Source of the DNA: Chitinophaga lutea
GTDB taxonomy: Bacteria > Bacteroidota > Bacteroidia > Chitinophagales > Chitinophagaceae
Assembly: GCF_003813775.1 (NCBI RefSeq)
Contig: NZ_RPDH01000001.1
Coordinates: 372,001 to 436,000, forward strand
Direction: 5' to 3'
Length of the DNA: 64,000 nucleotides
The notes beneath the pieces were generated by a model that had not been told where the DNA came from, did no database searches, and saw nothing but the letters and a program-made list of their open reading frames with translations. Of this stretch, positions 1 to 64,000 are shown piece after piece; within the stretch, counting starts at the first letter, position 1; each line of letters starts with the position of its first letter. A program made the position numbers and the translations under genes.

Positions 1-723
1 ATCCTCGGCGTCTGCAACGTGGTGGGCTCTTCCATCGCCCGCCTCTCCAACGGCGGCGTGTACACCCATGCCGGGCCCGAAATAGGCGTGGCCAGCACCA
101 AGGCCTTTACCGCGCAGCTGGCCGTGTTATGCCTCATCGGCCTGAAAATAGCCGAAGCCAAAGGCACCATCACCCCGCAGCGCTTCCAGCACCTGCTCGA
201 CGAACTGGAAGGCGTGTCCGAAAAAGTGGCCGTTGCCCTCGAGCTCAACGAACAGATCAAAAAGATCGCCGCCAAATACAAAGACGCGCACGACTTCCTC
301 TACCTCGGCCGCGGCTACAACTTCCCCATCGCCCTCGAAGGCGCGCTGAAGCTGAAGGAAATTTCCTACATTCATGCGGAAGGTTACCCGGCCGCCGAAA
401 TGAAACACGGCCCCATTGCCCTGGTAGATGAAAACCTGCCCGTGGTGTTTGTAGCGACCAAAGACAGTTACTACGAAAAAATAGTCTCCAATATCCAGGA
501 AATCAAAGCCCGCAAAGGCAAAGTGATTGCCGTTACCACCGAAGGCGACCAGGTGATCCCCGGCATGGCCGACGATGTGATCGTGGTGCCCGAAGCGGAC
601 GAACTGGTGGCCCCCATGATTTCCGTGATACCGCTGCAATTGCTGGCCTATCACATCGGCGTGTTGAAAGGGTACGACGTGGACAAACCGCGTAACCTCG
701 CCAAGTCCGTAACCGTAGAATAG
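1..723 (+). CDS. glmS: Glutamine--fructose-6-phosphate aminotransferase (isomerizing), C-terminal part
   Basis: This is the 3' part of the enzyme that makes glucosamine-6-phosphate from fructose-6-phosphate and glutamine, the entry step to UDP-GlcNAc for peptidoglycan and lipid A. The reading frame is open from base 1, so the gene is cut by the window edge and about 240 residues are visible. They cover part of the first sugar isomerase (SIS) domain ([21 protein letters not shown]) and the whole second one, with [19 protein letters not shown] in the sugar-phosphate site. The protein ends in [13 protein letters not shown], the near-invariant GlmS C-terminus. The N-terminal glutaminase domain lies outside the window. 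The next gene starts 8 bp downstream on the same strand, so they are probably co-transcribed. Confidence 0.97.
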
Positions 724-731
724 TATTCCAT

Positions 732-2933
732 ATGAACCGTATTGAAAAAAAACCGCTCAGCCAGCTGGGTTACCAGTTTATTGAACCGGCTTACCTGCCC
801 CAGGGCAGGGACGAATACTACCTCCGCGACCAGCAGCGCGGCCGCGAAACCGAGCACCGCAAACTGAAAGCCTGGGAAATAGAAGCCCTCGTGCGGAACG
901 ACAACACGTCGGACGACTGGAACAATATTTTCGTGGACAACGAATTCGACCCCAACCTGGTGCAGCACTGCCACTTTTACGGCATGGTACGCATCGGCAA
1001 ACTGGAGCCTTATTACCTCGAGTTCCATAACCTCCGCCTCCCCGTGGGCCTGTACAACAGCACCATCGCCAGCTGCGACTTCGGCGACAATGTGGTGGTG
1101 CATAACGTGAACTTCCTCTCCCACTATATCATCGGCAACGAGGTGATCATTGCCAACGTGAACGAAATGGCCGTGACCGATCACGCCAAATTCGGCAACG
1201 GTATCGTGAAAGAAGGCGAGCCTGAAAACGTGCGCATCTGGCTGGAGCTCTGCAACGAAAACGGCGGCCGCAGCGTAATGCCCTTCGACGGCATGCTGCC
1301 CGGCGACGCCTGGCTCTGGACGCGCAACCGTCACGATACGGCGCTGCTCGACCGTTTCAAGGCCTTCACCGAAAAACAGTTCGATAAAAAACGGGGCTAC
1401 TACGGTATGGTGGGCGACCGCACGGTGATCAAAAACTGCAAGATCATCAAGGACGTAATGATCGGGTCTGACGCCTATCTCAAAGGCGCCAACAAACTCA
1501 AGAACCTCACCATCAACAGCGAGCCCGGCGCACCTTCGCAGATCGGTGAAGGCTGCGAGCTGGTGAACGGCATCGTCGGTTTCGGCTGCCGCGTGTTCTA
1601 CGGCGTGAAGGCCGTGCGTTTTGTAATGGCGTCCCATTCGCAGCTCAAATACGGCGCGCGCCTCATCAACTCCTATCTCGGCAATAACGCCACCATTTCG
1701 TGCTGCGAGGTGTTGAACTCGCTCATCTTCCCCGCGCACGAACAGCACCACAACAACTCCTTCCTTTGCGCCGCGCTCGTGATGGGGCAAAGCAATATGG
1801 CCGCCGGCGCCACCATCGGGTCGAATCACAACTCCCGCGGGGCCGACGGTGAGATCATCGCCGGCAGGGGCTTCTGGCCGGGGTTGTGCGTGAGCCTCAA
1901 ACACAATTCCCGCTTCGCCAGCTTCACGCTCATCGCCAAAGGGAATTACATGAGCGAGCTCGACATCCCCTACCCCTTCAGCCTGGTGGTGAACGACGAG
2001 CACGACGATACCCTGAAGGTCATGCCCGGCTACTGGTTCATGCATAACATGTACGCGCTGGCCCGTAATGCCTGGAAGTATGTGGACCGGGATAAACGCA
2101 CCGACAAAACGCAACTCATCGAATACGACTACCTGGCGCCCGATTCGGCGGAAGAACTGCTGAACGCGCTGGAACTGTTCGAATACGCCGTAGGCAAAAC
2201 CTTCTACGGACAAAAAGACAAAGCCGGTAAAAAATCCCTGCAGCAGAAAGGCAAACAGCTGCTGCTCGAAGAAAATGCCAAGGTAGGCCGTACAGACATC
2301 TTTGTGGAAGGCATCGAAAACTCTTCCCGCAAAGCGCAGCTGCTGAAAGTGCATAAAGCCTATCCGCTGTTCCGCGAACTGATCAACCTGTACGCCATCC
2401 GCAACCTGGTGAAACTGGCCGCTACCTTTAATATCCAGTCGTTCAGCGCCTTGCAGGCATTCTGCAAAAACAGCAAACGCACCGCCTGGCATAACGTAGG
2501 CGGGCAGCTGGTGAAAGCCGATGCCCTCGAAGAGGTGAAGAACCGCATCCGCAAAGGCAAAATCGGCAGCTGGCCCGAACTGCACGACATCTATCGTGAA
2601 CTGGGCGCGGCTTATGAGCAGGACAAACTGCATCATGCCCTCGCCTGCCTGCTGCACCTGCAGCAGATCAGCGCCAAAGAGCTGACGCCCGCCCTGCTGA
2701 AGAAATGCCTCGAGCAATCCGTGTACACTTCCGGCATGATCACCGAAGGCATTTATCATTCGCGGGAAAAAGATTATCTCAACCCGTTCCGGCAGATGAC
2801 CTATGAAAACGAAGCAGAGATGAATATGGTGGTAGGAAAGCTGGAAGACAACGGTTTTATCCAGCAGACCATCGCCGACCTGAAAGCCTATAAAAAACAG
2901 GTCAAGGAAATGATCAAAAAATGGGAACTGTAA
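732..2933 (+). CDS. DUF4954 family protein (hexapeptide-repeat-like)
   Basis: A 733-residue protein of the Bacteroidota family DUF4954, recognised by the conserved N-terminal block NTSDDWNNIFV followed by FDPNLVQHCHFYGMVRIGKLE. Residues around 100-360 have the short G/I-x-N spaced repeats of a left-handed beta helix (for example VINGSDAYLKGANKLKNL-like stretches and GFGCRVFYGV), as in sugar-nucleotide acyl- and nucleotidyltransferases. The C-terminal third is helical. Catalytic activity is not established; a role in amino-sugar or sugar-nucleotide metabolism is only suggested by the fold and by its position 8 bp after glmS. Its TAA stop shares one base with the ATG of the downstream glycosylase gene, which implies translational coupling. 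Confidence 0.85.
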   Translation: MNRIEKKPLSQLGYQFIEPAYLPQGRDEYYLRDQQRGRETEHRKLKAWEIEALVRNDNTSDDWNNIFVDNEFDPNLVQHCHFYGMVRIGKLEPYYLEFHNLRLPVGLYNSTIASCDFGDNVVVHNVNFLSHYIIGNEVIIANVNEMAVTDHAKFGNGIVKEGEPENVRIWLELCNENGGRSVMPFDGMLPGDAWLWTRNRHDTALLDRFKAFTEKQFDKKRGYYGMVGDRTVIKNCKIIKDVMIGSDAYLKGANKLKNLTINSEPGAPSQIGEGCELVNGIVGFGCRVFYGVKAVRFVMASHSQLKYGARLINSYLGNNATISCCEVLNSLIFPAHEQHHNNSFLCAALVMGQSNMAAGATIGSNHNSRGADGEIIAGRGFWPGLCVSLKHNSRFASFTLIAKGNYMSELDIPYPFSLVVNDEHDDTLKVMPGYWFMHNMYALARNAWKYVDRDKRTDKTQLIEYDYLAPDSAEELLNALELFEYAVGKTFYGQKDKAGKKSLQQKGKQLLLEENAKVGRTDIFVEGIENSSRKAQLLKVHKAYPLFRELINLYAIRNLVKLAATFNIQSFSALQAFCKNSKRTAWHNVGGQLVKADALEEVKNRIRKGKIGSWPELHDIYRELGAAYEQDKLHHALACLLHLQQISAKELTPALLKKCLEQSVYTSGMITEGIYHSREKDYLNPFRQMTYENEAEMNMVVGKLEDNGFIQQTIADLKAYKKQVKEMIKKWEL

Positions 2934-3502
2934 TGGACAAAACAAGATGCGGCTGGAGCCTGAAAGACAAGTTGTACAGGGATTATCACGATCACGAATG
3001 GGGCATCCCCAACCACGACGATACACACCTGTTCGAGATGCTGAACCTCGAAGGCGCACAGGCCGGCCTCAGCTGGTACACCGTGCTCACCAAAAGAGAA
3101 AACTACCGGAAGGCATTCGATCAGTGGGATGCCGTAAAAATCGCGAAGTATACAGATAAGAAAATCGAAAAGCTGTTGCAGGACCCCGGCATCATCCGCA
3201 ACAAACTGAAGATCAACGCCGTGGTGTCCAACGCCAAAGCGTTTTTAGCCGTGCAGAAAGAATTCGGCAGCTTCGACCGGTACATCTGGCAGTTTGTGGG
3301 GCACAAACCCGTTGTGAACCACTTTAAAGACATGAAAGAAGTACCCGCCAAAACAGCCATCTCCGACGCCATGAGCAAAGACCTGCTGAAGCGCGGGTTC
3401 AAGTTCGTGGGCTCCACCATCTGCTACGCCTACATGCAGGCCACCGGCATGGTGAACGATCATGTGATGAGCTGCTGGACGCGGCAGGGAAAGAAAAAAT
3501 AA
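2933..3502 (+). CDS. tag: DNA-3-methyladenine glycosylase I
   Basis: Base-excision repair enzyme that removes 3-methyladenine from alkylated DNA. The 189-residue product starts MDKTRCGW and keeps the Tag zinc ligands: Cys near the N-terminus, His in YHDHEWG, and the C-terminal His and Cys in VNDHVMSCW. The glycosylase core follows (LFEMLNLEGAQAGLSW, then the helix around PGIIRNKLKI). An upstream in-frame ATG exists at 2921, but the start at 2933 gives the normal family N-terminus and a TAATG overlap with the preceding stop, so I prefer it. It appears to be the last gene of the glmS transcript. The gene after it is convergent, with about 60 bp between them. Confidence 0.94.
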   Translation: MDKTRCGWSLKDKLYRDYHDHEWGIPNHDDTHLFEMLNLEGAQAGLSWYTVLTKRENYRKAFDQWDAVKIAKYTDKKIEKLLQDPGIIRNKLKINAVVSNAKAFLAVQKEFGSFDRYIWQFVGHKPVVNHFKDMKEVPAKTAISDAMSKDLLKRGFKFVGSTICYAYMQATGMVNDHVMSCWTRQGKKK

Positions 3503-3561
3503 GTTTATCCGGATACCGGGCTTGTTCGTTTGTTGCTGTTTTCCGCTGTGGAAGTCGCAAC

Positions 3562-4059
3562 CTAGTCAAACAACTCGTCCGTAACCAGCAAGCGTTTATT
3601 ATCCCTGAATTGTGTGAGATTTCCCTTTGCGGAGCTCACCAATCCCACAATATCTGTAACTTTATCCGTTTGCAGATCGATTACCTTTACCCCGACTTTC
3701 CGCTTTCCCCCAACCGCATGATAAGTGTCGTAGATAACATATTTGTAGCCTTTGCTGACGAAATACACATAGTTTAAGTCCATGCCTTCATTTTGAGGAC
3801 CGCCTCCCCGCATGTAATATGAATACCTGAACGCTTCCCAGCCGCTTTTTGTTGACGCGGGAAACACCAGTTCCGGCTTCTTGTTTGTTCCGAATCTGTA
3901 TACCAGGTATTGGTCTTTTTTATCCTTGCACAGCACCGCTATCTTGCCATTCCCGGTTTTGAAGGAAAAAACCTGTTCCTCATTAGGCAGCACATACTGC
4001 TGCCCATGTACTTCAACAAGTGTAGCCTGCATTAAAAGCAATACGAAGACAAACCTCAT
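3562..4059 (-). CDS. Small secreted protein of unknown function
   Basis: A 165-residue protein not recognised as a known family. Residues 1-19 form a classical signal peptide (MRFVFVLLLMQATLVEVHG followed by QQ), so the product is probably periplasmic or secreted. The mature part is rich in aromatic and beta-forming residues (YVYFVSKGYKYVIYDTYH), suggesting a small beta-sheet or propeller-like fold. No catalytic motif is visible. It stands alone, convergent with tag and separated from the RlpA-like gene by a terminator. Composition matches its neighbours, so it is probably a real, lineage-specific gene. Confidence 0.7.
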   Translation of the reverse strand: MRFVFVLLLMQATLVEVHGQQYVLPNEEQVFSFKTGNGKIAVLCKDKKDQYLVYRFGTNKKPELVFPASTKSGWEAFRYSYYMRGGGPQNEGMDLNYVYFVSKGYKYVIYDTYHAVGGKRKVGVKVIDLQTDKVTDIVGLVSSAKGNLTQFRDNKRLLVTDELFD

Positions 4060-4126
4060 ATATTTTGCATTTTATGACCATCCGATATCAACTATGTAAA
4101 AAAGCGGCGAACTTTCCGGATAACAA

Positions 4127-4164
4127 AAAAGGCAGAAATAAGCGTGCGCTGTTTTCTGCCTTTT
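4127..4164 (-). terminator. Intrinsic terminator, probably bidirectional
   Basis: An A-rich/T-rich stem (AAAAGGCAGAAA with TTTTCTGCCTTTT) encloses a 13-nt loop. It lies 17 bp past the stop of the RlpA-like gene on the minus strand and ends in a U run in either direction. Confidence 0.75.
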
Positions 4165-4180
4165 CCCGTTTGATACGCTG

Positions 4181-4624
4181 TTAATTGACCGCCAGGTCCA
4201 GGTCGAGCATCGGCAGGCTGTTCATGAACTCCTTCGATACCACTTCCACTTTTACTTTCGTGAGCCCCCAGTGAATGAAGCCCAGTTTTTTGGCGGCGGC
4301 CTGCGTCAGATCCACGATCCGGCGGTTGGCCGCATGCAGGCGGTCCGTCACTTTTACCACTACCCAGCGGTGGTTCCGCAGGTTGGTCACTTTGATGAGC
4401 GTGCCCAGGGGCAGGGTGTTATGCGCGGCCGTCATGGCGGTATTATCAAATATCTCACCGCTGGCTGTTGGCCGTCCATGGAACTTCTGCGCATAATAGC
4501 TTGCAACGCCGGTAGAAGGCGTCTTGGCCTTCTGCTGTGCCATTGCAGGCGCAGTGCCCAGGAACAGTACTGCCAGCACCGCCACCACACACTTTACAAC
4601 ATTATTTAATACTTTTATTTTCAT
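4181..4624 (-). CDS. RlpA-like septal ring lytic transglycosylase family protein
   Basis: A 147-residue exported protein with a double-psi beta-barrel (DPBB) domain of the RlpA type, a family that binds or cleaves peptidoglycan glycan strands lacking stem peptides. A signal peptide covers about the first 25 residues (after MKIKVLNNVVKCVVAVLAVL, ending AMAQQ). The domain core is GVASYYAQKFHGRPTASGE, then LPLGTLIKVTNL and VVKVTDRLHAANRRIVDLT, including the family aspartate in VTDR. No SPOR domain is present, so this is the short form. A TTG upstream at 4642 is in frame, but the ATG at 4624 leaves a proper signal peptide. Confidence 0.88.
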   Translation of the reverse strand: MKIKVLNNVVKCVVAVLAVLFLGTAPAMAQQKAKTPSTGVASYYAQKFHGRPTASGEIFDNTAMTAAHNTLPLGTLIKVTNLRNHRWVVVKVTDRLHAANRRIVDLTQAAAKKLGFIHWGLTKVKVEVVSKEFMNSLPMLDLDLAVN

Positions 4625-4711
4625 GACGCCTGGAATTTGCAAATTTCCTGCCAGAAAGCGTTAAAGAAAGCCCTTCAAAATGTTAATGCACCCTAATCTG
4701 CTTGTTAACAG

Positions 4712-5755
4712 TTAATTATCGATCAAAATTTCCGAGAGCGACTTGCTGGTGATGAAGCCCTGATCCGTCAACGTATTCAGAAAAAAGTACAACTCACGTT
4801 TTTCGGACACCGACAAGGGTATGCCTTTCGACACGAGGGGATCAACCGTAGGCGTTTGTTCGATGCCGGTGGAATAGTGGTCAAACACATGGAAAATATC
4901 GTAAAAACGGCCGTCGTGCATGTACGGCGGGCTTTTAAGCACGTTGCGGAGGGAGGGCACCCGGAACTTCAGGTAATCGCCTGTGCTGCCCGTAACGCGC
5001 ATGCGGCCGGCATCGTGGAGGTACTGGTTGTAGGGCAGCCCGTTGTTGCGGTAGGAACCGTCGGTGAAGAGGGGCTCCTTGTGGCACGACGCGCATTTTT
5101 CCTGGAATACGCGGTAGCCGTTCGCTTCTTCGAGCGTGAACTGCGCGCCGGGTATCTTGCGCACCACGCTGTCGTATTTCGAGTTGAAGGAATTCATCGT
5201 GGCCATGAACTGCGCCAGGGCGCGGAAGAGTTTCTGGCTGTTGATCTCCCCTTCCCCGAACGCCTCGCTGAACAGGGAGCGGTACTTCGCGTCCGCGTTC
5301 AGGCGGTTGATGAGCCGGCCCAGGTCTTCGCCCATTTCGTTGGGGTCCGTGATGGGCGTCAGCGGCTGTACTTCGAGGTGGTTCACCCCGCCGTCCCACA
5401 TAAAATCTTTCTGCCAGATGAGGTTGAACAGTCCGGGTACCGAACGGAACCCGGTACGGTTGTCGATCCCGTGGCTGAGCGGATGGTCGAAGTGGGCGAA
5501 GGCCGCGAACTGCTGGTGGCAGAAGCCGCAGGATACCGTGCTGTCGCGCGACAGCCGGGGGTCGTAAAACAGCCGGCGGCCGAGTGCGATGCCCTGTACC
5601 GTGAGCGGGTTCTGGCTCATGTCGTACACCGGTGCGGGGAAATGGTCCGGCAGCTGGAGGGTAAAGGGTACCGGCTCCGGCCTCACCGGGTTCGTTTTTC
5701 TGCAGCTCCATACGAGCAGAAATACGCAGGCGGCATATATGCAATAACGTATCAC
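4712..5755 (-). CDS. Di-heme cytochrome c peroxidase / MbnH-like protein
   Basis: A 347-residue exported protein of the bacterial di-heme cytochrome c peroxidase superfamily. Two CXXCH heme-binding motifs are seen: CGFCH at residues 76-80 and CASCH at 221-225. An N-terminal hydrophobic stretch ending in Cys18 suggests a lipoprotein. Conserved segments include LGRRLFYDPRLS and the C-terminal PSLRNVLKSPPYMHDGRF. It starts with GTG at 5755, overlapping the stop of the upstream MbnP-type gene by four bases (GTGA), so the two are translationally coupled. Members paired with MbnP (MbnH) use a bis-Fe(IV) state to modify a tryptophan in the partner. I infer that role here from gene pairing; ordinary peroxide reduction is the alternative. 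Confidence 0.9.
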   Translation of the reverse strand: MIRYCIYAACVFLLVWSCRKTNPVRPEPVPFTLQLPDHFPAPVYDMSQNPLTVQGIALGRRLFYDPRLSRDSTVSCGFCHQQFAAFAHFDHPLSHGIDNRTGFRSVPGLFNLIWQKDFMWDGGVNHLEVQPLTPITDPNEMGEDLGRLINRLNADAKYRSLFSEAFGEGEINSQKLFRALAQFMATMNSFNSKYDSVVRKIPGAQFTLEEANGYRVFQEKCASCHKEPLFTDGSYRNNGLPYNQYLHDAGRMRVTGSTGDYLKFRVPSLRNVLKSPPYMHDGRFYDIFHVFDHYSTGIEQTPTVDPLVSKGIPLSVSEKRELYFFLNTLTDQGFITSKSLSEILIDN

Positions 5756-6495
5756 AGGTCTGTTACGTCGGTAATGCGGAACATGTTGCTATAATTCTCC
5801 GAAATTCTCCAGGCATCTTTCCCCGGTACGTGAATGGTGGACGTTTGCTGGAACTTCACCTGGAAAGGATTGCTGAACCAGGTATAGAGATCGGCTTTGA
5901 CGGTTACTTCCGGTTTGCGCTCGGCGTTCACGGTGAGGCTGATGGGGCTCACCAGCGTTACCCGCCGCACAGCGTTGTATGGCCCCTTGAACCCGCCGAT
6001 ATGGAACGTGAGGGCCTGGCCCGCCGCGCCCGAAGCCGGCGAGGTGCCTTCCATCCTGGCCATGATGTACCCGCTGTTCCAGCTCCAGAACATGCCATGT
6101 ACGGGGTCCAATGCGTCCGTTTGCGCCCCGCTGACGTTCCGGGTGCTATCTACCCCCACCAGGAAGGAAAAACCCCTGTATTCGCCCTTAGGGGCCGGAA
6201 TCCGGATGGTTTTGCTGGCGGGTTTGCTCTCGTCAACGAGATAATAGCCGTCCGGCAGCTGTAACTGGCTGTTATCGAGCCGGGTGAGGGTGATATTGCT
6301 GATGTAGTATTTGAACGTGCTGACGGTAAACGCCTCCCCGGCGGAATTGGTGTAGCTGGAGGTATTGAGGCTGAGGGAAGCGCCGTTCACCACGTTGTTG
6401 AAGGTGATCAGCAGGGTGCCCTGTTCCTGTTTTTCCTTTTTACAGGCCATAAAAACGATGCAAAGGGCAAAAAACAGGCGGGCTTGCAGCTTCAT
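5752..6495 (-). CDS. MbnP family (copper-binding type) lipoprotein
   Basis: A 247-residue lipoprotein: the signal segment FALCIVFMACKK ends at Cys18. The body matches the MbnP family, with an early STFKYYISNITL block, then YYLVDESKP, the FLVGVDSTRNVSGAQTDALD block and MFWSWNSGYIMARMEG. The last is the region holding the tryptophan that MbnH partners oxidise to kynurenine in characterised systems. It is the first gene of a two-gene unit and overlaps the cytochrome gene by four bases. No methanobactin precursor or TonB receptor lies nearby, so a role in copper handling is inference from the family. Confidence 0.87.
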   Translation of the reverse strand: MKLQARLFFALCIVFMACKKEKQEQGTLLITFNNVVNGASLSLNTSSYTNSAGEAFTVSTFKYYISNITLTRLDNSQLQLPDGYYLVDESKPASKTIRIPAPKGEYRGFSFLVGVDSTRNVSGAQTDALDPVHGMFWSWNSGYIMARMEGTSPASGAAGQALTFHIGGFKGPYNAVRRVTLVSPISLTVNAERKPEVTVKADLYTWFSNPFQVKFQQTSTIHVPGKDAWRISENYSNMFRITDVTDL

Positions 6496-6600
6496 AAAGG
6501 GAGGTTTCTACGATGGAAGGTACGAAAAACAGGGCATAAACGGCGGTGGAACAATCCGGTTTTGCGGAGGAGCAGGCATCCTTATGCTCCGCATGCCGGC

Positions 6601-6771
6601 ACTAACAGGTTTGCCGGAATTCGATGGCGGGACAGGGTGCTATTTTCAAAAGGAGACACTAACTGGTTTGCGGAAATTCAATGACCGAATAGGACAGATT
6701 TTTTCAAAAACCGGCGCGAATGGTTTTATCGAAAGTCGGGCGCTCAAGATTTCACCGGAAAACAAACAACT
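6601..6771. repeat. Degenerate 57-bp tandem repeat, three units
   Basis: Three consecutive 57-bp units begin at 6601, 6658 and 6715. Each carries an (A)CTAAC[AT]GGTTTG-like start, an A/T-rich middle with TTCAAAA and a CCGGAA-type end; the third unit is the most diverged. Because 57 is divisible by three, the + strand frame through them encodes a repeated 19-residue pattern (LTGLPEFD..., LTGLRKFN...). I do not think this is a real protein, since that frame runs from inside the opposite-strand MbnP gene. It lies upstream of the MbnP gene. Confidence 0.6.
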
Positions 6772-6948
6772 GTAAATCAATGACATAATTCAGTCTTTCG
6801 GCATCCCTGTCAACCCCGTTCAGGACAATCGCGCCAAAAGGGACTACCGATAACAGGATTTTCTAACCAAGGGGTAAACCTGTATCAGGATCAGACCACC
6901 CTTGGATCTGACTTTGTCTGAAACCGTTACTGATATTGTGTTTCAGTA

Positions 6949-7033
6949 TATATACGCCCTATATACTTCCTATATACGCCCTATTTGCACCCTATATACT
7001 CCCTTCTATTTAAGGAAGGAAGTATATAGGGTG
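6949..7033. repeat. Five 11-bp phased repeats plus inverted copy (hairpin)
   Basis: Five consecutive 11-bp units (6949, 6960, 6971, 6982, 6993) follow the pattern TATATAC[GT][CT]CC, the fourth being TATTTGCACCC. After 14-17 bp the tail of the array returns inverted at 7018-7033 (GGAAGTATATAGGGTG), so units 4-5 can form a long stem with a short loop. The spacing is about one helical turn. A second intergenic element at 53577-53722 has the same plan with unrelated unit sequence. Confidence 0.7.
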
Positions 7034-7091
7034 ATGATAGGTAAAAAAATGAGGGAACAAACCGGTTGATATAAAGAACCGGCCAAAAAGG

Positions 7092-7123
7092 AAAGCAGGC
7101 GCTCCCAAGGGAACGCCTGCTTT
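7092..7123 (-). terminator. Intrinsic terminator of the fucose operon
   Basis: A perfect 10-bp stem (AAAGCAGGCG / CGCCTGCTTT) with a 12-nt loop, followed on the minus strand by TCCTTTTTGG. It lies about 20 bp downstream of the fucP stop codon and should end the 12808-to-7142 transcript. Confidence 0.8.
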
Positions 7124-7141
7124 CGATATACCTGAAGTATG

Positions 7142-8398
7142 TTATTTCAGTTTGGAGCCCTTCCATCCGTAGAAGAACACCACTACGAAGCAGACCAACG
7201 GCACCACAAACGAGATGGCGGTTGATTCATGTTCGGCTACCAGGCCCATTACGTATGGCACGAGTGCGCCACCCACGATCGACATGATCAGATACGATGA
7301 CCCTTCTTTGGTATGCTGTCCAAGATCCTTCACCGCCAGTGCAAAAATAGTCGGGAACATGATGGACATGAAGAAGAACGTGATGGTAAGCCCGTAAATG
7401 GAAGCCGCTCCCTGGCCGCTCATTACAAGACCGCACAGGGCGATATTGATAGCCGCGTAAATTGCCAGCAGCGTATTCGGTGCAATTTTGCGCATCAATG
7501 CCGTGCCCACAAAACGCCCGATCGTGAAGAGGCCGAGCGCAACGCCAAACATGACGGAACCTTTGGCGCTGGTTGCACCCGGCAGGTATTCCACCACGTA
7601 GTTGATGAACAGTGCGCCGATACCTACCTGCGCCGCCACATAAAAGAACTGTGCAACCACACCCCATACAAAGTGACGATGCGCGAACAATCCTTTGCCT
7701 GAACCGCCTTTTGCCACCACCGCATCTTCCTCCACCGTAATTTCCGGGAGGCGTGTGCGATAGAACAGAAATGCGATCAGCAGTACGACTGCCGCCATCA
7801 CGATGTAAACAAGCTGAACGGAAGACAGGTCTTTTCCGCCGCCACTTGCTGCGGCGCCCTCTTCTCCCCCGAAAAACAGTCTTGAAGCGATCAGCGGCCC
7901 GAGAAAGGAGCCTAGCCCGTTAAAACACTGCGAAAGGTTGAGCCGGAATTCTGACTTCGACGGTTCGCCCAACACCGTTACATACGGGTTGGCTGCTGTT
8001 TCAAGGAACGCGAGGCCGGATGCCAGCACGAATAATGCAACAAGGAAGGCATCGAAATTCGCGTAGTGAGCGGAAGGGTAAAATAAAGCGGCGCCGGCTG
8101 CATATAACAGGAGGCCGAAAATGATACCCGATTTGTAGCTGTACTTCTTCATGAAGTAACCTGCCGGCAGCGCCATAATGAAATAAGCACCGAAATAAGC
8201 GCCCTGTAAAAGGGTGGAACGGGCTTTATCGATATTCAGCGCCTCCTGGAAGTGTTTGTTCAACACGTCGAGCAGGCCGTAAGCCAGGCCCCACATGAAG
8301 AACAGGCTGGTTACGAGTATGAAGGGAAATAAATACTTCTGACCGTTTTTTGTGCCGGTGGATGTATAAGTGGTTGTGGTAGCTGCGCCGCCCGCCAT
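7142..8398 (-). CDS. fucP: L-fucose:H+ symporter permease
   Basis: A 418-residue major facilitator superfamily transporter of the FucP family with about 12 membrane segments. It imports L-fucose together with protons across the inner membrane. Diagnostic stretches are FFMWGLAYGLLDVLNKHFQ in helix 1 and its loop, the ETAANPYVTVLG block in helix 4 and NLSQCFNGLGSFLGP in helix 5, which contains FucP substrate and proton-site residues. A TTG lies two codons earlier; the ATG at 8398 is preferred. It is the last gene of the fucose operon and is followed by a terminator. Related sugars could also be carried, but all neighbours point to fucose. Confidence 0.9.
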   Translation of the reverse strand: MAGGAATTTTYTSTGTKNGQKYLFPFILVTSLFFMWGLAYGLLDVLNKHFQEALNIDKARSTLLQGAYFGAYFIMALPAGYFMKKYSYKSGIIFGLLLYAAGAALFYPSAHYANFDAFLVALFVLASGLAFLETAANPYVTVLGEPSKSEFRLNLSQCFNGLGSFLGPLIASRLFFGGEEGAAASGGGKDLSSVQLVYIVMAAVVLLIAFLFYRTRLPEITVEEDAVVAKGGSGKGLFAHRHFVWGVVAQFFYVAAQVGIGALFINYVVEYLPGATSAKGSVMFGVALGLFTIGRFVGTALMRKIAPNTLLAIYAAINIALCGLVMSGQGAASIYGLTITFFFMSIMFPTIFALAVKDLGQHTKEGSSYLIMSIVGGALVPYVMGLVAEHESTAISFVVPLVCFVVVFFYGWKGSKLK

Positions 8399-8456
8399 AT
8401 GCAATTGCGTTTAAAGTGAATAATTATCAGTGGAATTCAGATGCAAGCGTTGTTGT

Positions 8457-9239
8457 TTAACTGATAGAACGGTCGAGGTGCGTATACCCGCCATCCACAT
8501 ACACAATTTGCCCGGTGGTGTGGGCGGACAGGCCGCTGAGCAGGAACACCGTCATGGCCGCGATCTCTTCGGAAGTGGTCATGCGTTTTTCAAGCGGGAT
8601 TTTGGATACGATCGACTGGAGTTTTTCCTGCGGGTTGGGCAGGGAATTGATCCAGGTTTCGTACAGCGGCGTCCACACTTCGGCGGGGATCACCGTGTTC
8701 ACCCTTACGGAATACGGCAGCAGTTCCACCGCCCATTCACGGGTGAGCGCGTTGATGGCGCCTTTGGAAGCGGCGTAGCCGGAGGTGTTGCCCTGCCCGG
8801 TGGTGGCCACTTTGGAGCCGATGTTCACGATATTTCCTTTCGTGGCTTTCAGGTAAGGCAAGGCGTAGTGCGCGAGGTTGTAGTAGTGCGACAGGTTATT
8901 CTGCAGCGACGCCATGAACTTTTCGGGGCTGCCGTTTTCGAGGCCCACGCCGTCGTTGGCGCCGGCGTTGTTGATCAGCCCGTCTATCCGTCCGTATTCT
9001 TTTACCGTGAGGTCGATCACTTTTTTACAATCTTCCACATTACCCAGTTCCGCCTGTATGCCGAAGGCTTTGCCGCCGGCCTGGCGGATGGCGTCTACCG
9101 CCTTTTCGTTGTCGGCTTCTTTACGGCCGGCAATGATGGCCACGCCTCCTTCTGCCGCGATCAGTTTCGCTACCGCCTCACCGATGCCTTTGGCGCCGCC
9201 GGTCACGATCACCACCTTATCCTGTAATCCGAGATTCAT
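8457..9239 (-). CDS. L-fucose dehydrogenase-like SDR oxidoreductase
   Basis: A 260-residue classical short-chain dehydrogenase that probably oxidises L-fucose to L-fucono-lactone with NAD(P)+. The cofactor motif TGGAKGIG is at residues 14-21, NNAG follows near residue 90, and the catalytic Ser and YAASK lie in the block around SGYAASKGAINALTREWAVE. The stretches NNAGANDGVGLE and PAEVWTPLYETW, and the end VDGGYTHLDR, strongly resemble bacterial L-fucose dehydrogenases of the non-phosphorylative pathway. It sits between the lactonase and fucP genes, with an 18-bp gap to the lactonase. Exact substrate is inferred from sequence resemblance and context. Confidence 0.85.
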   Translation of the reverse strand: MNLGLQDKVVIVTGGAKGIGEAVAKLIAAEGGVAIIAGRKEADNEKAVDAIRQAGGKAFGIQAELGNVEDCKKVIDLTVKEYGRIDGLINNAGANDGVGLENGSPEKFMASLQNNLSHYYNLAHYALPYLKATKGNIVNIGSKVATTGQGNTSGYAASKGAINALTREWAVELLPYSVRVNTVIPAEVWTPLYETWINSLPNPQEKLQSIVSKIPLEKRMTTSEEIAAMTVFLLSGLSAHTTGQIVYVDGGYTHLDRSIS

Positions 9240-9256
9240 TTTGATGTACTGTTTAA

Positions 9257-10078
9257 TTATAATTGATAAAATGCCGCCGCACTGCCGCCCATGATCTGCG
9301 CCTGTTCACTGGCGGAGAGGCGGGCAATGTAGTCCGTCACGATTTTCTTCATCGGCGGATAATCCGCCGCAATCAGGCACACGGGCCAGTCGGACCCGAA
9401 CATCAGCCTGCCTGCGCCGAACGCTTCGAGCGCCACATCGAGGAAGGGCGTAAAGTCGTCCTGCTGCCAATTTTGATGGTCCGCTTCCGTCACCATGCCG
9501 CTGAGCTTGCACCATACATTGGGCAGTTCGGCCAGCGCCCGGATGTGCTGCTCCCACCCTTTCAGTTCGCCGGTCTCGAAATCGGGCTTGGCCAGGTGGT
9601 CGAGCACGAAAGGCTGATCGGGGAACTTCTTCGCAAAAGCCACCGCGGCGGGCAGCTGATGCGGGTAGATGAGAATATCGTAGGTGAACTTGAACTGTTG
9701 CAGGTTGGCGATGCCGCGGCAGAAATCGTTGCGGAGGAGAAACTCCTTGTCGGGCTCTCCCTGCACGATGTGCCGGAAACCTTTCAGCAGCGGGAACTGC
9801 GAAAAATATTCCAGCCGCTCCGCCACGCGCGGGCTTTTCAGGTCTACCCATCCCACCACGCCTTTGATGAAATCGTTCTCATTGGCGAGCTGTAACAGGA
9901 ACTGCGTTTCGCGCTCACTCTGGTCGGCCTGTACGGCCACGCAGCCGTCGACCCCGTTGGCGGCCAGTACCGGCGCCAGGTCGGCGGGCAGGTAATCTTT
10001 CTGGAGCACCTCGTCGGTCATCCAGGTATCCCGTTCGGGGAAATAATGCCAGAAATGCTGGTGTGCGTCTATGATCAT
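9257..10078 (-). CDS. L-fuconolactonase-type amidohydrolase
   Basis: A 273-residue amidohydrolase-family (COG3618) TIM barrel that should hydrolyse L-fucono-1,5-lactone to L-fuconate. The start MIIDAHQHFWHY carries the metal-site HXH motif. Further markers are FVLDHLAKP (conserved His), NVWCKLSGM and the catalytic-site aspartate in LMFGSDWPVC near the C-terminus. The frame extends upstream to a non-ATG codon, but the ATG at 10078 gives the family N-terminus and overlaps the mutarotase stop by four bases (ATGA). Related lactones may also be substrates. Confidence 0.88.
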   Translation of the reverse strand: MIIDAHQHFWHYFPERDTWMTDEVLQKDYLPADLAPVLAANGVDGCVAVQADQSERETQFLLQLANENDFIKGVVGWVDLKSPRVAERLEYFSQFPLLKGFRHIVQGEPDKEFLLRNDFCRGIANLQQFKFTYDILIYPHQLPAAVAFAKKFPDQPFVLDHLAKPDFETGELKGWEQHIRALAELPNVWCKLSGMVTEADHQNWQQDDFTPFLDVALEAFGAGRLMFGSDWPVCLIAADYPPMKKIVTDYIARLSASEQAQIMGGSAAAFYQL

Positions 10079-10404
10079 AACGTAAAAATCTTGTCCATCA
10101 GTACCCACTTTTCGCCGGGTTTGGCCGTGGGGATGGGTTGCTGGAATGTCCACATGAATGCTTCCCACTTCTGTACAATGGGATTGGCGGCGTCCATGGC
10201 CGCTTTTGTTTCGAATGAAAAACTGTCGTCCACTTCCATGATCATGAACATGCGGTTACCGGTGCGGTAAATGTCCATCACCGTAATGCCCGCGTCCGTG
10301 ATGCTTTTGTGGATTTCCGGCCAGATGCTTTTGTGGATCTTTTCGTATTCCGCAATGGAGGCCGGGTCGTCTTTCAGATCGAGCGTGTAACAATATCTTT
10401 TCAT
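10075..10404 (-). CDS. L-rhamnose/L-fucose mutarotase family protein
   Basis: A 109-residue protein of the RhaM family (COG3254, dimeric alpha/beta ferredoxin-like fold) that interconverts the anomers of a 6-deoxy sugar. Family signatures are CYTLDLKDDPASIAEYEKIH at the N-terminus, GITVMDIYRTGNRMFMIMEVDD in the middle, and the C-terminal W-x-F-MWTFQQP block. The catalytic histidine of the family corresponds to the His in YEKIHKSIWPE. The neighbours make L-fucose the likely substrate. It overlaps the lactonase gene by four bases and follows the FAH-family gene after 6 bp, so it is tightly embedded in the operon. Confidence 0.9.
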   Translation of the reverse strand: MKRYCYTLDLKDDPASIAEYEKIHKSIWPEIHKSITDAGITVMDIYRTGNRMFMIMEVDDSFSFETKAAMDAANPIVQKWEAFMWTFQQPIPTAKPGEKWVLMDKIFTL

Positions 10405-10410
10405 GCTCGG

Positions 10411-11265
10411 TTATTTTTGCCAGGCTACGGCGGTTTGTTTGGAAGTGCCCAGTCCATCGATGCCCAGTTCCACCACATCGCCTGCTTTCAGGAAGATCTG
10501 CGGGTTGAAGCCCAGGCCGACGCCTGCGGGCGTACCGGTAGAGATCACGTCGCCCGGGATGAGCGTCATGAACTGGCTGAGATAAGACACGATGAAAGGC
10601 ACGTTGAAGATGAGGTTGGACGTGTTGCCGTCCTGCATCTTTTTACCGTTCACGGTGAGCCAGAGGCGTACGTTATTGATATCCGCGATCTCGTCTTTCG
10701 TTACCAGCCAGGGGCCCAGCGGCGCGAAGGTATCGTTGCTCTTGCCTTTCACCCACTGACCGCCTCTTTCGAGCTGGAATTCACGTTCGCTGTAGTCGTT
10801 GTGCAGCGCGTAGCCGGCCACATAATCCATGGCGTCCTTCTCGTCTACATAGCTGGCTTTTTTACCGATGATCACGGCCAGTTCCACTTCCCAGTCGGTT
10901 TTCACGCTGTTGCGGGGAATCACGAGGTCGTCGTTCGGGCCTACCAGGGAAGAGGTGGATTTAAAAAACACGATGGGCTCTTTCGGAATGGCGGCGCCGG
11001 TTTCGCGGGCATGGTCGGCATAGTTGAGGCCGATGCAGATGATCTTGGAAGGCCGCGTCAAAGGAGCGCCCAGTCTCGTACCGTCTGCTACGCGGGGACA
11101 TTTGTCGCCGTTGGCATCCCACCATTTGGCGAGGCGGTTGAGGCCGTCCGTTTCCAGGAAACGTTCGCCGAAATCTTCTCCGAAGGCGGACACGTCGAAC
11201 ATGCCCGCTGCTGTTACCACACCCGGTTTTTCTGCTCCCGGTAATCCAAACCTGATAAGTTTCAT
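10411..11265 (-). CDS. Fumarylacetoacetate hydrolase family protein (probable 2,4-diketo-3-deoxy-L-fuconate hydrolase)
   Basis: A 284-residue FAH-family enzyme. An N-terminal cap (1-70) is followed by the catalytic FAH domain: KIICIGLNYADHARETG, then EPIVFFKSTSSLVGP, DWEVELAVIIGKKA with metal-binding Glu residues, and GDVISTGTPAGVG near residue 245. In the non-phosphorylative L-fucose pathway the homologue cleaves 2,4-diketo-3-deoxy-L-fuconate to pyruvate and L-lactate, and this fits the surrounding genes. The family also includes acylpyruvases and ureidoglycolate lyases, so the substrate is inferred. Gaps to both neighbours are under 10 bp. Confidence 0.87.
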   Translation of the reverse strand: MKLIRFGLPGAEKPGVVTAAGMFDVSAFGEDFGERFLETDGLNRLAKWWDANGDKCPRVADGTRLGAPLTRPSKIICIGLNYADHARETGAAIPKEPIVFFKSTSSLVGPNDDLVIPRNSVKTDWEVELAVIIGKKASYVDEKDAMDYVAGYALHNDYSEREFQLERGGQWVKGKSNDTFAPLGPWLVTKDEIADINNVRLWLTVNGKKMQDGNTSNLIFNVPFIVSYLSQFMTLIPGDVISTGTPAGVGLGFNPQIFLKAGDVVELGIDGLGTSKQTAVAWQK

Positions 11266-11273
11266 ATCCTTTA

Positions 11274-12026
11274 TTATTTTATAACTGTTTGCAATTGTTT
11301 ATAGCCGATGCGGCCGTTCACTACCTTGATCTCGTAATACTCTTCCAGCTCGCCGCCCAGTTCCACGCCCACGATCACATAATCGTCGGCATACGCCTGG
11401 ATGTATGGTTTGCCACCTTCAGGCACTTCCATTTGGAGGTTTCGCTCAACGCCGCCGAACTTCATATATACATTGGCCGCCGATTTATTCGCGCCGGGCT
11501 TGAGGGCCACGGTGAATTTGTCGAGGATCAGCCCGCTCTGGATATTCTTTTCGTGGCGGCTGACCCTGGGCTGCTGGCGGATAACGTCGCCGAGGCCCAG
11601 CGTTTTTTCCATGTAGGTGTAAATTTTTCTCGGCGGCGAGGGCACCCACAGTACCTTCAGCTGCCGGCCGTCCTGCGAGGCGTGGTAATACCGGGTGTCG
11701 CGGTTCGGTTTGATGAAACCAATCCACACGCTGTTGGGCTCGTCCCAGAATACACGGTAGATGGTGGTATCCGGGAAACCTTTCACGAGCGGCAGGTCTT
11801 TATACGTTCTTTCGTAGCGGATGGAATCGATGCTGAAAGTGAATGTAACGCTGGAAGTATCCTTGTCCCTGTCTTTGATGCTCACCTCCATGGTGCCTGC
11901 CGGCCTGGCGGGCTGCAGGGGCGCTTCTTCATCCGTGGTAGTGGCGGCATCGCCTGTTTTGGCGCCTTTGTTGTTGCAGGCGGTGAAAGCCAGCAACAGG
12001 GCCATGGCGGCATAGTGTACCTTCAT
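11274..12026 (-). CDS. Lipoprotein of unknown function inside the fucose operon
   Basis: A 250-residue lipoprotein: the signal peptide MKVHYAAMALLLAFTAC ends in a lipobox Cys17, followed by a linker rich in Thr, Ala and Pro. The mature part (about 45-250) has no motif I recognise; it is predicted mixed alpha/beta with a conserved-looking VFWDEPNSVWIGFIKPN stretch. The ATG at 12026 shares one base with the TGA of the upstream dehydrogenase (TGATG), and the FAH gene starts 8 bp after its stop. It is therefore translated from the fucose message, although none of the known pathway steps needs a lipoprotein. A sugar-sensing or envelope role is possible but unsupported. Confidence 0.8.
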   Translation of the reverse strand: MKVHYAAMALLLAFTACNNKGAKTGDAATTTDEEAPLQPARPAGTMEVSIKDRDKDTSSVTFTFSIDSIRYERTYKDLPLVKGFPDTTIYRVFWDEPNSVWIGFIKPNRDTRYYHASQDGRQLKVLWVPSPPRKIYTYMEKTLGLGDVIRQQPRVSRHEKNIQSGLILDKFTVALKPGANKSAANVYMKFGGVERNLQMEVPEGGKPYIQAYADDYVIVGVELGGELEEYYEIKVVNGRIGYKQLQTVIK

Positions 12027-12808
12027 CAGTTGTTCAGTTTAATAAATCCGCCGTCGATCGGGTAATCGCAACCGGTAATGAAGCCTGCTTCGTCCGAGCA
12101 CAGGTAAAGCGCCAGGTAGCCGATTTCTTCCGGTTTGGCCATACGGCCGATGGGCTGTGTTTTCGACAATTTATCAAACATTTCGGCTTCTTGGCCGGGA
12201 TAATTTTTAGCGATGAACCCGTCTACGAACGGGGTATGTACCCTGGCAGGCGATACGCAGTTGACGCGGATATTGCTCGCCAGGTAATCTTTCGCGGCCG
12301 ACAGGGTCATGGTCAGCACCGCGCCTTTGCTCATGGAGTAGGCGAAACGGTCCGGGATGCCCACGCTGGACGCGATGGACGCGATATTGAGGATCACGCC
12401 GCCGCCCTGTTTTTTCATCGGCTCGATGGCCGCGAACATGCAGTTGTACGTCCCTTTTACGTTCACGGCGTATATCCGGTCGAGGTCCGCCTCGGTAGTG
12501 GTTTCCAGTTTGCCTACGTGGGCGATGCCCGCGCAGTTGACCAGGATGTTGAGCTGCCCGCTGGTGGCCACCACTTTCTGCATCACGGCCACTACAGCCG
12601 CCTGGTCTGCCACGTTGCAACCGTGCACCTGCCCTTTGCCGCCCGCGGCGGTAATCTCGTTCACGGTGCCCTGCCCTGCTTCCTCATTCAGTTCCAGCAC
12701 GTGCACATCCGCGCCGCTGGCCGCCAGCACCTTCGCCACCGCCTGCCCAATCCCGCTTCCGCCGCCGGTTACAACGGCCACTTTTCCATCTAATCGGAAA
12801 AAACTCAT
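12026..12808 (-). CDS. SDR oxidoreductase (probable 2-keto-3-deoxy-L-fuconate dehydrogenase)
   Basis: A 260-residue classical SDR. TGGGSGIG is the dinucleotide-binding motif, NCAG follows near residue 89, and the catalytic tetrad shows in NIASIASS plus YSMSKGA. The C-terminal block GFITGCDYPIDGGFIKLNN is typical of sugar-acid SDRs. It heads the fucose operon and is the best candidate for oxidation of 2-keto-3-deoxy-L-fuconate to the 2,4-diketo acid, the step before the FAH-family hydrolase. A divergent VanX-type gene begins about 115 bp away, so the operon promoter must lie in that short gap. Confidence 0.87.
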   Translation of the reverse strand: MSFFRLDGKVAVVTGGGSGIGQAVAKVLAASGADVHVLELNEEAGQGTVNEITAAGGKGQVHGCNVADQAAVVAVMQKVVATSGQLNILVNCAGIAHVGKLETTTEADLDRIYAVNVKGTYNCMFAAIEPMKKQGGGVILNIASIASSVGIPDRFAYSMSKGAVLTMTLSAAKDYLASNIRVNCVSPARVHTPFVDGFIAKNYPGQEAEMFDKLSKTQPIGRMAKPEEIGYLALYLCSDEAGFITGCDYPIDGGFIKLNN

Positions 12809-12923
12809 CTTCGTAATAATTTAAGGGTTCTAAAATACCTCAATTATAAGGGTAATTGCAATTCTTTTTTAGCTACAATTTGTACTTTCTTGCCTATTTT
12901 TAAGACAGTCTAAATCGATTTTT

Positions 12924-13598
12924 GTGAAAAACATATTCATCCTCTGCCTGCTTTTGTGGCCGGCCATGCTCCCGGCCCAGGAAATCCCCCTGAACAAATA
13001 CGGCCTCCCGGTGATCAGTTCCGTGCCTTTGTACGAGCAACAGGTGAAGGCCAACAGCGAGATGCGGCTCGTGCGGGTCAACAACATCGCGATCGACGTG
13101 CGGTACGCCACCAAGGATAATTTCACCAAAACGGCGCTCTACCCCTTCGCGGCCGTATGGCTCCGGCAGCCGGCCTACGAAGCCCTGCTGCGGTTGCAGG
13201 AATACCTGGAGCCCATCGGCCTGGGGCTGAAGATATTCGACGGTTACCGCCCCTACCGGGTCACGGAAAAGATGTGGGAAATTGTGCCGGACGACCGGTA
13301 CGCCGCCAACCCGAAAACCGGCTCGGGCCATAACCGGGGCGTGGCGGTAGACCTGACGCTCATTTACCTCAAAACCGGCAAAGAGCTACCCATGCCCACG
13401 CCGTACGACGATTTTACCGAAAAAGCCCACCACGACTATATGGACCTCGACGCTGAAGTGATCGAGAACCGCACCCTGCTGCGCACCCTCATGGAAGCCC
13501 ATGGCTTTGTGGCCCTTGAAACGGAGTGGTGGCATTACGCCCTGAAAGACGCCGCCCGTTTTCCGCTGATGGATATCGGGTTTGAGGAGTTGAAGTAA
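12924..13598 (+). CDS. D-alanyl-D-alanine dipeptidase (VanX/DdpX-like, M15D)
   Basis: A 224-residue exported zinc peptidase that cleaves the dipeptide D-Ala-D-Ala. A signal peptide covers the first 18 or so residues (KNIFILCLLLWPAMLPAQ). The M15 metal and catalytic motifs are both seen: SGHNRGVAVD supplies His and Asp ligands, and ETEWWHY supplies the catalytic Glu and third His ligand. DGYRPYRV is the conserved substrate-site block. The signal peptide points to periplasmic cell-wall turnover or D-Ala-D-Ala salvage rather than vancomycin resistance, and no VanHAS genes accompany it. Confidence 0.92.
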   Translation: MKNIFILCLLLWPAMLPAQEIPLNKYGLPVISSVPLYEQQVKANSEMRLVRVNNIAIDVRYATKDNFTKTALYPFAAVWLRQPAYEALLRLQEYLEPIGLGLKIFDGYRPYRVTEKMWEIVPDDRYAANPKTGSGHNRGVAVDLTLIYLKTGKELPMPTPYDDFTEKAHHDYMDLDAEVIENRTLLRTLMEAHGFVALETEWWHYALKDAARFPLMDIGFEELK

Positions 13599-13634
13599 TT
13601 TTTATAGTTTAACAGCCTAATTCGCTACTCGTCT

Positions 13635-14474
13635 ATGGTAAAAATGAAATTTCTGATGACCGCAGCACTCGCACTGATCTGCGGTATCAGCACAGCCCAG
13701 CAATCCAAAAACGGATGGTACCAGCTTTTTAACGGGAAAGACCTGAAAGACTGGAACGTCAAAATCAGAGGCTACGATCTCGACGACAACTACGGCAACA
13801 CCTTCCGTGTGAAAGACGGGAAGCTGACCGTGTCGTACGACCAATACACCGCGTTCGACGAAAAGTATGGTCACATTTTCCACAAGAAAAAATTCTCCGC
13901 CTACCTGCTGGTGATGGAGTACCGCTTTGTGGGCGAACAGGTAAAAGGCGGCCCCGGTTGGGCCTGGCGCAACAGCGGCGCCATGATCCACGGCCAGCCC
14001 GCCGCCACGATGGGAAAAGACCAGGACTTCCCCATCTCCATCGAAGTGCAGCTGCTCGGCGGCAGGGAAACCGGCAACCGTACCACGGCCAACCTGTGCA
14101 CGCCCGGCACCAACGTGGTGATGAACAACAAACTCATCACCGCCCACTGCATCGATTCAAAATCGCAAACCTACCGCGGCGACGTATGGGTACGCGCGGA
14201 AATACTGGTGCTCGGCGATTCCATCATCAAACACATCGTGGAGAAAGATACGGTGCTGGTGTACGAAAAGCCCCAGATCGGCGGCGGCAGCGTATCCGGC
14301 CACGACCCTGCGCTTAAGAAAGACGGACAGCTGTTGTCTGAAGGCTCCATTTCGCTGCAGAGCGAGAGCCACCCGGTGGAATACCGGAAAGTGGAGGTGT
14401 TCGACCTGGCGCCTTATATGAAGGACCGGAAGAAGCTGGCGAAGAAGCTGGCGGAGCTCCAGAAGCGGAAGTGA
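13635..14474 (+). CDS. DUF1080 (3-keto-disaccharide hydrolase) domain protein
   Basis: A 279-residue secreted protein. After a signal peptide (ALALICGISTAQQ) comes one DUF1080 jelly-roll domain beginning GWYQLFNGKDLKDWNVKI, a family named for hydrolysis of 3-keto-glycosides and related to concanavalin-like lectins. Other landmarks are GHIFHKKKFSAYLLVMEYRF, the WAWRNSGAMIHGQ block and ISIEVQLLGG. The C-terminal 25 residues are lysine-rich. An alternative in-frame ATG lies three codons later, and either leaves an intact signal peptide. The gene follows vanX by 36 bp and is closed by a strong terminator. The substrate is unknown. Confidence 0.9.
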   Translation: MVKMKFLMTAALALICGISTAQQSKNGWYQLFNGKDLKDWNVKIRGYDLDDNYGNTFRVKDGKLTVSYDQYTAFDEKYGHIFHKKKFSAYLLVMEYRFVGEQVKGGPGWAWRNSGAMIHGQPAATMGKDQDFPISIEVQLLGGRETGNRTTANLCTPGTNVVMNNKLITAHCIDSKSQTYRGDVWVRAEILVLGDSIIKHIVEKDTVLVYEKPQIGGGSVSGHDPALKKDGQLLSEGSISLQSESHPVEYRKVEVFDLAPYMKDRKKLAKKLAELQKRK

Positions 14475-14552
14475 TTTTCTACATAAAAGTCCTGGTATTG
14501 GACCGGCGTCTTTTATGCATATGATACCCGGCGCTGAATAAGTGACGGGCTA

Positions 14553-14586
14553 TAAAAAAGTCCCGGTGGTTGCACCGGGACTTTTT
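14553..14586. terminator. Bidirectional intrinsic terminator
   Basis: A perfect stem AAAGTCCCGGTG / CACCGGGACTTT with a 4-nt loop, flanked by A and T runs. It lies between the DUF1080 gene (+) and the barstar gene (-), so it serves both converging transcripts. Confidence 0.85.
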
Positions 14587-14603
14587 CTTTCTTCTCATTT
14601 TAT

Positions 14604-14885
14604 CTAGCTCACCACTACATTGAGGCCGTTACGCGAAGCCGCATCCTGCAATACATCGAGCACTTTGTTGCGGGTGGTGTCCGATTCCTCGAGGAGGAAA
14701 AAGTCGAAATCGGTGATTTCGATTTTGCTGTCGCTTTTCAGATCGCAGAGGCAATCGGAGAGCGCGTCGAGGTTTTTACCGAAGTGCGGGGGGAATGCGA
14801 GGACTTTGGCGACGGTGGCGTAGAAGTCGTCGAGCGTCTGGCATTTGCGGCTGTCTATGGTAGTGGGTTGGGTGGTCATGTCCAT
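14604..14885 (-). CDS. Barstar family (ribonuclease inhibitor) protein
   Basis: A 93-residue barstar-like protein, a family that binds and blocks barnase-type ribonucleases in the cytoplasm. The characteristic core is DSRKCQTLDDFYATVAKVL, then FPPHFGKNLDALSDCLCDL, then the beta-alpha end with DVLQDAASRNGLNVVVS. The asparagine-leucine-aspartate block aligns with the barstar helix that plugs the RNase active site. No barnase-like gene is visible next to it. It stands alone next to the polymorphic-toxin debris, so it may be an orphan immunity gene or protect against an incoming toxin. Two ATGs two codons apart are possible; the first is given. Confidence 0.9.
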   Translation of the reverse strand: MDMTTQPTTIDSRKCQTLDDFYATVAKVLAFPPHFGKNLDALSDCLCDLKSDSKIEITDFDFFLLEESDTTRNKVLDVLQDAASRNGLNVVVS

Positions 14886-15229
14886 GTAACTTTTGCTGGG
14901 GTAAAATTAAGGGGTTTGGGTGGGAAATGAGTCAGTTTTTTTGAATAAAGCGGTGCTTGGCAGGGAAGCCACTCCGGCTATGGATAGGGGTAAAATGTTA
15001 TCCATCTATTTTAGCGGCGGGAAAACAAACGTCTTTTTCCTGTTTTTAATGGCGTCTTTTCAGGCAGGGTGGTTTATGCAAGAAATCGCGCAGATCAATA
15101 CGGGAACAGCCGGAATTATTTTATTCGCAAGTAGCTCAGACACATTCTGAATTCTTCTACGTGTCCAAACGCCACATTGCTTCTGTGCAAAGCTATTCCT
15201 TTTTTAAACTGCATTATACTACTTATCTA
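14886..15229. other. Intergenic stretch with no supported gene
   Basis: The + frame at 14920-15150 could encode 76 residues, but it has no recognisable motif, signal peptide or conserved context. I see no RNA gene or clear promoter here. Confidence 0.4.
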
Positions 15230-15640
15230 CTATTTTTGTTTCTTTAGAAAATAGGCTACAGCTTTTCGCTCCTTAAATCTCATGAGATAATGAAAAGTAT
15301 CATTAGTATTGGATAGAATGGATATATTCAAAGTGTCCCCTACATTTAATAAACCGGGGTTCTCCAAACTTTTAATTATCAATGAGTAACTGGAACAGCC
15401 ATTCCATCTAATATCGTACTTGGCAACCAATCGCCCGTCCAAATAATCAAGTTGCGTAGAATCATAAAAAATAAAGTATGACTTCTCGTTTAGAACACTA
15501 TCTCCATTGAGGTACCGTGCTCCAACAACTATAGCATTTTTCGGACAACTCCGCTTCTCGCATGCACTACAAAGCAAAGAAAACATATAAAGAAGGAAAA
15601 ATGCATTTGACTTAATCTTCCAGAAAACACCTTTATCCAT
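15230..15640 (-). CDS. Putative small lipoprotein, AT-rich region
   Basis: A 136-residue protein of no recognised family. The N-terminus (residues 1-27, FFLLYMFSLLCSACEK) looks like a lipoprotein signal with Cys27, so the product is probably envelope-attached. The mature part is beta-rich with two further Cys. Codon use is markedly more AT-rich than in the surrounding chromosome and matches the next three genes, so all were probably acquired together. By position it could be an immunity protein for a lost Rhs-type effector, but this is only contextual. Confidence 0.6.
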   Translation of the reverse strand: MDKGVFWKIKSNAFFLLYMFSLLCSACEKRSCPKNAIVVGARYLNGDSVLNEKSYFIFYDSTQLDYLDGRLVAKYDIRWNGCSSYSLIIKSLENPGLLNVGDTLNISILSNTNDTFHYLMRFKERKAVAYFLKKQK

Positions 15641-15743
15641 TCTATTTTTTTAGTTGTCTTAAGTAGTAATATACTTTCAAAACAGGATTTTAATTCACAA
15701 ATTAAGGAAAGAAGAATTTCGCATCCAAGCATCGTCAATTGTA

Positions 15744-16205
15744 TTACAGGATTCCTTGCTCCACAATATCCTTCACCCATTGAATCCTCTCTCTTGACCA
15801 TGGCTTAAATTGTTTTTGAGTAAAATACGTTCTTTTATCTACATCAATGCGTATCATGTCTATAATATATCTTGCTGTCGCATCTTGAATAACCTTCACC
15901 TTTACATCCTTCCTATTGCGTACAATTTTCTTTATCTTATTAAAATGCAATGTTTCAATTTCTATATTCTGCTCATCATTTAAATAAATTTTATATAATA
16001 TGTTAGCAGACACTCTCACCCCATACAAACCAACTAACACGAACATACTACCTATAAAAATCAGCGTGTACGACGTCGGCCCGGAATCCACCAAAAGATA
16101 TAAACCAAGGAACAAAAATAATAATATAAACACATGTGTAGCGCGCCAAAACCGAGTAAAAAAACTCTTATTGCTTTCTTCAACTCCAATAATCTCCGTT
16201 CTCAT
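15744..16205 (-). CDS. Small membrane protein, possible immunity protein
   Basis: A 153-residue protein with two adjacent transmembrane helices (about residues 22-40 and 47-65, LFLFLGLYLLV and LIFIGSMFVLVGLYGV) and a charged cytoplasmic C-terminus with many Lys/Arg (KIKKIVRNRKDVKVKV). This layout is common in immunity proteins of polymorphic toxin systems and in small PH-like membrane proteins. No family is recognised. It lies 41 bp downstream of a short reading frame that looks like the end of a toxin gene. AT-rich composition suggests transfer. The function is inferred from context only. Confidence 0.6.
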   Translation of the reverse strand: MRTEIIGVEESNKSFFTRFWRATHVFILLFLFLGLYLLVDSGPTSYTLIFIGSMFVLVGLYGVRVSANILYKIYLNDEQNIEIETLHFNKIKKIVRNRKDVKVKVIQDATARYIIDMIRIDVDKRTYFTQKQFKPWSRERIQWVKDIVEQGIL

Positions 16206-16245
16206 TTTATTGGTTTGTGTTGATAATTGCAGTTATTTAATTCTC

Positions 16246-16431
16246 TTACTCTCCCCTCCCATTTTTTTCCTTCTTTTTCTGCTCTCCCTCACCAAGCTCT
16301 CTTACTTTATTTCTTGTATTCGTCCCATCTTCAAACGTGCTTACCACATTACTAACTTGATCAATAACTGTCAATGCTCCCGGGGTCCCAGGTTTTGGCT
16401 TCTCTACTAAACCTTTTGTTCCCGTAACCAA
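16246..16431 (-). CDS. Short reading frame, possible toxin-gene C-terminal remnant
   Basis: A 61-residue frame that begins at TTG, two codons after an in-frame stop, so it lacks a convincing start. Its product is hydrophilic and ends in a Lys/Glu-rich tail (GEGEQKKKEKNGRGE). It resembles the low-complexity linker or end of an Rhs effector rather than a free protein. The rest of the 16206-16564 gap shows nothing else. It lies directly upstream of the small membrane-protein gene, as toxin ends often do before immunity genes. Confidence 0.25.
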   Translation of the reverse strand: MVTGTKGLVEKPKPGTPGALTVIDQVSNVVSTFEDGTNTRNKVRELGEGEQKKKEKNGRGE

Positions 16432-16564
16432 AGTTTACACCAGTCCGCCAACTCCTCCGCAGTCAATCTGAACTCGAGCGCGATATAAATTTCATTAATG
16501 ATTTAATAGCGAAGTTTCCTAGTCTTAAAGAATCCATCAAAAGCTGGAGTTATATATCCCTCCT

Positions 16565-17161
16565 CTAATGACCGCCTCCTCCAATATCACCTACTTTTCT
16601 CCAAATAGGTGCCCCCCAGAATCTAGAATCATTCATATTGTATTTATACATTCCACCTCCAATGGTATCAGACGTTGCAAACTCAGTAAAATAAGCACTT
16701 CTAATAGTACTTGATAACTCTGATTGATCTTTAGCGTTACTAAAGTTGGGTCCAATCCAAGCTAGATGAATATTTTCTTTATTTCTAATTCCGATATAAG
16801 AAGTTGCATCGTAATACCAATTACTTTCGTTGATTGGATTACGCTGCCTGTAGGTCGGATTTTTAGTTATAACAAAAACAATAAATTTATTGCACGAATC
16901 ATTATGAATAATCGTATCAATTATTATTTGCGTCAAATCAAAATATTCCTTGGAATAAAATGAATGTCTATGTTCTTTGAGATAATTTATTAATGTATCC
17001 TGTATTTGTGTACTGTCTTTGACATACAACGCCCTAGTGACAATTACATTATTAATAAACTCCTTTGGTGTATGTTGTTTTAACCGAAACTCTCCACACG
17101 AAGAAAATATTAAACAATACAAAGAAAACAAGCCATAAATTAACATTTTAGTATCTACCAT
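16565..17161 (-). CDS. Putative lipoprotein downstream of the Rhs toxin remnant
   Basis: A 198-residue lipoprotein: the signal YGLFSLYCLIFSSC ends in the lipobox Cys, and the mature protein has no recognised domain. It starts 5 bp after the stop of the Rhs C-terminal gene, exactly where the cognate immunity gene of a polymorphic toxin normally sits. Since the toxin part looks like a lipase-type hydrolase, an envelope-located lipoprotein inhibitor would make sense; this is inference. The frame runs upstream to a TTG at 17197 inside the toxin gene, but the ATG at 17161 is more plausible. AT-rich. Confidence 0.65.
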   Translation of the reverse strand: MVDTKMLIYGLFSLYCLIFSSCGEFRLKQHTPKEFINNVIVTRALYVKDSTQIQDTLINYLKEHRHSFYSKEYFDLTQIIIDTIIHNDSCNKFIVFVITKNPTYRQRNPINESNWYYDATSYIGIRNKENIHLAWIGPNFSNAKDQSELSSTIRSAYFTEFATSDTIGGGMYKYNMNDSRFWGAPIWRKVGDIGGGGH

Positions 17162-17166
17162 AACGA

Positions 17167-18129
17167 TTATTTTTTGATCCAATTCTTGCCATCCCAAATA
17201 TAGGTGCCTTCTTCCAGCTTTGAAATGTCATAAAAAAACGAGTGAATCGAATGATCTACACTATTATTTGTATTTGTTGTAATGTTTTTCCTATCTAACC
17301 CTTGTTCGTCCTGATTCGCTAAAAAGCCCGCTTCCCTGAGTTTTCCTCTTCCTTGGTGCTTAAACTGCATTGTCAGAATCGACGGATCAGCAAAAATTTC
17401 TCCCGCCTGGAATGGATCAAAGTCTGCTATCAAAGTAATTTTCACCTGCTTTTTTAATTCTGGATTTTCTTCAAGGTATTGTTTCAACCCTTTTACATAG
17501 CCATTTCCATATGCTCCGCCCATACTATGGGTAATTATTTTTATGGTTTCATCTATAACACCATTGGTTCTATGTAAACTTGCAATAAGAGCTGCGGCTT
17601 CTTTGTACCCTTTACGATATCCATACCCTGTTCTTGCCACAGAAGAAATGCTGTTGCCGCCATGAACATAGTGCCTATTTCCGTCCCCCAATTGGCGGGA
17701 CACTTCTAAATCAAATGCGCTCGTCATAACCGTTGTTCTTGAAGCCTCTTCATCTCTCCATCGTCCGAGGATATCTCTGGTACTTCTATATATCACATCA
17801 GTTCTATACTCCCTCCAATACTTAGCCGAGCCTTGCTCACTTCTTGTTGCCGTGAACCCATTTACAAAAATAATCAGGTTCCCATCTGGATCCATTGCAT
17901 TGATTGGTGTATTAGCTGCATAGTTGTACGGGGTAAGGTTTTGATAAACATCGGCCATTGCGTCAGTCACATGCCATCTTCCGATCTGCTGATCATACAT
18001 CCTCGCTCCATAATCATACCATCCCAAGCCACTACCATCTCTAAACTCACCATTCTGAAGCTCCTTCCCATTATAGCCATATTTGTTCTGCTCAGATCTG
18101 TCCATGGCCTTTTCGGAGATCCCCGCCAT
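17167..18129 (-). CDS. Rhs repeat-associated core C-terminus with lipase-like toxin domain (5'-truncated)
   Basis: A 320-residue fragment of a polymorphic Rhs toxin. Residues 1-85 are the end of the Rhs core: [11 protein letters not shown], then [23 protein letters not shown] and [17 protein letters not shown], the standard boundary before the variable toxin tip. The tip (85-320) has an alpha/beta-hydrolase look with a nucleophile elbow in IITHSMGG (G-x-S-x-G variant HSMGG) and LIADFDPF, so a lipase or esterase effector is plausible. Upstream of the ATG the same frame continues as [10 protein letters not shown], typical Rhs sequence, until about 18165. There it meets an unrelated fibre gene, so the protein has lost its N-terminal cage and export parts and is probably not functional as a delivered toxin. 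Confidence 0.8.
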
Positions 18130-18131
18130 CG

Positions 18132-19046
18132 TCAGCCCAAACGGATAATAATGCGTCTCCTCGCCTGGGGGTTGAGGGTACCTATGCCTACGTTACCAAC
18201 TGCGTCAATAACGATATCGTCTCCGTAATACCATTGAACACCGGTTCCTTGCTTGTCAAAAACTCTTCTTGTGCCCAGCACCATTTTACCAGAAGCATTC
18301 GACTGACTGGAATTACCAGCGATGGTAATGATACGACCCTGCCCCCAAAAGTTCCCGACCCCATCCGATGGAATAGCGAACTCCAGTTGCGCGCCCATGG
18401 TAGCATGACGGGAAGGCGTTTCCGCCATCACCACCAGGCCGTTGCTCAACTGGTTGGCGTTGGCCGCGTTGATGTCTGCACCCGGACCAGTTACCATCAG
18501 GCTACCGGCGGGGCTTTGCCCTTTCACGGTCATTCTGCCATGGAAGACCAATTCCTCAGAACTGTTAAATTGCTCCACATTGCTGACCTGCGCACCGGTC
18601 ACAAGTAAAAAAGCCTCGTTCTGGGCATACCCCGTAAAAGAAAAAGCAGAAAGCGATGAAGTTTTAGAAATCGAAGCAGCCAGGTAGCGTTCGCCGTTGT
18701 AAGCGAGCGTCACGAGGCTGGAAGCCTCATTATAAGAAATAAGTGACCCCCTGGTGTTACCATACGCGGTGGCTGTATTGACCTCTACCGTCCATTTGCG
18801 GTTCCACGCCCAGGTGGCGCCCCTGAGTCCGGAGATCTTACCCATCACGTAATGATCGTCCATCAGCGTTCCGTTATATGCCTTGTGAAGGAGCAAATAA
18901 GTCACATCCGTAGACTCGGAGCTGACGCCTTCAATTTCTTTATTGACGAGGTATCTCCTGCCGTGGCTGTTGGTAATTACCTGGGATTGGGCGTTTGCGG
19001 ACAAAATGGCAAAAAGGCATGCCAGGGTTAAAATGACTTTGTTCAT
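18132..19046 (-). CDS. Fibre-like secreted protein, 3' end replaced
   Basis: A 304-residue protein with a signal peptide ([16 protein letters not shown]). It belongs to the Bacteroidota tail-fibre-like type that has repeated beta motifs and ends its repeat region with [11 protein letters not shown]. In normal members this is followed by a longer needle or peptidase-like tail (for example NPQAKLAV...). Here the frame turns abruptly into RRRIIIRLG and stops. The codons after about 18172 are out-of-frame Rhs sequence, so the two genes were joined by recombination. The downstream Rhs fragment starts 3 bp after the stop. Its role is unknown; adhesin or spike functions are common for this type. Confidence 0.75.
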
Positions 19047-19123
19047 AAGTATAGATTTATCAGCAATGGGTAAAACAACTTTCGGAGAGCAATATACAAA
19101 AAAAAGCGCCGCCCCGCTAAACC

Positions 19124-19259
19124 GGAACAGCGCTTTATACAGACAAAATAACTCCTTAGTAAATCTTGTTCAACGCGTCTACATAAGCATGTACGCTCGC
19201 ATTCACGATATCGGTAGAATAACCGAAACCGTAGTACGATTTGCCGTCGTGGCGTACGC
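19124..19259 (-). repeat. Left copy of the leuA 3'-end direct repeat
   Basis: 136 bp identical to 35921-36056 except for one synonymous change (GCT for GCG in the AYVDA block). The similarity continues more loosely into the terminator at 19098-19123. The two copies bound the 16.7-kb island and lie in the same orientation. Confidence 0.95.
19156..19259 (-). pseudogene. leuA C-terminal fragment (33 codons and stop)
   Basis: The minus strand encodes only the last 33 residues of 2-isopropylmalate synthase ([20 protein letters not shown] and on to ALNKIY) plus the stop. The terminator-like hairpin (AAGCGC...GCGCTT) follows. There is no start and no other part of the gene; the sequence changes to unrelated DNA at 19260, 30 bp past the HlyD stop. 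It is a duplicated tail of the intact leuA at 35953-37458. Confidence 0.93.
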
Positions 19260-19289
19260 CTCATATACTACCCCCACCTGAAGCACACC

Positions 19290-20588
19290 CTACTTCGTTC
19301 CCACCGACACAGACTTGAAGACATTATTAACAAGCCTGTTCATTAAACGGACATTCCTCGTTATGACAATCGCTTCCGCTTTCAGGCCGGATTTATACGC
19401 AAGGGGGACATTATTACTCGTGACCAAGCCGTTATCCAACCGTACCGTAGCCACAAACCCGCTGTCTGTCGACACCCGGGAAACATAATTGATCGTTCCC
19501 TGCAAAAAACCGACTTCCTGAAATGGATAGGCCGCAACTCGCAACTGCACTTGCTGCCCCGTGTCCACTTTGCCAAAATTCGCCTGGGGAAGGTTTACTT
19601 CCGCAAAATAGTGACTATGACCGGGGTCAATATAGCCTATCATCTTTCCCTGCTGCAAAAACTGCTGCTCCTGCAAAGGCACATTCAATACAACCTCTCC
19701 GTCAATCGGCGCCACAATTACGTATTTCCTTTTCCATTCGTCGACAACATTCTGCAATGACTGCACAGCTTGCAAAAAAAGTGCTTTCTGTTGCGCCAGG
19801 TCATGCTTCAACTGGTCAATTTCCTTCAGCTTTTCCCGCTTCTGCGTGATATTGGAAAGGATGGCGCTGCTCAATTGCGAAACGGTCATTTTTTTGTTGA
19901 CAAATTTGCTTTTCTCGTTCCTGAATGCTTCCCTGGCAATCACCTTTTCCTCAAAAAGGTTCCTGTTCATGTTAAAACTCTCTTCCGCAAGCAGCATATC
20001 CTGCTCCGTCAGCTCAAACTGTCGCTGGATAACCTCTTTGGCCTGCTCCAATGTTTCAATATCCTGCCGGAGCATTTCCATCTTTCTGCCATAAAAACCG
20101 TTCACCATATAATCGTCAAACTGCTGCAAGGCGCCGATGAACTCCCGGTATGCGTCCCGAGCCTCACCCAGGTTGCCGTAACCGCCGGAAAAGCATCCCG
20201 CTGCTTCCTTAAAGCGGTTGGCATTAAGCAAAACAATACACTTGTCGATCATTGATGACAGCCGCAGCACATCCTGATGACTGGCCGTGCTTTCCATCAG
20301 GCCCAATAGCTCGTTTTTCACCACCTGCTTCCTATTCCCGGCCAGCAGTTTCGTAAGCCGCCCCTCATGCCGTATAATCAATTCTTTTGGCGCATTGGTG
20401 GCTGACAACAGGGCTTTCCCCTCGATGATATCGGGATACTTGACAAACCAGGTACTGGATATCAGAATGACCAGGATACCTAAAAAAAGATATAACGCCG
20501 ATTTCTCCAGAAACCCCGGCTTTCTGCTGATGATCTCCTGCGCCATTTCCGACCGCTGGCTAAAATGATATTTAATTTCTTCCGCCAT
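19290..20588 (-). CDS. HlyD family secretion protein (membrane fusion adaptor)
   Basis: A 432-residue periplasmic adaptor that links an inner-membrane exporter to an outer-membrane channel. Residues about 27-48 form a single membrane anchor (SALYLFLGILVILISSTWFV). A split biotinyl/lipoyl domain flanks a long coiled coil (about 85-270, including LRQDIETLEQAKEVIQRQFE). APIDGEVVL marks the return of the lipoyl half-motif, and a beta-barrel with YISRV-like strands follows. It starts 14 bp after the ABC exporter stop and ends the island operon. No TolC-like gene is in the window, so a general outer-membrane channel encoded elsewhere is presumably used. The bacteriocin-export role is inferred from the C39 partner. 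Confidence 0.92.
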   Translation of the reverse strand: MAEEIKYHFSQRSEMAQEIISRKPGFLEKSALYLFLGILVILISSTWFVKYPDIIEGKALLSATNAPKELIIRHEGRLTKLLAGNRKQVVKNELLGLMESTASHQDVLRLSSMIDKCIVLLNANRFKEAAGCFSGGYGNLGEARDAYREFIGALQQFDDYMVNGFYGRKMEMLRQDIETLEQAKEVIQRQFELTEQDMLLAEESFNMNRNLFEEKVIAREAFRNEKSKFVNKKMTVSQLSSAILSNITQKREKLKEIDQLKHDLAQQKALFLQAVQSLQNVVDEWKRKYVIVAPIDGEVVLNVPLQEQQFLQQGKMIGYIDPGHSHYFAEVNLPQANFGKVDTGQQVQLRVAAYPFQEVGFLQGTINYVSRVSTDSGFVATVRLDNGLVTSNNVPLAYKSGLKAEAIVITRNVRLMNRLVNNVFKSVSVGTK

Positions 20589-20602
20589 ATTCAGTTCATT
20601 TA

Positions 20603-22789
20603 TTACATACCCAATTCCAGCTGATTCTTTACCAGTTCATAATACTTCCCCCGGATCCCGGTCAATGAAGCGTGTGTGCCTTCTTCCACGACCTTCCCGT
20701 TATCCAGCACCACGATCTTATCGGCGTTCTTCACCGTACTGAGCCTGTGCGCCACTACCACAACGGTTTTTCCATTAAAGAACCGTTCCAGGTTTTCCAC
20801 AATTATCTTCTCGTTATTCGCATCGAGCGCGTTCGTTGCCTCATCGAAGAATAGAAACTGGGGATTTTTATATACGGCCCGCGCTATCAGCAGGCGCTGC
20901 CGCTGTCCCTGGCTTACGCCCACACCTTCCGCACCCAGGAGCGTATCGAGGCCGTTGGGCAGCGACTCGATGAACGAAAGGATATTGGCAATCCTGCAGC
21001 TCCTGATCAGTCTGTCGTGATCCATATATTCATCGCTGACGGCGATATTCCGCGCGATCGTATCATTAAAAATATAGCCGTCCTGCAGCACGGCGCCGCA
21101 TTGCTTCCGCCAGTAAGAGGGACTGATGTACTTAAAATTGTTTTCCCCCACCTTAACGTCCCCCTGGTATTGCTGGTATACTTTCAACAGCAGCTTTATC
21201 AACGTAGTTTTACCGCTGCCGCTGGCCCCCACAATCGCCGTCACTTTCCCGGCCGGAATGGACAGGTTTATTTTTTCCAGTACCGGGTCGTTTCCGGCAG
21301 ACGGGTAGGTAAATGACAGATCCCTGATCTGCACATCATGCTTTTCCGGCAGGTGCTGGAGAAAGGTTTTATCGACGGGCTCCTCATCTTCCATATTGTG
21401 CACTTCGTTCAGCCGCTCCAGGCTTATTTTGGCATCCTGCACATTCTGAAACAGCCCTATAAACTGGTGCACCGGACCGCTTAGCTGCCCTATGATATAC
21501 TGGATAGCCAGCATGGCGCCGAATGTCAGCTGCCCCTGCACCACCAGTTGCGCTACCGTAAAGCTGATCACGATATCTTTCCCCTGGTTGATGAACAACG
21601 CCCCGGCGGATTGCCATTGCGCGTAATTGAGATTCCTGTAATTGAGCTTGAATATCTTCGCCTGTATATTTTCCCACTCCCACCTTTTCAGGTGCTCGGA
21701 GTTATTCAGCCTGATTTCCTGCATACCCTGGATGAGCTGCAGCGTGGCATTGTTCTCTTTGGCGGAAACATGAAAGGTTTCATAATTGATTTTCCTCCTG
21801 ATGTGCATAAACAGCCGGATCCACAAAAAATACACGACGCTCCCGACGGAAAAAATCAGGAACAATGGAACGCTGTACATCATCAGGATGACGCCGTAAA
21901 TCAGGAAATTGAAAATGGAAAAGATGGTCGTTAACGTTTGCCCCGTCAAAAAAGACTGGATCTGTTTGTTGTCGCCGATTCGCTGGATAGTGTCGCCGGT
22001 ATGATGGGAATCGAAATAAGCCAGCGGCAGCCTAGTCAGCTTAATCCAGAAATCGGACAGAATGGATATATTGACCGTATTGGATACCCGTAACTGCAGG
22101 CGGCTTCTGATAAACTCGATGACGGTGGCGCTGAAGGTCAATGTGAGCTGGGCAATGAGCACGATGGTGATATACTGCATATTACGCGTATTGATCCCCG
22201 TGTCGACCAGGCTCTGCGTAAGAAAGGGAAGCACCAGCTGCAACAGCAACCCGATCAGCAGGGAAATAAACACCTGCACTAATTGCCCCCGGCTGCTTTT
22301 CAGATACCTGGTGATGATGCTCCAGTCGAGCCGGGTCTCTTTTTCGCCCGATTCGTTGTAAAAAGTGGCGGAGGGCTCCAGCAACAGGGCAGTGCCTACT
22401 TTTTCTTCACCGGCATTCGTGTTGGACAGCCAATACGTCTGGAACTCTCTTTTGGAATAAGTCATCACCCCCCTGGCGGGATCGGCAATCCTGACCCGCC
22501 GGTTGTTCATGGCCACCAATACCACAAAGTGATTCTGGCGCCAGTGGAGTATGGAAGGAGGCGCAACGGTCAGCAGCTTGTCGTAGCTGATCTGTACGCC
22601 CCTGGTCCTGAACCCCAGCTTTTCGGCGGTTTCGCTGATCCCCAGCATGGAAACGCCCTGCTTGCTGAAGCCGGCTTTCTGTCGTATGGTATCTGTATTA
22701 TAGTGCCTGCCATAATGCCTCGCCACCATCCGTAGACAGGTCGGGCCGCAATCCATGGCGTTCAGCTGCTTGTAAAATGGAAAACTCAT
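20603..22789 (-). CDS. C39 peptidase-containing ABC exporter (PCAT, bacteriocin type)
   Basis: A 728-residue exporter that cuts GG leaders and translocates the released peptide. The N-terminal C39 cysteine peptidase shows Cys14 in AMDCGPTC, His87 in WRQNHFVV and Asp103 in IADPA, so the triad is intact. Membrane helices cover about 160-430. The ATPase domain has Walker A GASGSGKTT, an unusual signature VSQGQRQR (in place of LSGGQ), Walker B FLFFDEATNALD and the H-loop VVAHRLS. A GTG at 22819 is in frame, but the ATG at 22789 gives the family start MSFPFYKQLNAMDCGP. It is encoded just before the HlyD adaptor. The two GG-leader peptides in the same island are its obvious substrates. Confidence 0.95.
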   Translation of the reverse strand: MSFPFYKQLNAMDCGPTCLRMVARHYGRHYNTDTIRQKAGFSKQGVSMLGISETAEKLGFRTRGVQISYDKLLTVAPPSILHWRQNHFVVLVAMNNRRVRIADPARGVMTYSKREFQTYWLSNTNAGEEKVGTALLLEPSATFYNESGEKETRLDWSIITRYLKSSRGQLVQVFISLLIGLLLQLVLPFLTQSLVDTGINTRNMQYITIVLIAQLTLTFSATVIEFIRSRLQLRVSNTVNISILSDFWIKLTRLPLAYFDSHHTGDTIQRIGDNKQIQSFLTGQTLTTIFSIFNFLIYGVILMMYSVPLFLIFSVGSVVYFLWIRLFMHIRRKINYETFHVSAKENNATLQLIQGMQEIRLNNSEHLKRWEWENIQAKIFKLNYRNLNYAQWQSAGALFINQGKDIVISFTVAQLVVQGQLTFGAMLAIQYIIGQLSGPVHQFIGLFQNVQDAKISLERLNEVHNMEDEEPVDKTFLQHLPEKHDVQIRDLSFTYPSAGNDPVLEKINLSIPAGKVTAIVGASGSGKTTLIKLLLKVYQQYQGDVKVGENNFKYISPSYWRKQCGAVLQDGYIFNDTIARNIAVSDEYMDHDRLIRSCRIANILSFIESLPNGLDTLLGAEGVGVSQGQRQRLLIARAVYKNPQFLFFDEATNALDANNEKIIVENLERFFNGKTVVVVAHRLSTVKNADKIVVLDNGKVVEEGTHASLTGIRGKYYELVKNQLELGM

Positions 22790-22819
22790 TCTTTCATCCG
22801 GTTTAAATTTCCTAAACAC

Positions 22820-23689
22820 TTACAATAAACACTCCTTTAGCACGTCTTTTTCATTCACCGCCATCCAAATGATGTTCAGCGGGTTCAATTCGGTTAAAAA
22901 CCGCTTCTTCTGCTGCCGTATATATTTAATCCTCCTGGAATACGCACCATCCTGTATCATCTTCAGCATGGTATCAACCGAGCCTGACATTTCTTTTACA
23001 TCGACCCTGACGAAAGCCCGTTCATCCACAAACCGCTCCAAATCCAGGCAGCCATCGTAGAAACACAGGGTTTCGGCTACAATCGGATCCACGATCTTTT
23101 CTGTAAAATATCCCAGCTCAAAAGAGTTCTCGCTCATGAAATGATAATGGTACTTCCAAAGCCCGTCATATTTCTGCTCCAGCTCTCCCCTGTAATTTCT
23201 CAGGCGTTCAAAAAAAACATTCCCATATTGCTTTCCCCATATGTCGAGGCCGCTTTCAATCAGCTGGTCCAGCATATCCACCATCCTCAACCGGTAGAAA
23301 TGCCCTTCCATGAAGTTCAGGTCGGTCGTAACACAGGAAAGCAGCCTGCTTTTCCGTATCCGCTGCCCGTTGCCCCCATTGGCGGCGGCGCCCGATATGA
23401 CAGCTGGCCAGAAAGGCAACGGGAGATACATCGCTTCGGTACGGGCACAAAGGTTATGATGCCGGTTTGATGAAGCCGGCGGCTCCGTTAGAAATGCAAT
23501 GGCCTTCCGGCTGTCGTACGCCCCCATACTTTTGTGCGGCCTGGTCAGTATGATCAGGCGGTCGTAACTGTCATCTGCTACGAACGTTATATTCTTCCAC
23601 TGCAGCACGCCCCTTCCAAACAATCTCAGGGTATCGAGATAGTTGGCATCGGTTTCCCAAAAACAGGTAACGCGGACTTTTATCATCAT
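22820..23689 (-). CDS. GT10-like (fucosyltransferase-fold) glycosyltransferase
   Basis: A 289-residue protein resembling alpha-1,3/4-fucosyltransferases (GT10). The C-terminal donor motif is recognisable in the SENSFELGYFTEKIVDP block followed by CFYDG, aligning with the GT10 pattern F-E-N-S...Y-V-T-E-K-x-x-D-A. The N-terminal half (AIAFLTEPP) fits the acceptor lobe. The ABC exporter frame lies directly after it. Membership of the glycosyltransferase run and the operon position suggest it decorates the peptide product. A role in cell-surface glycans cannot be excluded. The sugar donor is unknown. Confidence 0.75.
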   Translation of the reverse strand: MMIKVRVTCFWETDANYLDTLRLFGRGVLQWKNITFVADDSYDRLIILTRPHKSMGAYDSRKAIAFLTEPPASSNRHHNLCARTEAMYLPLPFWPAVISGAAANGGNGQRIRKSRLLSCVTTDLNFMEGHFYRLRMVDMLDQLIESGLDIWGKQYGNVFFERLRNYRGELEQKYDGLWKYHYHFMSENSFELGYFTEKIVDPIVAETLCFYDGCLDLERFVDERAFVRVDVKEMSGSVDTMLKMIQDGAYSRRIKYIRQQKKRFLTELNPLNIIWMAVNEKDVLKECLL

Positions 23690-23713
23690 ATTTCTTTTGT
23701 TTTTATTGCCGGG

Positions 23714-24985
23714 CTATCTGGCAACATCGTGCTGGTCAAATGATCTTCCCACAAATTCGCTGCCGGTCCGCGATGTCGGAAAATCAACGCCATCCCCGAA
23801 AAGGTTGTAGCTGTCGTGTATCACGGCGTATCCCTTCACCTGCGGATAAATGACCTGTGCCAGGAAAAGCTGATCGGTCCCTTTCAAACACTTGTACTGG
23901 TACTGATCGATCAGTTCCCGTATTCCCTCCATATTCCGGCAGCCCCACATGCCCCCCATGATCAGCGAGGTATGGTGCGGATGGTCCCGCATGATATGAA
24001 AAAACTTCTCCGTTTGAAGCCAGCGTTCCACCGCGTCGACCTCTCTTCCCGACAGCCTGGAGTCAGCATCTCTGCAAATCATCACGTCCGCGTCTTCCGC
24101 CGCGTAAAACCGCCAGAACAAACCGGCAAATTCATCCGACGGCTCCATCAATATCATTTCGCAATCGGACTGGCCCAGCATCCTGATGGACGGGAGCGGG
24201 GAAGTCGCATCCACGTAAAAACGGCAAGTCCATCCGGGGTATAAAACACCGGCCAGTTCGATGTTCTTAAATGCTCCCTCCCAATACATCGGATCGCTTC
24301 CCCATAATGAAAATGAAATAACTTTCTTCAGACTGCTTTTGAAAACATTCGCCATATCTTCAGTCACCAGAACATAATCCGGCGATTTCACCAGCTCCCC
24401 GATAAGGCTGCTGTCTTTTGTCCACAGCGACGTTCTGTTTATCTTGCAGCCACAATAGTCCACCCGCCTGTAATCCCTGATATTCACATCCGACCAGTGA
24501 AAACCATCGTGCTCCGTATCGTGGGCCACAATTACCGGGCAGTCATTATCTATGAAATACTGCAGTATTTCATGCCTGGCCGTGGGAAATCCATCAATAA
24601 ACACCATGTCGCATTTGCCGAATTCCAGTTTTTTCCAGTCATGCGCTCCCGGAGACTTTATAAATTTCCATTTATGATTGCCCTGGTACAGCTTGCCGAG
24701 CTTATCCGCCCATGCATTGTTCACTTCCTCCGGCACATGCTGCCCCTGCTCAACGGTAGTTACAGCCCCGCACTTTCCCAGGAGCAATGAAGTGGACCAA
24801 TATCCGCCACCGAACTCAATCACGCTTTCAACTCCCGCAATATTAATAACATCATTCAAGGTGGTGATATGCGTGCTGCATTGATAGGAATAATCGTCAT
24901 ATGACTTTATGCCCTCCGCTATCTTTTTCAGGTCGTCAAATGATTGAGCAGACCAATCGGCGGCCCAATCTTCTTTATGTTGCAT
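23714..24985 (-). CDS. Two-domain protein: methyltransferase-like plus glycosyltransferase-like
   Basis: A 423-residue fusion. Residues about 45-200 look like a class I methyltransferase or Rossmann-fold domain, with the motif VIEFGGGYWST, an acidic VEQG strand and a DMVFIDGFPTARH block. The second half (about 215-410) is glycosyltransferase-like: SLWGSDPMYWEG, WTCRFYVDATSP, then RDADSRLSGREV (DXD-type metal site) and HIMRDHPHHTSLIMGGMWGCR. I recognise the second module from capsule and LPS transferases but cannot name the sugar. A longer start at 25030 overlaps the previous gene by 29 bp; the ATG at 24985, 17 bp after the preceding stop, is preferred. Confidence 0.7.
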   Translation of the reverse strand: MQHKEDWAADWSAQSFDDLKKIAEGIKSYDDYSYQCSTHITTLNDVINIAGVESVIEFGGGYWSTSLLLGKCGAVTTVEQGQHVPEEVNNAWADKLGKLYQGNHKWKFIKSPGAHDWKKLEFGKCDMVFIDGFPTARHEILQYFIDNDCPVIVAHDTEHDGFHWSDVNIRDYRRVDYCGCKINRTSLWTKDSSLIGELVKSPDYVLVTEDMANVFKSSLKKVISFSLWGSDPMYWEGAFKNIELAGVLYPGWTCRFYVDATSPLPSIRMLGQSDCEMILMEPSDEFAGLFWRFYAAEDADVMICRDADSRLSGREVDAVERWLQTEKFFHIMRDHPHHTSLIMGGMWGCRNMEGIRELIDQYQYKCLKGTDQLFLAQVIYPQVKGYAVIHDSYNLFGDGVDFPTSRTGSEFVGRSFDQHDVAR

Positions 24986-25001
24986 GTTTAACGTTTTACT
25001 A

Positions 25002-25658
25002 TCATACTTTGAGATAACGGTCGTACACATCTTTGTACTTCCGCAGGCGATCCGCCGTTTTGGTGAAATACGATTCTATCAGTTCCCTTTCCCGATTGTT
25101 ATTTTCGGTTACATCCGAATAGCCAAAATCGGTCTGGACGGACACAAAGGGATACAACATCATTTTATGGCTGGTTATGACGGAAAACATCCCATCGGCG
25201 GTGTCTGTGCTTTCAAATACGGCATGCAGTATTTTCGGGAATATCGGTTTGTAGAGAATCAGAAACTGCGTACAGTAAAAGGAATCCATCCAATACCTGT
25301 TCGCCGTGAGCGGAACGGCATGATTGAACCCTCCAACTCCTCCATTCAGCAGCTCTGCTCCCTGTTCGTTTGCTTCGATAATATTTTCAAACAGGTATGT
25401 TTTGTTGTAAAAAGACGTGAACGTATGGTCATCTTCGCACAACACAATAACATCGTCATCATTCTCAACGGCCATCTTTACTACCCGCAGGATACTGTTC
25501 CACAATGCCATACGGCCGTTTTCTCCGGTACATGCCTCCAGTACGCGCAGATCGAACTCCGTTTTCCCCCTGAACTGCGCCATCGTATGTTTATACCTGT
25601 CGGTACGTTCTTTCAGATTGATGACATATGTGGGTAAAACAATGTGGTCAAAGTCCAT
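25002..25658 (-). CDS. GT25-like glycosyltransferase, intact catalytic motif
   Basis: A 218-residue transferase of the LPS-type GT25 (LOS glycosyltransferase) family. It begins with the signature YVINLKERTDRY and has the metal-binding VIVLCEDDHTF motif near residue 77. A conserved module end follows (MFSVITSHKMMLYPFVS, then FGYSDVTENN). It is shorter than usual GT25 proteins. It belongs to a set of four related modules in the island; this one and the N-half of the 28536-29822 protein keep EDDH, the others do not. The start is 3 bp from the preceding stop, so translation is coupled. Confidence 0.85.
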   Translation of the reverse strand: MDFDHIVLPTYVINLKERTDRYKHTMAQFRGKTEFDLRVLEACTGENGRMALWNSILRVVKMAVENDDDVIVLCEDDHTFTSFYNKTYLFENIIEANEQGAELLNGGVGGFNHAVPLTANRYWMDSFYCTQFLILYKPIFPKILHAVFESTDTADGMFSVITSHKMMLYPFVSVQTDFGYSDVTENNNRERELIESYFTKTADRLRKYKDVYDRYLKV

Positions 25659-25661
25659 GAT

Positions 25662-26330
25662 TCATTTATTGAGCCTGGTTAATGAATAAAACTTTTTCAC
25701 TTGCTGAAGTAAATCCAGCTGATCGGCTGGATCTGCATAGAACCGGCCTTGGGCCGGACCGGATGTTCGTTCCGTAACACCCGACACGAATGGATACAGC
25801 AACAGTTTGTTTGCTGCGACTGAAGACAACAGGTGTTCCGCCGGTCGCTTGTGGTGTTCCGTGCCAACACGCAAGATCGTATCATAGAATCGCCTGAAAA
25901 AGGCCACAAACTGCATTCCCTGGAATTTATCCACCCAAAACAGGTTTTCATCCACCTGAACGGCGGATTCGAACCAATTAACGGCTCCCAGCAAAATATC
26001 CGCTCCGTTCTTTTCCGCCGCACGAATGCATGCATCCAGATATCCAGCGGAGTAGTCTACCGAAAAGCGATGAGCGGAACCGCAAATAAAAAAAAGGTCG
26101 GTATCGCGCTCTTTGGCTTTTAGCGTCAGTTCCCGAAGTACCGGCCAGTGAAGCGATTCTTTTCCAGGCTCGTGGAAGCTTAGCGAAAATTCTTCCCGTC
26201 CATCAAACTCCGCCGCCGCAAACCACCCCGGCCGCCCCTCAAACCCTGCCGCCGACGGAGAGGAAAACAGGGTGACATTCCAGGCATTCGTCACCCGGCG
26301 CTCATGAGCGTTTTGAGCTGTTGCTTCCAT
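25662..26330 (-). CDS. GT25-like module with degenerate metal site
   Basis: A 222-residue homologue of the neighbouring GT25-like proteins. The second half keeps the family blocks ADILLGAVNWFESAVQVDENLFWVDKF-type sequence, QFVAFFRRFYDTIL and ANKLLLYPFVSG, but the catalytic EDDH is replaced by FICGSAHRF. It also lacks the N-terminal INLK-RTDR signature. It may therefore be inactive and act as an acceptor-binding or partner subunit to the intact enzyme next to it. It overlaps the upstream gene by 40 bp and stops 3 bp before the next one starts. Confidence 0.7.
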   Translation of the reverse strand: MEATAQNAHERRVTNAWNVTLFSSPSAAGFEGRPGWFAAAEFDGREEFSLSFHEPGKESLHWPVLRELTLKAKERDTDLFFICGSAHRFSVDYSAGYLDACIRAAEKNGADILLGAVNWFESAVQVDENLFWVDKFQGMQFVAFFRRFYDTILRVGTEHHKRPAEHLLSSVAANKLLLYPFVSGVTERTSGPAQGRFYADPADQLDLLQQVKKFYSLTRLNK

Positions 26331-27361
26331 AGCGCTTCAATCTTTTGTTTACGTATTATGTTATGTACATGCATCTTTTCAGAAATGGCCTTCAGGTCAA
26401 CCGATCCAAGCTTTTCCTCCAGGTCGGCAAACGAATCGAAATAGGTGATGTGGGGCATCCATTCGTCGTCATACCAGTCGCTATAACGGATCCAGTCCTC
26501 AACAATACCGGGCTCCATATACCTGTTAGCATCATGTTCCCCGGTGCTTAGGACTGCCCGCTCACCAACATTCCATACCTGCAGCCAGGAAAGCTCTGAA
26601 AGCACCCCAAAATCGGGGAAGTGCCGGTATAGTTCTATGCAAAATTTTCCCGTCGGGAAGAATAGCGGTATGCAGGCCGTGTAGTATTCAAACACAGACA
26701 TCATAGAAGCGTTGTAAGGGATAACAACAATTCCGGCGTACTTCATCAGGTCTGTCCATTTAAAAGTACCCAGCGACTTTTTATGCACGAGGCTGTAGTT
26801 CCGCAAACGGACCGGAGGCATCTTGCTATCCAGCAGAAAGGAAGGATACCCAGGGCTCCATCGTACATTGACGTGACCGCAATAACTTGGCACATGCGCC
26901 CACGACAGCCCGGTATGCAGCTCGCAATATCGCTGATCGTACCTGTTATTGGCCACCCGGCCAATAAGCTGCCGCGCGCTTAACGCATGCAGGCCGCTGT
27001 TCAGCCACTCCCACCGCCGGCGGCTTACCGAAAAAGGGGCCTCGTACCGGGTGGAGGCCACAACGATTACCGGTTTGTTAAAAGCAGCATAAAGCAGTGC
27101 GAAGGAAGGCGTGTGTGTTACAACAAATCCATCATACTCGCTTAATTCATCCCGGTAACGATGATAAAACCTTTCACACATGCTTTCATTCAAATGCCGC
27201 CATGTGTATTGGTTGACAACATCCACATCCTCTACCGCCCGCCCATGTACCCAGCTATGGGATGAAATAGACCAATGGTCTACCGTATGCCCCATTTCAG
27301 TGAACAGGTCCATGATGTCCTTTATCACCGTTGCATGCAAATCCAGATTAAATAACCGCAT
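26291..27361 (-). CDS. Glycosyltransferase-like protein (GT-B type, family unclear)
   Basis: A 356-residue protein that looks like a GT-B glycosyltransferase. The N-terminal half has a Rossmann-like pattern with FVVTHTPSFALLYAAFNKPVIVV, and the C-terminal half has VVIPYNASMMSVFEYYTACIPLFFPT, the usual donor-site Glu-containing segment. Residue composition (many Trp, Tyr, His) is notable. It follows the RRE-fused transferase by 27 bp and its end overlaps the next gene by 40 bp. I cannot assign a GT family or sugar. Confidence 0.65.
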   Translation of the reverse strand: MRLFNLDLHATVIKDIMDLFTEMGHTVDHWSISSHSWVHGRAVEDVDVVNQYTWRHLNESMCERFYHRYRDELSEYDGFVVTHTPSFALLYAAFNKPVIVVASTRYEAPFSVSRRRWEWLNSGLHALSARQLIGRVANNRYDQRYCELHTGLSWAHVPSYCGHVNVRWSPGYPSFLLDSKMPPVRLRNYSLVHKKSLGTFKWTDLMKYAGIVVIPYNASMMSVFEYYTACIPLFFPTGKFCIELYRHFPDFGVLSELSWLQVWNVGERAVLSTGEHDANRYMEPGIVEDWIRYSDWYDDEWMPHITYFDSFADLEEKLGSVDLKAISEKMHVHNIIRKQKIEALWKQQLKTLMSAG

Positions 27362-27388
27362 ATTTGAACAGCGTATTTACAATCCAAC

Positions 27389-28558
27389 TTATTTTTTGAA
27401 ACTGAGCACCCGCAACTCCCATAAAGACCGCATGAATGCGACACAATCCGCCGCATCGTATTCATCGCCAAGTGCGGCGATCACCTCTTCCACCGTGCTG
27501 CTGCCATTGCACTGCGCCAGCAGTCCCATCTCGAAATCGCCGAACGCGGAAAGCACCTTGTTTGTATGGATATTCCTCAGCCAAAATACCTCTTCCGGGG
27601 TCGGCGCTTTCCTTTCAATCGCAATGGATGACGATAACCTCGGCTTCAGCGTCAGCACACCGGCGTCATTCATATCCCCGCACTTTGCGCATACCTCCCT
27701 GATCGTTTCCACAATAGCTTTAACACAATCTTCCTGGCAGAAAGCCTTTAAGCGTTTGATGTCATCTCTGGAAATAGCCAGCAAATCGTCTAATTCACCC
27801 GTATTCATCACGTCAAGGATATAGCCAATCTCCTGCGCCAGCAGCATCGGCGGAATCCGCTCGCCCAACATTCCCCCCGGCCGGCCGGAGAACTGATTTG
27901 AGCAAAAAGCAACCAAGTTATCCGCGGTCATCAATCCTCCAAACCCATATCTCCCGATTACAACAACGGGTAGCCCCGCCAATAATCCCTCCACCGCCAC
28001 CCTTCCGGAACCGATCACAACAACCTGCTCGGCCAACAGCGAATCATAGCTTCCCTTATCCGGCAGGAACACGATGTGGTCATTAGCCGCCTGTTTCAGC
28101 TGCGGGATCATTGTGCGGGGAACGACACAATACAGAACAAGGTGCGAAAGGCAATTGAATGTTCTGATAACGGACAGGCTGATATCCCCATCGGGGTCAT
28201 CTTCCAGGTCGTCCAAAACATACACCACTTTCCGGGCATACGCCTTCCCGGCTGTTCCGGGGCAATCGTCAATTCTTTTCAGTAATGGGTATTCATACCT
28301 CGAAATCCATTCCTCCGGTACTCCCCAGACTTCCAGTCTGATGTGCCTGCCCAGCACAATGAAATGCCCCGGCTCCCCGAAACCGATATGTTCCCGCAGA
28401 CAGCCCCCTTCATAAATAACGCAAATGCAACATCGGGTCTTTTCACCGGCATATATCTTGAAATACCCTTCCCCGGCCACAACTTCATAGCCCATCTGTT
28501 CAACACCCGCAATCATACGGGGTATCCAATTCGTTTTATGACAGTCGATCATTTCCAT
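27389..28558 (-). CDS. Glycosyltransferase-like protein with C-terminal PqqD-like (RRE-type) domain
   Basis: A 389-residue protein. Residues about 100-290 resemble a GT-B donor lobe, with VVYVLDDLEDD, then VVVIGSGRVAVEGLLAGLP and VVIGRYGFGGL. After a linker, residues about 325-389 match the PqqD-like winged-helix pattern used as RiPP recognition elements: an LLAQCNGSSTVEEVIAALGD helix pair, then DCVAFMRSLWELRVL. Such domains bind precursor leader peptides. Two leader-bearing precursors are encoded 2.5-5 kb upstream in the same island. I infer a leader-guided glycosyltransferase; the fold call rests on motif pattern only. Its first 23 bp overlap the end of the tandem GT25 gene. Confidence 0.7.
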   Translation of the reverse strand: MEMIDCHKTNWIPRMIAGVEQMGYEVVAGEGYFKIYAGEKTRCCICVIYEGGCLREHIGFGEPGHFIVLGRHIRLEVWGVPEEWISRYEYPLLKRIDDCPGTAGKAYARKVVYVLDDLEDDPDGDISLSVIRTFNCLSHLVLYCVVPRTMIPQLKQAANDHIVFLPDKGSYDSLLAEQVVVIGSGRVAVEGLLAGLPVVVIGRYGFGGLMTADNLVAFCSNQFSGRPGGMLGERIPPMLLAQEIGYILDVMNTGELDDLLAISRDDIKRLKAFCQEDCVKAIVETIREVCAKCGDMNDAGVLTLKPRLSSSIAIERKAPTPEEVFWLRNIHTNKVLSAFGDFEMGLLAQCNGSSTVEEVIAALGDEYDAADCVAFMRSLWELRVLSFKK

Positions 28559-29822
28559 TTACAGTGCTATGCCGTTCATATCGTTTCCTGATATCAGCCA
28601 ATCGCTTTTCCGTATCCGGCTCCGAAGCAGAAACGAAGGGGCAAACCATCATCTTATTGCTGCTGAAGCCGGACAAAACGCCTTCTTCCGCAGATATCTC
28701 ACCATCCGGCATCATCATCAATTTCGAAATCCCGCTCCTGAAAAAAACAATAAAATTCGGTTCCCTGACTGCTCCTACCCAAAACCTGGTTGCGGAAATA
28801 GGCACAGACAGCCCGAAATCATTTGCGCCGCCAAAAAGGACGTCCGCGCCAAGGGCATGCGCGTCAAGGATATTCTTCATCAGGTAGCGGAATGAATAGG
28901 CTGGCGTAAACCGGTGCAGCCCGTCGCAAATGATGACAACGTCTTCATCGTTCGCCACGGCATCCGCCAAAATGTGCTTCAGCACGGGTAAAGATTGCCA
29001 ATGACTCTTCCCCGTACTCACGCCGGTTTCCGCAACTACCGGTAAAAAACAGGGCTTGTCTGAAAAATGCGCCTGAATATATTTTTCAATGTTATCGCAG
29101 CCGTTGTTCACCACATACGTCGTAATACAGCAGCCGTCGTCCACATGCTCCCCCTGCCTGTTATCCCCGCTATGCCCGGCATAAAATCGCTGTACCTCGC
29201 TTACGGCCAGCATGTTCTGCATGCTTTTGCCAAACAGTTCCGTCACCCTGCCCAACACGGCGTTCCTTGACGTAACATCGGAATAGCCGAATTCCTTTTG
29301 TGTAGAGATAAATGGATGAATCACATACTTACTGATAGCCAGGGAGCTAATTTTATGGTCCGCCACATCTGTATCACTGAAATCTGCAGTCAAAATCGCG
29401 GCATAGAATTTTTTAAAGATGATGACAAACTGCAGCCCGGTGAACTTCTCCATCCAGTAAATATGTCTATCCACCTGCACGGCACTGTTCAACCAGCTCA
29501 CGCCTCCGCTCAATACATCGGCATTATTTGCCATTGCGATTGTTATGCTATCGAAAAGCAAATCCTTGTTGTAATCCGAGGTAAACTGGTGATCATCCTC
29601 GCATATCAATACGAATTCTTCCCGCACCGCATATTCATTCAGGATATATTGTATGGTTTGCCAAAGCCCCTTTGCCCCTACTGCGTGCTCAAAGGCATCG
29701 ACTATCGTACAATCAAATTCCGGCGCCTGGCCGAACTCATGCTGTATATGAGCCCTGCGGTCGGTCCGCCGCTTCAGACTAATGACAAAAGTTTTAATCC
29801 TGTTTGTGTTCATAGCCGGCAT
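28536..29822 (-). CDS. Tandem GT25-like glycosyltransferase (one intact and one degenerate module)
   Basis: A 428-residue protein built from two homologous GT25-like modules. Module 1 (about 1-205) starts IKTFVISLKRRTDRR and keeps VLICEDDHQF and the FGYSDVTSRN end. Module 2 (about 225-420) has the same layout but with IICDGLHRF in place of EDDH. Both contain the ADVL-GG...FW/YW...QF(V/I)xFFK/R block. It looks like an internal duplication with one copy losing catalysis. It is the first of six consecutive transferase genes, 55 bp after the TlpA-like gene. In-frame ATGs occur at residues 1 and 4; the first is given. Confidence 0.8.
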   Translation of the reverse strand: MPAMNTNRIKTFVISLKRRTDRRAHIQHEFGQAPEFDCTIVDAFEHAVGAKGLWQTIQYILNEYAVREEFVLICEDDHQFTSDYNKDLLFDSITIAMANNADVLSGGVSWLNSAVQVDRHIYWMEKFTGLQFVIIFKKFYAAILTADFSDTDVADHKISSLAISKYVIHPFISTQKEFGYSDVTSRNAVLGRVTELFGKSMQNMLAVSEVQRFYAGHSGDNRQGEHVDDGCCITTYVVNNGCDNIEKYIQAHFSDKPCFLPVVAETGVSTGKSHWQSLPVLKHILADAVANDEDVVIICDGLHRFTPAYSFRYLMKNILDAHALGADVLFGGANDFGLSVPISATRFWVGAVREPNFIVFFRSGISKLMMMPDGEISAEEGVLSGFSSNKMMVCPFVSASEPDTEKRLADIRKRYERHSTVNGNDRLS

Positions 29823-29877
29823 ACATTATACCTCGTTATACATCCGGCCGCCCGGGTCGGCAGCTTTTCCCATTTTT

Positions 29878-30753
29878 CTATTTTGTGAACTTTTTCCTCA
29901 AATAGGGAACATCCGGGTTATACTTAACCAGGTTCAGATCCTTATCTACCAGCAGCTTCAACGGAATACCGTTAATCTGCAACAGTTTGGCGATGGGTGA
30001 TTCCCAGCCTTTCAGATCGGCAACATTCGTCCAGGGATACCTTTCCCGAGCAATTACGTTTTTCCATTTACCTGCATCTACATCGAGGGAAACGCCTATA
30101 ACGCGTACAACGGACGTATCCATTGCGCCGTACAGTTCAAGCAATCCCCTGTTCTCCATAATACAGGGGCCGCACCAGGATGCCCAAAAATCGATCAGTA
30201 TATATGGATTCCTGACTTCCCCGATTCTAAAAGCATTCCCGTTCACAGACTTAAATTCGTACTCAAGCAAACGTGCGATCTTCGGTTTTTCCAAGGTGTT
30301 TTCCGCCCGGTTTAAATTCCGGAACACCTGCTCTCCAAGCGGAGTTTTCCGAACCGATTCCGGGTATGTGTTGAAAAGCGCCTGAAGCCGGCCGTGTTCA
30401 AGTCTGCTGTCCTGGGTGAGATAAAGCAAATGCCGGAAGTTGTGCATATCCTTCGCGTTTCTCTCCAGGTATTTAATCCTGCAGCGATTCAGGTCAAATC
30501 CGTACTCATGGTATACCGAATCAACATTGACGCCGGCCCCGGTTTCCTTCAGCCGTTTCAGTTCCTGCAGCCGTTCGGAGAAATAGGCGCCGATCGACTC
30601 CATCGACATAAACCGGTAGTTGGTGTCGACTTTCAGTTTATCATACCTGTCCGCTCCGCCTGCCGTTGCGGGAGAACCTTGCTTCTTTGTCTGGGCACTG
30701 TGATCTTGGCCTGTAGCAGCTAGAAGCAGGAGCAAAAGGAACAGCCCTCTCAT
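29878..30753 (-). CDS. TlpA-like thioredoxin-fold protein
   Basis: A 291-residue exported thiol-disulfide protein. The frame is longer upstream, but the ATG at 30753 gives a clean signal peptide (RGLFLLLLLLAATGQ). The N-terminal half is helical; the C-terminal half is a TlpA/ResA-type thioredoxin domain with FWASWCGPC as the active site and a cis-Pro in INGIPLKLLVDKD. It would act in the periplasm, reducing or isomerising disulfides. It lies between precursor 1 and the glycosyltransferases, so action on the Cys-rich peptides is the obvious inference. Confidence 0.88.
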   Translation of the reverse strand: MRGLFLLLLLLAATGQDHSAQTKKQGSPATAGGADRYDKLKVDTNYRFMSMESIGAYFSERLQELKRLKETGAGVNVDSVYHEYGFDLNRCRIKYLERNAKDMHNFRHLLYLTQDSRLEHGRLQALFNTYPESVRKTPLGEQVFRNLNRAENTLEKPKIARLLEYEFKSVNGNAFRIGEVRNPYILIDFWASWCGPCIMENRGLLELYGAMDTSVVRVIGVSLDVDAGKWKNVIARERYPWTNVADLKGWESPIAKLLQINGIPLKLLVDKDLNLVKYNPDVPYLRKKFTK

Positions 30754-30797
30754 ATTGACATTTTTTTTATAAATGATCGGATAGCAGCAAGGAATAA

Positions 30798-30844
30798 AAG
30801 GCTGCCGCCAGGCCCACATGTGATGCAACCTTTTTGGCAGCCTT
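30798..30844 (-). terminator. Partial terminator after precursor 1
   Basis: A 9-bp perfect stem (AAGGCTGCC / GGCAGCCTT) with a 29-nt loop, followed on the minus strand by a TTTTATT tail. It lies 13 bp after the precursor stop. It would let the precursor be made in excess of the downstream genes. Confidence 0.6.
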
Positions 30845-30856
30845 CTATATCAAAAA

Positions 30857-31135
30857 TCAATTCATAATACATCCACTGCTACAATCTCCCCACCAGCCAT
30901 AAGCGCTTTCGCAGCCGGAGTAGATTTGCCCGCAGACGGCGTCGGCACTACCGGTCGGATTTGAACGATAGTAACAAACCTGCGACCATTCCCCGCAAGC
31001 TTTGCCATACCCCGTACAATGGACACACAGGCCGGTACCGCTGCTTCCGTCACCACCCAGTACACTTTGCAGTTGGGCCCTGGTAAGCACTTCGCTGGCG
31101 CCTAATTCCAAAGCTTTAAGTTTTAACTTTTTCAT
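30857..31135 (-). CDS. GG-leader Cys-rich secreted peptide precursor 1
   Basis: A 92-residue precursor. Residues 1-28 are a double-glycine leader (MKKLKLKALELGASEVLT, ending QSVLGG) of the Bacteroidetes natural-product-precursor type (TIGR04149-like). Cleavage after Gly28 would free a 64-residue core starting DGSSGT. The core has eight Cys (C-x-x-C, then singles spread to the SSGC end), many Gly, Ser and Tyr and few charges, which fits a compact disulfide-linked peptide. The frame is open upstream to 31216, but the ATG at 31135 gives a leader that aligns with precursor 2 from its first residue. Ser, Thr and Cys in the core offer possible glycosylation sites. Confidence 0.88.
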   Translation of the reverse strand: MKKLKLKALELGASEVLTRAQLQSVLGGDGSSGTGLCVHCTGYGKACGEWSQVCYYRSNPTGSADAVCGQIYSGCESAYGWWGDCSSGCIMN

Positions 31136-31244
31136 TCCTGATTTTTTTGTTGGTGAATACAATTTGATTTTCTGGCTTGCCAGGCAAGTTTTCGCCGTCT
31201 GCATTGCATTGTACACTGCAACAGCGTTCCGGCGGTTCCGGGCT

Positions 31245-31270
31245 CTGATACCGTAGTACTCCGGTATCAG
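31245..31270 (-). promoter_or_regulatory. Hairpin upstream of precursor 1
   Basis: A perfect 9-bp inverted repeat (CTGATACCG / CGGTATCAG) with an 8-nt loop, about 110 bp before the precursor start. No U run follows, so it is more likely a 5'-UTR structure or operator than a terminator. A second, shorter hairpin (ACCCTG/CAGGGT) lies at about 31330-31350. Confidence 0.4.
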
Positions 31271-31399
31271 CAGGCATCCCGTTCTTTTCCCGCTGCTGCC
31301 TAAACAGCAAGAAAATATCCTATCTAAGCACCCTGCCGTCAGTCAGGGTTGAGTATGCAGTACCGGGTATATACAGCTGGAAATCTACATGCAAAGTTC

Positions 31400-32830
31400 T
31401 CATCGTTTGATCAGATCATCCAGAACGGGCGTAAGGTTGCTGTCACCAGGCCCCATCGCATCGTCCGAAAAAACATTCCCTGCTTTATCCACTATCATAT
31501 ACCTCGGAATCGAAGCGATTTTAAACTTCTTTGCAAGAAGAGAAACAAAATCACCTTCTCCCCAGTAGGAGAATGTTCGGATTTGCTGGTTTTCCGCGGC
31601 CGATTTCCATTTGTCAAAATCTTCGTCGAGCGAGATATAAATAAAATCAACGGGTTTGCCGGCGTACTTTCTCTTCAGCTTCAAGGATGCCGGCATTGCG
31701 GCGAGGCAGGGCACACACCAGCTCGCCCAAAAGTCGATATATAACACCCGGTTGCGATGCTGTTTCAGGAAGTCGTTCCAGGAACGGAAAGACGAATCCG
31801 GCGAAAATAACTTTTGCCCGGAAAGGTTTCCTGCCAGTTCCCGTTTAAAGCGCATTTTTATCTGCCTGCCGATCTGCTCCCTGAAGTCTTCGTCATCAAT
31901 TTCCCTGCGTAGATTTTCCGCCTCCGTCTGGCTCACCTGCCTGTTGGCAATCAGTAATTCCAGGATATCCGACTGCATATAGCTACGAACCTTCCCCGTA
32001 AAGTGCAGCTTTGCGCTGTCGTATATCTGGCGTAGCTGCCCGGCGTTCAGGCCGGAGTAAAATAAAAACGGTCTCGTTGCGTTTATCTCCTTTTCCGCAG
32101 ATGTTCTGGCTACCTGTACGAGTGCATCGGTAAAAAAAGCATGATCCAGGCAGGTATCGCAATTGAATGTTTTCCGGTAGCCGCTCAGGGAATCACGATA
32201 AAACGACCTGATTTTGTTCCTATCATACCCGGGATAAAACAAATAGAGCTTTTCATAGATACCGGCGTAATAAAACGCCTTGCCTGCATAATCCACAAAA
32301 CCGGCCGACACCTTGTGTTTTGCCTGATATGCATGCAGGTAACCGAGCCTCTCCTGGTGCTTTTTATTAATCAGGCTATCTCTTTCCTTCAAATCAACTT
32401 TTTCATTGCGGATATAGGTTTTATTGCCAAGGTGCCTCACTGCACCGATATCCCGGGACAGCCGGCTAAAAAAAGCCAGTTCATTATTCCTGACGGGATC
32501 GGCGGTTTTCATTTCTATTGTTCCGGTTCTGTCTTTTGCGACAACTATACTATCTCCAGGCCGGAGGTAATACCCCGTCTGGTTTTCGTCCGGCTGCATA
32601 ATGTAAACAGGAATGCGGGACTTTATACGGAAGGGAACATCCTTTGCTAAAAAGCTGGGGTGGCTGCTTATCCCGTCTTTATAATAAAAACCGAAAGCGG
32701 CATCCAGTTTGGAAACCAGCGTAATAACCGAATCTGCCGTTATCGGCGCCGCCTTTCCAATATTATTTTCCGCGCAGCAAAAAAAACTCCCCCCGGCAAC
32801 CATAACAAAAAACAATCTCGACATAAACAT
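31400..32830 (-). CDS. TlpA-like thioredoxin-fold protein with long N-terminal domain
   Basis: A 476-residue exported protein. The N-terminus (RLFFVMVAGGSFFCC) is a signal with Cys18/Cys19, so probably a lipoprotein. Residues about 30-340 form a helical domain common in Bacteroidota TlpA-like proteins, with one CDTC pair near residue 224. The thioredoxin domain is C-terminal, with WCVPC at 371-375 and a cis-Pro in IASIPRYMIVDK. It lies between the two precursors, separated from precursor 2 by a 10-bp hairpin. It probably reduces or reshuffles disulfides in the periplasm together with the VKOR-DsbA fusion. Confidence 0.87.
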   Translation of the reverse strand: MFMSRLFFVMVAGGSFFCCAENNIGKAAPITADSVITLVSKLDAAFGFYYKDGISSHPSFLAKDVPFRIKSRIPVYIMQPDENQTGYYLRPGDSIVVAKDRTGTIEMKTADPVRNNELAFFSRLSRDIGAVRHLGNKTYIRNEKVDLKERDSLINKKHQERLGYLHAYQAKHKVSAGFVDYAGKAFYYAGIYEKLYLFYPGYDRNKIRSFYRDSLSGYRKTFNCDTCLDHAFFTDALVQVARTSAEKEINATRPFLFYSGLNAGQLRQIYDSAKLHFTGKVRSYMQSDILELLIANRQVSQTEAENLRREIDDEDFREQIGRQIKMRFKRELAGNLSGQKLFSPDSSFRSWNDFLKQHRNRVLYIDFWASWCVPCLAAMPASLKLKRKYAGKPVDFIYISLDEDFDKWKSAAENQQIRTFSYWGEGDFVSLLAKKFKIASIPRYMIVDKAGNVFSDDAMGPGDSNLTPVLDDLIKR

Positions 32831-32836
32831 CTTTTA

Positions 32837-32860
32837 AGCGGCCAGGTATTCCTGGCCGCT
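32837..32860 (-). terminator. Strong hairpin between precursor 2 and the TlpA-like gene
   Basis: A perfect 10-bp stem (AGCGGCCAGG / CCTGGCCGCT) with a 4-nt loop fills the short gap between the two genes. There is no good U run, so it may protect the precursor mRNA 3' end or reduce read-through rather than end all transcription. Confidence 0.55.
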
Positions 32861-32867
32861 GTATTGA

Positions 32868-33140
32868 CTATAAGCAACCTGTAGACAGGTAGGCACAGTT
32901 CGGATGTGCTGAATTCCATGAAGATTGGCAGGAATCGCAACACCAGTTATCCCAGCCGCCGTTCTCCTGAAAATCCTGCGCCATTGTTTTCGACAGGCCA
33001 CATTGCCAGCCGTCCCAGCCTGAGCTGTGGGCACAGCAGGTCCCGGTGCTGCCATCGCCGCCCAATACATTCTTCAATTGTGCGCTCGTTAATACTTCAG
33101 TTGCGCCCAGTTCAAGCGCCTGCAATTTTAATTTTTTCAT
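32868..33140 (-). CDS. GG-leader Cys-rich secreted peptide precursor 2
   Basis: A 90-residue precursor whose 28-residue leader (MKKLKLQALELGATEVLT, ending KNVLGG) differs from precursor 1 at only a few positions. Cleavage after the GG would release a 62-residue core beginning DGSTGT, with eight Cys (a CC pair, one single, the CCDSC cluster and two near the end) and five Trp. Both cores share the DGS-S/T-GT start, then diverge completely. It has its own candidate promoter and a terminator-like hairpin in its leader region. This is a probable substrate of the C39 exporter, the RRE-bearing transferase and the oxidative folding proteins. Confidence 0.9.
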   Translation of the reverse strand: MKKLKLQALELGATEVLTSAQLKNVLGGDGSTGTCCAHSSGWDGWQCGLSKTMAQDFQENGGWDNWCCDSCQSSWNSAHPNCAYLSTGCL

Positions 33141-33160
33141 TTTTCGTCAATTGTTGGATT

Positions 33161-33198
33161 AAAAAACCTCCTTCTTCAACATCCACTGCCGAAGAAGG
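33161..33198 (-). terminator. Terminator-like hairpin in the 5' region of precursor 2
   Basis: On the minus strand an 8-bp stem (CCTTCTTC / GAAGAAGG, 13-nt loop) is followed by AGGTTTTTTAA. It lies between the candidate promoter at 33244-33251 and the precursor start, so it could be an attenuator, or the terminator of the preceding HTH gene. Confidence 0.55.
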
Positions 33199-33243
33199 TC
33201 ATACTGCCATTACTCGAGTTCAAGCAGTATAAATTTTCAACAA

Positions 33244-33251
33244 CAAAACTA
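33244..33251 (-). promoter_or_regulatory. Candidate Bacteroidota -7 box for precursor 2
   Basis: The minus strand reads TAGTTTTG, a perfect TAnnTTTG element, about 100 bp upstream of the precursor 2 start. No clear TTTG box is seen at the expected distance upstream, so this is a weak call. Confidence 0.35.
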
Positions 33252-33286
33252 AAGTCACCTGTTGCACTATACGTGCATCGGCTGCG

Positions 33287-33619
33287 CTATATGCCCGGGC
33301 AAAGCTGGAAGACATTGACCTCTGAAAAGCAGGCTGTTTCCACGTTTCCGATCAGGGCTACCTGTTCCCTGGAAAGTACCTGATCACTTGTCACAAACAG
33401 CTGCTTCACCATTCCTCCGTCTTCGTCATAATAATATGTACCCCGTGCCCTATCGAATTTTATCGGAAACCCCAGTTCTTTCATCTCATATAAAACGGAC
33501 GCCATGGCCCTCTTGCAGAGCCCGTTCTTGTCTGCAAAGCTTTTCAGGTCGCCGGTGGCCTTTCTCTTTATCATGAAGTCGACATACTTCAAACGGTTAA
33601 TATGTTTCAGGAGCGCCAT
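33287..33619 (-). CDS. Small HTH protein, putative regulator of the island
   Basis: A 110-residue protein with an N-terminal winged-helix-like region (about 5-70): RLKYVDFMIKRKATGDLKSF, then CKRAMASVLYEMKELGFPIKFDRARGTYYY. This resembles the HTH_11/DeoR-like domain at the start of WYL-type regulators: the recognition helix plus a wing containing Tyr-Tyr-Asp. The C-terminal 40 residues are unassigned. It starts 10 bp after the VKOR-DsbA fusion and precedes precursor 2. Small HTH proteins of this type are common next to GG-leader peptides in Bacteroidota, so local regulation is likely. Confidence 0.72.
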   Translation of the reverse strand: MALLKHINRLKYVDFMIKRKATGDLKSFADKNGLCKRAMASVLYEMKELGFPIKFDRARGTYYYDEDGGMVKQLFVTSDQVLSREQVALIGNVETACFSEVNVFQLCPGI

Positions 33620-33629
33620 AATCCCCGTA

Positions 33630-35279
33630 TTAATGGTTTGTCAGAAAATGTTTCAGATCTCCGGCGGAATAGATATCCGGCAATTGGTAACCATTGACAA
33701 AGAAAGTAGGCGTAAAGCTAATCCCTGTTTCTTCACACCACCGGCGCATTGCATCAATCTTGTGTTCCTGTTTCGATTCGCCACTTATCGGGTGCTTCGC
33801 GGCAAATTTCTCATAGTCCTTGATATCCGCCAGGTACCAGTCGTCCAGGCCTTTCTTGATGACCTCTTCATTGCCTTTGCTTTGTTCCGATATGGCCAGC
33901 AAGTGTTTTACAGGAGCGGCCGCTGTATCTCCTTCCCTGTTACTCGCCGTGAAAATTATCTGCAATTGCACATTGGGATTATTTTCCAGCAATTCTTCTA
34001 TAGGAGCGTGCGCTCTGGCACACGGTCCGCAATAGGGATTACACACCTTTATGATTTTGTGGGGCGCTGCAGGGTTACCCAAAACGATGCCCAATCCATC
34101 CGGCGGAACAGCCATCCGTTTCTGTTTAACAAGCAAGGCGTCAAATATCTGCGGGTTATGCTTTAACCGCTGAAGGTTATCTTTATTCTCTTTGCTCTCC
34201 TTGGCCTTTTTAAAAACAGGCAACAGTGCGTTCACCGCCATGAAAGGAGCCCCGTAAGCCAACAGCACCAGGGGAATCCATCCGGGACCTATTTCAGCGA
34301 CGGGAAATGCCCCTGGCCATCCCGATGCTATAAATATGACCGACTGCAATACCAGTATCGCCTGCGCACAAAGACACAACACGCACCATTGCCGGGCAAT
34401 CCGCCATTGGTAATAGAGTGAGAAAAAAACATACGGCAGGGCCAACATGCTCAACCAGCCTAAAACTGCCAGCGCCTGTATATTCTGAAGACCTCCAAAC
34501 AATAATAGCAGCAGGTTCCCCGCAAAATAGCTGAAACCGATAACGCTCCAGCTGACGCCGCCTATTGTGGCCGCGCCGGACTGCAAAATTGCCCCGCAGT
34601 TTGTTTTTTTACCGATACCGCATATCTGCTGCAAAGCCGGGTTATGCTGATCGAGCTCATACCACAACAATAAAAACCCAACCGACACGCCCCCCAGCGC
34701 CAGCAAGCCATAGCCGAGGGAAGGCCATACGGCAGCTCCATGCTGCATAAAACCGGTTATGCCCGCAATACACAATACAAGGGGAAGGAACAACATTACG
34801 AGCCAATACAGCCCTCTTTTGCGCTTTTCTTCTTTTGCCTTTTTTACAAAATCCTTTTCCCCGGCAAACGCTCCCGCCTCCGCCAGCAGCGCTACGCCTT
34901 TATATCGTGCTAGAAAATTGTCTGCTTTGCTGACGTTCCACTTATAATTGGTCGGCTCATAGTAATGAATGTTGTCCCCTTCCATTTTCTTCACTATCGA
35001 GAAGTAATCCCTCCCGCTTTTCATACCCTTCAGCTGAACAATAAAGGGCGTAGGTAATGCAAACAACTTATCTCCGTCAAACCTCGCGGCCAGGTTATCA
35101 ACGCCAAACCGGTTCAGCACGTCACTGATACTTAACAGGCTATTGTAATTCGGGTGCTCTTCCAGTTCTTTCGTCAGTGTGGTGGCAGTTACCGGAACGT
35201 TTAGTTCCCGCAACAACAACATGGCTATTTCAGGGCCGTTGCTTTTGGGCTCAAATAGTTTTTTCAGGAATGAGTTCAT
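33630..35279 (-). CDS. C39-like / VKOR / DsbA-like thioredoxin fusion
   Basis: A 549-residue disulfide-forming membrane protein. Residues 1-130 resemble a C39 peptidase fold but hold no Cys, so this part is catalytically dead and probably binds leader or peptide. Residues about 157-350 form a vitamin-K-epoxide-reductase domain with several membrane helices and the redox Cys pairs C220/C228 and C299-x-x-C302 (CVLC). Residues about 395-549 are a DsbA/thioredoxin-like domain with CGPC at 417-420 (in CNPYCGPC). Such fusions oxidise substrate thiols and pass electrons to quinone. It is the first gene of the island and should form the disulfides of the Cys-rich peptides. Confidence 0.9.
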   Translation of the reverse strand: MNSFLKKLFEPKSNGPEIAMLLLRELNVPVTATTLTKELEEHPNYNSLLSISDVLNRFGVDNLAARFDGDKLFALPTPFIVQLKGMKSGRDYFSIVKKMEGDNIHYYEPTNYKWNVSKADNFLARYKGVALLAEAGAFAGEKDFVKKAKEEKRKRGLYWLVMLFLPLVLCIAGITGFMQHGAAVWPSLGYGLLALGGVSVGFLLLWYELDQHNPALQQICGIGKKTNCGAILQSGAATIGGVSWSVIGFSYFAGNLLLLLFGGLQNIQALAVLGWLSMLALPYVFFSLYYQWRIARQWCVLCLCAQAILVLQSVIFIASGWPGAFPVAEIGPGWIPLVLLAYGAPFMAVNALLPVFKKAKESKENKDNLQRLKHNPQIFDALLVKQKRMAVPPDGLGIVLGNPAAPHKIIKVCNPYCGPCARAHAPIEELLENNPNVQLQIIFTASNREGDTAAAPVKHLLAISEQSKGNEEVIKKGLDDWYLADIKDYEKFAAKHPISGESKQEHKIDAMRRWCEETGISFTPTFFVNGYQLPDIYSAGDLKHFLTNH

Positions 35280-35894
35280 TTTAAGGGCTTTTGTTTAAAA
35301 ACTCGACGTGGTTTATTTTGATCTTTGTCTCAAGTTCGCGGCATGAAATGATCTGGGGAAAAATAGTTGACCTTGCACTGTTTCCGACATTCACATCCTG
35401 TAAACATCCTGTTGCCCGACCCTGCTTTTACAGCGAGGCGCAACGGTACACGCATGCCAAACCTGCGCGACCGCGAGGCCACAGCTACATTTTACCTGGA
35501 AACGGAAAAATAAATGCGGGCTGTACGCGTATCCACAATTACATTAAACATGGCATAACATTCCATATCAGTAAGCACAACCCATTGCAATTGCATTATC
35601 CGGTGGTTGTCCTCCGGCGCCTGCAATACTGTGTCAATGAGACAATGTTACCTATTGTCTATTACCTTATTTACTTCCAGCACATTTCCTGAAAAAGGTG
35701 AAATCCGGGATTTTGAAGCGGCATTCATGTTGTTAACATCAGTTTATCAGGGTTCAAATTAAGGCTCGGGTTCGGGTTCGATCTTCAGCTTGTTGTTCCA
35801 AATCTAGTTGAGCATCCCGAAAAAAATAGCCACTATTTTTGCAAACATCTACGTTATTTTGACATTGCTGACATATAAATGGCGGATTCCGAAA
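35280..35894. other. Island leader region without a supported gene
   Basis: About 615 bp between the first island gene and leuA. A TGCAATTGCA palindrome lies at 35585-35594. An inverted repeat AGACAAT-7 nt-ATTGTCT lies at 35640-35660 and could be an operator for the HTH protein. The minus strand also reads TAGATTTG (35799-35806), a -7-like box, without a clear upstream partner. A + strand frame of 133 codons here has no support. Confidence 0.45.
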
Positions 35895-35895
35895 C

Positions 35896-35936
35896 AAAAA
35901 AGCGCCGTCCCGGCATCCCGGGAACAGCGCTTTATA
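35896..35936 (-). terminator. leuA terminator
   Basis: A composite stem (AAGCGC/GCGCTT with inner TCCCGG/CCGGGA) is followed on the minus strand by a run of six T. A diverged version follows the leuA fragment at 19098-19123. Confidence 0.8.
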
Positions 35937-36056
35937 CAGACAAAATAACTCCTTAGTAAATCTTGTTCAACGCGTCTACATACGCATGTACGCTCGCATT
36001 CACGATATCGGTAGAATAACCGAAACCGTAGTACGATTTGCCGTCGTGGCGTACGC
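35921..36056 (-). repeat. Right copy of the leuA 3'-end direct repeat
   Basis: 136 bp matching 19124-19259 with one mismatch; it covers the last codons of the intact leuA and the first part of its 3' flank. The copies are 16,797 bp apart. Confidence 0.95.
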
Positions 36057-37458
36057 GCATGTTCACTTTGCTCACGTCTTCGCTGCCCCCGCGCATGGCC
36101 TGGATGCTGAAGTCGTCGATGGTGATGTCGTCTTTGATGATCTCGTGAATGGCGTTGATGGTGGCATTCACGGGACCGTTGCCGGCGGAGCTGGCTTCTT
36201 TTTCCTCTCCGTTGATCTTCAGCTTCACGGTAGCCATCGGGCGGAGGGGATCACCGCATACCACCTGCAGCAGCGTTACCTTGATGCCTTTATCGTCGTA
36301 ATGGTCCACGCCGCCGTCGCCCATGAGCACCAGCAGGTCGTGGTCCGTAATTTCTTTTTTGGAATCCGCCATTTCGAGGAAGCGGGTATACACTTCATCC
36401 ACGTTGATCTTCTCGATTTTGTAACCCAGTCTTTCGAGATGGTGTTTCAGTGCGTGGCGGCCGCTGCGGGCGGTAAGGATGATGGAGTTGCTCTGCAGCC
36501 CGATATCTTCGGGGTTGAGGATCTCGTAGTTCTCGCGGTGTTTCAGCACGCCGTCCTGGTGGATGCCGGAGCTGTGCGCAAAGGCGTTGCGGCCTACGAT
36601 GGCCTTGTTCGGCTGCACGGGCATGCGCATCATATTGCTCACGAGGTTGCTGATGTCGTAAATGCGTTTGCTGTTGATGCCGGTAGTGTAACCGAGGGCG
36701 TGGTGGGTTTTGAGGATCATCGCCACCTCTTCGAGGGAGGTGTTACCGGCTCTTTCGCCGATGCCGTTGATGGTGCATTCCACCTGGCGGGCGCCGTTCA
36801 TCACGCCGGCGATGGTGTTGGCGGTGGCCAGACCGAGGTCGTTGTGACAGTGAACGGAAATGATGGCTTTGTCGATGTTCTTCACATTATCCATCAGGTA
36901 CTTGATCTTGGCGCCGTATTGTTCAGGCAGGCAATAACCGTTTGTATCCGGGATGTTCACAACGGTAGCGCCTGCGGCGATGACCGCTTCGATCATGCGG
37001 GCGAGGTACTCGTTGTCTGCGCGGCCCGCGTCTTCGGCATAAAACTCCACATCGTCCACGAACTTGCGGGCATATTTTACGGCTTCCGCGGCGCGCTCCA
37101 GGATGGCTTCGCGGGTGCTGTTGAATTTGTATTTGATGTGCATGTCAGACGAACCGATGCCGGTGTGGATACGTTTGCGTTTGGCGTATTGCAGGGCGGC
37201 GGCGGCGGCATCGATGTCGGCCGTGTTGGCGCGGGTAAGGGCGCAGATCACGGGCTCAGACACTGCTTTGGAAATTTCCACCACGCTCTGGAAGTCACCG
37301 GGGCTCGAAATCGGGAAACCCGCTTCGATCACGTCCACGCCGAGGGCTTCCAGTTCTTTGGCCACGATGATCTTTTCGACGGTGGTCAACTGGCAGCCCG
37401 GCACTTGTTCGCCATCGCGCAGGGTGGTATCAAAAACATAAACACGATTCTTATCCAT
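35953..37458 (-). CDS. leuA: 2-isopropylmalate synthase
   Basis: A 501-residue enzyme that condenses acetyl-CoA and 2-ketoisovalerate, the first committed step of leucine synthesis. The TIM-barrel domain opens with [15 protein letters not shown] (metal-site Arg-Asp), has [14 protein letters not shown] with two metal-binding His, and [15 protein letters not shown]-terminal regulatory LeuA dimer domain with the ALNKIY end allows leucine feedback. It is the last gene of leuCDBA; its 3' end is the site where the 16.7-kb island is inserted, but the frame and its normal end are intact. Confidence 0.96.
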
Positions 37459-37476
37459 GATATATGAATTAATTAG

Positions 37477-38556
37477 TTAGTTAAGATTCTTCAAAACCTG
37501 GGTGCCCATGGCATCCGTACCCAGTACACAATCGTTGGGCGTATGTTTGTTGGCAATGTCCATGGTACGGAAACCCTGGCGCAGCGTAGCGTCTACGGCG
37601 CGTATAACCCGCTGTGATTCTTCTTTCAGGCCGAAAGAGATATCGAGCAGGAGGGCGGCCGATAAAATCGACGCCAGCGGGTTGGCGATGCCTTTGCCGG
37701 TGATGTCGTGCGCGGAACCGTGGATGGGCTCGTAGAAACCTACGCGGTCGCCCACGGAGGCCGATGCCAGCATGCCCATGGAACCTGCGATCTGGGAGGC
37801 CTCATCGGTCAGAATGTCGCCAAACAGGTTGCCGGTCACCACCACGTCGAAACGCTTCGGGTCTTTGATCAGCTGCATGGCGGCATTGTCGATGAACATG
37901 TGCTCGGTTTCCACGTCGGGATATTCCTTCGCGATCTCCTGCACCACTTCTCTCCAGAGGCGGGACGCTTCCAGCACGTTGGCTTTGTCTACGGAGCAGA
38001 GTTTTTTGCGGCGCGTGCGGGCGGCTTCATAAGCGCGGCGCGCGATGCGCTCCACTTCGTAGCGGTGGTAGATCATGAGATCGGACGCGGTGGTGCGGTC
38101 GTCGCTCCTTTTCTTTTCCCCGAAATACACGTCGCCGGTCAGTTCGCGGAAAAAGAGGATGTCGGCGCCCTGGAGGATTTCAGGCTTGATGCTGGAAGCC
38201 TGCAGCAGGTCGTCGAATAATTTTATGGGCCGCAGGTTGGCGTAAAGGCCCAGTTCCTTGCGGATTTTCAGCAGGCCCTGTTCGGGGCGCACTTTCAATG
38301 TAGGATCATTGTCGTATTTGGCATGGCCGATGGCGCCGAACAGGATGGCGTCGCTCTGCCGGGCCTTGTTCAGCGTTTCTTCCGGCAGCGGGTCGCCCGT
38401 GGCCTCGATGGCTACGTGACCCATGATGCCTTCGTCAAAAGTAAACGTGTGTTTGTAGTTGGCAGCGATCGTCTCCAGCACCTTCTTCCCCCAGGCTGTC
38501 ACTTCCTGCCCGATTCCGTCTCCGGGTATCACCAGAATTTTTTTTGTAACTCCCAT
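37477..38556 (-). CDS. leuB: 3-isopropylmalate dehydrogenase
   Basis: A 359-residue NAD-dependent decarboxylating dehydrogenase that forms 2-ketoisocaproate. MGVTKKILVIPGDGIGQEV is the family N-terminus; the substrate-site Arg residues (around KVRPEQGLLKIRKEL), FRELTGDVYFG and the metal site DILTDEASQ are present. GSAHDITGKGIANP is the NAD-binding loop. The open frame extends 34 codons further upstream into the leuD gap, but the ATG at 38556 is the correct start by homology. It lies between leuD and leuA with short gaps. Confidence 0.96.
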   Translation of the reverse strand: MGVTKKILVIPGDGIGQEVTAWGKKVLETIAANYKHTFTFDEGIMGHVAIEATGDPLPEETLNKARQSDAILFGAIGHAKYDNDPTLKVRPEQGLLKIRKELGLYANLRPIKLFDDLLQASSIKPEILQGADILFFRELTGDVYFGEKKRSDDRTTASDLMIYHRYEVERIARRAYEAARTRRKKLCSVDKANVLEASRLWREVVQEIAKEYPDVETEHMFIDNAAMQLIKDPKRFDVVVTGNLFGDILTDEASQIAGSMGMLASASVGDRVGFYEPIHGSAHDITGKGIANPLASILSAALLLDISFGLKEESQRVIRAVDATLRQGFRTMDIANKHTPNDCVLGTDAMGTQVLKNLN

Positions 38557-38564
38557 ATGTTGAA

Positions 38565-39164
38565 TTAGAAATTGAACGGTCTTGTTGCTTCGTATGCGCC
38601 GATTGTTTCGCGCAGGCTCAGCAGGTAATCGATATCGTCGTACCCGTTGAGGAGGCACGTCTTTTTGTATGGATTGATGGCAAAGGTTTCCTGTTCTCCG
38701 GTGGGCACGATGCGGATGAACTGCTCGTCGAGGTTCACTTCGAGTTCCGCGGCGGGGTCTTTTTCGATGGCGGTGAAAATCTTTTGAAGAAATTCATCGC
38801 TCACCTGCACGGGCAGGATAAAGTTGTTGAGGGCGTTGTTTTTAAAGATGTCTGCAAAAAAGCTGCTGACCACTACTTTAAATCCGTAATCAGCCAGGGC
38901 CCAGGCGGCATGCTCACGGGAGGAGCCGCAGCCGAAGTTTTTGCCGGCCACCAGCACCTGCCCTTTATAGATGGGGTTGTTGAGCACGAAGTCCCGCTTG
39001 GGGGCGTTCTGCTCATCAAACCGCCAGTCGCGGAACAGGTTTTCACCAAACCCTTCCCGGGTGGTCGCTTTCAGGAAGCGGGCCGGGATGATCTGGTCGG
39101 TGTCTATATTTTCTATGGGTAATGGTACCGCGGTGGATACCATGTTTGAAAACTGTTTGCTCAT
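38565..39164 (-). CDS. leuD: 3-isopropylmalate dehydratase small subunit
   Basis: A 199-residue subunit that forms the swivelling domain of isopropylmalate isomerase with LeuC. The family motif [14 protein letters not shown] near residue 20, [17 protein letters not shown] and [17 protein letters not shown] are present. It is encoded 18 bp after leuC and 8 bp before leuB, as expected for subunits made in equal amount. Confidence 0.96.
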
Positions 39165-39182
39165 GGTGTTGCCTTAAAAATA

Positions 39183-40580
39183 TCAAATCATTTCCCGCAC
39201 GTCTGTCACTTTTCCGGTAATGGCGGCTGCCGCTGCGGTGAGGGGGCTGGCCAGGAAAGTTCTGGCGTTGGGCCCCTGCCTGCCTTCAAAGTTACGGTTG
39301 GAGGTGGCCACGCAGTACTTGCCGGCGGGAATTTTGTCTTCGTTCATGCCCAGGCAGGCGCTGCAGCCCGGCTGGCGCAGCTGGAACCCGGCGGCTTCGA
39401 ATATCTTATCGATGCCTTCTTCGATGGCCTGCGCCTCTACCTGTTTGGACCCTGGCACAATCCACACGGTCACATCATCGGCCTTTTTCTTCCCTTTCAC
39501 GAAACTGGCCACCATGCGGAGGTCTTCGATGCGGGAGTTGGTGCAGCTGCCGATGAACACATAATCCACCTTTTTGCCCAGCAGGCTGCTGCCCGGCTGA
39601 AGGTCCATATACTGGAGAGACTTGGAGAAAGAAGGTTTTTCCTTGTCTTCGATGTCGCTCAGCGCGGGGATGTGCTGGGTAACGCCCATGCCCATGCCGG
39701 GGTTGGTGCCGTAGGTGATCTGGGGCTCGATGTCGGCCGCATCAAAATGGAGCACGGCGTCGAATCCGGCATCCTCGTCGCTGCGGAGCGTTTTCCAGTA
39801 AGCCAGGGCCTTGTCCCAGTCTTCCCCCTTCGGCGCGAACTCGCGGCCTTTGATATAATCGAAGGTAGTCTGGTCCGGCGCAATCAGGCCGCCCCTCGCT
39901 CCCATTTCGATGCTCATGTTGCAGACGGTCATGCGCGCTTCCATGCTCAGGTTGCGGATGGCCTCGCCGGCATACTCCACGAAATACCCGGTAGCGCCGG
40001 ATGCGGAAATTTTGGAAATGATGTACAGGATGATGTCTTTCGATACCACGCCCTTTTTCAGCTGGCCGTTCACCTCGATTTTCATCCGCTTGGGCTTGTA
40101 CTGCAGAATACACTGGGTGGCCAGTACCTGCTCTACTTCGGAGGTGCCGATGCCGAAGGCCACGGCGCCGAAGGCCCCATGTGTGGAGGTATGGCTGTCG
40201 CCGCACACGATGGTCATGCCCGGCAGGGTGATGCCCAGCTCGGGACCGATCACGTGTACGATGCCCTGGTAAGGATGGCCCAGGCCGTAGAGCGCTATCC
40301 CGAACTCCGTGGTGTTGGCCGTGAGCATTTCCACCTGTTTGCGGCTCAGCGCCTCTTTGATGGGCAGGTGCTGGTCGATGGTGGGTACGTTATGGTCCGG
40401 CGTAGCCCGGGTCTTGGCAGGCCGGAATACGGGAATGTTGCGCTTGCGCAGGCCGTCGAACGCCTGCGGACTGGTTACCTCATGAATGAAATGGGTGTTG
40501 ATATACACCGCATCCGGAAAACCCGGCTTGCTGGCCACGATGTGGCTGTCCCAAATCTTGTCAAATAATGTTCTCCCCAT
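39183..40580 (-). CDS. leuC: 3-isopropylmalate dehydratase large subunit
   Basis: A 465-residue aconitase-family subunit carrying the [4Fe-4S] cluster. Cluster Cys residues lie in [14 protein letters not shown] and in GCSACLGMN (C-x-x-C). Further family blocks are [24 protein letters not shown] and the substrate loop [15 protein letters not shown]. It begins [15 protein letters not shown], the usual N-terminus. It is first in the leuCDBA operon; the promoter must lie in the 244-bp gap toward the divergent gene at 40825. Confidence 0.96.
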
Positions 40581-40824
40581 GCGTAATTAGCTTTTTCTCG
40601 CGGCCGTTTCAGGCATGTAAATGTATATCATATGTTATTAATTCAATATCAAAATACATTCGCCGTGAATGCCGTATATTTGTAATTCCTGACGCTTTAC
40701 ACCTTCAAATCTAATTGACACATTTAAACCACAGATCGTTAAATTTGTCATTATTACGATTAGCAACTGTCTTACGCAGCCAATAATTTATTGAAAATCA
40801 AGAATTTACAACTTTGTAACAACG

Positions 40825-42378
40825 ATGTCCAACACGCAGAACGATGCGTTATTCATACTGATAAAAACGCTCACAAAAGCAGAAAAACGGAATTTCCAGC
40901 TGGCTTTTAACCGGGATAACACCAAGGAGGACGTACTTTTCATACAGCTGTTCCAGGCTTTGGACAAAATGAAGGAGTACGACGAGGAGCAGGTTCTGAA
41001 GAAGGTGCCCGACATCAAAAAACAGCAGTTGAGCAATGTAAAGGCCCACCTGTACAAACATCTCCTCACCACCCTGCGTTTGCTGTATAAAACCAAGGAT
41101 CCGCTGATCGAGCTGCGGGAGCAGCTGGACTATGCCCGTGTGCTGTACAACAAGGGGCTGTACAACCAGAGCCTGAAAATCCTGGCCAAGGCCAAAACCA
41201 GTGCGCGCGAGCAGGAGGAAGTGATGCTGTATTTCGAGATCGTGGAGTTTGAAAAGCTGATCGAAAGCCGCCACATCACCCGCAGCCTCGATAACCGGGC
41301 CGAGGAGCTGAGCGACGAAAGCCGCATCATCAACGAGCAGCTCAACAATGTGAGCAAACTCTCCACCCTGGCCCTGCGCATGTACGGCATGTACCTCAAG
41401 CTGGGCCATGCCCGGGACGAGAAGGATTCCCACATGCTGAAAAGCTTTTTCGAGACCAACCTGCCCGGCGTACGGCAGGGCAGCATGAGCTTTTACGAGC
41501 GCATCTACCTGTACCAGGCGTACTGCTGGTATTATTACATCCTCCAGGACTTCGTGATGTATTACCGGTATACCCAGAAGTGGGTGGACCTGTTCACCGA
41601 ATACCCCGTGCTGAAAGACACGGATGTGGACCTGTATATCAAAGCCCTGCATAACCTGCTTACGGCGCACTTCCACACCATGAACCACGAGAAGTTCATC
41701 GAGGTGCTGGGCGTGATGGAGAGTTTCATCATCGAAAAGGAAGAAAGCCTCAACGAAAACACCCGTACCTCCGCCTTCGTGTACCTGTACACGAGCAAGA
41801 TCAACAGCCACTTCCTCGACGGTACTTTTACCGAGGGGCTGAAGCTGGTGGCCGAGGTGGAGGAAAAAATCTCCGAGCACCAGCTGACAGTGGACCAGCA
41901 CCGGGTGCTGGTGTTCTATTACAAGATCGCCTGCCTGTATTTCGGCAGCGGCGACAATAACAACGCCATTGTTTACCTGAACAAGATCATCCACCTGCGC
42001 ATCGGCAACCTGCGAGCAGACATCCAGTGTTTTGCGCGCATCCTCCACCTGATCGCGCATTACGAGCTGGAGAACTACAGCCTGGTGGAATACCTCATCA
42101 AATCCGTGTACCACTTCATCGCCAAGAACAAAGACCTTAGCCAGGTGATGGAAGAGATCCTCAAGTTCCTCCGCAAAAACATGTACGCCAACCCCAAGGC
42201 GCTGCGCACGGCGTTCAGGGATCTGAAGGAAAAGCTCGAAGTGATCGCCAAAAACCCGTACGAGCGGCGCAGTTACCTGTACCTCGACATCGTGAGCTGG
42301 CTGGAAAGCAAAATCGAAGGCATTCCCGTGCAGGAGGTGATCAGGAAGAAGTTCCTCAACAAGGTGCCGCGGATTTAA
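40825..42378 (+). CDS. Conserved helical-repeat (TPR-like) protein of unknown function
   Basis: A 517-residue, almost entirely helical cytoplasmic protein without signal peptide or membrane segment. Helix pairs of about 35 residues recur (for example LDYARVLYNKGLYNQSLKIL and HLIAHYELENYSLVEYLIKS), so a TPR-like superhelix for protein contacts is likely. It resembles proteins found widely in Bacteroidota but never assigned a role. It is monocistronic, divergent from leuC and followed by the riboswitch of the nrd operon. Rich in Lys and Glu. Confidence 0.8.
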   Translation: MSNTQNDALFILIKTLTKAEKRNFQLAFNRDNTKEDVLFIQLFQALDKMKEYDEEQVLKKVPDIKKQQLSNVKAHLYKHLLTTLRLLYKTKDPLIELREQLDYARVLYNKGLYNQSLKILAKAKTSAREQEEVMLYFEIVEFEKLIESRHITRSLDNRAEELSDESRIINEQLNNVSKLSTLALRMYGMYLKLGHARDEKDSHMLKSFFETNLPGVRQGSMSFYERIYLYQAYCWYYYILQDFVMYYRYTQKWVDLFTEYPVLKDTDVDLYIKALHNLLTAHFHTMNHEKFIEVLGVMESFIIEKEESLNENTRTSAFVYLYTSKINSHFLDGTFTEGLKLVAEVEEKISEHQLTVDQHRVLVFYYKIACLYFGSGDNNNAIVYLNKIIHLRIGNLRADIQCFARILHLIAHYELENYSLVEYLIKSVYHFIAKNKDLSQVMEEILKFLRKNMYANPKALRTAFRDLKEKLEVIAKNPYERRSYLYLDIVSWLESKIEGIPVQEVIRKKFLNKVPRI

Positions 42379-42569
42379 GCAGGCGTGCCAGTTTCCCGAC
42401 ACATTTAACCTTTATTTCATATCAGGGGCGTGCATATCCATGTGTAAAAGTCGGGAATGTACACCCCTGCTACCTTCGCAAAATTGTTGTTTTCTTTATC
42501 CACATAGGGGGATAACTTATGAGTTTGCCTGGCTGCTCCGATCGTTACATTTGCATCAGTTCTTGACTT

Positions 42570-42765
42570 CGTTGCTTTGGCTTCTATCGAAAACAAAACG
42601 TGTGAATTAATAGGGAATCGTGTGGAACTCACGAGCAGACGCGCTACTGTGATCCCCTGACCCGTTTACCAACGGAAGATGCCGGAAACCTCCTACATGC
42701 CACTGTCCCGGAAACGGGGCGGGAAGGCACACCCGGCAAGGGAAAGCCAGGAGACCTGCCAAAGC
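42570..42765 (+). ncRNA. Cobalamin (B12) riboswitch upstream of nrdBA
   Basis: The aptamer landmarks appear in order: the GGGAAT start of the core (42613 onward), the paired CGTGTGGAACTCACG arm, GCGCTACTGTGATC, GCCGGAAACC, ATGCCACTG, GGGAAGGC and the B12 box AGCCAGGAGACCTGCC at 42745-42760. A hairpin (GTCAAAACCTT...AAGG...ATTTTGAC, about 42775-42813) follows and may be the expression platform. The next gene is nrdB, 130 bp downstream. Exact 5' end is approximate. Confidence 0.88.
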
Positions 42766-42898
42766 AATGTTTTTGTCAAAACCTTCGCGAAACAAGGTAA
42801 TGGCGATTTTGACCCTTAGAGTATCACTTCCAGGATATCATGCCGCCGTCCCCTCCCGTGAATAACAGGACAGTAAAGCCATATAAAAAAATATTTGT

Positions 42899-43870
42899 AT
42901 GAGTAACGAGAATGAGATTTTATTGAAAGACAACAAAGACCGCTTTGTGCTGCTGCCGATTAACTATCCCGCTATCTGGGAACAGTATAAAAGGCACGAG
43001 GCCAGTTTCTGGACGGCGGAGGAGATTGATTTGTCGAGCGACCTGAAAGACTGGGCCGGCCTCAACGACGGCGAGCGCCACTTCATTTCGCATGTACTGG
43101 CCTTTTTCGCCGCGTCCGACGGGATCGTGAACGAGAACCTGGCGGTGAACTTCATGAGCGAAGTACAGATACCCGAAGCGCGCTGTTTCTATGGTTTCCA
43201 GATCATGATGGAAAACATCCACTCCGAAACCTATGCGCTGCTGATCGACACGTACATAAAAGACCCCGCTGAAAAAGACCGGCTGTTCCATGCCATCGAC
43301 ACCGTGCCTGCCGTGAAAAGAAAAGCGGAATGGGCGCTGCGCTGGATCGAGAACGGCAGCTTCGCCCAAAGGCTGGTAGCTTTTGCGGCCGTGGAAGGCA
43401 TTTTCTTCAGCGGCAGCTTCTGCTCCATCTTCTGGCTGAAAAAACGCGGCCTGATGCCCGGTCTTACCTTCTCCAACGAGCTGATCAGCCGCGACGAAGG
43501 ACTGCACTGCGAATTCGCCTGCCTCCTCTACTCCATGCTGCAGGGCAAACTCAGCGAACAGGAAGTGCATGAGATCATCGGCGACGCCGTGGCCATCGAA
43601 AAAGAATTCATCACCGACGCACTGCCGGCCGCACTGATCGGCATGAACGCCGACCTGATGAAACAATACATCGAGTTCGTGGCAGACCGCTGGCTGGTGG
43701 CACTGGGCTGCAAAAAAATGTTCAACAGCACCAACCCCTTCGATTTCATGGAAATGATCTCCCTGCAGGGCAAAACCAACTTCTTCGAAAAACGCGTGGG
43801 CGATTACCAGAAAGCGGGCGTAATGGGCACCAAAGAAACCCAGACGTTCAGCCTCGACGAAGACTTCTAA
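42899..43870 (+). CDS. nrdB: Ribonucleoside-diphosphate reductase small subunit
   Basis: A 323-residue class I radical-generating subunit. Metal ligands are in the helices with [19 protein letters not shown] (Glu, His), [19 protein letters not shown] (Glu) and [12 protein letters not shown] (Glu, His). The first carboxylate is in [13 protein letters not shown], where Asp appears. The protein ends in TFSLDEDF, a tail that binds NrdA. Overall it resembles the eukaryote-like NrdB found in Bacteroidota. It precedes nrdA by 42 bp; the cobalamin riboswitch ahead of it suggests vitamin B12 represses this oxygen-dependent reductase. Confidence 0.95.
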
Positions 43871-43912
43871 TCAACTCCATATAAATTTTTCACCCATTAA
43901 ATTCATTACACT

Positions 43913-46285
43913 ATGTTCGTTATAAAAAGAGACGGAAGAAAAGAGTCTGTCAAATTTGACAAGATCACGGCAAGGGTAGAGAAACTGTGTTACGGACTGG
44001 CGCCTGAATATGTAGATTCAATAGATGTAGCGAAGAAAGTGATCCAGGGTTTATACGACGGCGTAACCACCACCGAGCTGGACAACCTGGCTGCGGAAAC
44101 CGCCGCGTCCCTCACCACCAAGCATCCTGACTATGCGCAGCTGGCTTCCCGCATCGCGGTGAGCAACCTGCATAAAAATACCATCAAGTCGTTTTCCCAG
44201 ACGATGAAAATCCTGTACGAATACATCGACCCGAAAACCGGCAAACCCGCCGGCCTGCTGAGCGACGAGGTATGGGACATTATCCGGGAGAATGCGGACA
44301 TCCTCGATTCCACCATCATTTACGACCGCGACTTCGCCTTTGACTACTTCGGTTTCAAAACGCTGGAGCGTTCGTACCTGCTGAAAATCGACGGCAAGAT
44401 CGCCGAGCGCCCCCAGCATATGTTCATGCGTGTGGCCGTTGGTATCCACAAGGAAGATATCGACTCCGCGATCAAAACGTACAACCTGATGAGCGAGCGC
44501 TGGTTCACACACGCCACGCCCACCCTCTTCAACGCCGGCACGCCCAAACCGCAGATGAGCAGCTGCTTCCTGCTCACCATGAAAGGCGACAGCATCGACG
44601 GCATTTACGATACCCTCAAACAGACCGCCAAGATCTCCCAGAGCGCCGGCGGCATCGGCCTGAGCATTCACAACATCCGCGCAACCGGTTCTTATATCAG
44701 CGGCACCAATGGTACGTCCAATGGTATCATTCCCATGCTGCGCGTGTTTAACGACACGGCCCGCTATGTAGACCAGGGCGGCGGCAAACGTAAAGGCGCA
44801 TTCGCCATCTACCTCGAGCCCTGGCATGCCGACGTGTTCGAGTTCCTCGACCTGCGTAAAAACCACGGCAAGGAAGAGCTGCGCGCCCGCGACCTGTTCT
44901 ACGCCCTCTGGGTACCCGACCTGTTCATGAAACGCGTGGAAGAAAACGGCCAGTGGAGCCTCTTCTGCCCGCACGAAGCACCGGGCCTGGCGGATTGCCA
45001 CGGCAAGGAATTCGAAGCGCTGTATGAGCAGTACGAAAAAGAAAACCGTGCCCGCAGAGTCGTGAAGGCACAGGACCTCTGGTTCGCCATCCTCGACGCG
45101 CAGATCGAAACCGGCACTCCCTACCTGCTGTATAAAGATTCCGCCAACGGCAAATCCAACCAGCAGAACCTGGGCACCATCAAAAGCTCCAACCTCTGCA
45201 CCGAGATCATCGAATATACTTCCGAAGACGAAGTGGCCGTATGTAACCTGGCATCGCTCGCACTGCCCCGCTTTGTGATCGACGGCAAGTTCGATCACCA
45301 GAAACTGTTCGAGGTAACCTACCAGGCTACCCTGAACCTGAACGTGATCATCGACCAGAACTATTATCCGGTTGAAGAAGCCCGCCGTTCCAACCTCCGC
45401 CACCGCCCCATCGGGCTCGGCGTGCAGGGCCTGGCCGACGCGTTCTTCCTGCTGCGCTATCCCTTCGAAAGCGCGCCGGCACAACAGCTGAACAAGGAGA
45501 TTTTCGAAACCATCTACTTTGCAGCCCTCACCGCTTCGAAAGACCTCGCTAAAAAAGACGGTCACTACGAAACGTTCCCCGGCTCACCGGCTTCCAAAGG
45601 CATCCTGCAATACGATATGTGGGGCGTTACGCCGTCCGAGCGCTGGGACTGGACCGGCCTGAAAGCCGAGATCAAGGAGCACGGCATCCGTAACTCCCTG
45701 CTGCTGGCGCCGATGCCTACCGCATCCACCTCGCAGATCCTGGGTAATAACGAGTGCTTTGAGCCGTATACGTCCAACATCTACACCCGCCGCGTACTGA
45801 GCGGTGAGTTTGTGGTGGTGAACAAACACCTGCTGAAAGACCTCGTGGAACTGGGCCTGTGGGACAACGACATGAAGAACAAGATCATTGCCGCCAATGG
45901 TTCCATCCAGCAGATCGCCGAAATCCCCTCCAATATCAAGGAACTGTACAAAACCGTTTGGGAAATCAAACAACGTACGATCATTGATATGGCCGCGGAC
46001 CGTGGCGCATTCATCTGCCAGTCGCAGTCGCTCAACCTGTTCGTAGATACCCCTTCAGCCTCCAAGCTGACTTCCATGCACTTCTACGCCTGGAAGAAAG
46101 GGCTCAAAACAGGCATGTACTACCTGCGTACCCAGGCTGCTACCCAGGCCGTTCAGTTCACTGTTGAAAAACAGGGCGGACAGAACATGGTGCCCGTGGT
46201 TGCCCAGGGCGAATCCATGGAACTTGAAGTTCCCGAGGGTGCGGTTTGCACCATGGAAGAAGGTTGCGTAACCTGCAGCGCATAA
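43913..46285 (+). CDS. nrdA: Ribonucleoside-diphosphate reductase large subunit
   Basis: A 790-residue class I catalytic subunit that reduces all four ribonucleoside diphosphates. An ATP-cone (1-95, starting [20 protein letters not shown]) gives allosteric activity control. The barrel holds the active-site cysteine in PQMSSCFLL, the NLCTEI site with N-x-C-x-E, and [26 protein letters not shown] precedes the loop region. The C-terminus has [12 protein letters not shown], the CXXC redox tail that exchanges with thioredoxin or glutaredoxin. It is co-transcribed with nrdB and closed by a terminator. Confidence 0.96.
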
Positions 46286-46307
46286 TTGCACAACTTTAGA
46301 TAATGGG

Positions 46308-46337
46308 AAGGCCCGGCAGTGATGCCGGGCCTTTTTT
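46308..46337 (+). terminator. nrdBA terminator
   Basis: A perfect GGCCCGGCA / TGCCGGGCC stem with a 4-nt loop, then six T, starting 23 bp after the nrdA stop. Confidence 0.88.
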
Positions 46338-46518
46338 ATACCTCGGATGGATTCAAAACAGCGGAGTTTCCTTTATCTGCCTGTGGCGGCAACATGCGAC
46401 GGAGCCCCTGCTGTAACCGCCTCCTTTTCGGCCATCAGCGCCACAGTGGGCTGGAGAGCCTGCATCAATACGCCGGGCCTTTTTCGTCCCCTCAATTTCA
46501 CTAACTTTGCAGGGCCAT

Positions 46519-47259
46519 ATGGACAAAAGCATCAACAAATACATAGCCGAAACAGGGTTTTGCAGCAGGCGCGAGGCGGATAAATACATCGAGCAGGGCC
46601 GCGTGACCATCAACGACAACATTGCCTCCAAGGGAAACCGCGTGGAGGAAGGCGACGTGGTGGAAATCGACGGCGAGCCGCTGAAAAAGAAAAAACTGCC
46701 GGTGTACATCGCCCTCAACAAACCGAAGGGCATCACCTGCACCACCGACCTGAAGGACAAGACCAACATCATCGACTATGTGAATTACAAATCACGCATT
46801 TTTCCTATCGGCCGCCTCGACAAACTGTCCGAAGGCCTTATTTTCCTCACCAACGACGGTGACATCGTCAACAAAATACTCCGTGCCGGCAACCAGCATG
46901 AGAAGGAATACATCGTTACCGTAGATAAACCCATCACCCCTGACTTTATCAAAACCATGCGCAGCGGCGTGCGCATTTTGGGGGTGTACACCAAAAAATG
47001 TTTCGTGCAGCAGGAAGGGCCGCAACGGTTCAAGATCATCCTGACGCAGGGTTTAAACCGGCAAATCCGGCGGATGTGCGAGACGCTGGGTTACAGGGTG
47101 GAAACGCTCAAACGAACCCGTATCATGAACATGACGCTGAAGGATTTACCACCCGGCAAATGGCGTTTTTTCACGAAAGACGAGGTAACGGCGATCAATA
47201 CCCTGGTGGCTAACAGCAGCAAAACGGAGAAGGGAGATGAGGGTGGAATGGATGAGTAG
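46519..47259 (+). CDS. rluF: RluF-type 23S rRNA pseudouridine synthase
   Basis: A 246-residue pseudouridine synthase of the RsuA/RluB/RluE/RluF group. An S4 RNA-binding domain (1-60, INKYIAETGFCSRREADKYI) precedes the catalytic domain, with the key aspartate in GRLDKLSEGLIFLTNDG. GLNRQIRRMCETLGYRV is the group signature. The SEGL variant after the catalytic GRLD and RIMNMTLKDLPPGKWR near the end favour RluF over RsuA, though RluB/E cannot be excluded. The ATG at 46519 is preferred to a TTG four codons upstream. It is monocistronic, after the nrd terminator. Confidence 0.88.
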   Translation: MDKSINKYIAETGFCSRREADKYIEQGRVTINDNIASKGNRVEEGDVVEIDGEPLKKKKLPVYIALNKPKGITCTTDLKDKTNIIDYVNYKSRIFPIGRLDKLSEGLIFLTNDGDIVNKILRAGNQHEKEYIVTVDKPITPDFIKTMRSGVRILGVYTKKCFVQQEGPQRFKIILTQGLNRQIRRMCETLGYRVETLKRTRIMNMTLKDLPPGKWRFFTKDEVTAINTLVANSSKTEKGDEGGMDE

Positions 47260-47313
47260 GTGCTTCCGGTTTGATCGATCCGTCCGGTTTCATATGTCTT
47301 AAGTTTGATTACA

Positions 47314-47952
47314 CTAGTCGCGCCATTTCATCCGGGCCAGTATCTCGTTCGCCCTCGCCACCTTTTCGGGGAAATGTGTTTTTTCCACCGGTAAAAAGTC
47401 TTTATATCGCTCATCTTCGTACCACATCTTCTCTTTCGACCGTTCAGTTGCGGCAGATGTAGTTGTTTCGTTTTTAATTTGTTCGATTGGCTTCATATGT
47501 TTTAAGTTTATGATGTCGTTTAACGATAAAGGCACTATAGATGTAAGGTTGTTCCGGACAAAATCTACCTCTTCCCCACTTGGTCCCACCTGCGCCTCAA
47601 TTTTAAATTTCAGGGAAAATTCTGCGAAATACGTCCTCAAGATACGTCCATACAACCTTGTTCTCTCTGGCGTACTTCCACTAAACAACACCTTCGTTTC
47701 CGGAAAATCGCTGGTAAAATCTTCGATAATTTTAACGACGGTCGCCATTACTTTTGTAATGTCTCCGTTGTTCGAGACGACTTCATCATCCATCAGTTTT
47801 CCGCCCAAACTATCGCCAAATCCGAGGTTTACTACACCTGGCCGATACAGATAGGAAAACTCCACCATCTTTTCAATATTACTCGTCCCTTCGCTCGTGA
47901 ACTTGTACAAATTCGCATTCACCTTCCGGAATGCGTAAGCAGATCGATTCAT
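47314..47952 (-). CDS. DUF6934-like protein
   Basis: A 212-residue protein resembling Bacteroidota DUF6934, judged from the order of a VVNLGFGDSLGG block, DDEVVSNNGDITKVMATVV and LFSGSTPERTRLYGRIL. The C-terminal 50 residues, after NLKHMKPIEQIKNETT, are a separate charged tail. No activity is known for the family. A longer frame starts with TTG at 47982; the ATG at 47952 aligns with the family start. It stands alone between the pseudouridine synthase and a TlpA-like gene on the same strand. Confidence 0.68.
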   Translation of the reverse strand: MNRSAYAFRKVNANLYKFTSEGTSNIEKMVEFSYLYRPGVVNLGFGDSLGGKLMDDEVVSNNGDITKVMATVVKIIEDFTSDFPETKVLFSGSTPERTRLYGRILRTYFAEFSLKFKIEAQVGPSGEEVDFVRNNLTSIVPLSLNDIINLKHMKPIEQIKNETTTSAATERSKEKMWYEDERYKDFLPVEKTHFPEKVARANEILARMKWRD

Positions 47953-48004
47953 GCAGCCATGAATTTCGTGGTTAACAAACAAAAAATATACTACTACAAT
48001 TTAA

Positions 48005-48484
48005 CTAGTTTCCTTCATCTAAAATCACACTTACCCGTTTTTTTAGTTCGGCTTCGCTGATTTGCCCTTCTACCATCTGGCGGTAGTTCCTTTTGCTGTT
48101 GATGAAGATGGTGGCGGGTATACTGCCCTCCCAGCGCGGGTCTAAGAGAGATGCATATTTGTTGGCGTTAGGCTCGTCGAGCCAAAGCACGGTGGAAGTG
48201 ATTTTTTGTTGTGTGATGAACCGGCGGATTTTTTGAGGATACGCATCGTCCATATCAAGACTGAGAAAGATAAACTTGACAGGTTTATTCGTCAGTGCTT
48301 TGGCCTGTTTTTCGAACCAGGGCATTTCTTTGAGGCAGGGTGCGCACCAGGTGGCCCAAAGGTTGATCACCAATGCAGTATCGGGGTGGTGCAAAAGGGT
48401 TTTCAGATCGGCGGCGCCGATGCGGCGTACATCCTGGGCGGTGGATGCGTAAGCAAACAAAAGCAGGAATGGCAACAGTTTCAT
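48005..48484 (-). CDS. TlpA-like thioredoxin family protein
   Basis: A 159-residue exported thioredoxin-like protein. A short signal (KLLPFLLLFAYASTAQ) is followed by the domain with NLWATWCAPC as active site and IPATIFINSKRN holding the cis-Pro. It would act as a periplasmic thiol reductase, as in cytochrome c or general envelope redox control. The frame is open upstream to 48571 through the TrmH gene end, but the ATG at 48484 is the only sensible start. It lies 13 bp from the trmH stop, so it shares its transcript. Confidence 0.88.
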   Translation of the reverse strand: MKLLPFLLLFAYASTAQDVRRIGAADLKTLLHHPDTALVINLWATWCAPCLKEMPWFEKQAKALTNKPVKFIFLSLDMDDAYPQKIRRFITQQKITSTVLWLDEPNANKYASLLDPRWEGSIPATIFINSKRNYRQMVEGQISEAELKKRVSVILDEGN

Positions 48485-48497
48485 CGGCGTATGTTTT

Positions 48498-49088
48498 TTA
48501 ATCTTCTTCTTTAAACCCCCACTCTTCCAGCAGCATGCAGCGCTGCGTTTCCGGGAGGCCCGGCTGTTCATAATGACCGGCCAGTTTTTTCTGCCGCATC
48601 GCCTCGTACACGCTCACGGCGCAGGCTACCGAAATGTTCAGGGAACGGATGATGCCCTGCATGGGAATGATGAAATTCCCGTCGGCCAGCCGGCGTATCT
48701 CCTCGCTCACGCCCGTTTGTTCGTTGCCGAATATCAGGGCCACCGAACCGGAAAAGTCGATATCGTATAAACTGATGGCGTCGGACGAGAGATGCGTGGT
48801 ATAGATTTTATCGAAACGCTGCCGCAGCACGGTGAATAACTCCTGCACGTCGGTAAACTGATGAACCGTGAGCCATTTTGCGGCGCTGGAGGAGCTTTTG
48901 GCGCCCCACCTTTTATGCCGGGGTATTTTCGTGGTCAGCACATACACATCCTGGATCCCTACCGCGTCACAGGTGCGAAGCACCGCTGAAATATTGTGCG
49001 GGTCTTCCACATTTTCCAAAACCACTGTAATATTGCCCTGCCGCCGGTTTAACACTGATAATAGCCGCTCTCTCCGTTCTGGTGTCAT
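48498..49088 (-). CDS. SpoU/TrmH family tRNA/rRNA 2'-O-methyltransferase
   Basis: A 196-residue SPOUT-class enzyme with the deep trefoil knot. Motif 1 is in NVEDPHNISAVLRTCDAVG, motif 2 in GSVALIFGNEQTGVSEE, and motif 3 in FIIPMQGIIRSLNISVACAV. It is most like TrmH (tRNA Gm18), including the short C-terminal extension and the early RRERLLSVLNRRQ helix. Substrate within the family (tRNA or rRNA) cannot be proved here. It heads a two-gene minus-strand unit and is divergent from the AsmA gene. Confidence 0.9.
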   Translation of the reverse strand: MTPERRERLLSVLNRRQGNITVVLENVEDPHNISAVLRTCDAVGIQDVYVLTTKIPRHKRWGAKSSSSAAKWLTVHQFTDVQELFTVLRQRFDKIYTTHLSSDAISLYDIDFSGSVALIFGNEQTGVSEEIRRLADGNFIIPMQGIIRSLNISVACAVSVYEAMRQKKLAGHYEQPGLPETQRCMLLEEWGFKEED

Positions 49089-49176
49089 GTTGTTAATTTA
49101 TTGGCAAAATTAACAGAAATTAAGTTTAGGTGCGGCGTTTTACTATCTTTAGCCATTGTTCAAAAAAACGGATCCT

Positions 49177-51894
49177 ATGAAGTTAAAAAAGATACTGAAA
49201 GGTATTGGCATCGGTTTGCTGGTATTGATCGCACTACTGATCGCCATTCCGTATCTGTTTAAAGGCCAGATCATTGCAAAAATCAAAACGGAGATCAACA
49301 AAAACCTGAATGCCAAAGTTGATTTTAAAGACGTGAATGTCAGCCTCTTCAGGCGGTTCCCCCGCCTCGCCGTAGCGCTGGATGAACTCCAGGTTACAGG
49401 CACCGGTCATTTCGAAGGCGACACCCTCCTGGCCGTTAAACGGCTCGATGCGGCCATGGACCTGATGAGCGCCATCAAAGGCGAAAAGATCGACATCTAC
49501 AACATCGTGCTGCAACAGCCACGCATATACGCGATCGTGGATGAGGAAGGCCGCGCCAACTGGGATATCACCAAACCAGACACTACCACCGCCGCTCCCG
49601 GCGAGCCGGGAGACACCTCCGCAAGCGATTTTTCCCTCAGCCTCCGCCAGTACAGCCTGGAAAACGCCAGCATCCGGTACAGCGACCGGCAGGGGCACAT
49701 GCACCTGGCGATCGACCAGTTGAACCATAAAGGCAAAGGGGATTTCACGCAGGACCAGTTCACCCTGCAAACGTCCACCACCACGGAAGCGCTCAGTTTC
49801 GCGCAGGGTTTCATCCCCTACCTCGTCGACACCAAAGTGGAAATCCTCACCGATATCAACATCGACAATAAAACGAGCACCTATTCCTTCAAAACGGATA
49901 AAATCGCCGTCAATAACCTGAAAATATCGACGGAAGGTTTTGTGCAGCTGCTCAACGACAGCAGCTACAAAATGGATATCAAGTTCGCCGCACCGTCTAC
50001 CGACTTCAAAGACGTACTGTCGCTGATACCCGCCATTTACGCACAGGATTTCGCCAGCATCAAAACGAGCGGCACCGCCTCTTTCTCGGGCTTCGTGAAA
50101 GGCACCTACACCCCGCAGCAAATGCCTGCCTACAGCATGAACCTGGCGGTAAAGAACGGTTTCTTCCAGTACCCGGACCTGCCGAAGCCGGTGAAAAACA
50201 TCCAGCTGGCCGTGAACGTGAGCAACCCGGACGGGGTGCCTGATCACACCATCATCGACGTGCCGCAGGCCCACCTGGAAATGGACGAAAGCCCGGTAGA
50301 CCTTCGCCTGATGGTGAAAACGCCGGTATCCGACCTTTATCTTGACGCAGCCGCCAAAGGCAAGCTCGATCTCGGTAAAGTAGGCCAGTTCGTCAAATTC
50401 GAGAACGGCACCAGACTCAGCGGCCTGCTCGATGCGGACCTGAAAGCCCGCGGTTATATGAGCGCCATCGAAAAGCAGCAATACGAACAATTCGACGCGT
50501 CCGGCAAACTGGCCGTGGGCAACCTGCTCTATGCCAGCAAGGATTACCCGGAAGGCGTAAAAGTGTCCGCGCTGCAGATGCTCTTCAATCCTAAAAACGT
50601 TACCGTTCCCGAATTCAAAGGGCAATACCTCGGCACCAGTTTTTCCGCCACCGGCGAGGTGAACAACCTGCTGGCCTATGTGCTGCGCAACGATGCGCTC
50701 AACGGCCGCCTCGACCTGGATGCGGATAACATCGTGCTCGACAAATGGCTGGCCACCGGCGGCACCGAAGCACCGGCAGCCAAAACCACCGCAGCGGCGC
50801 CGGCCAGCGCGCCGTTTGCCGTGCCGAACAACCTCGACTTCACCGTGAACGCCAAAGCGCAGAAAGTGCACTACGACAAAGTGGATCTCACCCAGCTGTC
50901 CGGCACGCTGAAGATCAGCGACGAAACCGTGACGATGAAAGACATCAAAGCGAACGCGCTGCAGGGCACCATGAAAATCGACGGCACCTATTCCACCAAA
51001 CACAGCAAGCAGAAACCGGATATCAGTCTTACGTACGACGTGAAGGAGCTTGACGTGCAGCAAACGTTCAAAGCCTTCAACACCGTGCAGAAACTGATGC
51101 CCATCGCGCAGTTCCTCAGCGGCAAGCTCAGTTCCCAGCTCACCATGACGGGCAAACTGGGAGAAGACATGAGCCCCGACCTGAGCACACTTTCCGGCGA
51201 CGGCAGCCTGCTGCTCATACAGGGTTTCCTGAAAAAATTCGCCCCGCTCGACCAGCTGGCCACCCAGCTGAACGTGGCGGCGCTGCAGGATATTTCCGTG
51301 CGGGATATCAAAAACTATTTCGCTTTCGAGAACGGGCGCATGAAGGTGAACCCTTTCCGGGTGAAACTGTCGAACATGAACATGCTTATCGGCGGTTCGC
51401 ATGGTTTCGACCAGAGCATGGACTATACGATGCAACTCGCTCTGCCCCGCGCACTGCTCGGTCAGAAAGGCAATACCCTCGTCAACAACCTCGTTACACA
51501 GGCCCATAACAAGGGCATTCCCGTGCAGGTGAGCGATACGGTATACCTGAACGTCCTGATGGGTGGCAGCATCCTGAAACCGGCCTTAAAAACCGATCTG
51601 AAAGAAGTGGCGGGCAACGCGGTGAACAATCTGAAAGACCAGGCCACCGCCATGGCGAAACAGAAGCTCGACACGGTGAAAAATACCGTGAAAGACAGTC
51701 TGAAGCACGTGAAAAACGAAGCCGTATCTGCCGTGAAAGACGAACTGAAAAAGCAGCTGCTGGGGAATAAAGACAGCGCACAGTCCGGCAAAACGATACA
51801 GGACGCCGGCAAAACTGCGGAAAAGACGCTCAACAACACCCTGAACAGCCTGCTGAAACGCAAAAAGGCCGCAGCGGACACAACAAAACAATAA
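49177..51894 (+). CDS. AsmA family protein
   Basis: A 905-residue envelope protein with one N-terminal membrane helix (about 9-28, GIGIGLLVLIALLIAIPYLF) and an AsmA-type beta-groove body. The beginning GQIIAKIKTEINKNLNAKV, followed by FRRFPRLAVALDELQVTGTG, is the typical AsmA start, and the AsmA_2 block lies toward the C-terminus (around 640-830). The tail is charged, with repeated VKD, LKH and KDQ motifs. AsmA-like proteins are thought to carry lipids between membranes. A TTG seven codons upstream is in frame, but the ATG at 49177 gives the correct N-terminus. It is a single gene closed by a strong terminator. Confidence 0.9.
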   Translation: MKLKKILKGIGIGLLVLIALLIAIPYLFKGQIIAKIKTEINKNLNAKVDFKDVNVSLFRRFPRLAVALDELQVTGTGHFEGDTLLAVKRLDAAMDLMSAIKGEKIDIYNIVLQQPRIYAIVDEEGRANWDITKPDTTTAAPGEPGDTSASDFSLSLRQYSLENASIRYSDRQGHMHLAIDQLNHKGKGDFTQDQFTLQTSTTTEALSFAQGFIPYLVDTKVEILTDINIDNKTSTYSFKTDKIAVNNLKISTEGFVQLLNDSSYKMDIKFAAPSTDFKDVLSLIPAIYAQDFASIKTSGTASFSGFVKGTYTPQQMPAYSMNLAVKNGFFQYPDLPKPVKNIQLAVNVSNPDGVPDHTIIDVPQAHLEMDESPVDLRLMVKTPVSDLYLDAAAKGKLDLGKVGQFVKFENGTRLSGLLDADLKARGYMSAIEKQQYEQFDASGKLAVGNLLYASKDYPEGVKVSALQMLFNPKNVTVPEFKGQYLGTSFSATGEVNNLLAYVLRNDALNGRLDLDADNIVLDKWLATGGTEAPAAKTTAAAPASAPFAVPNNLDFTVNAKAQKVHYDKVDLTQLSGTLKISDETVTMKDIKANALQGTMKIDGTYSTKHSKQKPDISLTYDVKELDVQQTFKAFNTVQKLMPIAQFLSGKLSSQLTMTGKLGEDMSPDLSTLSGDGSLLLIQGFLKKFAPLDQLATQLNVAALQDISVRDIKNYFAFENGRMKVNPFRVKLSNMNMLIGGSHGFDQSMDYTMQLALPRALLGQKGNTLVNNLVTQAHNKGIPVQVSDTVYLNVLMGGSILKPALKTDLKEVAGNAVNNLKDQATAMAKQKLDTVKNTVKDSLKHVKNEAVSAVKDELKKQLLGNKDSAQSGKTIQDAGKTAEKTLNNTLNSLLKRKKAAADTTKQ

Positions 51895-51908
51895 ACTCAT
51901 TTGTAATA

Positions 51909-51947
51909 AAAACGTGGTGCAATGGAATTGTTGCACCACGTTTTTTT
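51909..51947 (+). terminator. AsmA gene terminator abutting the SdpI start
   Basis: A 14-bp stem (AAAACGTGGTGCAA / TTGCACCACGTTTT) with an 8-nt loop and a T run. The T run ends directly at the ATG of the next gene. Confidence 0.85.
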
Positions 51948-52328
51948 ATGGACAGTATTTTGCACAGCCCCTTTTGCAATGCCAGCCTCTTAGTGGGTTT
52001 GTTATTCCTTTTTATGGGCTTCATGATCAGGAAGTACCCTCCACGCAGCATGAAAACATGGTACGGTTACCGCACTTTCTCCTCCACCATTAACGAAAAC
52101 ACCTGGCACGAGGCCAACCAGTATGCCGCGTATTTGTCGCGGTGCATGGCCTATGTGTTGATTCCGTTCGGTGTGTTGATGGCGTTGTTATTCAAAACGC
52201 AGACTGATCTGTTTTTGTACCTGACCATTACGCCGGTGATCGTTTCTGCGTTATTGCTCACCGGTTTGACCGAGTGGCATCTGTTGCAGGAGTTTGACGA
52301 AGACGGCGAACGCAAAAAGAAAGCCTGA
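51948..52328 (+). CDS. SdpI family membrane protein
   Basis: A 126-residue protein with three predicted membrane helices (about 12-27, 64-82 and 88-105). FMGFMIRKYPPRSMKTWYGYRT and the ENTWHEANQYAA block are characteristic of the SdpI family. In Bacillus, SdpI protects against the SdpC toxin; most homologues have unknown roles in the cell envelope. The ATG lies immediately after the AsmA terminator, leaving no room for a normal leader. It may be read from leaky transcription, a start inside the hairpin, or a downstream start. The next gene is convergent and adjacent. Confidence 0.83.
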   Translation: MDSILHSPFCNASLLVGLLFLFMGFMIRKYPPRSMKTWYGYRTFSSTINENTWHEANQYAAYLSRCMAYVLIPFGVLMALLFKTQTDLFLYLTITPVIVSALLLTGLTEWHLLQEFDEDGERKKKA

Positions 52329-53243
52329 TCATCTACGCCGTATGACCAGTACGGCCGGCACCGCCCGCTGACCGCCCGCGTCTGAAGGCCGGATAGTATT
52401 TTTCTGCTGCACGTACAGCGCGGAAGAGCCACCCCCGTCGAGGTTCAGCGCCTCCACACAATCGAGATCCGTAAATATCTTCGCCATCTGCGGGAACGTA
52501 GCGCCTTCCGCCACACCTTTATGCCGGCCTTCGATGGCCAGCAATATCAGTTTACCACCGGCGGTGTACCCCACGGCGGAACGCGGGTGAAAATCCTTAT
52601 TGTTCAGCATTTTTTCTTCGGCGCTGGTGATGAAGGGCTGTCCGTTCTGCACCAGCACCGGGCCGCCGCCCACCGCTTCTTTCATTTTCCATTTATGCGC
52701 CCCGCGCGGGTACCGTTTACCGGGTTCGCGGTAAAGGGTGTCTTTTCCGTTGATCTCCGGCGTTACCGGTACCTCGTACGCATACGGCGTGTTTTTACGG
52801 CCCACGTTATACACCCAGGCAATGTCGGCCTTGCGGCGGCGGGTGATGCCGAAGGCGCCGCGGGTGGTGGGTTTCGCGAGCTTAGGGTTCACAGCCAGCA
52901 CTTTGCCGTTGTGGACGACGATATTAAGATTGCTGTTGTCTTTAAAAGAGAAAAAGGTGGTGTTGATCACCGCCAGCGTCTGGTGGTTTTCGATGCTGTC
53001 GTATTGCGCGGGTGTGTAGCGTTTGCCGTTGCCGGTGCGCACCACGAAGTCCAGCTGCGGGTCTTTCAGATCGGTTTCCAGGTAAAAGGCCCGGAACGGT
53101 TTGCCGTCGAGGGAGTCTGTGGTTTCGTACACGCGCACGCCGGGCGGCAGGCCCTCATTGTGCGTGGCGGAAGGGCGCCAGGTCAGCTGGCCGTAAGTCA
53201 TCAGGGGAAATAATGCCGTAACAAGCAGGAAAGTCCGTTTCAT
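52329..53243 (-). CDS. Phosphodiester glycosidase (NAGPA) family protein
   Basis: A 304-residue exported protein of the NAGPA/DUF2233 family, named after the enzyme that uncovers mannose-6-phosphate by cleaving GlcNAc-phosphodiesters. After a signal peptide (TFLLVTALFPLMTYG), landmarks are AVINTTFFSFKDN, the EAVGGGPVLVQNG block, HPRSAVGYT and the active-site-proximal ALNLDGGGSSALY. The bacterial substrate is unknown. A TTG lies upstream at 53270; the ATG at 53243 is preferred. It converges with the SdpI gene and ends 1 bp from it. Confidence 0.88.
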   Translation of the reverse strand: MKRTFLLVTALFPLMTYGQLTWRPSATHNEGLPPGVRVYETTDSLDGKPFRAFYLETDLKDPQLDFVVRTGNGKRYTPAQYDSIENHQTLAVINTTFFSFKDNSNLNIVVHNGKVLAVNPKLAKPTTRGAFGITRRRKADIAWVYNVGRKNTPYAYEVPVTPEINGKDTLYREPGKRYPRGAHKWKMKEAVGGGPVLVQNGQPFITSAEEKMLNNKDFHPRSAVGYTAGGKLILLAIEGRHKGVAEGATFPQMAKIFTDLDCVEALNLDGGGSSALYVQQKNTIRPSDAGGQRAVPAVLVIRRR

Positions 53244-53576
53244 CCGCGAAAAATAGAAAAGAAAAAACAATGATTCATTTCAAATTACGGTTAACATGGG
53301 GGATGGAAACTCGCGACCATGCCCTTAGGCTCCGGGACGCCGGGATTTTTCTGCTCATGGAAACCGATTCAGGGACGTAGCATTTACCTCGCAAACCTTT
53401 CCCATAGTAACAGGTTCTTTTTTTCCTGTCTTTGAAGCTGCAAACCGCTATGCAGGTTAACAACAGGCGCGAACCTTAACCCGATTTCTTAACGGGATGT
53501 AAACCTGTTTCAGGGCGATACAAGACCGGGTACAGACCTAATTAAAACGACACCCCAATAAACATGTTTGAGTTTT

Positions 53577-53722
53577 CCGCGCCATCCTGCTGTCATCCTT
53601 GTGTGATCCTATAGCCATTCTCCTGTGATCCTATGCCGATTCTCCTGCCGTGTCCACGACCCTGGCGGATTTGACGGTGTTTGACCGAAGGATCACACAA
53701 GGATGACAGCAGGATGGCGCGG
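53577..53722. repeat. 34-bp perfect inverted repeat around six 11-bp units
   Basis: The arms 53577-53610 and 53689-53722 are perfect 34-bp inverted copies enclosing 78 bp. Starting at 53584 the left arm and loop contain six 11-bp units, each beginning ATCCT or ATTCT (53584, 53595, 53606, 53617, 53628, 53639). The inverted arm therefore repeats the first two and a half units. About 50-80 bp earlier lies GTAAACCTGTTTCAGG, almost matched before the element at 6949. No coding frame is supported between 53244 and 53910. Confidence 0.85.
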
Positions 53723-53910
53723 TTTCAGCCACATCCATGAAAGCATCCATTTGGCTATCAATTACTTATAACCAGCCTTTTTCAAAAACTCCCCTGCCAG
53801 GGGCTCAAAGGGGCTAAATTTGAGGTATTCCACCGGCAGCCCTGACGCTATTACAGCCCATGACCATCCTCAACCGGCGTTATAAGCCCTGACTCAAAGA
53901 AGTTTAAATA

Positions 53911-53943
53911 AAAAAGAGAGCCGCTCCCTTCCGGAACGGCTCT
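53911..53943 (-). terminator. lipA terminator
   Basis: A 7-bp stem (AGAGCCG / CGGCTCT) with extra pairing in the CTCCC/GGAA loop, followed on the minus strand by TCTTTTTTATTT. It lies about 15 bp after the lipA stop. Confidence 0.82.
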
Positions 53944-53958
53944 GCATAGGCTGAATGA

Positions 53959-54852
53959 CTATTTTCTGCCGCTGAATATGTGTTTTTCAGCGTGGTAGGA
54001 AGAGCGGACCAGGGGACCGGCTTCCACGTAATCCAGGCCCATAGCGTAACCGATTTCGCGCAGTTCGGCGAACTCGTCCGGGTGTACGAAGCGTACCACG
54101 GGCAGGTGTTTGGGAGTGGGTTGGAGGTACTGGCCGAGGGTCACCACGTCGCAACCGTTATCGTAAAGGTCCTGCATGGCCTGCACTACTTCTTCCTTGG
54201 TTTCGCCGAGACCCAGCATGATACCGCTTTTGGTGCGCATACCGCCCTGTTTGAGGCGGCGTATCACTTCGAGGCTGCGGTGGTATTTGGCCTGGATGCG
54301 CACCTGTTTGGTCATGCGCTCCACGGTTTCGAGGTTGTGGGATACCACTTCGGGGGCGGCTTCAATGACCCTTTCCAGGTTTTCCCAGATGCCCCTGAAG
54401 TCGGGGATGAGGGTTTCCATGGTGGTATCGGGATTGAGGGCGCGAACCGCCTTGATGGTATTGGCCCAGATGATGGAACCGCCGTCTTTCAGTTCGTCTC
54501 GGTCTACCGAGGTGATCACCGCGTGTTTCACCTTCATGAGGTAAATCGCCTCCGCCACGCGTTGCGGCTCGTCCCAGTCTACCGCCTCGGGCCGGCCGGT
54601 AGCCACGGCGCAGAAGCCGCAGCTGCGGGTGCAGATGTTGCCCAGGATCATGAAGGTGGCCGTTCCGGCTCCCCAGCATTCTCCCATATTGGGGCAATTG
54701 CCGCTTTCGCAGATGGTATGTAATTTATGGGTATCTACCAGGTTGCGTACCTGTCTGTAGTTTTCTCCGATTGGCAGTTTCACGCGCAGCCAGTCAGGCT
54801 TCTTCACTCTTGGCGCAGCCGTTTCAGCTGCTATTACGGGTAATTCTTGCAT
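53959..54852 (-). CDS. lipA: Lipoyl synthase
   Basis: A 297-residue radical SAM enzyme that inserts two sulfurs into protein-bound octanoate. Both clusters are visible: the auxiliary cluster C-x4-C-x5-C in [12 protein letters not shown], and the radical [13 protein letters not shown] (C-x3-C-x2-C). Further marks are [11 protein letters not shown], the [10 protein letters not shown] block, [10 protein letters not shown] and the RSSYHAE end, in which the Ser coordinates the auxiliary cluster. The length is normal. It lies 36 bp from a putative outer-membrane protein gene on the same strand. Confidence 0.96.
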
Positions 54853-54888
54853 CGCTGATCCTTTCTTCTGATTAAATAATGTGCAAAG

Positions 54889-55719
54889 TTACTTATTCCA
54901 GCGTTTACCCAATTGCAAACCTACATAAGCATTGAAAAAGAATGACTTAGGGTCTCTTTCCACCATTATTTGCACCTTTTTGGTGTAATATTCGGCGTTG
55001 ATGCCCACTTCCAGCGCGGAGATCACGTCGTTAAAACGCGCCCAGTCGAACCGGAAGCCTACTTTGGCATGCAGGCCGGGATTGATCTTCACTTCGTTCC
55101 AGCCTTTGGTAAAGCCGCCGGCGCCGTAGATCAGGTCATGATTCAGGAAATCGTCGTGGATGGCTTCGGAATATTTCACGACGCGGCGCTGGTTGGGGTC
55201 GCCGGAGTCGTTCATCAGGTCGAGGTAATAAGGTTTCACCAGCCCGAACGATACACCACCGTAGTAGATACCATTGACCTCCACGCCGTTTTTATTGCCC
55301 TTGCCGCCGATGAGCCGTTTCTGGCCCACGCCCAGTTTGGCCTGGTAGAAATTGTTCATTTTACCGTACACAAAAGGGGTGCTGCTGATGCCGAACCCGC
55401 CGCCCACCGGAATGATGCGGGAAGAACGGTCCTGCTTCGGGTCTCTTTTCTCGGAAAATTCAAACTGGAAATAGTTGATGATGGTGGCGTTTTTACGGTA
55501 CCCCAGTTCCAGGAAACCTGTCCAGCCGTCGGTATTCAGCCTGGCGCCGCCGGAGAACTCCCGGTTAAAAAGGTTGTCCCCTTCTTCGATTTCACGGAAA
55601 AGGGAAATCTTGCGCAGCCTTTTTTGTTCCCGTTCCTCCTTTTTGGACGGCTTGCTGGTTTGGGCATAGAGAGACGAAGCGGCCATCAGGAGCAGTAAGA
55701 GTACATATATTTTTTTCAC
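54889..55719 (-). CDS. Putative outer-membrane beta-barrel protein
   Basis: A 276-residue protein with a signal peptide (IYVLLLLLMAASSLYAQ), a short Lys/Glu linker and alternating aromatic-small residues in the rest (GWTGFLELGYRKNATIINYFQFEF, FFFNAYVGLQLGKRWNK), typical of beta barrels. No domain name can be given. It starts with GTG at 55719. The neighbouring lipA gene follows after 36 bp, so they may share a transcript; the proteins have no obvious functional link. Confidence 0.72.
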   Translation of the reverse strand: MKKIYVLLLLLMAASSLYAQTSKPSKKEEREQKRLRKISLFREIEEGDNLFNREFSGGARLNTDGWTGFLELGYRKNATIINYFQFEFSEKRDPKQDRSSRIIPVGGGFGISSTPFVYGKMNNFYQAKLGVGQKRLIGGKGNKNGVEVNGIYYGGVSFGLVKPYYLDLMNDSGDPNQRRVVKYSEAIHDDFLNHDLIYGAGGFTKGWNEVKINPGLHAKVGFRFDWARFNDVISALEVGINAEYYTKKVQIMVERDPKSFFFNAYVGLQLGKRWNK

Positions 55720-55826
55720 CGTACGCGATTATTTTAAATTAAACGCCTGATTACGTTTTATGTTTTATTCCTATACAAACATACACTAAAAATAGACTTA
55801 ATTTACATCCAAAATGACACATTACC

Positions 55827-56234
55827 ATGCAAACAGCAGCGATACTCTACAAAGGCGAACTGAGAACCACGGCTACCCATCTCCGCTCCGGAACGGAGAT
55901 AGATACGGACGCGCCGGTAGACAATAACGGCAAGGGGCAGCGCTTCTCTCCCACAGACCTGGTGGCCACCGCCCTCGGCTCGTGCATGCTCACCATCATG
56001 GGCATCAAGGCGCGCGACAAAGGCTGGAACATCGACGGCACCCAGGTGAGCGTTGAAAAGATCATGGGCACGGAGCCCCGCCGCATCACGGGCGTGAACG
56101 TCGTGTTCGATTTCCCGGCAGGCCATGGCCTGGAGGAAAAAGACCGGAAAATACTGGAGAACGCGGCGTATACCTGTCCCGTTGCGGAAAGTATCCACCC
56201 GGACATTCACCAGAACGTTACATTCAACTGGTAA
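55827..56234 (+). CDS. OsmC family protein
   Basis: A 135-residue OsmC/Ohr-like protein, a family of thiol-dependent hydroperoxide reductases. The two redox cysteines are in ALGSCMLTIMG and TCPVAESIHPD. The RFSPTDLVATALGSC block and DKGWNIDGTQVSVEK place it in the general OsmC group (YhfA-like) rather than Ohr. It stands alone between two minus-strand genes. Confidence 0.9.
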   Translation: MQTAAILYKGELRTTATHLRSGTEIDTDAPVDNNGKGQRFSPTDLVATALGSCMLTIMGIKARDKGWNIDGTQVSVEKIMGTEPRRITGVNVVFDFPAGHGLEEKDRKILENAAYTCPVAESIHPDIHQNVTFNW

Positions 56235-56256
56235 GATACCGGAGTGGGTGTGCCCG

Positions 56257-57576
56257 TCACATCCACTCTTCCTCCTCTCCTTCCCGGCAGGCCCACACTT
56301 CTTCCCCTCTCAGCAAACGCTGGCCTACCGCACAATCCAGGCATCTTTTCCGGTCGCAGTACTCCTGTTTGAGCTGCAGCAGCGCCTGGGAGTCGCCCGC
56401 GCTGGCCGACGGCACATTTTCTTCCGCCCAACCCCGCAGGATGCGGTTATTTTCCGCCGGCAGTTCGCGCAAAAAGCGCAGGGCCCGCTGTTTATACTGC
56501 GGGAGGCCCATATATTCCCCATATAGATGCAATAGCGGGGCCACCGCGTTGATGAACAGGTGGTGCACCGTGCCTTTGCCGATGCCCGCGGTGCGTACGG
56601 CGGGGATGTCGAACCGGTAATGGTTTCGCCAGTACGCAGACGGCTCTACGAAAAAGAGGCGTTCCGCGTCCGGCAGGGCGTCCGTTTCGAGGAGGCGTGA
56701 AAACAGGTGCGGGCTGTTGTGCAGGAGCGCCGCAAAGCAGGCGATGCGCATGGTGGGGAAAGCCGAAGGGCGCATCCGCAGCCATTGCCACTGGTGGCCC
56801 GGCATGGGCTCGAGCCGGTATTTGTGTTGCAGGAAAAGGTACTCCCGTTGCAGTTCCTGCGGGTAGGCGTCGGCGAAGTGGCCGGTCAGCATGCCCGACT
56901 GGCCGAAGAGCAGGGCTTCGAGGCGGTGGGGGTGCTGGCGGTGGCGGGCCAGCAGCATGAAAGGCATGGAAAAGGACAGCTGCAGGAAGGCGGCGGTATT
57001 GACCGGCATGCCAAAGCCCTGGGCGATAGCGCGGAAACAGACTTCTTCCCAGTTGAAGCGGCTTTGTTCCAGCCAGCGCATCAGCACGGCCGCTTTCCGT
57101 TGCAGGCGTGCAAAAAGCAGCGCGGGTTTCCAGGCCTCCCAGGTGTCTTCTTCCACCCGGTGCAGCAGGGGGGCGCAGGGCACAAAGGCCGCGGCCGTTT
57201 TCAGGGCCTGGTAACGTTTCAGGAGCAGCTTGGGGATGCGGTGCTGTAGCTCCAGGCAGGGCGCGGCAGGAAAAGGCGCATCGTGCTCGAACACCACGTG
57301 CAGCACCACGTTATCGTAACGCGGGTTGCGCTGGTGGCCGTGCCGCCGCCAGTCGGACGTGCGGTAGTGCAGCTCCACGTTGCCGGCCCATTCCATGCCG
57401 CCGATGCGCACGCGGGCGCCCGTAAAATCCGGTCCCGCATTGCGGTTCAGCTCGCCGGGGTGCAATACCGCCACGGGCTCGCCCGAAACAGTGGTCAGAT
57501 GATGCTGGTTGTACAGTCCGAATTGCCAGATATGCTGCAGCAATTCCTCGGAGAAGAGCGGGTTAACAATCGTCAT
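56257..57576 (-). CDS. DUF2851 family protein
   Basis: A 439-residue cytoplasmic protein of DUF2851, a family almost restricted to Bacteroidota. The opening FSEELLQHIWQFGLYN, then LHPGELNRNAGPDFTGARVRI and WAGNVELHYRTSDWRRHGH with NVVLHVVFEHD, are the family core. The C-terminal end has a C-x6-C-x2-C pattern (YCDRKRCLDC) that could bind metal. The N-terminal half has a PD-(D/E)XK-like look (GPDF...VELHYRTSDW), suggesting a nuclease fold, but no activity is established. GC content is high. Confidence 0.87.
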   Translation of the reverse strand: MTIVNPLFSEELLQHIWQFGLYNQHHLTTVSGEPVAVLHPGELNRNAGPDFTGARVRIGGMEWAGNVELHYRTSDWRRHGHQRNPRYDNVVLHVVFEHDAPFPAAPCLELQHRIPKLLLKRYQALKTAAAFVPCAPLLHRVEEDTWEAWKPALLFARLQRKAAVLMRWLEQSRFNWEEVCFRAIAQGFGMPVNTAAFLQLSFSMPFMLLARHRQHPHRLEALLFGQSGMLTGHFADAYPQELQREYLFLQHKYRLEPMPGHQWQWLRMRPSAFPTMRIACFAALLHNSPHLFSRLLETDALPDAERLFFVEPSAYWRNHYRFDIPAVRTAGIGKGTVHHLFINAVAPLLHLYGEYMGLPQYKQRALRFLRELPAENNRILRGWAEENVPSASAGDSQALLQLKQEYCDRKRCLDCAVGQRLLRGEEVWACREGEEEEWM

Positions 57577-57644
57577 AAAATAGTATTACAAACTGTTAAT
57601 AAATTAAAGCTTTTTTTCAAAAAAATCGAAAATCATCCACGGTA

Positions 57645-57677
57645 TTTGGAAATCTGACCTTTCTACCATTACCTTTG
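57645..57677 (+). promoter_or_regulatory. Bacteroidota-type promoter of the metB operon
   Basis: A TTTG box at 57645-57648 and TACCTTTG at 57670-57677 with 21 bp between them match the TTTG-N19/21-TAnnTTTG consensus. The SAM riboswitch begins 20 bp downstream. Confidence 0.75.
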
Positions 57678-57696
57678 CACCCAGTTCTTAAACATC

Positions 57697-57809
57697 ACTT
57701 ATCCAGAAAGGCAGAGGGTACTGGCCCTGCGAAGCCTTAGCAACCAATTCCGCCGGCAGGCGGGAAAAAGGTGCTAATTCCGGCCCTGTTCAAACGGGGA
57801 AAGATAAGT
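57697..57809 (+). ncRNA. SAM-I riboswitch
   Basis: The S-box pattern is complete: P1 ACTTATC/GATAAGT, the CAGAAAGGCAGAGGG arm, GAAGCCTTAGCAACC and AAGGTGCTAATTCC. It precedes metB and should turn the operon off when S-adenosylmethionine is plentiful. Confidence 0.95.
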
Positions 57810-57845
57810 TGGCAGAGATATTCCATAGCATCACCATATTGCGAA

Positions 57846-57876
57846 AGGCTCTTCCAACTCCGGAAGGGCTTTTTTT
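57846..57876 (+). terminator. Riboswitch-controlled terminator
   Basis: A 10-bp stem with two G-U pairs (AGGCTCTTCC / GGAAGGGCTT) and a run of seven T, 37 nt after the aptamer. It is the likely expression platform. Confidence 0.85.
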
Positions 57877-57905
57877 ATTTCCTTCCCTGACATAAGCTGA
57901 CATTT

Positions 57906-57986
57906 ATGAATCGTTTGTTTACAGCGACCGCCGTGCGGCCCGCTCGTTTCGTAAAAACACTGATCAACCATCAAGCCGGGCAATAG
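57906..57986 (+). CDS. Possible 26-residue leader peptide ORF
   Basis: An ATG-TAG frame between the riboswitch terminator and metB encodes a short basic peptide (MNRLFTATAVRPARF and on to HQAGQ). One base after its stop another ATG frame (57988-58062, 24 codons) overlaps the metB start in a different frame. Either could tune metB translation. No motif proves it is translated. Confidence 0.3.
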   Translation: MNRLFTATAVRPARFVKTLINHQAGQ

Positions 57987-58018
57987 CATGGCTACCCTTG
58001 ACAAGAAAATATTAAAAG

Positions 58019-59197
58019 ATGAAACCGTCTACACAACTGATCCACAGCATTCCGGTAGATGAGCTGACCGGGGCGATTTCGGTGCCGATCTACCAAACGT
58101 CAACGTTTGTGCAGGAAAGCCCGGGGATCAACAAGGGCTTTGAATTTTCGCGGGCGAACAATCCCACGCGGAAAGTGCTGGAAGACCTGATCTGCAGCCT
58201 TGAAGAAGGTTACGCGGGTTTCGCCTTCGCCAGCGGTATGGCGGCCATCGACGCCGTGCTGAAACTGCTTAAGACCGGCGATGAGATCATGGCGGTGGAA
58301 GATACCTACGGCGGCATCTTCCAGATCTTTAACCACATGTTCGAGCGATTCGGCGTGAAAGTGAATTTCGTGGACACGAGCGACATCGACAAGGTGCTGG
58401 AAAAGATCACCGACAAAACGCGCATCATCTGGCTGGAATCGCCCACCAACCCGATGCTGAAAATTTCCGACATCAAATCCGTGAGCAAGATCGCCCGGCA
58501 GCATAACATCCTGCTGGTGGTAGACAATACCTTCTGCTCTCCCCTGCTGCAGAAACCCATTCCGCTGGGGGCCGACATCGTGATCGAAAGCGCCTCCAAA
58601 TACCTGGCCGGCCATACCGACGTGATCGCCGGGCTGGTGGTGGTGAACTCAAAAACGCTGGCCGACCAGATGCGGTTCAACCAGAACGTGTCCGGCAGCA
58701 TCCTCAGCCCCTTCGAAGCCTGGCTGACGATCCGCGGCATTGAAACGCTCAGCCTGCGACTCGAAAAACATTGCGCCAATGCCATGGCCGTGGCCACCTG
58801 GCTGGCGGAACATCCGGCGGTGGATAAAGTGTTCTATCCCGGCCTGCCCACGCACAAAAACCATCACATCGCGCGCAAGCAGCAAAAGGCATACGGCGGA
58901 ATGGTGAGTTTTTCGCTGAAGGAAGACCAGATCAAAAACGCCATCCGCATCGTCAATTCCACCAAGCTGTTCAAGCTGGCGGAAAGTTTCGGCGGCGTAA
59001 AAAGTATGCTCAACCACCCCTTCACCATGACCCACCGCAACATCCCGGAAGAATTCCGGCGCAAGGCGGGGCTGCAGGAATCCTGCATCCGCCTGTCTGT
59101 GGGCATCGAAGATGCGGAAGACCTGATCAACGACCTGAAACAAGCTTTGGATAAATTAAACCAGCCGCTCGGCAAACAAATTACCGTACTGCAATAA
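58019..59197 (+). CDS. metB: Cystathionine gamma-synthase / O-acyl-homoserine sulfhydrylase-type PLP enzyme
   Basis: A 392-residue Cys/Met-metabolism PLP enzyme. The PLP lysine is in ESASKYLAGHTDVIAG, with the Tyr/Arg pair in YQTSTF and FEFSRANNPTRKVLEDL. FASGMAAIDAVL and LVVDNTFCSPLLQKP are also family blocks. The SAM riboswitch and the following homoserine dehydrogenase place it in methionine synthesis from activated homoserine. MetB is the best name, but MetZ-like sulfhydrylase or lyase (MetC) activity cannot be excluded from sequence alone. It ends 2 bp before hom. Confidence 0.87.
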   Translation: MKPSTQLIHSIPVDELTGAISVPIYQTSTFVQESPGINKGFEFSRANNPTRKVLEDLICSLEEGYAGFAFASGMAAIDAVLKLLKTGDEIMAVEDTYGGIFQIFNHMFERFGVKVNFVDTSDIDKVLEKITDKTRIIWLESPTNPMLKISDIKSVSKIARQHNILLVVDNTFCSPLLQKPIPLGADIVIESASKYLAGHTDVIAGLVVVNSKTLADQMRFNQNVSGSILSPFEAWLTIRGIETLSLRLEKHCANAMAVATWLAEHPAVDKVFYPGLPTHKNHHIARKQQKAYGGMVSFSLKEDQIKNAIRIVNSTKLFKLAESFGGVKSMLNHPFTMTHRNIPEEFRRKAGLQESCIRLSVGIEDAEDLINDLKQALDKLNQPLGKQITVLQ

Positions 59198-59199
59198 CT

Positions 59200-60381
59200 A
59201 TGGAAAAGAACATCAACTTGGGTATTTTCGGCTTTGGCTGCGTTGGCCAGGGCCTGTATGAAGTACTGAACCGCACCAAGGGAATCAATGCCCGTATCAA
59301 GAAAATCTGTATCAAAGACCCGAACAAGAGCCGTCCGATCGACATGAGCTATTTCACGACGGACCCGAACGATATCCTCAACGACCCTACCATCGACGTG
59401 GTGGTGGAACTGATCAACGACACGGAAGCCGCTTACAACATCGTGAGCACCGCGCTCCGCAACGGCAAGGCCGTGGTGAGCGCCAGCAAAAGGATGATCG
59501 CCGAAAACCTGCCTGCGCTGTACCAGCTGCAGGTAGACAATAAAGTGCCCTTCCTGTACGAGGCATCCAGCTGCGCCAGCATTCCCATCATCCGTAACCT
59601 GGAGGAGTATTACGATAACGACCTGCTCAATGCCGTGGAAGGCATCTGCAACGGCTCCACCAACTACATCCTCACCAAGATATTCGAAGAGAACCTGAGC
59701 TTTGAAACTGCCCTGAAACAGGCGCAGGAACTGGGCTTCGCGGAAACCGACCCCACCCTCGACGTGGAAGGCTACGATCCCAAGTTCAAAATCGTCATCC
59801 TGCTGCTGCATGCTTTCGGCACTTTCGTGAAACCGGAAGAAGTGTTCAACTTCGGCATCAACCACCTCAACGATTTCGATATCCAGTTTGCACGCCAGCG
59901 TAACTGCACCATCAAACTCATCGGCAATTGCCGCCGGCAGAACGGCAGCGTAAACGCTTACGTACTGCCCCACCTCATCCGCGAGCACAACCTGCTCTAT
60001 GATGTGTATAACGAATACAACGGCATCCTGCTCGAAAGCGCGTTTACCGACAAACAGTTCTTCGTGGGCAAAGGCGCAGGCGGCACCGCCACCGGCAGCG
60101 CCGTACTGAGCGACATTTCCGCGCTCCTGTACAACTACCGCTACGAGTATAAAAAAATCAAACAGTCGAACCAGCCGATGTTCACCAACGACGTGCAGCT
60201 GAAAGTGTACGTGCGTTACCGCACGCCCGACCAGGTAGACCTCGCGGAGTTCTACAACATCGTGGAAAAATACGAATCTCCTGAGTTCAGGTACGTGGTA
60301 GGCACCATCAACCTGCAAAAACTGAAAGAAGCCAACTGGCTCAAAAACAAAGACGTGAACCTGCTCGTACTCGAGCACTAA
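59200..60381 (+). CDS. hom: Homoserine dehydrogenase
   Basis: A 393-residue NAD(P)-dependent enzyme that reduces aspartate semialdehyde to homoserine, the branch to methionine and threonine. The nucleotide motif is GIFGFGCVGQGLYE. Catalytic blocks are YEASSCASIPIIRNL, the GICNGSTNYIL segment and FAETDPTLDVEGYDPKFK, which holds the catalytic Lys and Asp region. It is shorter than the 430-residue forms and has no obvious C-terminal ACT domain, so threonine feedback may be absent. Being behind the SAM riboswitch, it is dedicated to methionine. Confidence 0.92.
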   Translation: MEKNINLGIFGFGCVGQGLYEVLNRTKGINARIKKICIKDPNKSRPIDMSYFTTDPNDILNDPTIDVVVELINDTEAAYNIVSTALRNGKAVVSASKRMIAENLPALYQLQVDNKVPFLYEASSCASIPIIRNLEEYYDNDLLNAVEGICNGSTNYILTKIFEENLSFETALKQAQELGFAETDPTLDVEGYDPKFKIVILLLHAFGTFVKPEEVFNFGINHLNDFDIQFARQRNCTIKLIGNCRRQNGSVNAYVLPHLIREHNLLYDVYNEYNGILLESAFTDKQFFVGKGAGGTATGSAVLSDISALLYNYRYEYKKIKQSNQPMFTNDVQLKVYVRYRTPDQVDLAEFYNIVEKYESPEFRYVVGTINLQKLKEANWLKNKDVNLLVLEH

Positions 60382-60387
60382 GGATAA

Positions 60388-60423
60388 AGAGAAAGGGCTG
60401 CAAGATTTTGCAGCCCTTTCTCT
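60388..60423. terminator. Bidirectional terminator between hom and a lipoprotein gene
   Basis: A long perfect stem (AGAGAAAGGGCTGCAA / TTGCAGCCCTTTCTCT) with a 4-nt loop and a following T run, between two convergent genes. Confidence 0.9.
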
Positions 60424-60441
60424 TTTTGCTTCAATCGTTCG

Positions 60442-61236
60442 CTATTGTTTGGTATACACGAGTTTGATGATTCGTTTCCCTGCGTCATAGCCGCCCGCCT
60501 GGCTGATTTTTATTTCCGCCAGCAGGTTGTCTCCATTGTAAACGTATTCATAAGTGGTGACCTCCTGTTCGGTGGAGCCGACATAGGTATACGTTTCCTT
60601 TGTAACGTTGTTCGCGCTGATGAACTCGAGGTTGGAGGGATCCATTTTCCAGAAACAGTTATCGGTAAACAGCGCGGGATAATAGTTGGATTTGGAGTCG
60701 TACTCGAAAGTTTTGGTGGCGGCCTCGGTTGCCACGCCATCGAACACGCTGTAGCGTTTATAGCTTTTTACGTTATTGCCCTCCCAGGTTACTTTGTACA
60801 TTTCGTTGGCGCCGCTGTACACTTCTTTTACTTTCCCCTGTTCGTTGTAAGCCACAGAATCGAAGCGGAGGTTGGTCTCCGAAAATTCCTTCACCAGGGA
60901 CAGGCGGTTTTCCTTGTACACCATTTCCAGCAGGTAATCGGCATCGTCCGCATACGTCAGTTTCGCCAGCCTGCCATCGGTGAAAGTGAGCCGGGCGGTG
61001 GAAGTATCGCTGTTGTCAGGCCGTTCGATGTCCCAGAATATCTCGGTTATTTCGGAGAGTTTGCCGTCGTGCCATTTAAAGAGATTGATCGCGGTATCGC
61101 TCACGGAGCCGCCGGTTTCCAGATCATAGGAAACGGATTTGGTGAGGTACCATTTTCCCGGTGTTGCGTCGTCTTTGGAACTGCATGCAGACAGCAGCAT
61201 GGCGGCAGCTGCCAGCCCTGGAAGTAGTTTTTTCAT
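60442..61236 (-). CDS. Lipoprotein, paralogue of the next one upstream
   Basis: A 264-residue lipoprotein: LLPGLAAAAMLLSAC ends in the lipobox. The mature protein has a repeated strand pattern of short beta hairpins (LFKWHDGKLSEI, LTFTDGRLAKLTY, VYNGDNLLAEIKI), similar to the DUF4595/RHS-like type of Bacteroidota surface lipoproteins. The second copy (61303-62118) shares the C-terminal VTTYEYVYNGD block. Function unknown. The two are in tandem, about 66 bp apart. Confidence 0.75.
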   Translation of the reverse strand: MKKLLPGLAAAAMLLSACSSKDDATPGKWYLTKSVSYDLETGGSVSDTAINLFKWHDGKLSEITEIFWDIERPDNSDTSTARLTFTDGRLAKLTYADDADYLLEMVYKENRLSLVKEFSETNLRFDSVAYNEQGKVKEVYSGANEMYKVTWEGNNVKSYKRYSVFDGVATEAATKTFEYDSKSNYYPALFTDNCFWKMDPSNLEFISANNVTKETYTYVGSTEQEVTTYEYVYNGDNLLAEIKISQAGGYDAGKRIIKLVYTKQ

Positions 61237-61302
61237 AGGTCGAGTGTGTATTGGGTTTTTAGAGATTTCCGTTTTTATCTGTGAATGATGTGCAGGGTTT
61301 TG

Positions 61303-62118
61303 CTATTGCACAGGGATATAGGCGATGCCCGTATTGACGATATCGGTTTGTCCGCCGGGCAATGTTTCCGTTTTAGTTTTTATTTTTTCCAGTTCTCCTT
61401 TATCGTTGTAGACATATTCATAGGTCACCTGCTCCACGGGCGTGGGGCCGGGGTGTTCGGATGTTTCCTCCTTCAGCGGCGTGTTCGCGCTCAGGGCCGT
61501 AAAATCCCGGCTGGTGTTGGAAAGCAGGAACAGCAGGTAGGTGGGGAAACTGCGGTGAAGGGCGGCTTTGTCGTTGTACGTCAACTTCGTGCTCCGGTAC
61601 AGTACTTCCTCCCCGCCGATGACCAGGAAATGGCCCACCTCGCTCACGTTGTCTTTCTCCCAGGCGAGCTTGTACACCTCGTTGCGGATCGTACCGTTGA
61701 TCACGTGCAGCTCGGCAGCTTTACCCTGTTTGTACACGATGGAATCCTTATCGGTCACCGCCAGTTCCGTGGGGCTTACCATGTTGTAATAATTGATTTT
61801 TACCAGCTGGCGCTCGCCGTTGTACTGAAAACTCCGGTCGTCGCGCAACTCTCCCATGGCCCAGATCCTGAAGCGGGCGATGTTGCCGTTTTCGTACAAT
61901 ACCTGCGTGGAGTCGGGGGTGAATCCCTGGTTCTGGCCATATTGTTTGAATTGTTTGACGGAACCGTCCGCATGATAGATCACCTGGAGCGTGTCTGCGT
62001 CATACATCAGGCGCGACACCATTTTTTCGTCCGGAGCATTGTCCGGCCCGGCATCCTTTTTCTTGGAACAGGCTGATAAGAGGCCCGCAATGAGCAGGCA
62101 GGGGATAATGTTTTTCAT
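61303..62118 (-). CDS. Lipoprotein, paralogue of the preceding one
   Basis: A 271-residue lipoprotein (IIPCLLIAGLLSAC then a KKKDAG linker). It resembles the 60442-61236 protein in length, in the hairpin-type strand pattern (VIYHADGSVKQFKQYG, VLYENGNIARF) and in the C-terminal VTYEYVYNDKGELEKI block, so the pair arose by duplication. An ATG two codons upstream is also possible. No function is recognisable. Confidence 0.75.
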   Translation of the reverse strand: MKNIIPCLLIAGLLSACSKKKDAGPDNAPDEKMVSRLMYDADTLQVIYHADGSVKQFKQYGQNQGFTPDSTQVLYENGNIARFRIWAMGELRDDRSFQYNGERQLVKINYYNMVSPTELAVTDKDSIVYKQGKAAELHVINGTIRNEVYKLAWEKDNVSEVGHFLVIGGEEVLYRSTKLTYNDKAALHRSFPTYLLFLLSNTSRDFTALSANTPLKEETSEHPGPTPVEQVTYEYVYNDKGELEKIKTKTETLPGGQTDIVNTGIAYIPVQ

Positions 62119-62201
62119 AGTCATAGGGTATCAGGCGTTGCAGCCAACAAGTTGCATTACGGGAACAAATATAACAATATATTTCTTAATGTATAGATAT
62201 T

Positions 62202-62771
62202 TTATATCTTTTGCAACCGTTCCGCCACCTGGCTGATGGGTAGGCCCATCACGTTGTAAAAGCAGCCGTTGATACGGTCGATGCCCACGGCGCCTATCCA
62301 TTCCTGGATGGCGTAGGCCCCGGCTTTATCGTACGGCTGGTAGTGATCCACGTAATATTCGATTTGTCCGGGAGAGAGCGGTTTGAAGTGCACCTCGGTG
62401 GTTTGGGAGAACGCTTCTTCGCGGCCGTTGTGCAGGATAACGACGCCGGTGATCACTTCGTGGATTTGTCCGCTGAGGGCGGTGAGGATACGGATGGCGT
62501 CTGCCCGGTCGGTGGGTTTGCCGATGATGGTGTTGTGCAGCACCACCACGGTATCCGCCGCCACGATGACGTCGTTATCGCTGTAGGCTGCCGCCACCGC
62601 CTTTGCCTTCTGGCGGGCGATGTGCACCGGTACGTCCGGGATGGGCATGTCCGGCGGAAAGGTTTCTTCTGCTTCACTGATTTTCACTTCGAAGGGAATG
62701 CCTGCCTGTTCCAGCAGCTGCCGGCGGCGGGGCGACTGGGAGGCCAGCACCACGGGTTTTCCGGTATACAT
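62202..62771 (-). CDS. maf: Maf family nucleoside triphosphate pyrophosphatase
   Basis: A 189-residue Maf/YhdE-type enzyme that hydrolyses non-canonical or excess dTTP/UTP. LASQSPRRRQLLEQAG is the family start; AADTVVVLHNTIIGKP holds the catalytic Asp, and YAIQEWIGAVGIDRINGCFYNVMGLP is the C-terminal substrate-binding block. The start is the ATG at 62771, 1 bp after the UbiA stop. It is probably co-transcribed with UbiA and the HAD gene. Confidence 0.93.
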   Translation of the reverse strand: MYTGKPVVLASQSPRRRQLLEQAGIPFEVKISEAEETFPPDMPIPDVPVHIARQKAKAVAAAYSDNDVIVAADTVVVLHNTIIGKPTDRADAIRILTALSGQIHEVITGVVILHNGREEAFSQTTEVHFKPLSPGQIEYYVDHYQPYDKAGAYAIQEWIGAVGIDRINGCFYNVMGLPISQVAERLQKI

Positions 62772-62772
62772 A

Positions 62773-63717
62773 TTATAGCAGCAGTTTAAAGAAGATCATG
62801 GAAAGGATGCCGGTGAGCATCACGATTTTTATCCAGGTGCTGATTTTGTGGAAGTGCGCGGGCTGGTAGGCCGTCATCAGCGGCTTCTGCACGAACAGCG
62901 TGAACGGCAGCAGTACCATCAGCAGGATGTATGCCGCGGCGATGTACCAGGTTTTTGTGATCACCACCACCATGATGGCCACGAGCAGCACCTGCAGCAG
63001 CACCATCAGCAGCATGGTGAAGTTTTTCGCTTTCCGCAGCCCCCATACGATGGGAATGGTGCGGCAGCCGTCTTTACTGTCGCCGATCATGTCTTCCATA
63101 TCCTTGACGATCTCGCGGATCATCGACAGTACGAAGGCGAACAGGGCGTACACGCCGATGATCTGTATCAGCCGGCGGCCGGCGAGGCTCATGATCGCTT
63201 CGAAGCTCTCATAGATCTGTTTTTCGTAGAAACCCACCACCACTACGCTCAGCGCGGTGAGCAGGGAAATCGCCACATTGCCGATGAGCACCTGGCGTTT
63301 GAAGGAGGTGGAGTAGAACCAGAGCAGCAGGGTGCAGAACACCTGCACGAAGCCGAGGTAAAACTGCCCGATCTGGAAGGCCACCAGGAACCCCAGCGAT
63401 ACGCCGGCCATATTCAGTAGGGTATGCCAAGCCATGGCCCAGCGGCGGTTGATGATCTTTTCCACCACCATCTTGTCCGGCTTGTTGACCAGGTCTATAT
63501 TGATATCGAAATAGTCATTAATAATATACCCCCCTGCCGCCACCAGTACGGTAGAAAAGCACAGCATCAGGAAGTGCGCGAATGAAAGGGAAGGTGCCGC
63601 CCCGCTGTTCTGCAATACGGGTGCTACCACGCAGTATTGCAGCAAAAACTGGGTCAACGCTATATAGATCAGGTTGGGATACCTCACCATTCTGAAAAAA
63701 GCCGCCAGCAGAGTCAT
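62773..63717 (-). CDS. UbiA family prenyltransferase
   Basis: A 314-residue integral membrane protein with about nine helices. The two UbiA aspartate-rich motifs are in NDYFDINIDLVNKPDK and DMEDMIGDSKDG. The NDYFDxxxD type and length are close to geranylgeranylglycerol-phosphate geranylgeranyltransferase-like members of Bacteroidota, but acceptor and prenyl length cannot be deduced. It lies between the HAD phosphatase and maf genes, 30 bp after the former. Confidence 0.87.
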   Translation of the reverse strand: MTLLAAFFRMVRYPNLIYIALTQFLLQYCVVAPVLQNSGAAPSLSFAHFLMLCFSTVLVAAGGYIINDYFDINIDLVNKPDKMVVEKIINRRWAMAWHTLLNMAGVSLGFLVAFQIGQFYLGFVQVFCTLLLWFYSTSFKRQVLIGNVAISLLTALSVVVVGFYEKQIYESFEAIMSLAGRRLIQIIGVYALFAFVLSMIREIVKDMEDMIGDSKDGCRTIPIVWGLRKAKNFTMLLMVLLQVLLVAIMVVVITKTWYIAAAYILLMVLLPFTLFVQKPLMTAYQPAHFHKISTWIKIVMLTGILSMIFFKLLL

Positions 63718-63747
63718 GGTTCAATTGATGATTAGGAAAATTAGGAA

Positions 63748-64000
63748 TTACCGGGAGGCGACGGTTTCGTCGAGCACCCAGTGGCCGTTCAGCTTCAGCA
63801 CTTTTTCGATCACGTCCCTGACACAGCCCTGCCCCCCTGCTACGGGCGACACATACATGGAAATGCTTTTGATTTCGGGGCAGGCGTCGGCCGGACAGGT
63901 GGAGAGGCCGCACAGCTGCATGGCCCGGTAGTCCGGGATATCGTCTCCCATAAACAGCACCTCCTCCCAGCGCAGATCGTGTTCCAGCGCATAGTCTTCC
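63748..64000 (-). CDS. KdsC-like HAD phosphatase, C-terminal part
   Basis: The window ends inside this gene; about 84 residues are visible on the minus strand. They include VLFMGDDIPDYRAM, the HAD motif IV acid pair, and the PVAGGQGCVRDVIEKVL segment of the KdsC/YrbI family that dephosphorylates 3-deoxy-D-manno-octulosonate 8-phosphate. The catalytic DXD motif lies beyond the edge, so the exact substrate stays open. Confidence 0.82.
   Translation of the reverse strand, partial: EDYALEHDLRWEEVLFMGDDIPDYRAMQLCGLSTCPADACPEIKSISMYVSPVAGGQGCVRDVIEKVLKLNGHWVLDETVASR

Follow-up and report, generated by a model that had tools for sequence, protein, structure and literature searches.

A gene island of Chitinophaga lutea that probably directs the synthesis of secreted, disulfide-bonded, and glycosylated peptides

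Gene content of the island

The 64,000-nucleotide stretch of the Chitinophaga lutea genome analysed here (the window) carries, on the minus strand at positions 19290-35279, an intact gene island, in which seven transferase-like genes are accompanied by genes for two GG-leader peptides, three thiol-oxidoreductases, a C39 exporter, and an HlyD adaptor. All parts listed in an initial annotation of this DNA were located there, and the minus-strand run of peptide, exporter, adaptor, and thiol-protein genes was borne out by the sequence and by Pfam matches; the six glycosyltransferase-like genes counted at that time proved to be seven, one of which has two GT25 domains. As had also been stated, no LanB/LanM, LanC, or radical SAM protein was matched among the island proteins scanned (Pfam/NCBIfam). 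The gene of the small HTH protein (33287..33619, minus strand) is present, but the HTH label is weak (HTH_43, E 0.17); the protein is a possible local regulator, and homologues that are 45-67% identical adjoin precursors in L094, L095, L102, L107, L146, L147, and G688. A terminator-like hairpin of 14 pairs with a T tail lies downstream of the last gene (19103..19136, minus strand), in a region where 27 such sites were found against 18.6 expected from shuffles. No match to the Bacteroidota-type promoter pattern was found within the island.

Both GG-leader, Cys-rich peptides of the initial annotation are present. Precursor 1, of 90 aa (32868..33140, minus strand), and precursor 2 (30857..31135, minus strand) each consist of a GG leader, a DGS linker, and a core with eight cysteines, as judged from sequence and alignment. 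The leaders follow the pattern MKKLKLxALELGAxEVLT..QL..VLGG, and precursor 2 most likely starts at the methionine of MKKLKL (31135) rather than at 31216. The 5' leader of precursor 1 (33141..33286, minus strand) is structured (folding z-score -4.05, with 0 of 200 shuffles as stable) and contains a terminator-like hairpin (33198-33170, minus strand). Cores of this class of precursors hold 4-10 Cys, together with many Ser and Thr; at GT25-linked loci, an even number of Cys was counted in each of 40 class cores. Even numbers are not specific to the class, being found in 14 of 15 control precursors as well.

PCAT (20603..22819, minus strand) combines a C39 peptidase with an ABC exporter (Pfam C39 E 6e-33, plus ABC domains). 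Its C39 alignment keeps the Cys, His, and Asp of the triad, which had been described as intact; TIGR03796 and TIGR01193 match it below their cut-offs. PCAT presumably cleaves off the GG leader and carries the peptide out of the cell. The adjoining gene encodes a HlyD-type periplasmic adaptor (19290..20588, minus strand; Pfam HlyD_3 1e-11; TIGR01843 E 1e-21, below its cut-off). Pfam matches were obtained for all three thiol-disulfide proteins: two TlpA/ResA-like proteins, one with CVPC (31400..32830, minus strand; Thioredoxin_8 1e-14) and one with CGPC (29878..30828, minus strand; Thioredoxin_8 3e-12), and the VKOR-DsbA fusion (33630..35279, minus strand), which has a putative role in disulfide formation. 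The fusion contains CxxC motifs, matches VKOR (7e-14) and Thioredoxin_4 (1e-10), and bears an additional N-terminal C39-like domain (Peptidase_C39 3e-8) whose catalytic columns hold neither Cys nor His.

Among the transferase-like proteins in the window, the transferase cut-off of Pfam is passed by GT25c alone (28536..29822, minus strand; Glyco_transf_25, 29.3 bits, cut-off 24). This two-domain protein has EDDH in its N-terminal domain and a degenerate DGLH in its C-terminal domain, and 9 of 10 members of its alignment match GT25 at E <= 0.01. Two single-domain relatives are encoded nearby: GT25a (25002..25658, minus strand), which shares 41% identity with the N-terminal half of GT25c and falls just under the cut-off with 22.6 bits, and GT25b (25662..26330, minus strand), which by itself matches no Pfam family and was assigned by homology to GT25c (32%, E 3e-25) and GT25a. 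When solved chains were searched with the GT25 profile, the nearest was "putative glycosyltransferase R655" (E 0.0037), and a procollagen galactosyltransferase chain followed at E about 0.5, both being weak matches. A further protein resembles the GT10 fucosyltransferase family (22820..23689, minus strand; E 0.0014, below cut-off); 9 of 9 members of its alignment, including that of the window, match GT10 at E <= 0.1 (best 1e-7).

The remaining three proteins match no transferase family. sGT (23714..24331, minus strand) is a small orphan transferase-like domain with no Pfam match and a CRDxDSR motif present in 5 of 5 sequences. Fused to its N-terminus is a methyltransferase-like domain (24332..25030, minus strand; only a very weak match, Methyltransf_24 E 0.14), and this fusion is also found in L104 and absent from the four other island genomes. 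GTx (26291..27361, minus strand) is an orphan with no convincing Pfam match. The third (27389..28558, minus strand) bears a C-terminal PqqD/RRE-like domain (about 27389-27601), for which the PqqD match is weak: E 0.013 in the window, below cut-off, with 2 of 7 alignment members at E <= 1. Profile comparison of the RRE segment with PqqD gave E 1e-4 and a probability of 58% (other segments, E 0.19-0.5), and a profile from five close members alone gave E 0.002 and 13%; an RRE family search of whole genomes made no call in the genome of the window. Searches of solved structures with the GTx, sGT, and RRE-fused alignments yielded no credible match.

Recurrence of the gene set and the link of GT25 to precursors

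The core of the gene set is also found in Pedobacter steynii and in three further Chitinophaga genomes, which indicates that the island is more than a chance assembly. Apart from the thioredoxin-type proteins, the island products of the three Chitinophaga genomes are 38-84% identical to those of the window, and the peptide cores differ.

According to the initial annotation, its reading would be contradicted if homologues of the transferase genes consistently turned up in LPS or capsule loci lacking precursors. For the GT25 gene, a different picture emerged: relatives of GT25c occur in 21 of 79 genomes of the genus, at 28 loci, 22 of which have a class precursor within 15 kb. Four of the other six are in other RiPP-type clusters (some lanthipeptide-type loci of Chitinophaga also carry a GT25c relative), and the remaining two, which belong to G748, lack a class precursor as well as a C39 exporter; some members of the family may thus do other work. 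Conversely, 13 of 34 precursor loci found at E <= 1e-10 are not GT25-linked, and 5 of these 13 are in GT25-free genomes. Every class locus examined that has a recognised transferase also has a GT25-type gene, except L146 and the short L005 contig. L146 has the exporter, adaptor, VKOR, HTH, and thioredoxin-type proteins of the window type, with a Glyco_transf_7C protein and a LanC-like protein in the place of GT25; because of the former neighbour, it was dropped as a plain transferase-free control.

The presence of GT25 is mirrored in the peptides. Gly-Ser precedes the first Cys in 20 of 22 GT25-linked loci and in 1 of 10 loci of GT25c-free genomes (Fisher p 1.8e-5), and in 9 of 11 versus 1 of 10 when only loci unused for spotting the motif are compared (p 0.0019), values which overstate independence because the loci share ancestry and which are to be read with a rule formed after inspection of the first precursors and a leader model trained on GT25-linked precursors. 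The two GT25-linked exceptions are L107, where Gly-Ser spans the cut site only, and L098, whose C-terminal tail holds it; the GT25-free locus with the motif is L151. The G497 precursor has Gly-Ser only across the presumed cut site, the three peptides of L146 have VNTTT, VNVTT, and VANVTT where others have Gly-Ser, and four loci with a precursor and VKOR, and with no window-like transferase or exporter gene in 20 kb, have no Gly-Ser. Long Gly-Ser repeats were found in two GT25-linked precursors.

Because GT25 loci adjoin precursors and the Gly-Ser linker tracks GT25, we propose GT25 as the core glycosyltransferase and the linker Ser as its site. Both assignments, GT25c as the peptide-modifying enzyme and the Ser of Gly-Ser as the residue glycosylated, appear likely from comparative sequence data. 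It is less likely that the linker serves purely as a flexible spacer and that the target of GT25 is a Ser or Thr within the core: flexible linkers often consist of Gly-Ser, and the cores are rich in Ser and Thr, but precursors with the same leader type and no GT25 mostly have other linkers (9 of 10 loci).

Orphan transferases, viral relatives, and the proposed pathway

RRE domains bind leaders, and the RRE-fused protein might accordingly make the core modification, with GT25c only extending the glycan or modifying something else. The L005 contig (7.7 kb) is in keeping with such a role, as it carries a distant relative of the RRE-fused protein beside a GG peptide with HGS after the GG, a thioredoxin-type protein, and VKOR, and no GT25 gene. 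Close relatives were, however, found only in the five island genomes, whereas GT25-type genes occur in nearly all transferase-bearing class loci examined, which makes this assignment unlikely. Database searches with the protein and with its alignment returned two proteins each, with no more than 8000 candidates scored, so that the protein can only be said to seem rare; a contig scan for close relatives found nothing with the protein itself and, with a two-row alignment, only P. steynii. The earlier claim that the transferases act on the peptides is favoured by the comparative GT25 evidence; the RRE-like domain, cited in its support, is itself weakly supported.

GTx and sGT form a gene pair that is also present in many uncultured viral contigs. 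Close relatives of GTx (62-68% identity) belong to loci of the island type and distant ones (31-46%) to viral contigs, so that the picture for GTx is mixed. In a quick tree, rooted at the midpoint and giving no direction of transfer, the five island proteins fall into one 17-row clade (support 100), the other 12 rows of which are database proteins, some possibly identical to island proteins; viral rows are on several other branches, and one 36-row branch is without any. Searches of plasmids and annotated phages with GTx found nothing, PHROGs gave no match to the seven island transferases, and neither a plasmid search nor a scan of viral contigs found GT25c. Matches of sGT in Acinetobacter phage MD-2021a (H1, H2) were disregarded, since the part of H1 that was inspected holds bacterial housekeeping genes. 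The pair, which is shared with sugar clusters of uncultured, partly large phages, may have passed between phages and bacteria.

It is quite improbable that a surface glycan (capsule, LPS, or S-layer sugar) is what the transferases assemble, and that they adjoin an exporter locus for unmodified disulfide peptides by chance or through shared regulation. The Pfam GT25 family takes its name from LPS biosynthesis, the two G748 loci have no class precursor, and the distant GTx and sGT relatives are in viral sugar-gene clusters, none adjoining RiPP precursors as far as examined; against this stand the 22 GT25 loci near class precursors and the four in RiPP-type clusters, the peptide linker that tracks GT25, and the lack of any match to glycan polymerase, flippase, or initiating phosphoglycosyltransferase families among the island proteins scanned.

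We thus regard the island as probably a RiPP locus whose secreted peptides are both disulfide-bonded and glycosylated. Computation shows the gene set, its recurrence, and the links of GT25 to precursors and to the Gly-Ser linker; we infer that the enzymes glycosylate peptides, where they do so, in what sequence the steps follow, which sugars are used, and what the peptides do for the bacterium. The GG leader would direct the cytoplasmic transferases to the precursor, and the two-domain GT25 would place the first sugar on a Ser in the Gly-Ser linker that directly follows the leader. GT25a, GT25b, the GT10-like protein, sGT, GTx, and the RRE-fused protein would then extend or cap the glycan; the presence of several transferases per locus suggests a longer glycan. 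The exporter, working with the HlyD adaptor, would use its C39 domain to cut after GG in the course of export, and in the periplasm VKOR-DsbA and the two thioredoxin-type proteins would form and proofread disulfides. Bacteria probably use the product against one another as a weapon, or as a signal to one another. We give even odds to the wider proposal of a separate Chitinophaga/Pedobacter RiPP class, in which a tandem GT25 starts the glycan on the linker Ser and locus-specific transferases (GT2, GT8, GT10, GT11, GT14, GT92, and sGT/GTx in different loci) extend it into a species-specific oligosaccharide on one scaffold, the GTx/sGT pair of the window version perhaps having been exchanged with phages.

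If correct, this points to a little-explored kind of natural product, namely Gram-negative disulfide-rich peptides with longer, variable glycans, and the island could be a source of peptide glycosyltransferases for which a short Gly-Ser tag is a sufficient acceptor. A clear test is possible with one precursor, one GT25 gene, and one predicted Ser.

Comparison with known systems

Glycocins, the group to which the initial annotation likened the island, have a GT2-type enzyme, two CX6C segments with nested disulfides, and, in those characterised, one or two single sugars. A true glycocin, with a helix-loop-helix peptide S- or O-glycosylated at one Cys or Ser by a SunS-type enzyme, is highly improbable here: sublancin, glycocin F, and thermoglycocin share with the island a leader precursor, a C39 exporter, thioredoxin-like proteins, a glycosyltransferase, and a disulfide-rich product (as outlined in PMC12457901), and precursor 2 has three CX6C spacings (reached by 2.7% of shuffles; precursor 1 has one), but no GT2-type or peptide S-glycosyltransferase (SunS) model of Pfam or NCBIfam matched the seven transferases, at least two CX6C spacings occur in only 2 of 24 class cores tested (precursor 2 being one), with an even number of Cys none is obviously left free to be S-glycosylated, and the locus has several transferases. 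The likeness extends to the general parts; membership in the glycocins is not supported. The island differs further in being GT25-based, in its VKOR-DsbA fusion, in its 4-10 Cys without conserved CX6C pairs, and in its Bacteroidota host, the few characterised glycocins having been reported from Bacillota (PMC9576775).

The TIGR04149 precursors of Bacteroidota, which are modified by radical SAM enzymes, have a similar GG leader; precursor 1 scores 20.0 bits, under the 25-bit cut-off, precursor 2 gives no match, and no radical SAM protein was found among the island proteins scanned. Class I lanthipeptides of the pinensin type are made by the same genus, and some lanthipeptide-type loci have a GT25c relative; the island proteins scanned, in contrast, include no LanB/LanM or LanC match. 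RRE-fused transferases are a bioinformatic finding of the RRE-Finder update, in which the transferase is PF00535 (in the account of PMC12710340), whereas the transferase part of the fusion described here matches no family. Among the papers listed by our literature searches, none had GT25 as a handle for finding RiPPs. With the CAZy GT25 enzymes (the bacterial LPS transferases Lex2B and LpsB, and collagen galactosyltransferases), the island shares the Pfam GT25 domain and an EDD-type motif. The collagen enzymes have protein as their acceptor and are believed to be two-lobed (PMC3244457); the island enzyme, which is weakly similar to them, has two tandem GT25 domains and is linked to RiPP precursors.

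Precursor, export, and redox genes of the island

The island lies on the minus strand and extends from 35279 to 19290 of the window, adjoined by leuA-like and leuB-like genes (35953–38658; named by eye from their translations). Its GC content is 47–51%, compared with 49–58% elsewhere in the window, except for 38–44% at 14–18 kb. This low-GC stretch, which adjoins the island, contains an orphan RHS repeat-associated core fragment (17167–18129; TIGR03696, E = 2.5e-13). Precursors 1 and 2 are built alike, with the leader MKKLKLxALELGAxEVLTxAQLxxVLGG followed by DGS and a core with eight Cys residues; the linker Ser is residue 31 in precursor 1. Precursor 1 is preceded by a strongly structured 5′ leader (33141–33286), in which a terminator-like hairpin lies shortly before the precursor start, the two together forming a possible attenuator; riboswitches are found elsewhere in the window (cobalamin, 42561–42777; SAM, 57696–57810).

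The identities of the C39-ABC exporter, the HlyD-type adaptor, the VKOR-DsbA fusion (33630–35279), and the two TlpA-like proteins were confirmed by Pfam, and the C39 domain of the exporter retains Cys, His, and Asp. The VKOR-DsbA fusion also contains a C39-like domain, in which Cys and His occupy the aligned columns in none of the nine VKOR proteins compared; in the VKOR protein of locus L146, both residues are present, shifted by one column. The C39-like domain may persist as a remnant that binds leaders.

TRANSFERASES: transferase genes of the island and of other loci

Seven transferase-like genes were counted in the island, one more than the six of the initial annotation. The two-domain protein GT25c (28536–29822) exceeds the Pfam score for GT25, and GT25a (25002–25658) and GT25b (25662–26330) are its single-domain relatives by homology; in a genome search, GT25b and GT25a read jointly like a second, split version of the two-domain protein, interrupted by one stop between the two. 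The GT10-like gene (22820–23689) is sub-threshold in the window alone, and a GT10 match at E ≤ 0.1 was obtained for nine of nine members of its alignment. A convincing Pfam match was not found for GTx (26291–27361), sGT (23714–24331), or the RRE-fused protein (27389–28558) in its N-terminal part. The C-terminal 70 residues of the latter (27389–27601) resemble PqqD in Pfam (E = 0.013). When compared with a profile of nine PqqD proteins of this bacterial family, the RRE-like segment reached E = 1e-4 (probability 58%) versus E = 0.19–0.5 for the other segments of the protein; with the five closest members only, the match drops to E = 0.002 (probability 13%). The PqqD likeness of this C-terminus is suggestive rather than proof.

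The precursors, VKOR, Trx, GT25c, RRE-fused protein, GTx, sGT, exporter, and adaptor co-occur in three further Chitinophaga genomes and in Pedobacter steynii DSM 19110. With this recurrence in four genomes and the parts confirmed by Pfam, the initial annotation was right in describing an island of peptide, exporter, redox, and transferase genes. Among these four genomes, the GT10-like gene is present in three, separate GT25a and GT25b genes in two, and the HTH gene in one. Gene order is near-identical across the Chitinophaga loci and rearranged in P. steynii, whose VKOR and adaptor share 34% and 29% identity, respectively, with those of the window. The transferase set of the window, which lies in a 6.6-Mb genome, is the largest seen and is common to genomes G696 and G688, the latter from the same genus. 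GTx was found in 4 of 79 genus genomes, counting the window's own; P. steynii was the sole carrier found among 201 genomes of its family, and the samples drawn from the phylum (395 genomes) and the family (294 genomes) yielded no carrier besides the window's own genome.

The further transferases vary among loci. By Pfam, GT25c is accompanied by GT8 and GT11 in L095, by Branch (GT14-type) and GT92 in L096, by GT11 in L099, by GT2 in L058, and by Branch in L052. Loci without GTx and the RRE-fused protein encode the GT10-like protein together with GT25a (L058 and L110), with GT25a, GT25b, and sGT (L094), or with an MT-sGT fusion (L104); the methyltransferase-like domain on the window's sGT recurs in L104. 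In P. steynii, genes for a GT2 protein and an FkbM methyltransferase are located directly upstream. This variation fits a common enzyme that starts the glycan and species-specific finishing, in a presumed order of steps.

Uncultured viral contigs encode relatives of GTx (31–46% identity) at 36 loci, some of which nearly duplicate one another. sGT is also encoded in 32 of the 36 loci, and the two genes overlap or lie at most 25 bases apart in 18, with a 4-base overlap in 11. By eye, these viral stretches (L161–L196) contain sugar-nucleotide, methyltransferase-like, PhoH-like, and recombination genes; in the cultured cyanophage S-SRM01, an sGT relative is located in a glycan cluster, among annotated GT25, FkbM, and fucosyltransferase genes. 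Among the distant relatives of GTx in the protein database, some bear names of bacterial MAGs (Terracidiphilus, Acidocella). In a quick GTx tree, the five island proteins fall within one 17-row clade (support 100), and the viral rows are scattered across several other branches; one 36-row branch has none. As judged from sequences, the distribution of GTx and sGT is compatible with phage-bacterium exchange in either direction. One phage record, 'Acinetobacter phage MD-2021a' (CAKLQH020000005.1, 165620–178306), contains the bacterial housekeeping genes recN, coaE, and gspE and, given these, may be mislabelled.

GT25c, precursors, and the Gly-Ser linker

A profile of ten GT25c proteins, run over the 79 genus genomes, gave 34 matches in 21 genomes, corresponding to 28 loci (two with single-domain or split copies only). 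A class precursor, with a leader of the same class as precursors 1 and 2, lies within 15 kb in 22 of the 28 loci, where the rough chance expectation (34 precursor loci, 79 genomes of ~7 Mb) is far less than one neighbour. In the reverse direction, a GT25c match was found within 20 kb of 21 of the 34 precursor loci (precursors at E ≤ 1e-10), and eight of the 13 unlinked loci lie in genomes carrying GT25c elsewhere. Three of the six remaining GT25c loci adjoin lanthipeptide-type genes detected by Pfam (LanB in L103 and L108, LanC in L111); C39 exporters accompany the GT25c relatives there, and this gene context suggests that glycosylated lanthipeptides exist in Chitinophaga. In L099, the neighbours of the GT25c relative are a C39 exporter and a GG precursor that is divergent, free of Cys, and rich in GSG; at the last two loci, both in genome G748, class precursor and C39 exporter are absent, an ABC protein in L105 matching the non-C39 part of the exporter only. 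Few genomes outside the genus carry GT25c: of 395 from the phylum, 2 gave a match, one being the window's own. In the other, G497, GT25 takes the form of a split pair, near a distant VKOR gene (23%) and a Cys-rich peptide whose leader is of the AG type; Gly-Ser in this peptide occurs only across the presumed cut site.

Among loci that are kin to each other, and with a leader model trained on GT25-linked precursors, the stretch joining the leader to the first Cys contained Gly-Ser in at least one precursor per locus in 20 of 22 GT25-linked loci versus 1 of 10 in GT25c-free genomes (Fisher p = 1.8e-5); 23 linked loci entered the count, one of which yielded no detectable class precursor. The exceptions are L107 and L098 among linked loci and L151 among controls. 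The counts were 19/21 versus 1/9 (p = 6e-5) after removal of the near copies G726 and G746, 20/22 versus 1/7 (p = 4e-4) with controls restricted to the seven loci with inspected surroundings, and 9/11 (p = 0.0019) for linked loci outside the motif-discovery set, excluding near copy G726. Long GS repeats are present in two GT25-linked precursors. Long (GS)n repeats characterise the precursor-like proteins encoded at L100:11296-11883 and L095:3047-3310, the former lacking GG and having a long C-terminal extension.

Transferases of the control loci were sought by similarity to those of the window and, in L146, additionally by Pfam. L147–L150 encode a precursor and VKOR, with no match to the window's transferases or exporter within 20 kb, and L059 encodes exporter, VKOR, and Trx, nothing resembling the window's transferases, and a linker without GS. 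In L146 (3942–15107), the exporter and redox set is complete, GT25 is replaced by a Glyco_transf_7C protein together with a LanC-like one, and the three precursors have Thr-rich linkers (VNTTT, VNVTT, and VANVTT); the linker thus appears to change along with the enzyme, as seen in this one locus. After removal of one truncated frame and two duplicates, the GT25-linked loci gave 40 distinct class cores, all with an even Cys number, which fits disulfide pairing; 14 of 15 control precursors also have an even number, and the feature is thus not specific.

Proposed pathway and known systems

In the pathway favoured here, GT25c would initiate cytoplasmic, leader-guided glycosylation at a linker Ser, and the remaining transferases would extend the glycan; the C39 exporter would then cleave the precursor and export the peptide, and the VKOR-DsbA and Trx proteins would form the disulfides. 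Initiation by the RRE-fused protein is one chief rival, kept alive by locus L005, in which a distant relative of this protein adjoins a GG peptide with HGS, together with Trx and VKOR genes. Others place the glycosylation site inside the core, take the product for a true glycocin, or assign the transferases to a surface-glycan cluster next door. The initial annotation had read the island as glycocin-like: its inference that the transferases act on the peptides has gained support from the GT25-precursor linkage and the linker tracking, whereas glycocin membership is not supported.

Singh and Rao reportedly described glycocin clusters beyond Firmicutes, with which the present locus type possibly overlaps. 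Among the papers listed by literature searches that covered few subscription journals, with up to 20 papers per listing, none dealt with a GT25-type RiPP. Glycocin systems combine a precursor with a transferase (ThgS, for example), a C39 exporter, and a thioredoxin-like gene pair (PMC12457901), and the ten glycocins identified experimentally by 2022 were all from Bacillota (PMC9576775). As further studies describe, GlyS-type genes were mined in Bacteroidales with rSAM and LanC genes, some clusters having transferases (PMC10352776); fusions of an RRE to a PF00535 transferase are a bioinformatic finding (PMC12710340); and collagen galactosyltransferases are GT25 enzymes with a protein substrate and bacterial LPS relatives (PMC3244457). 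The present system is best labelled a 'glycosylated RiPP of a GT25 type', which would be glycocin-like in its working.
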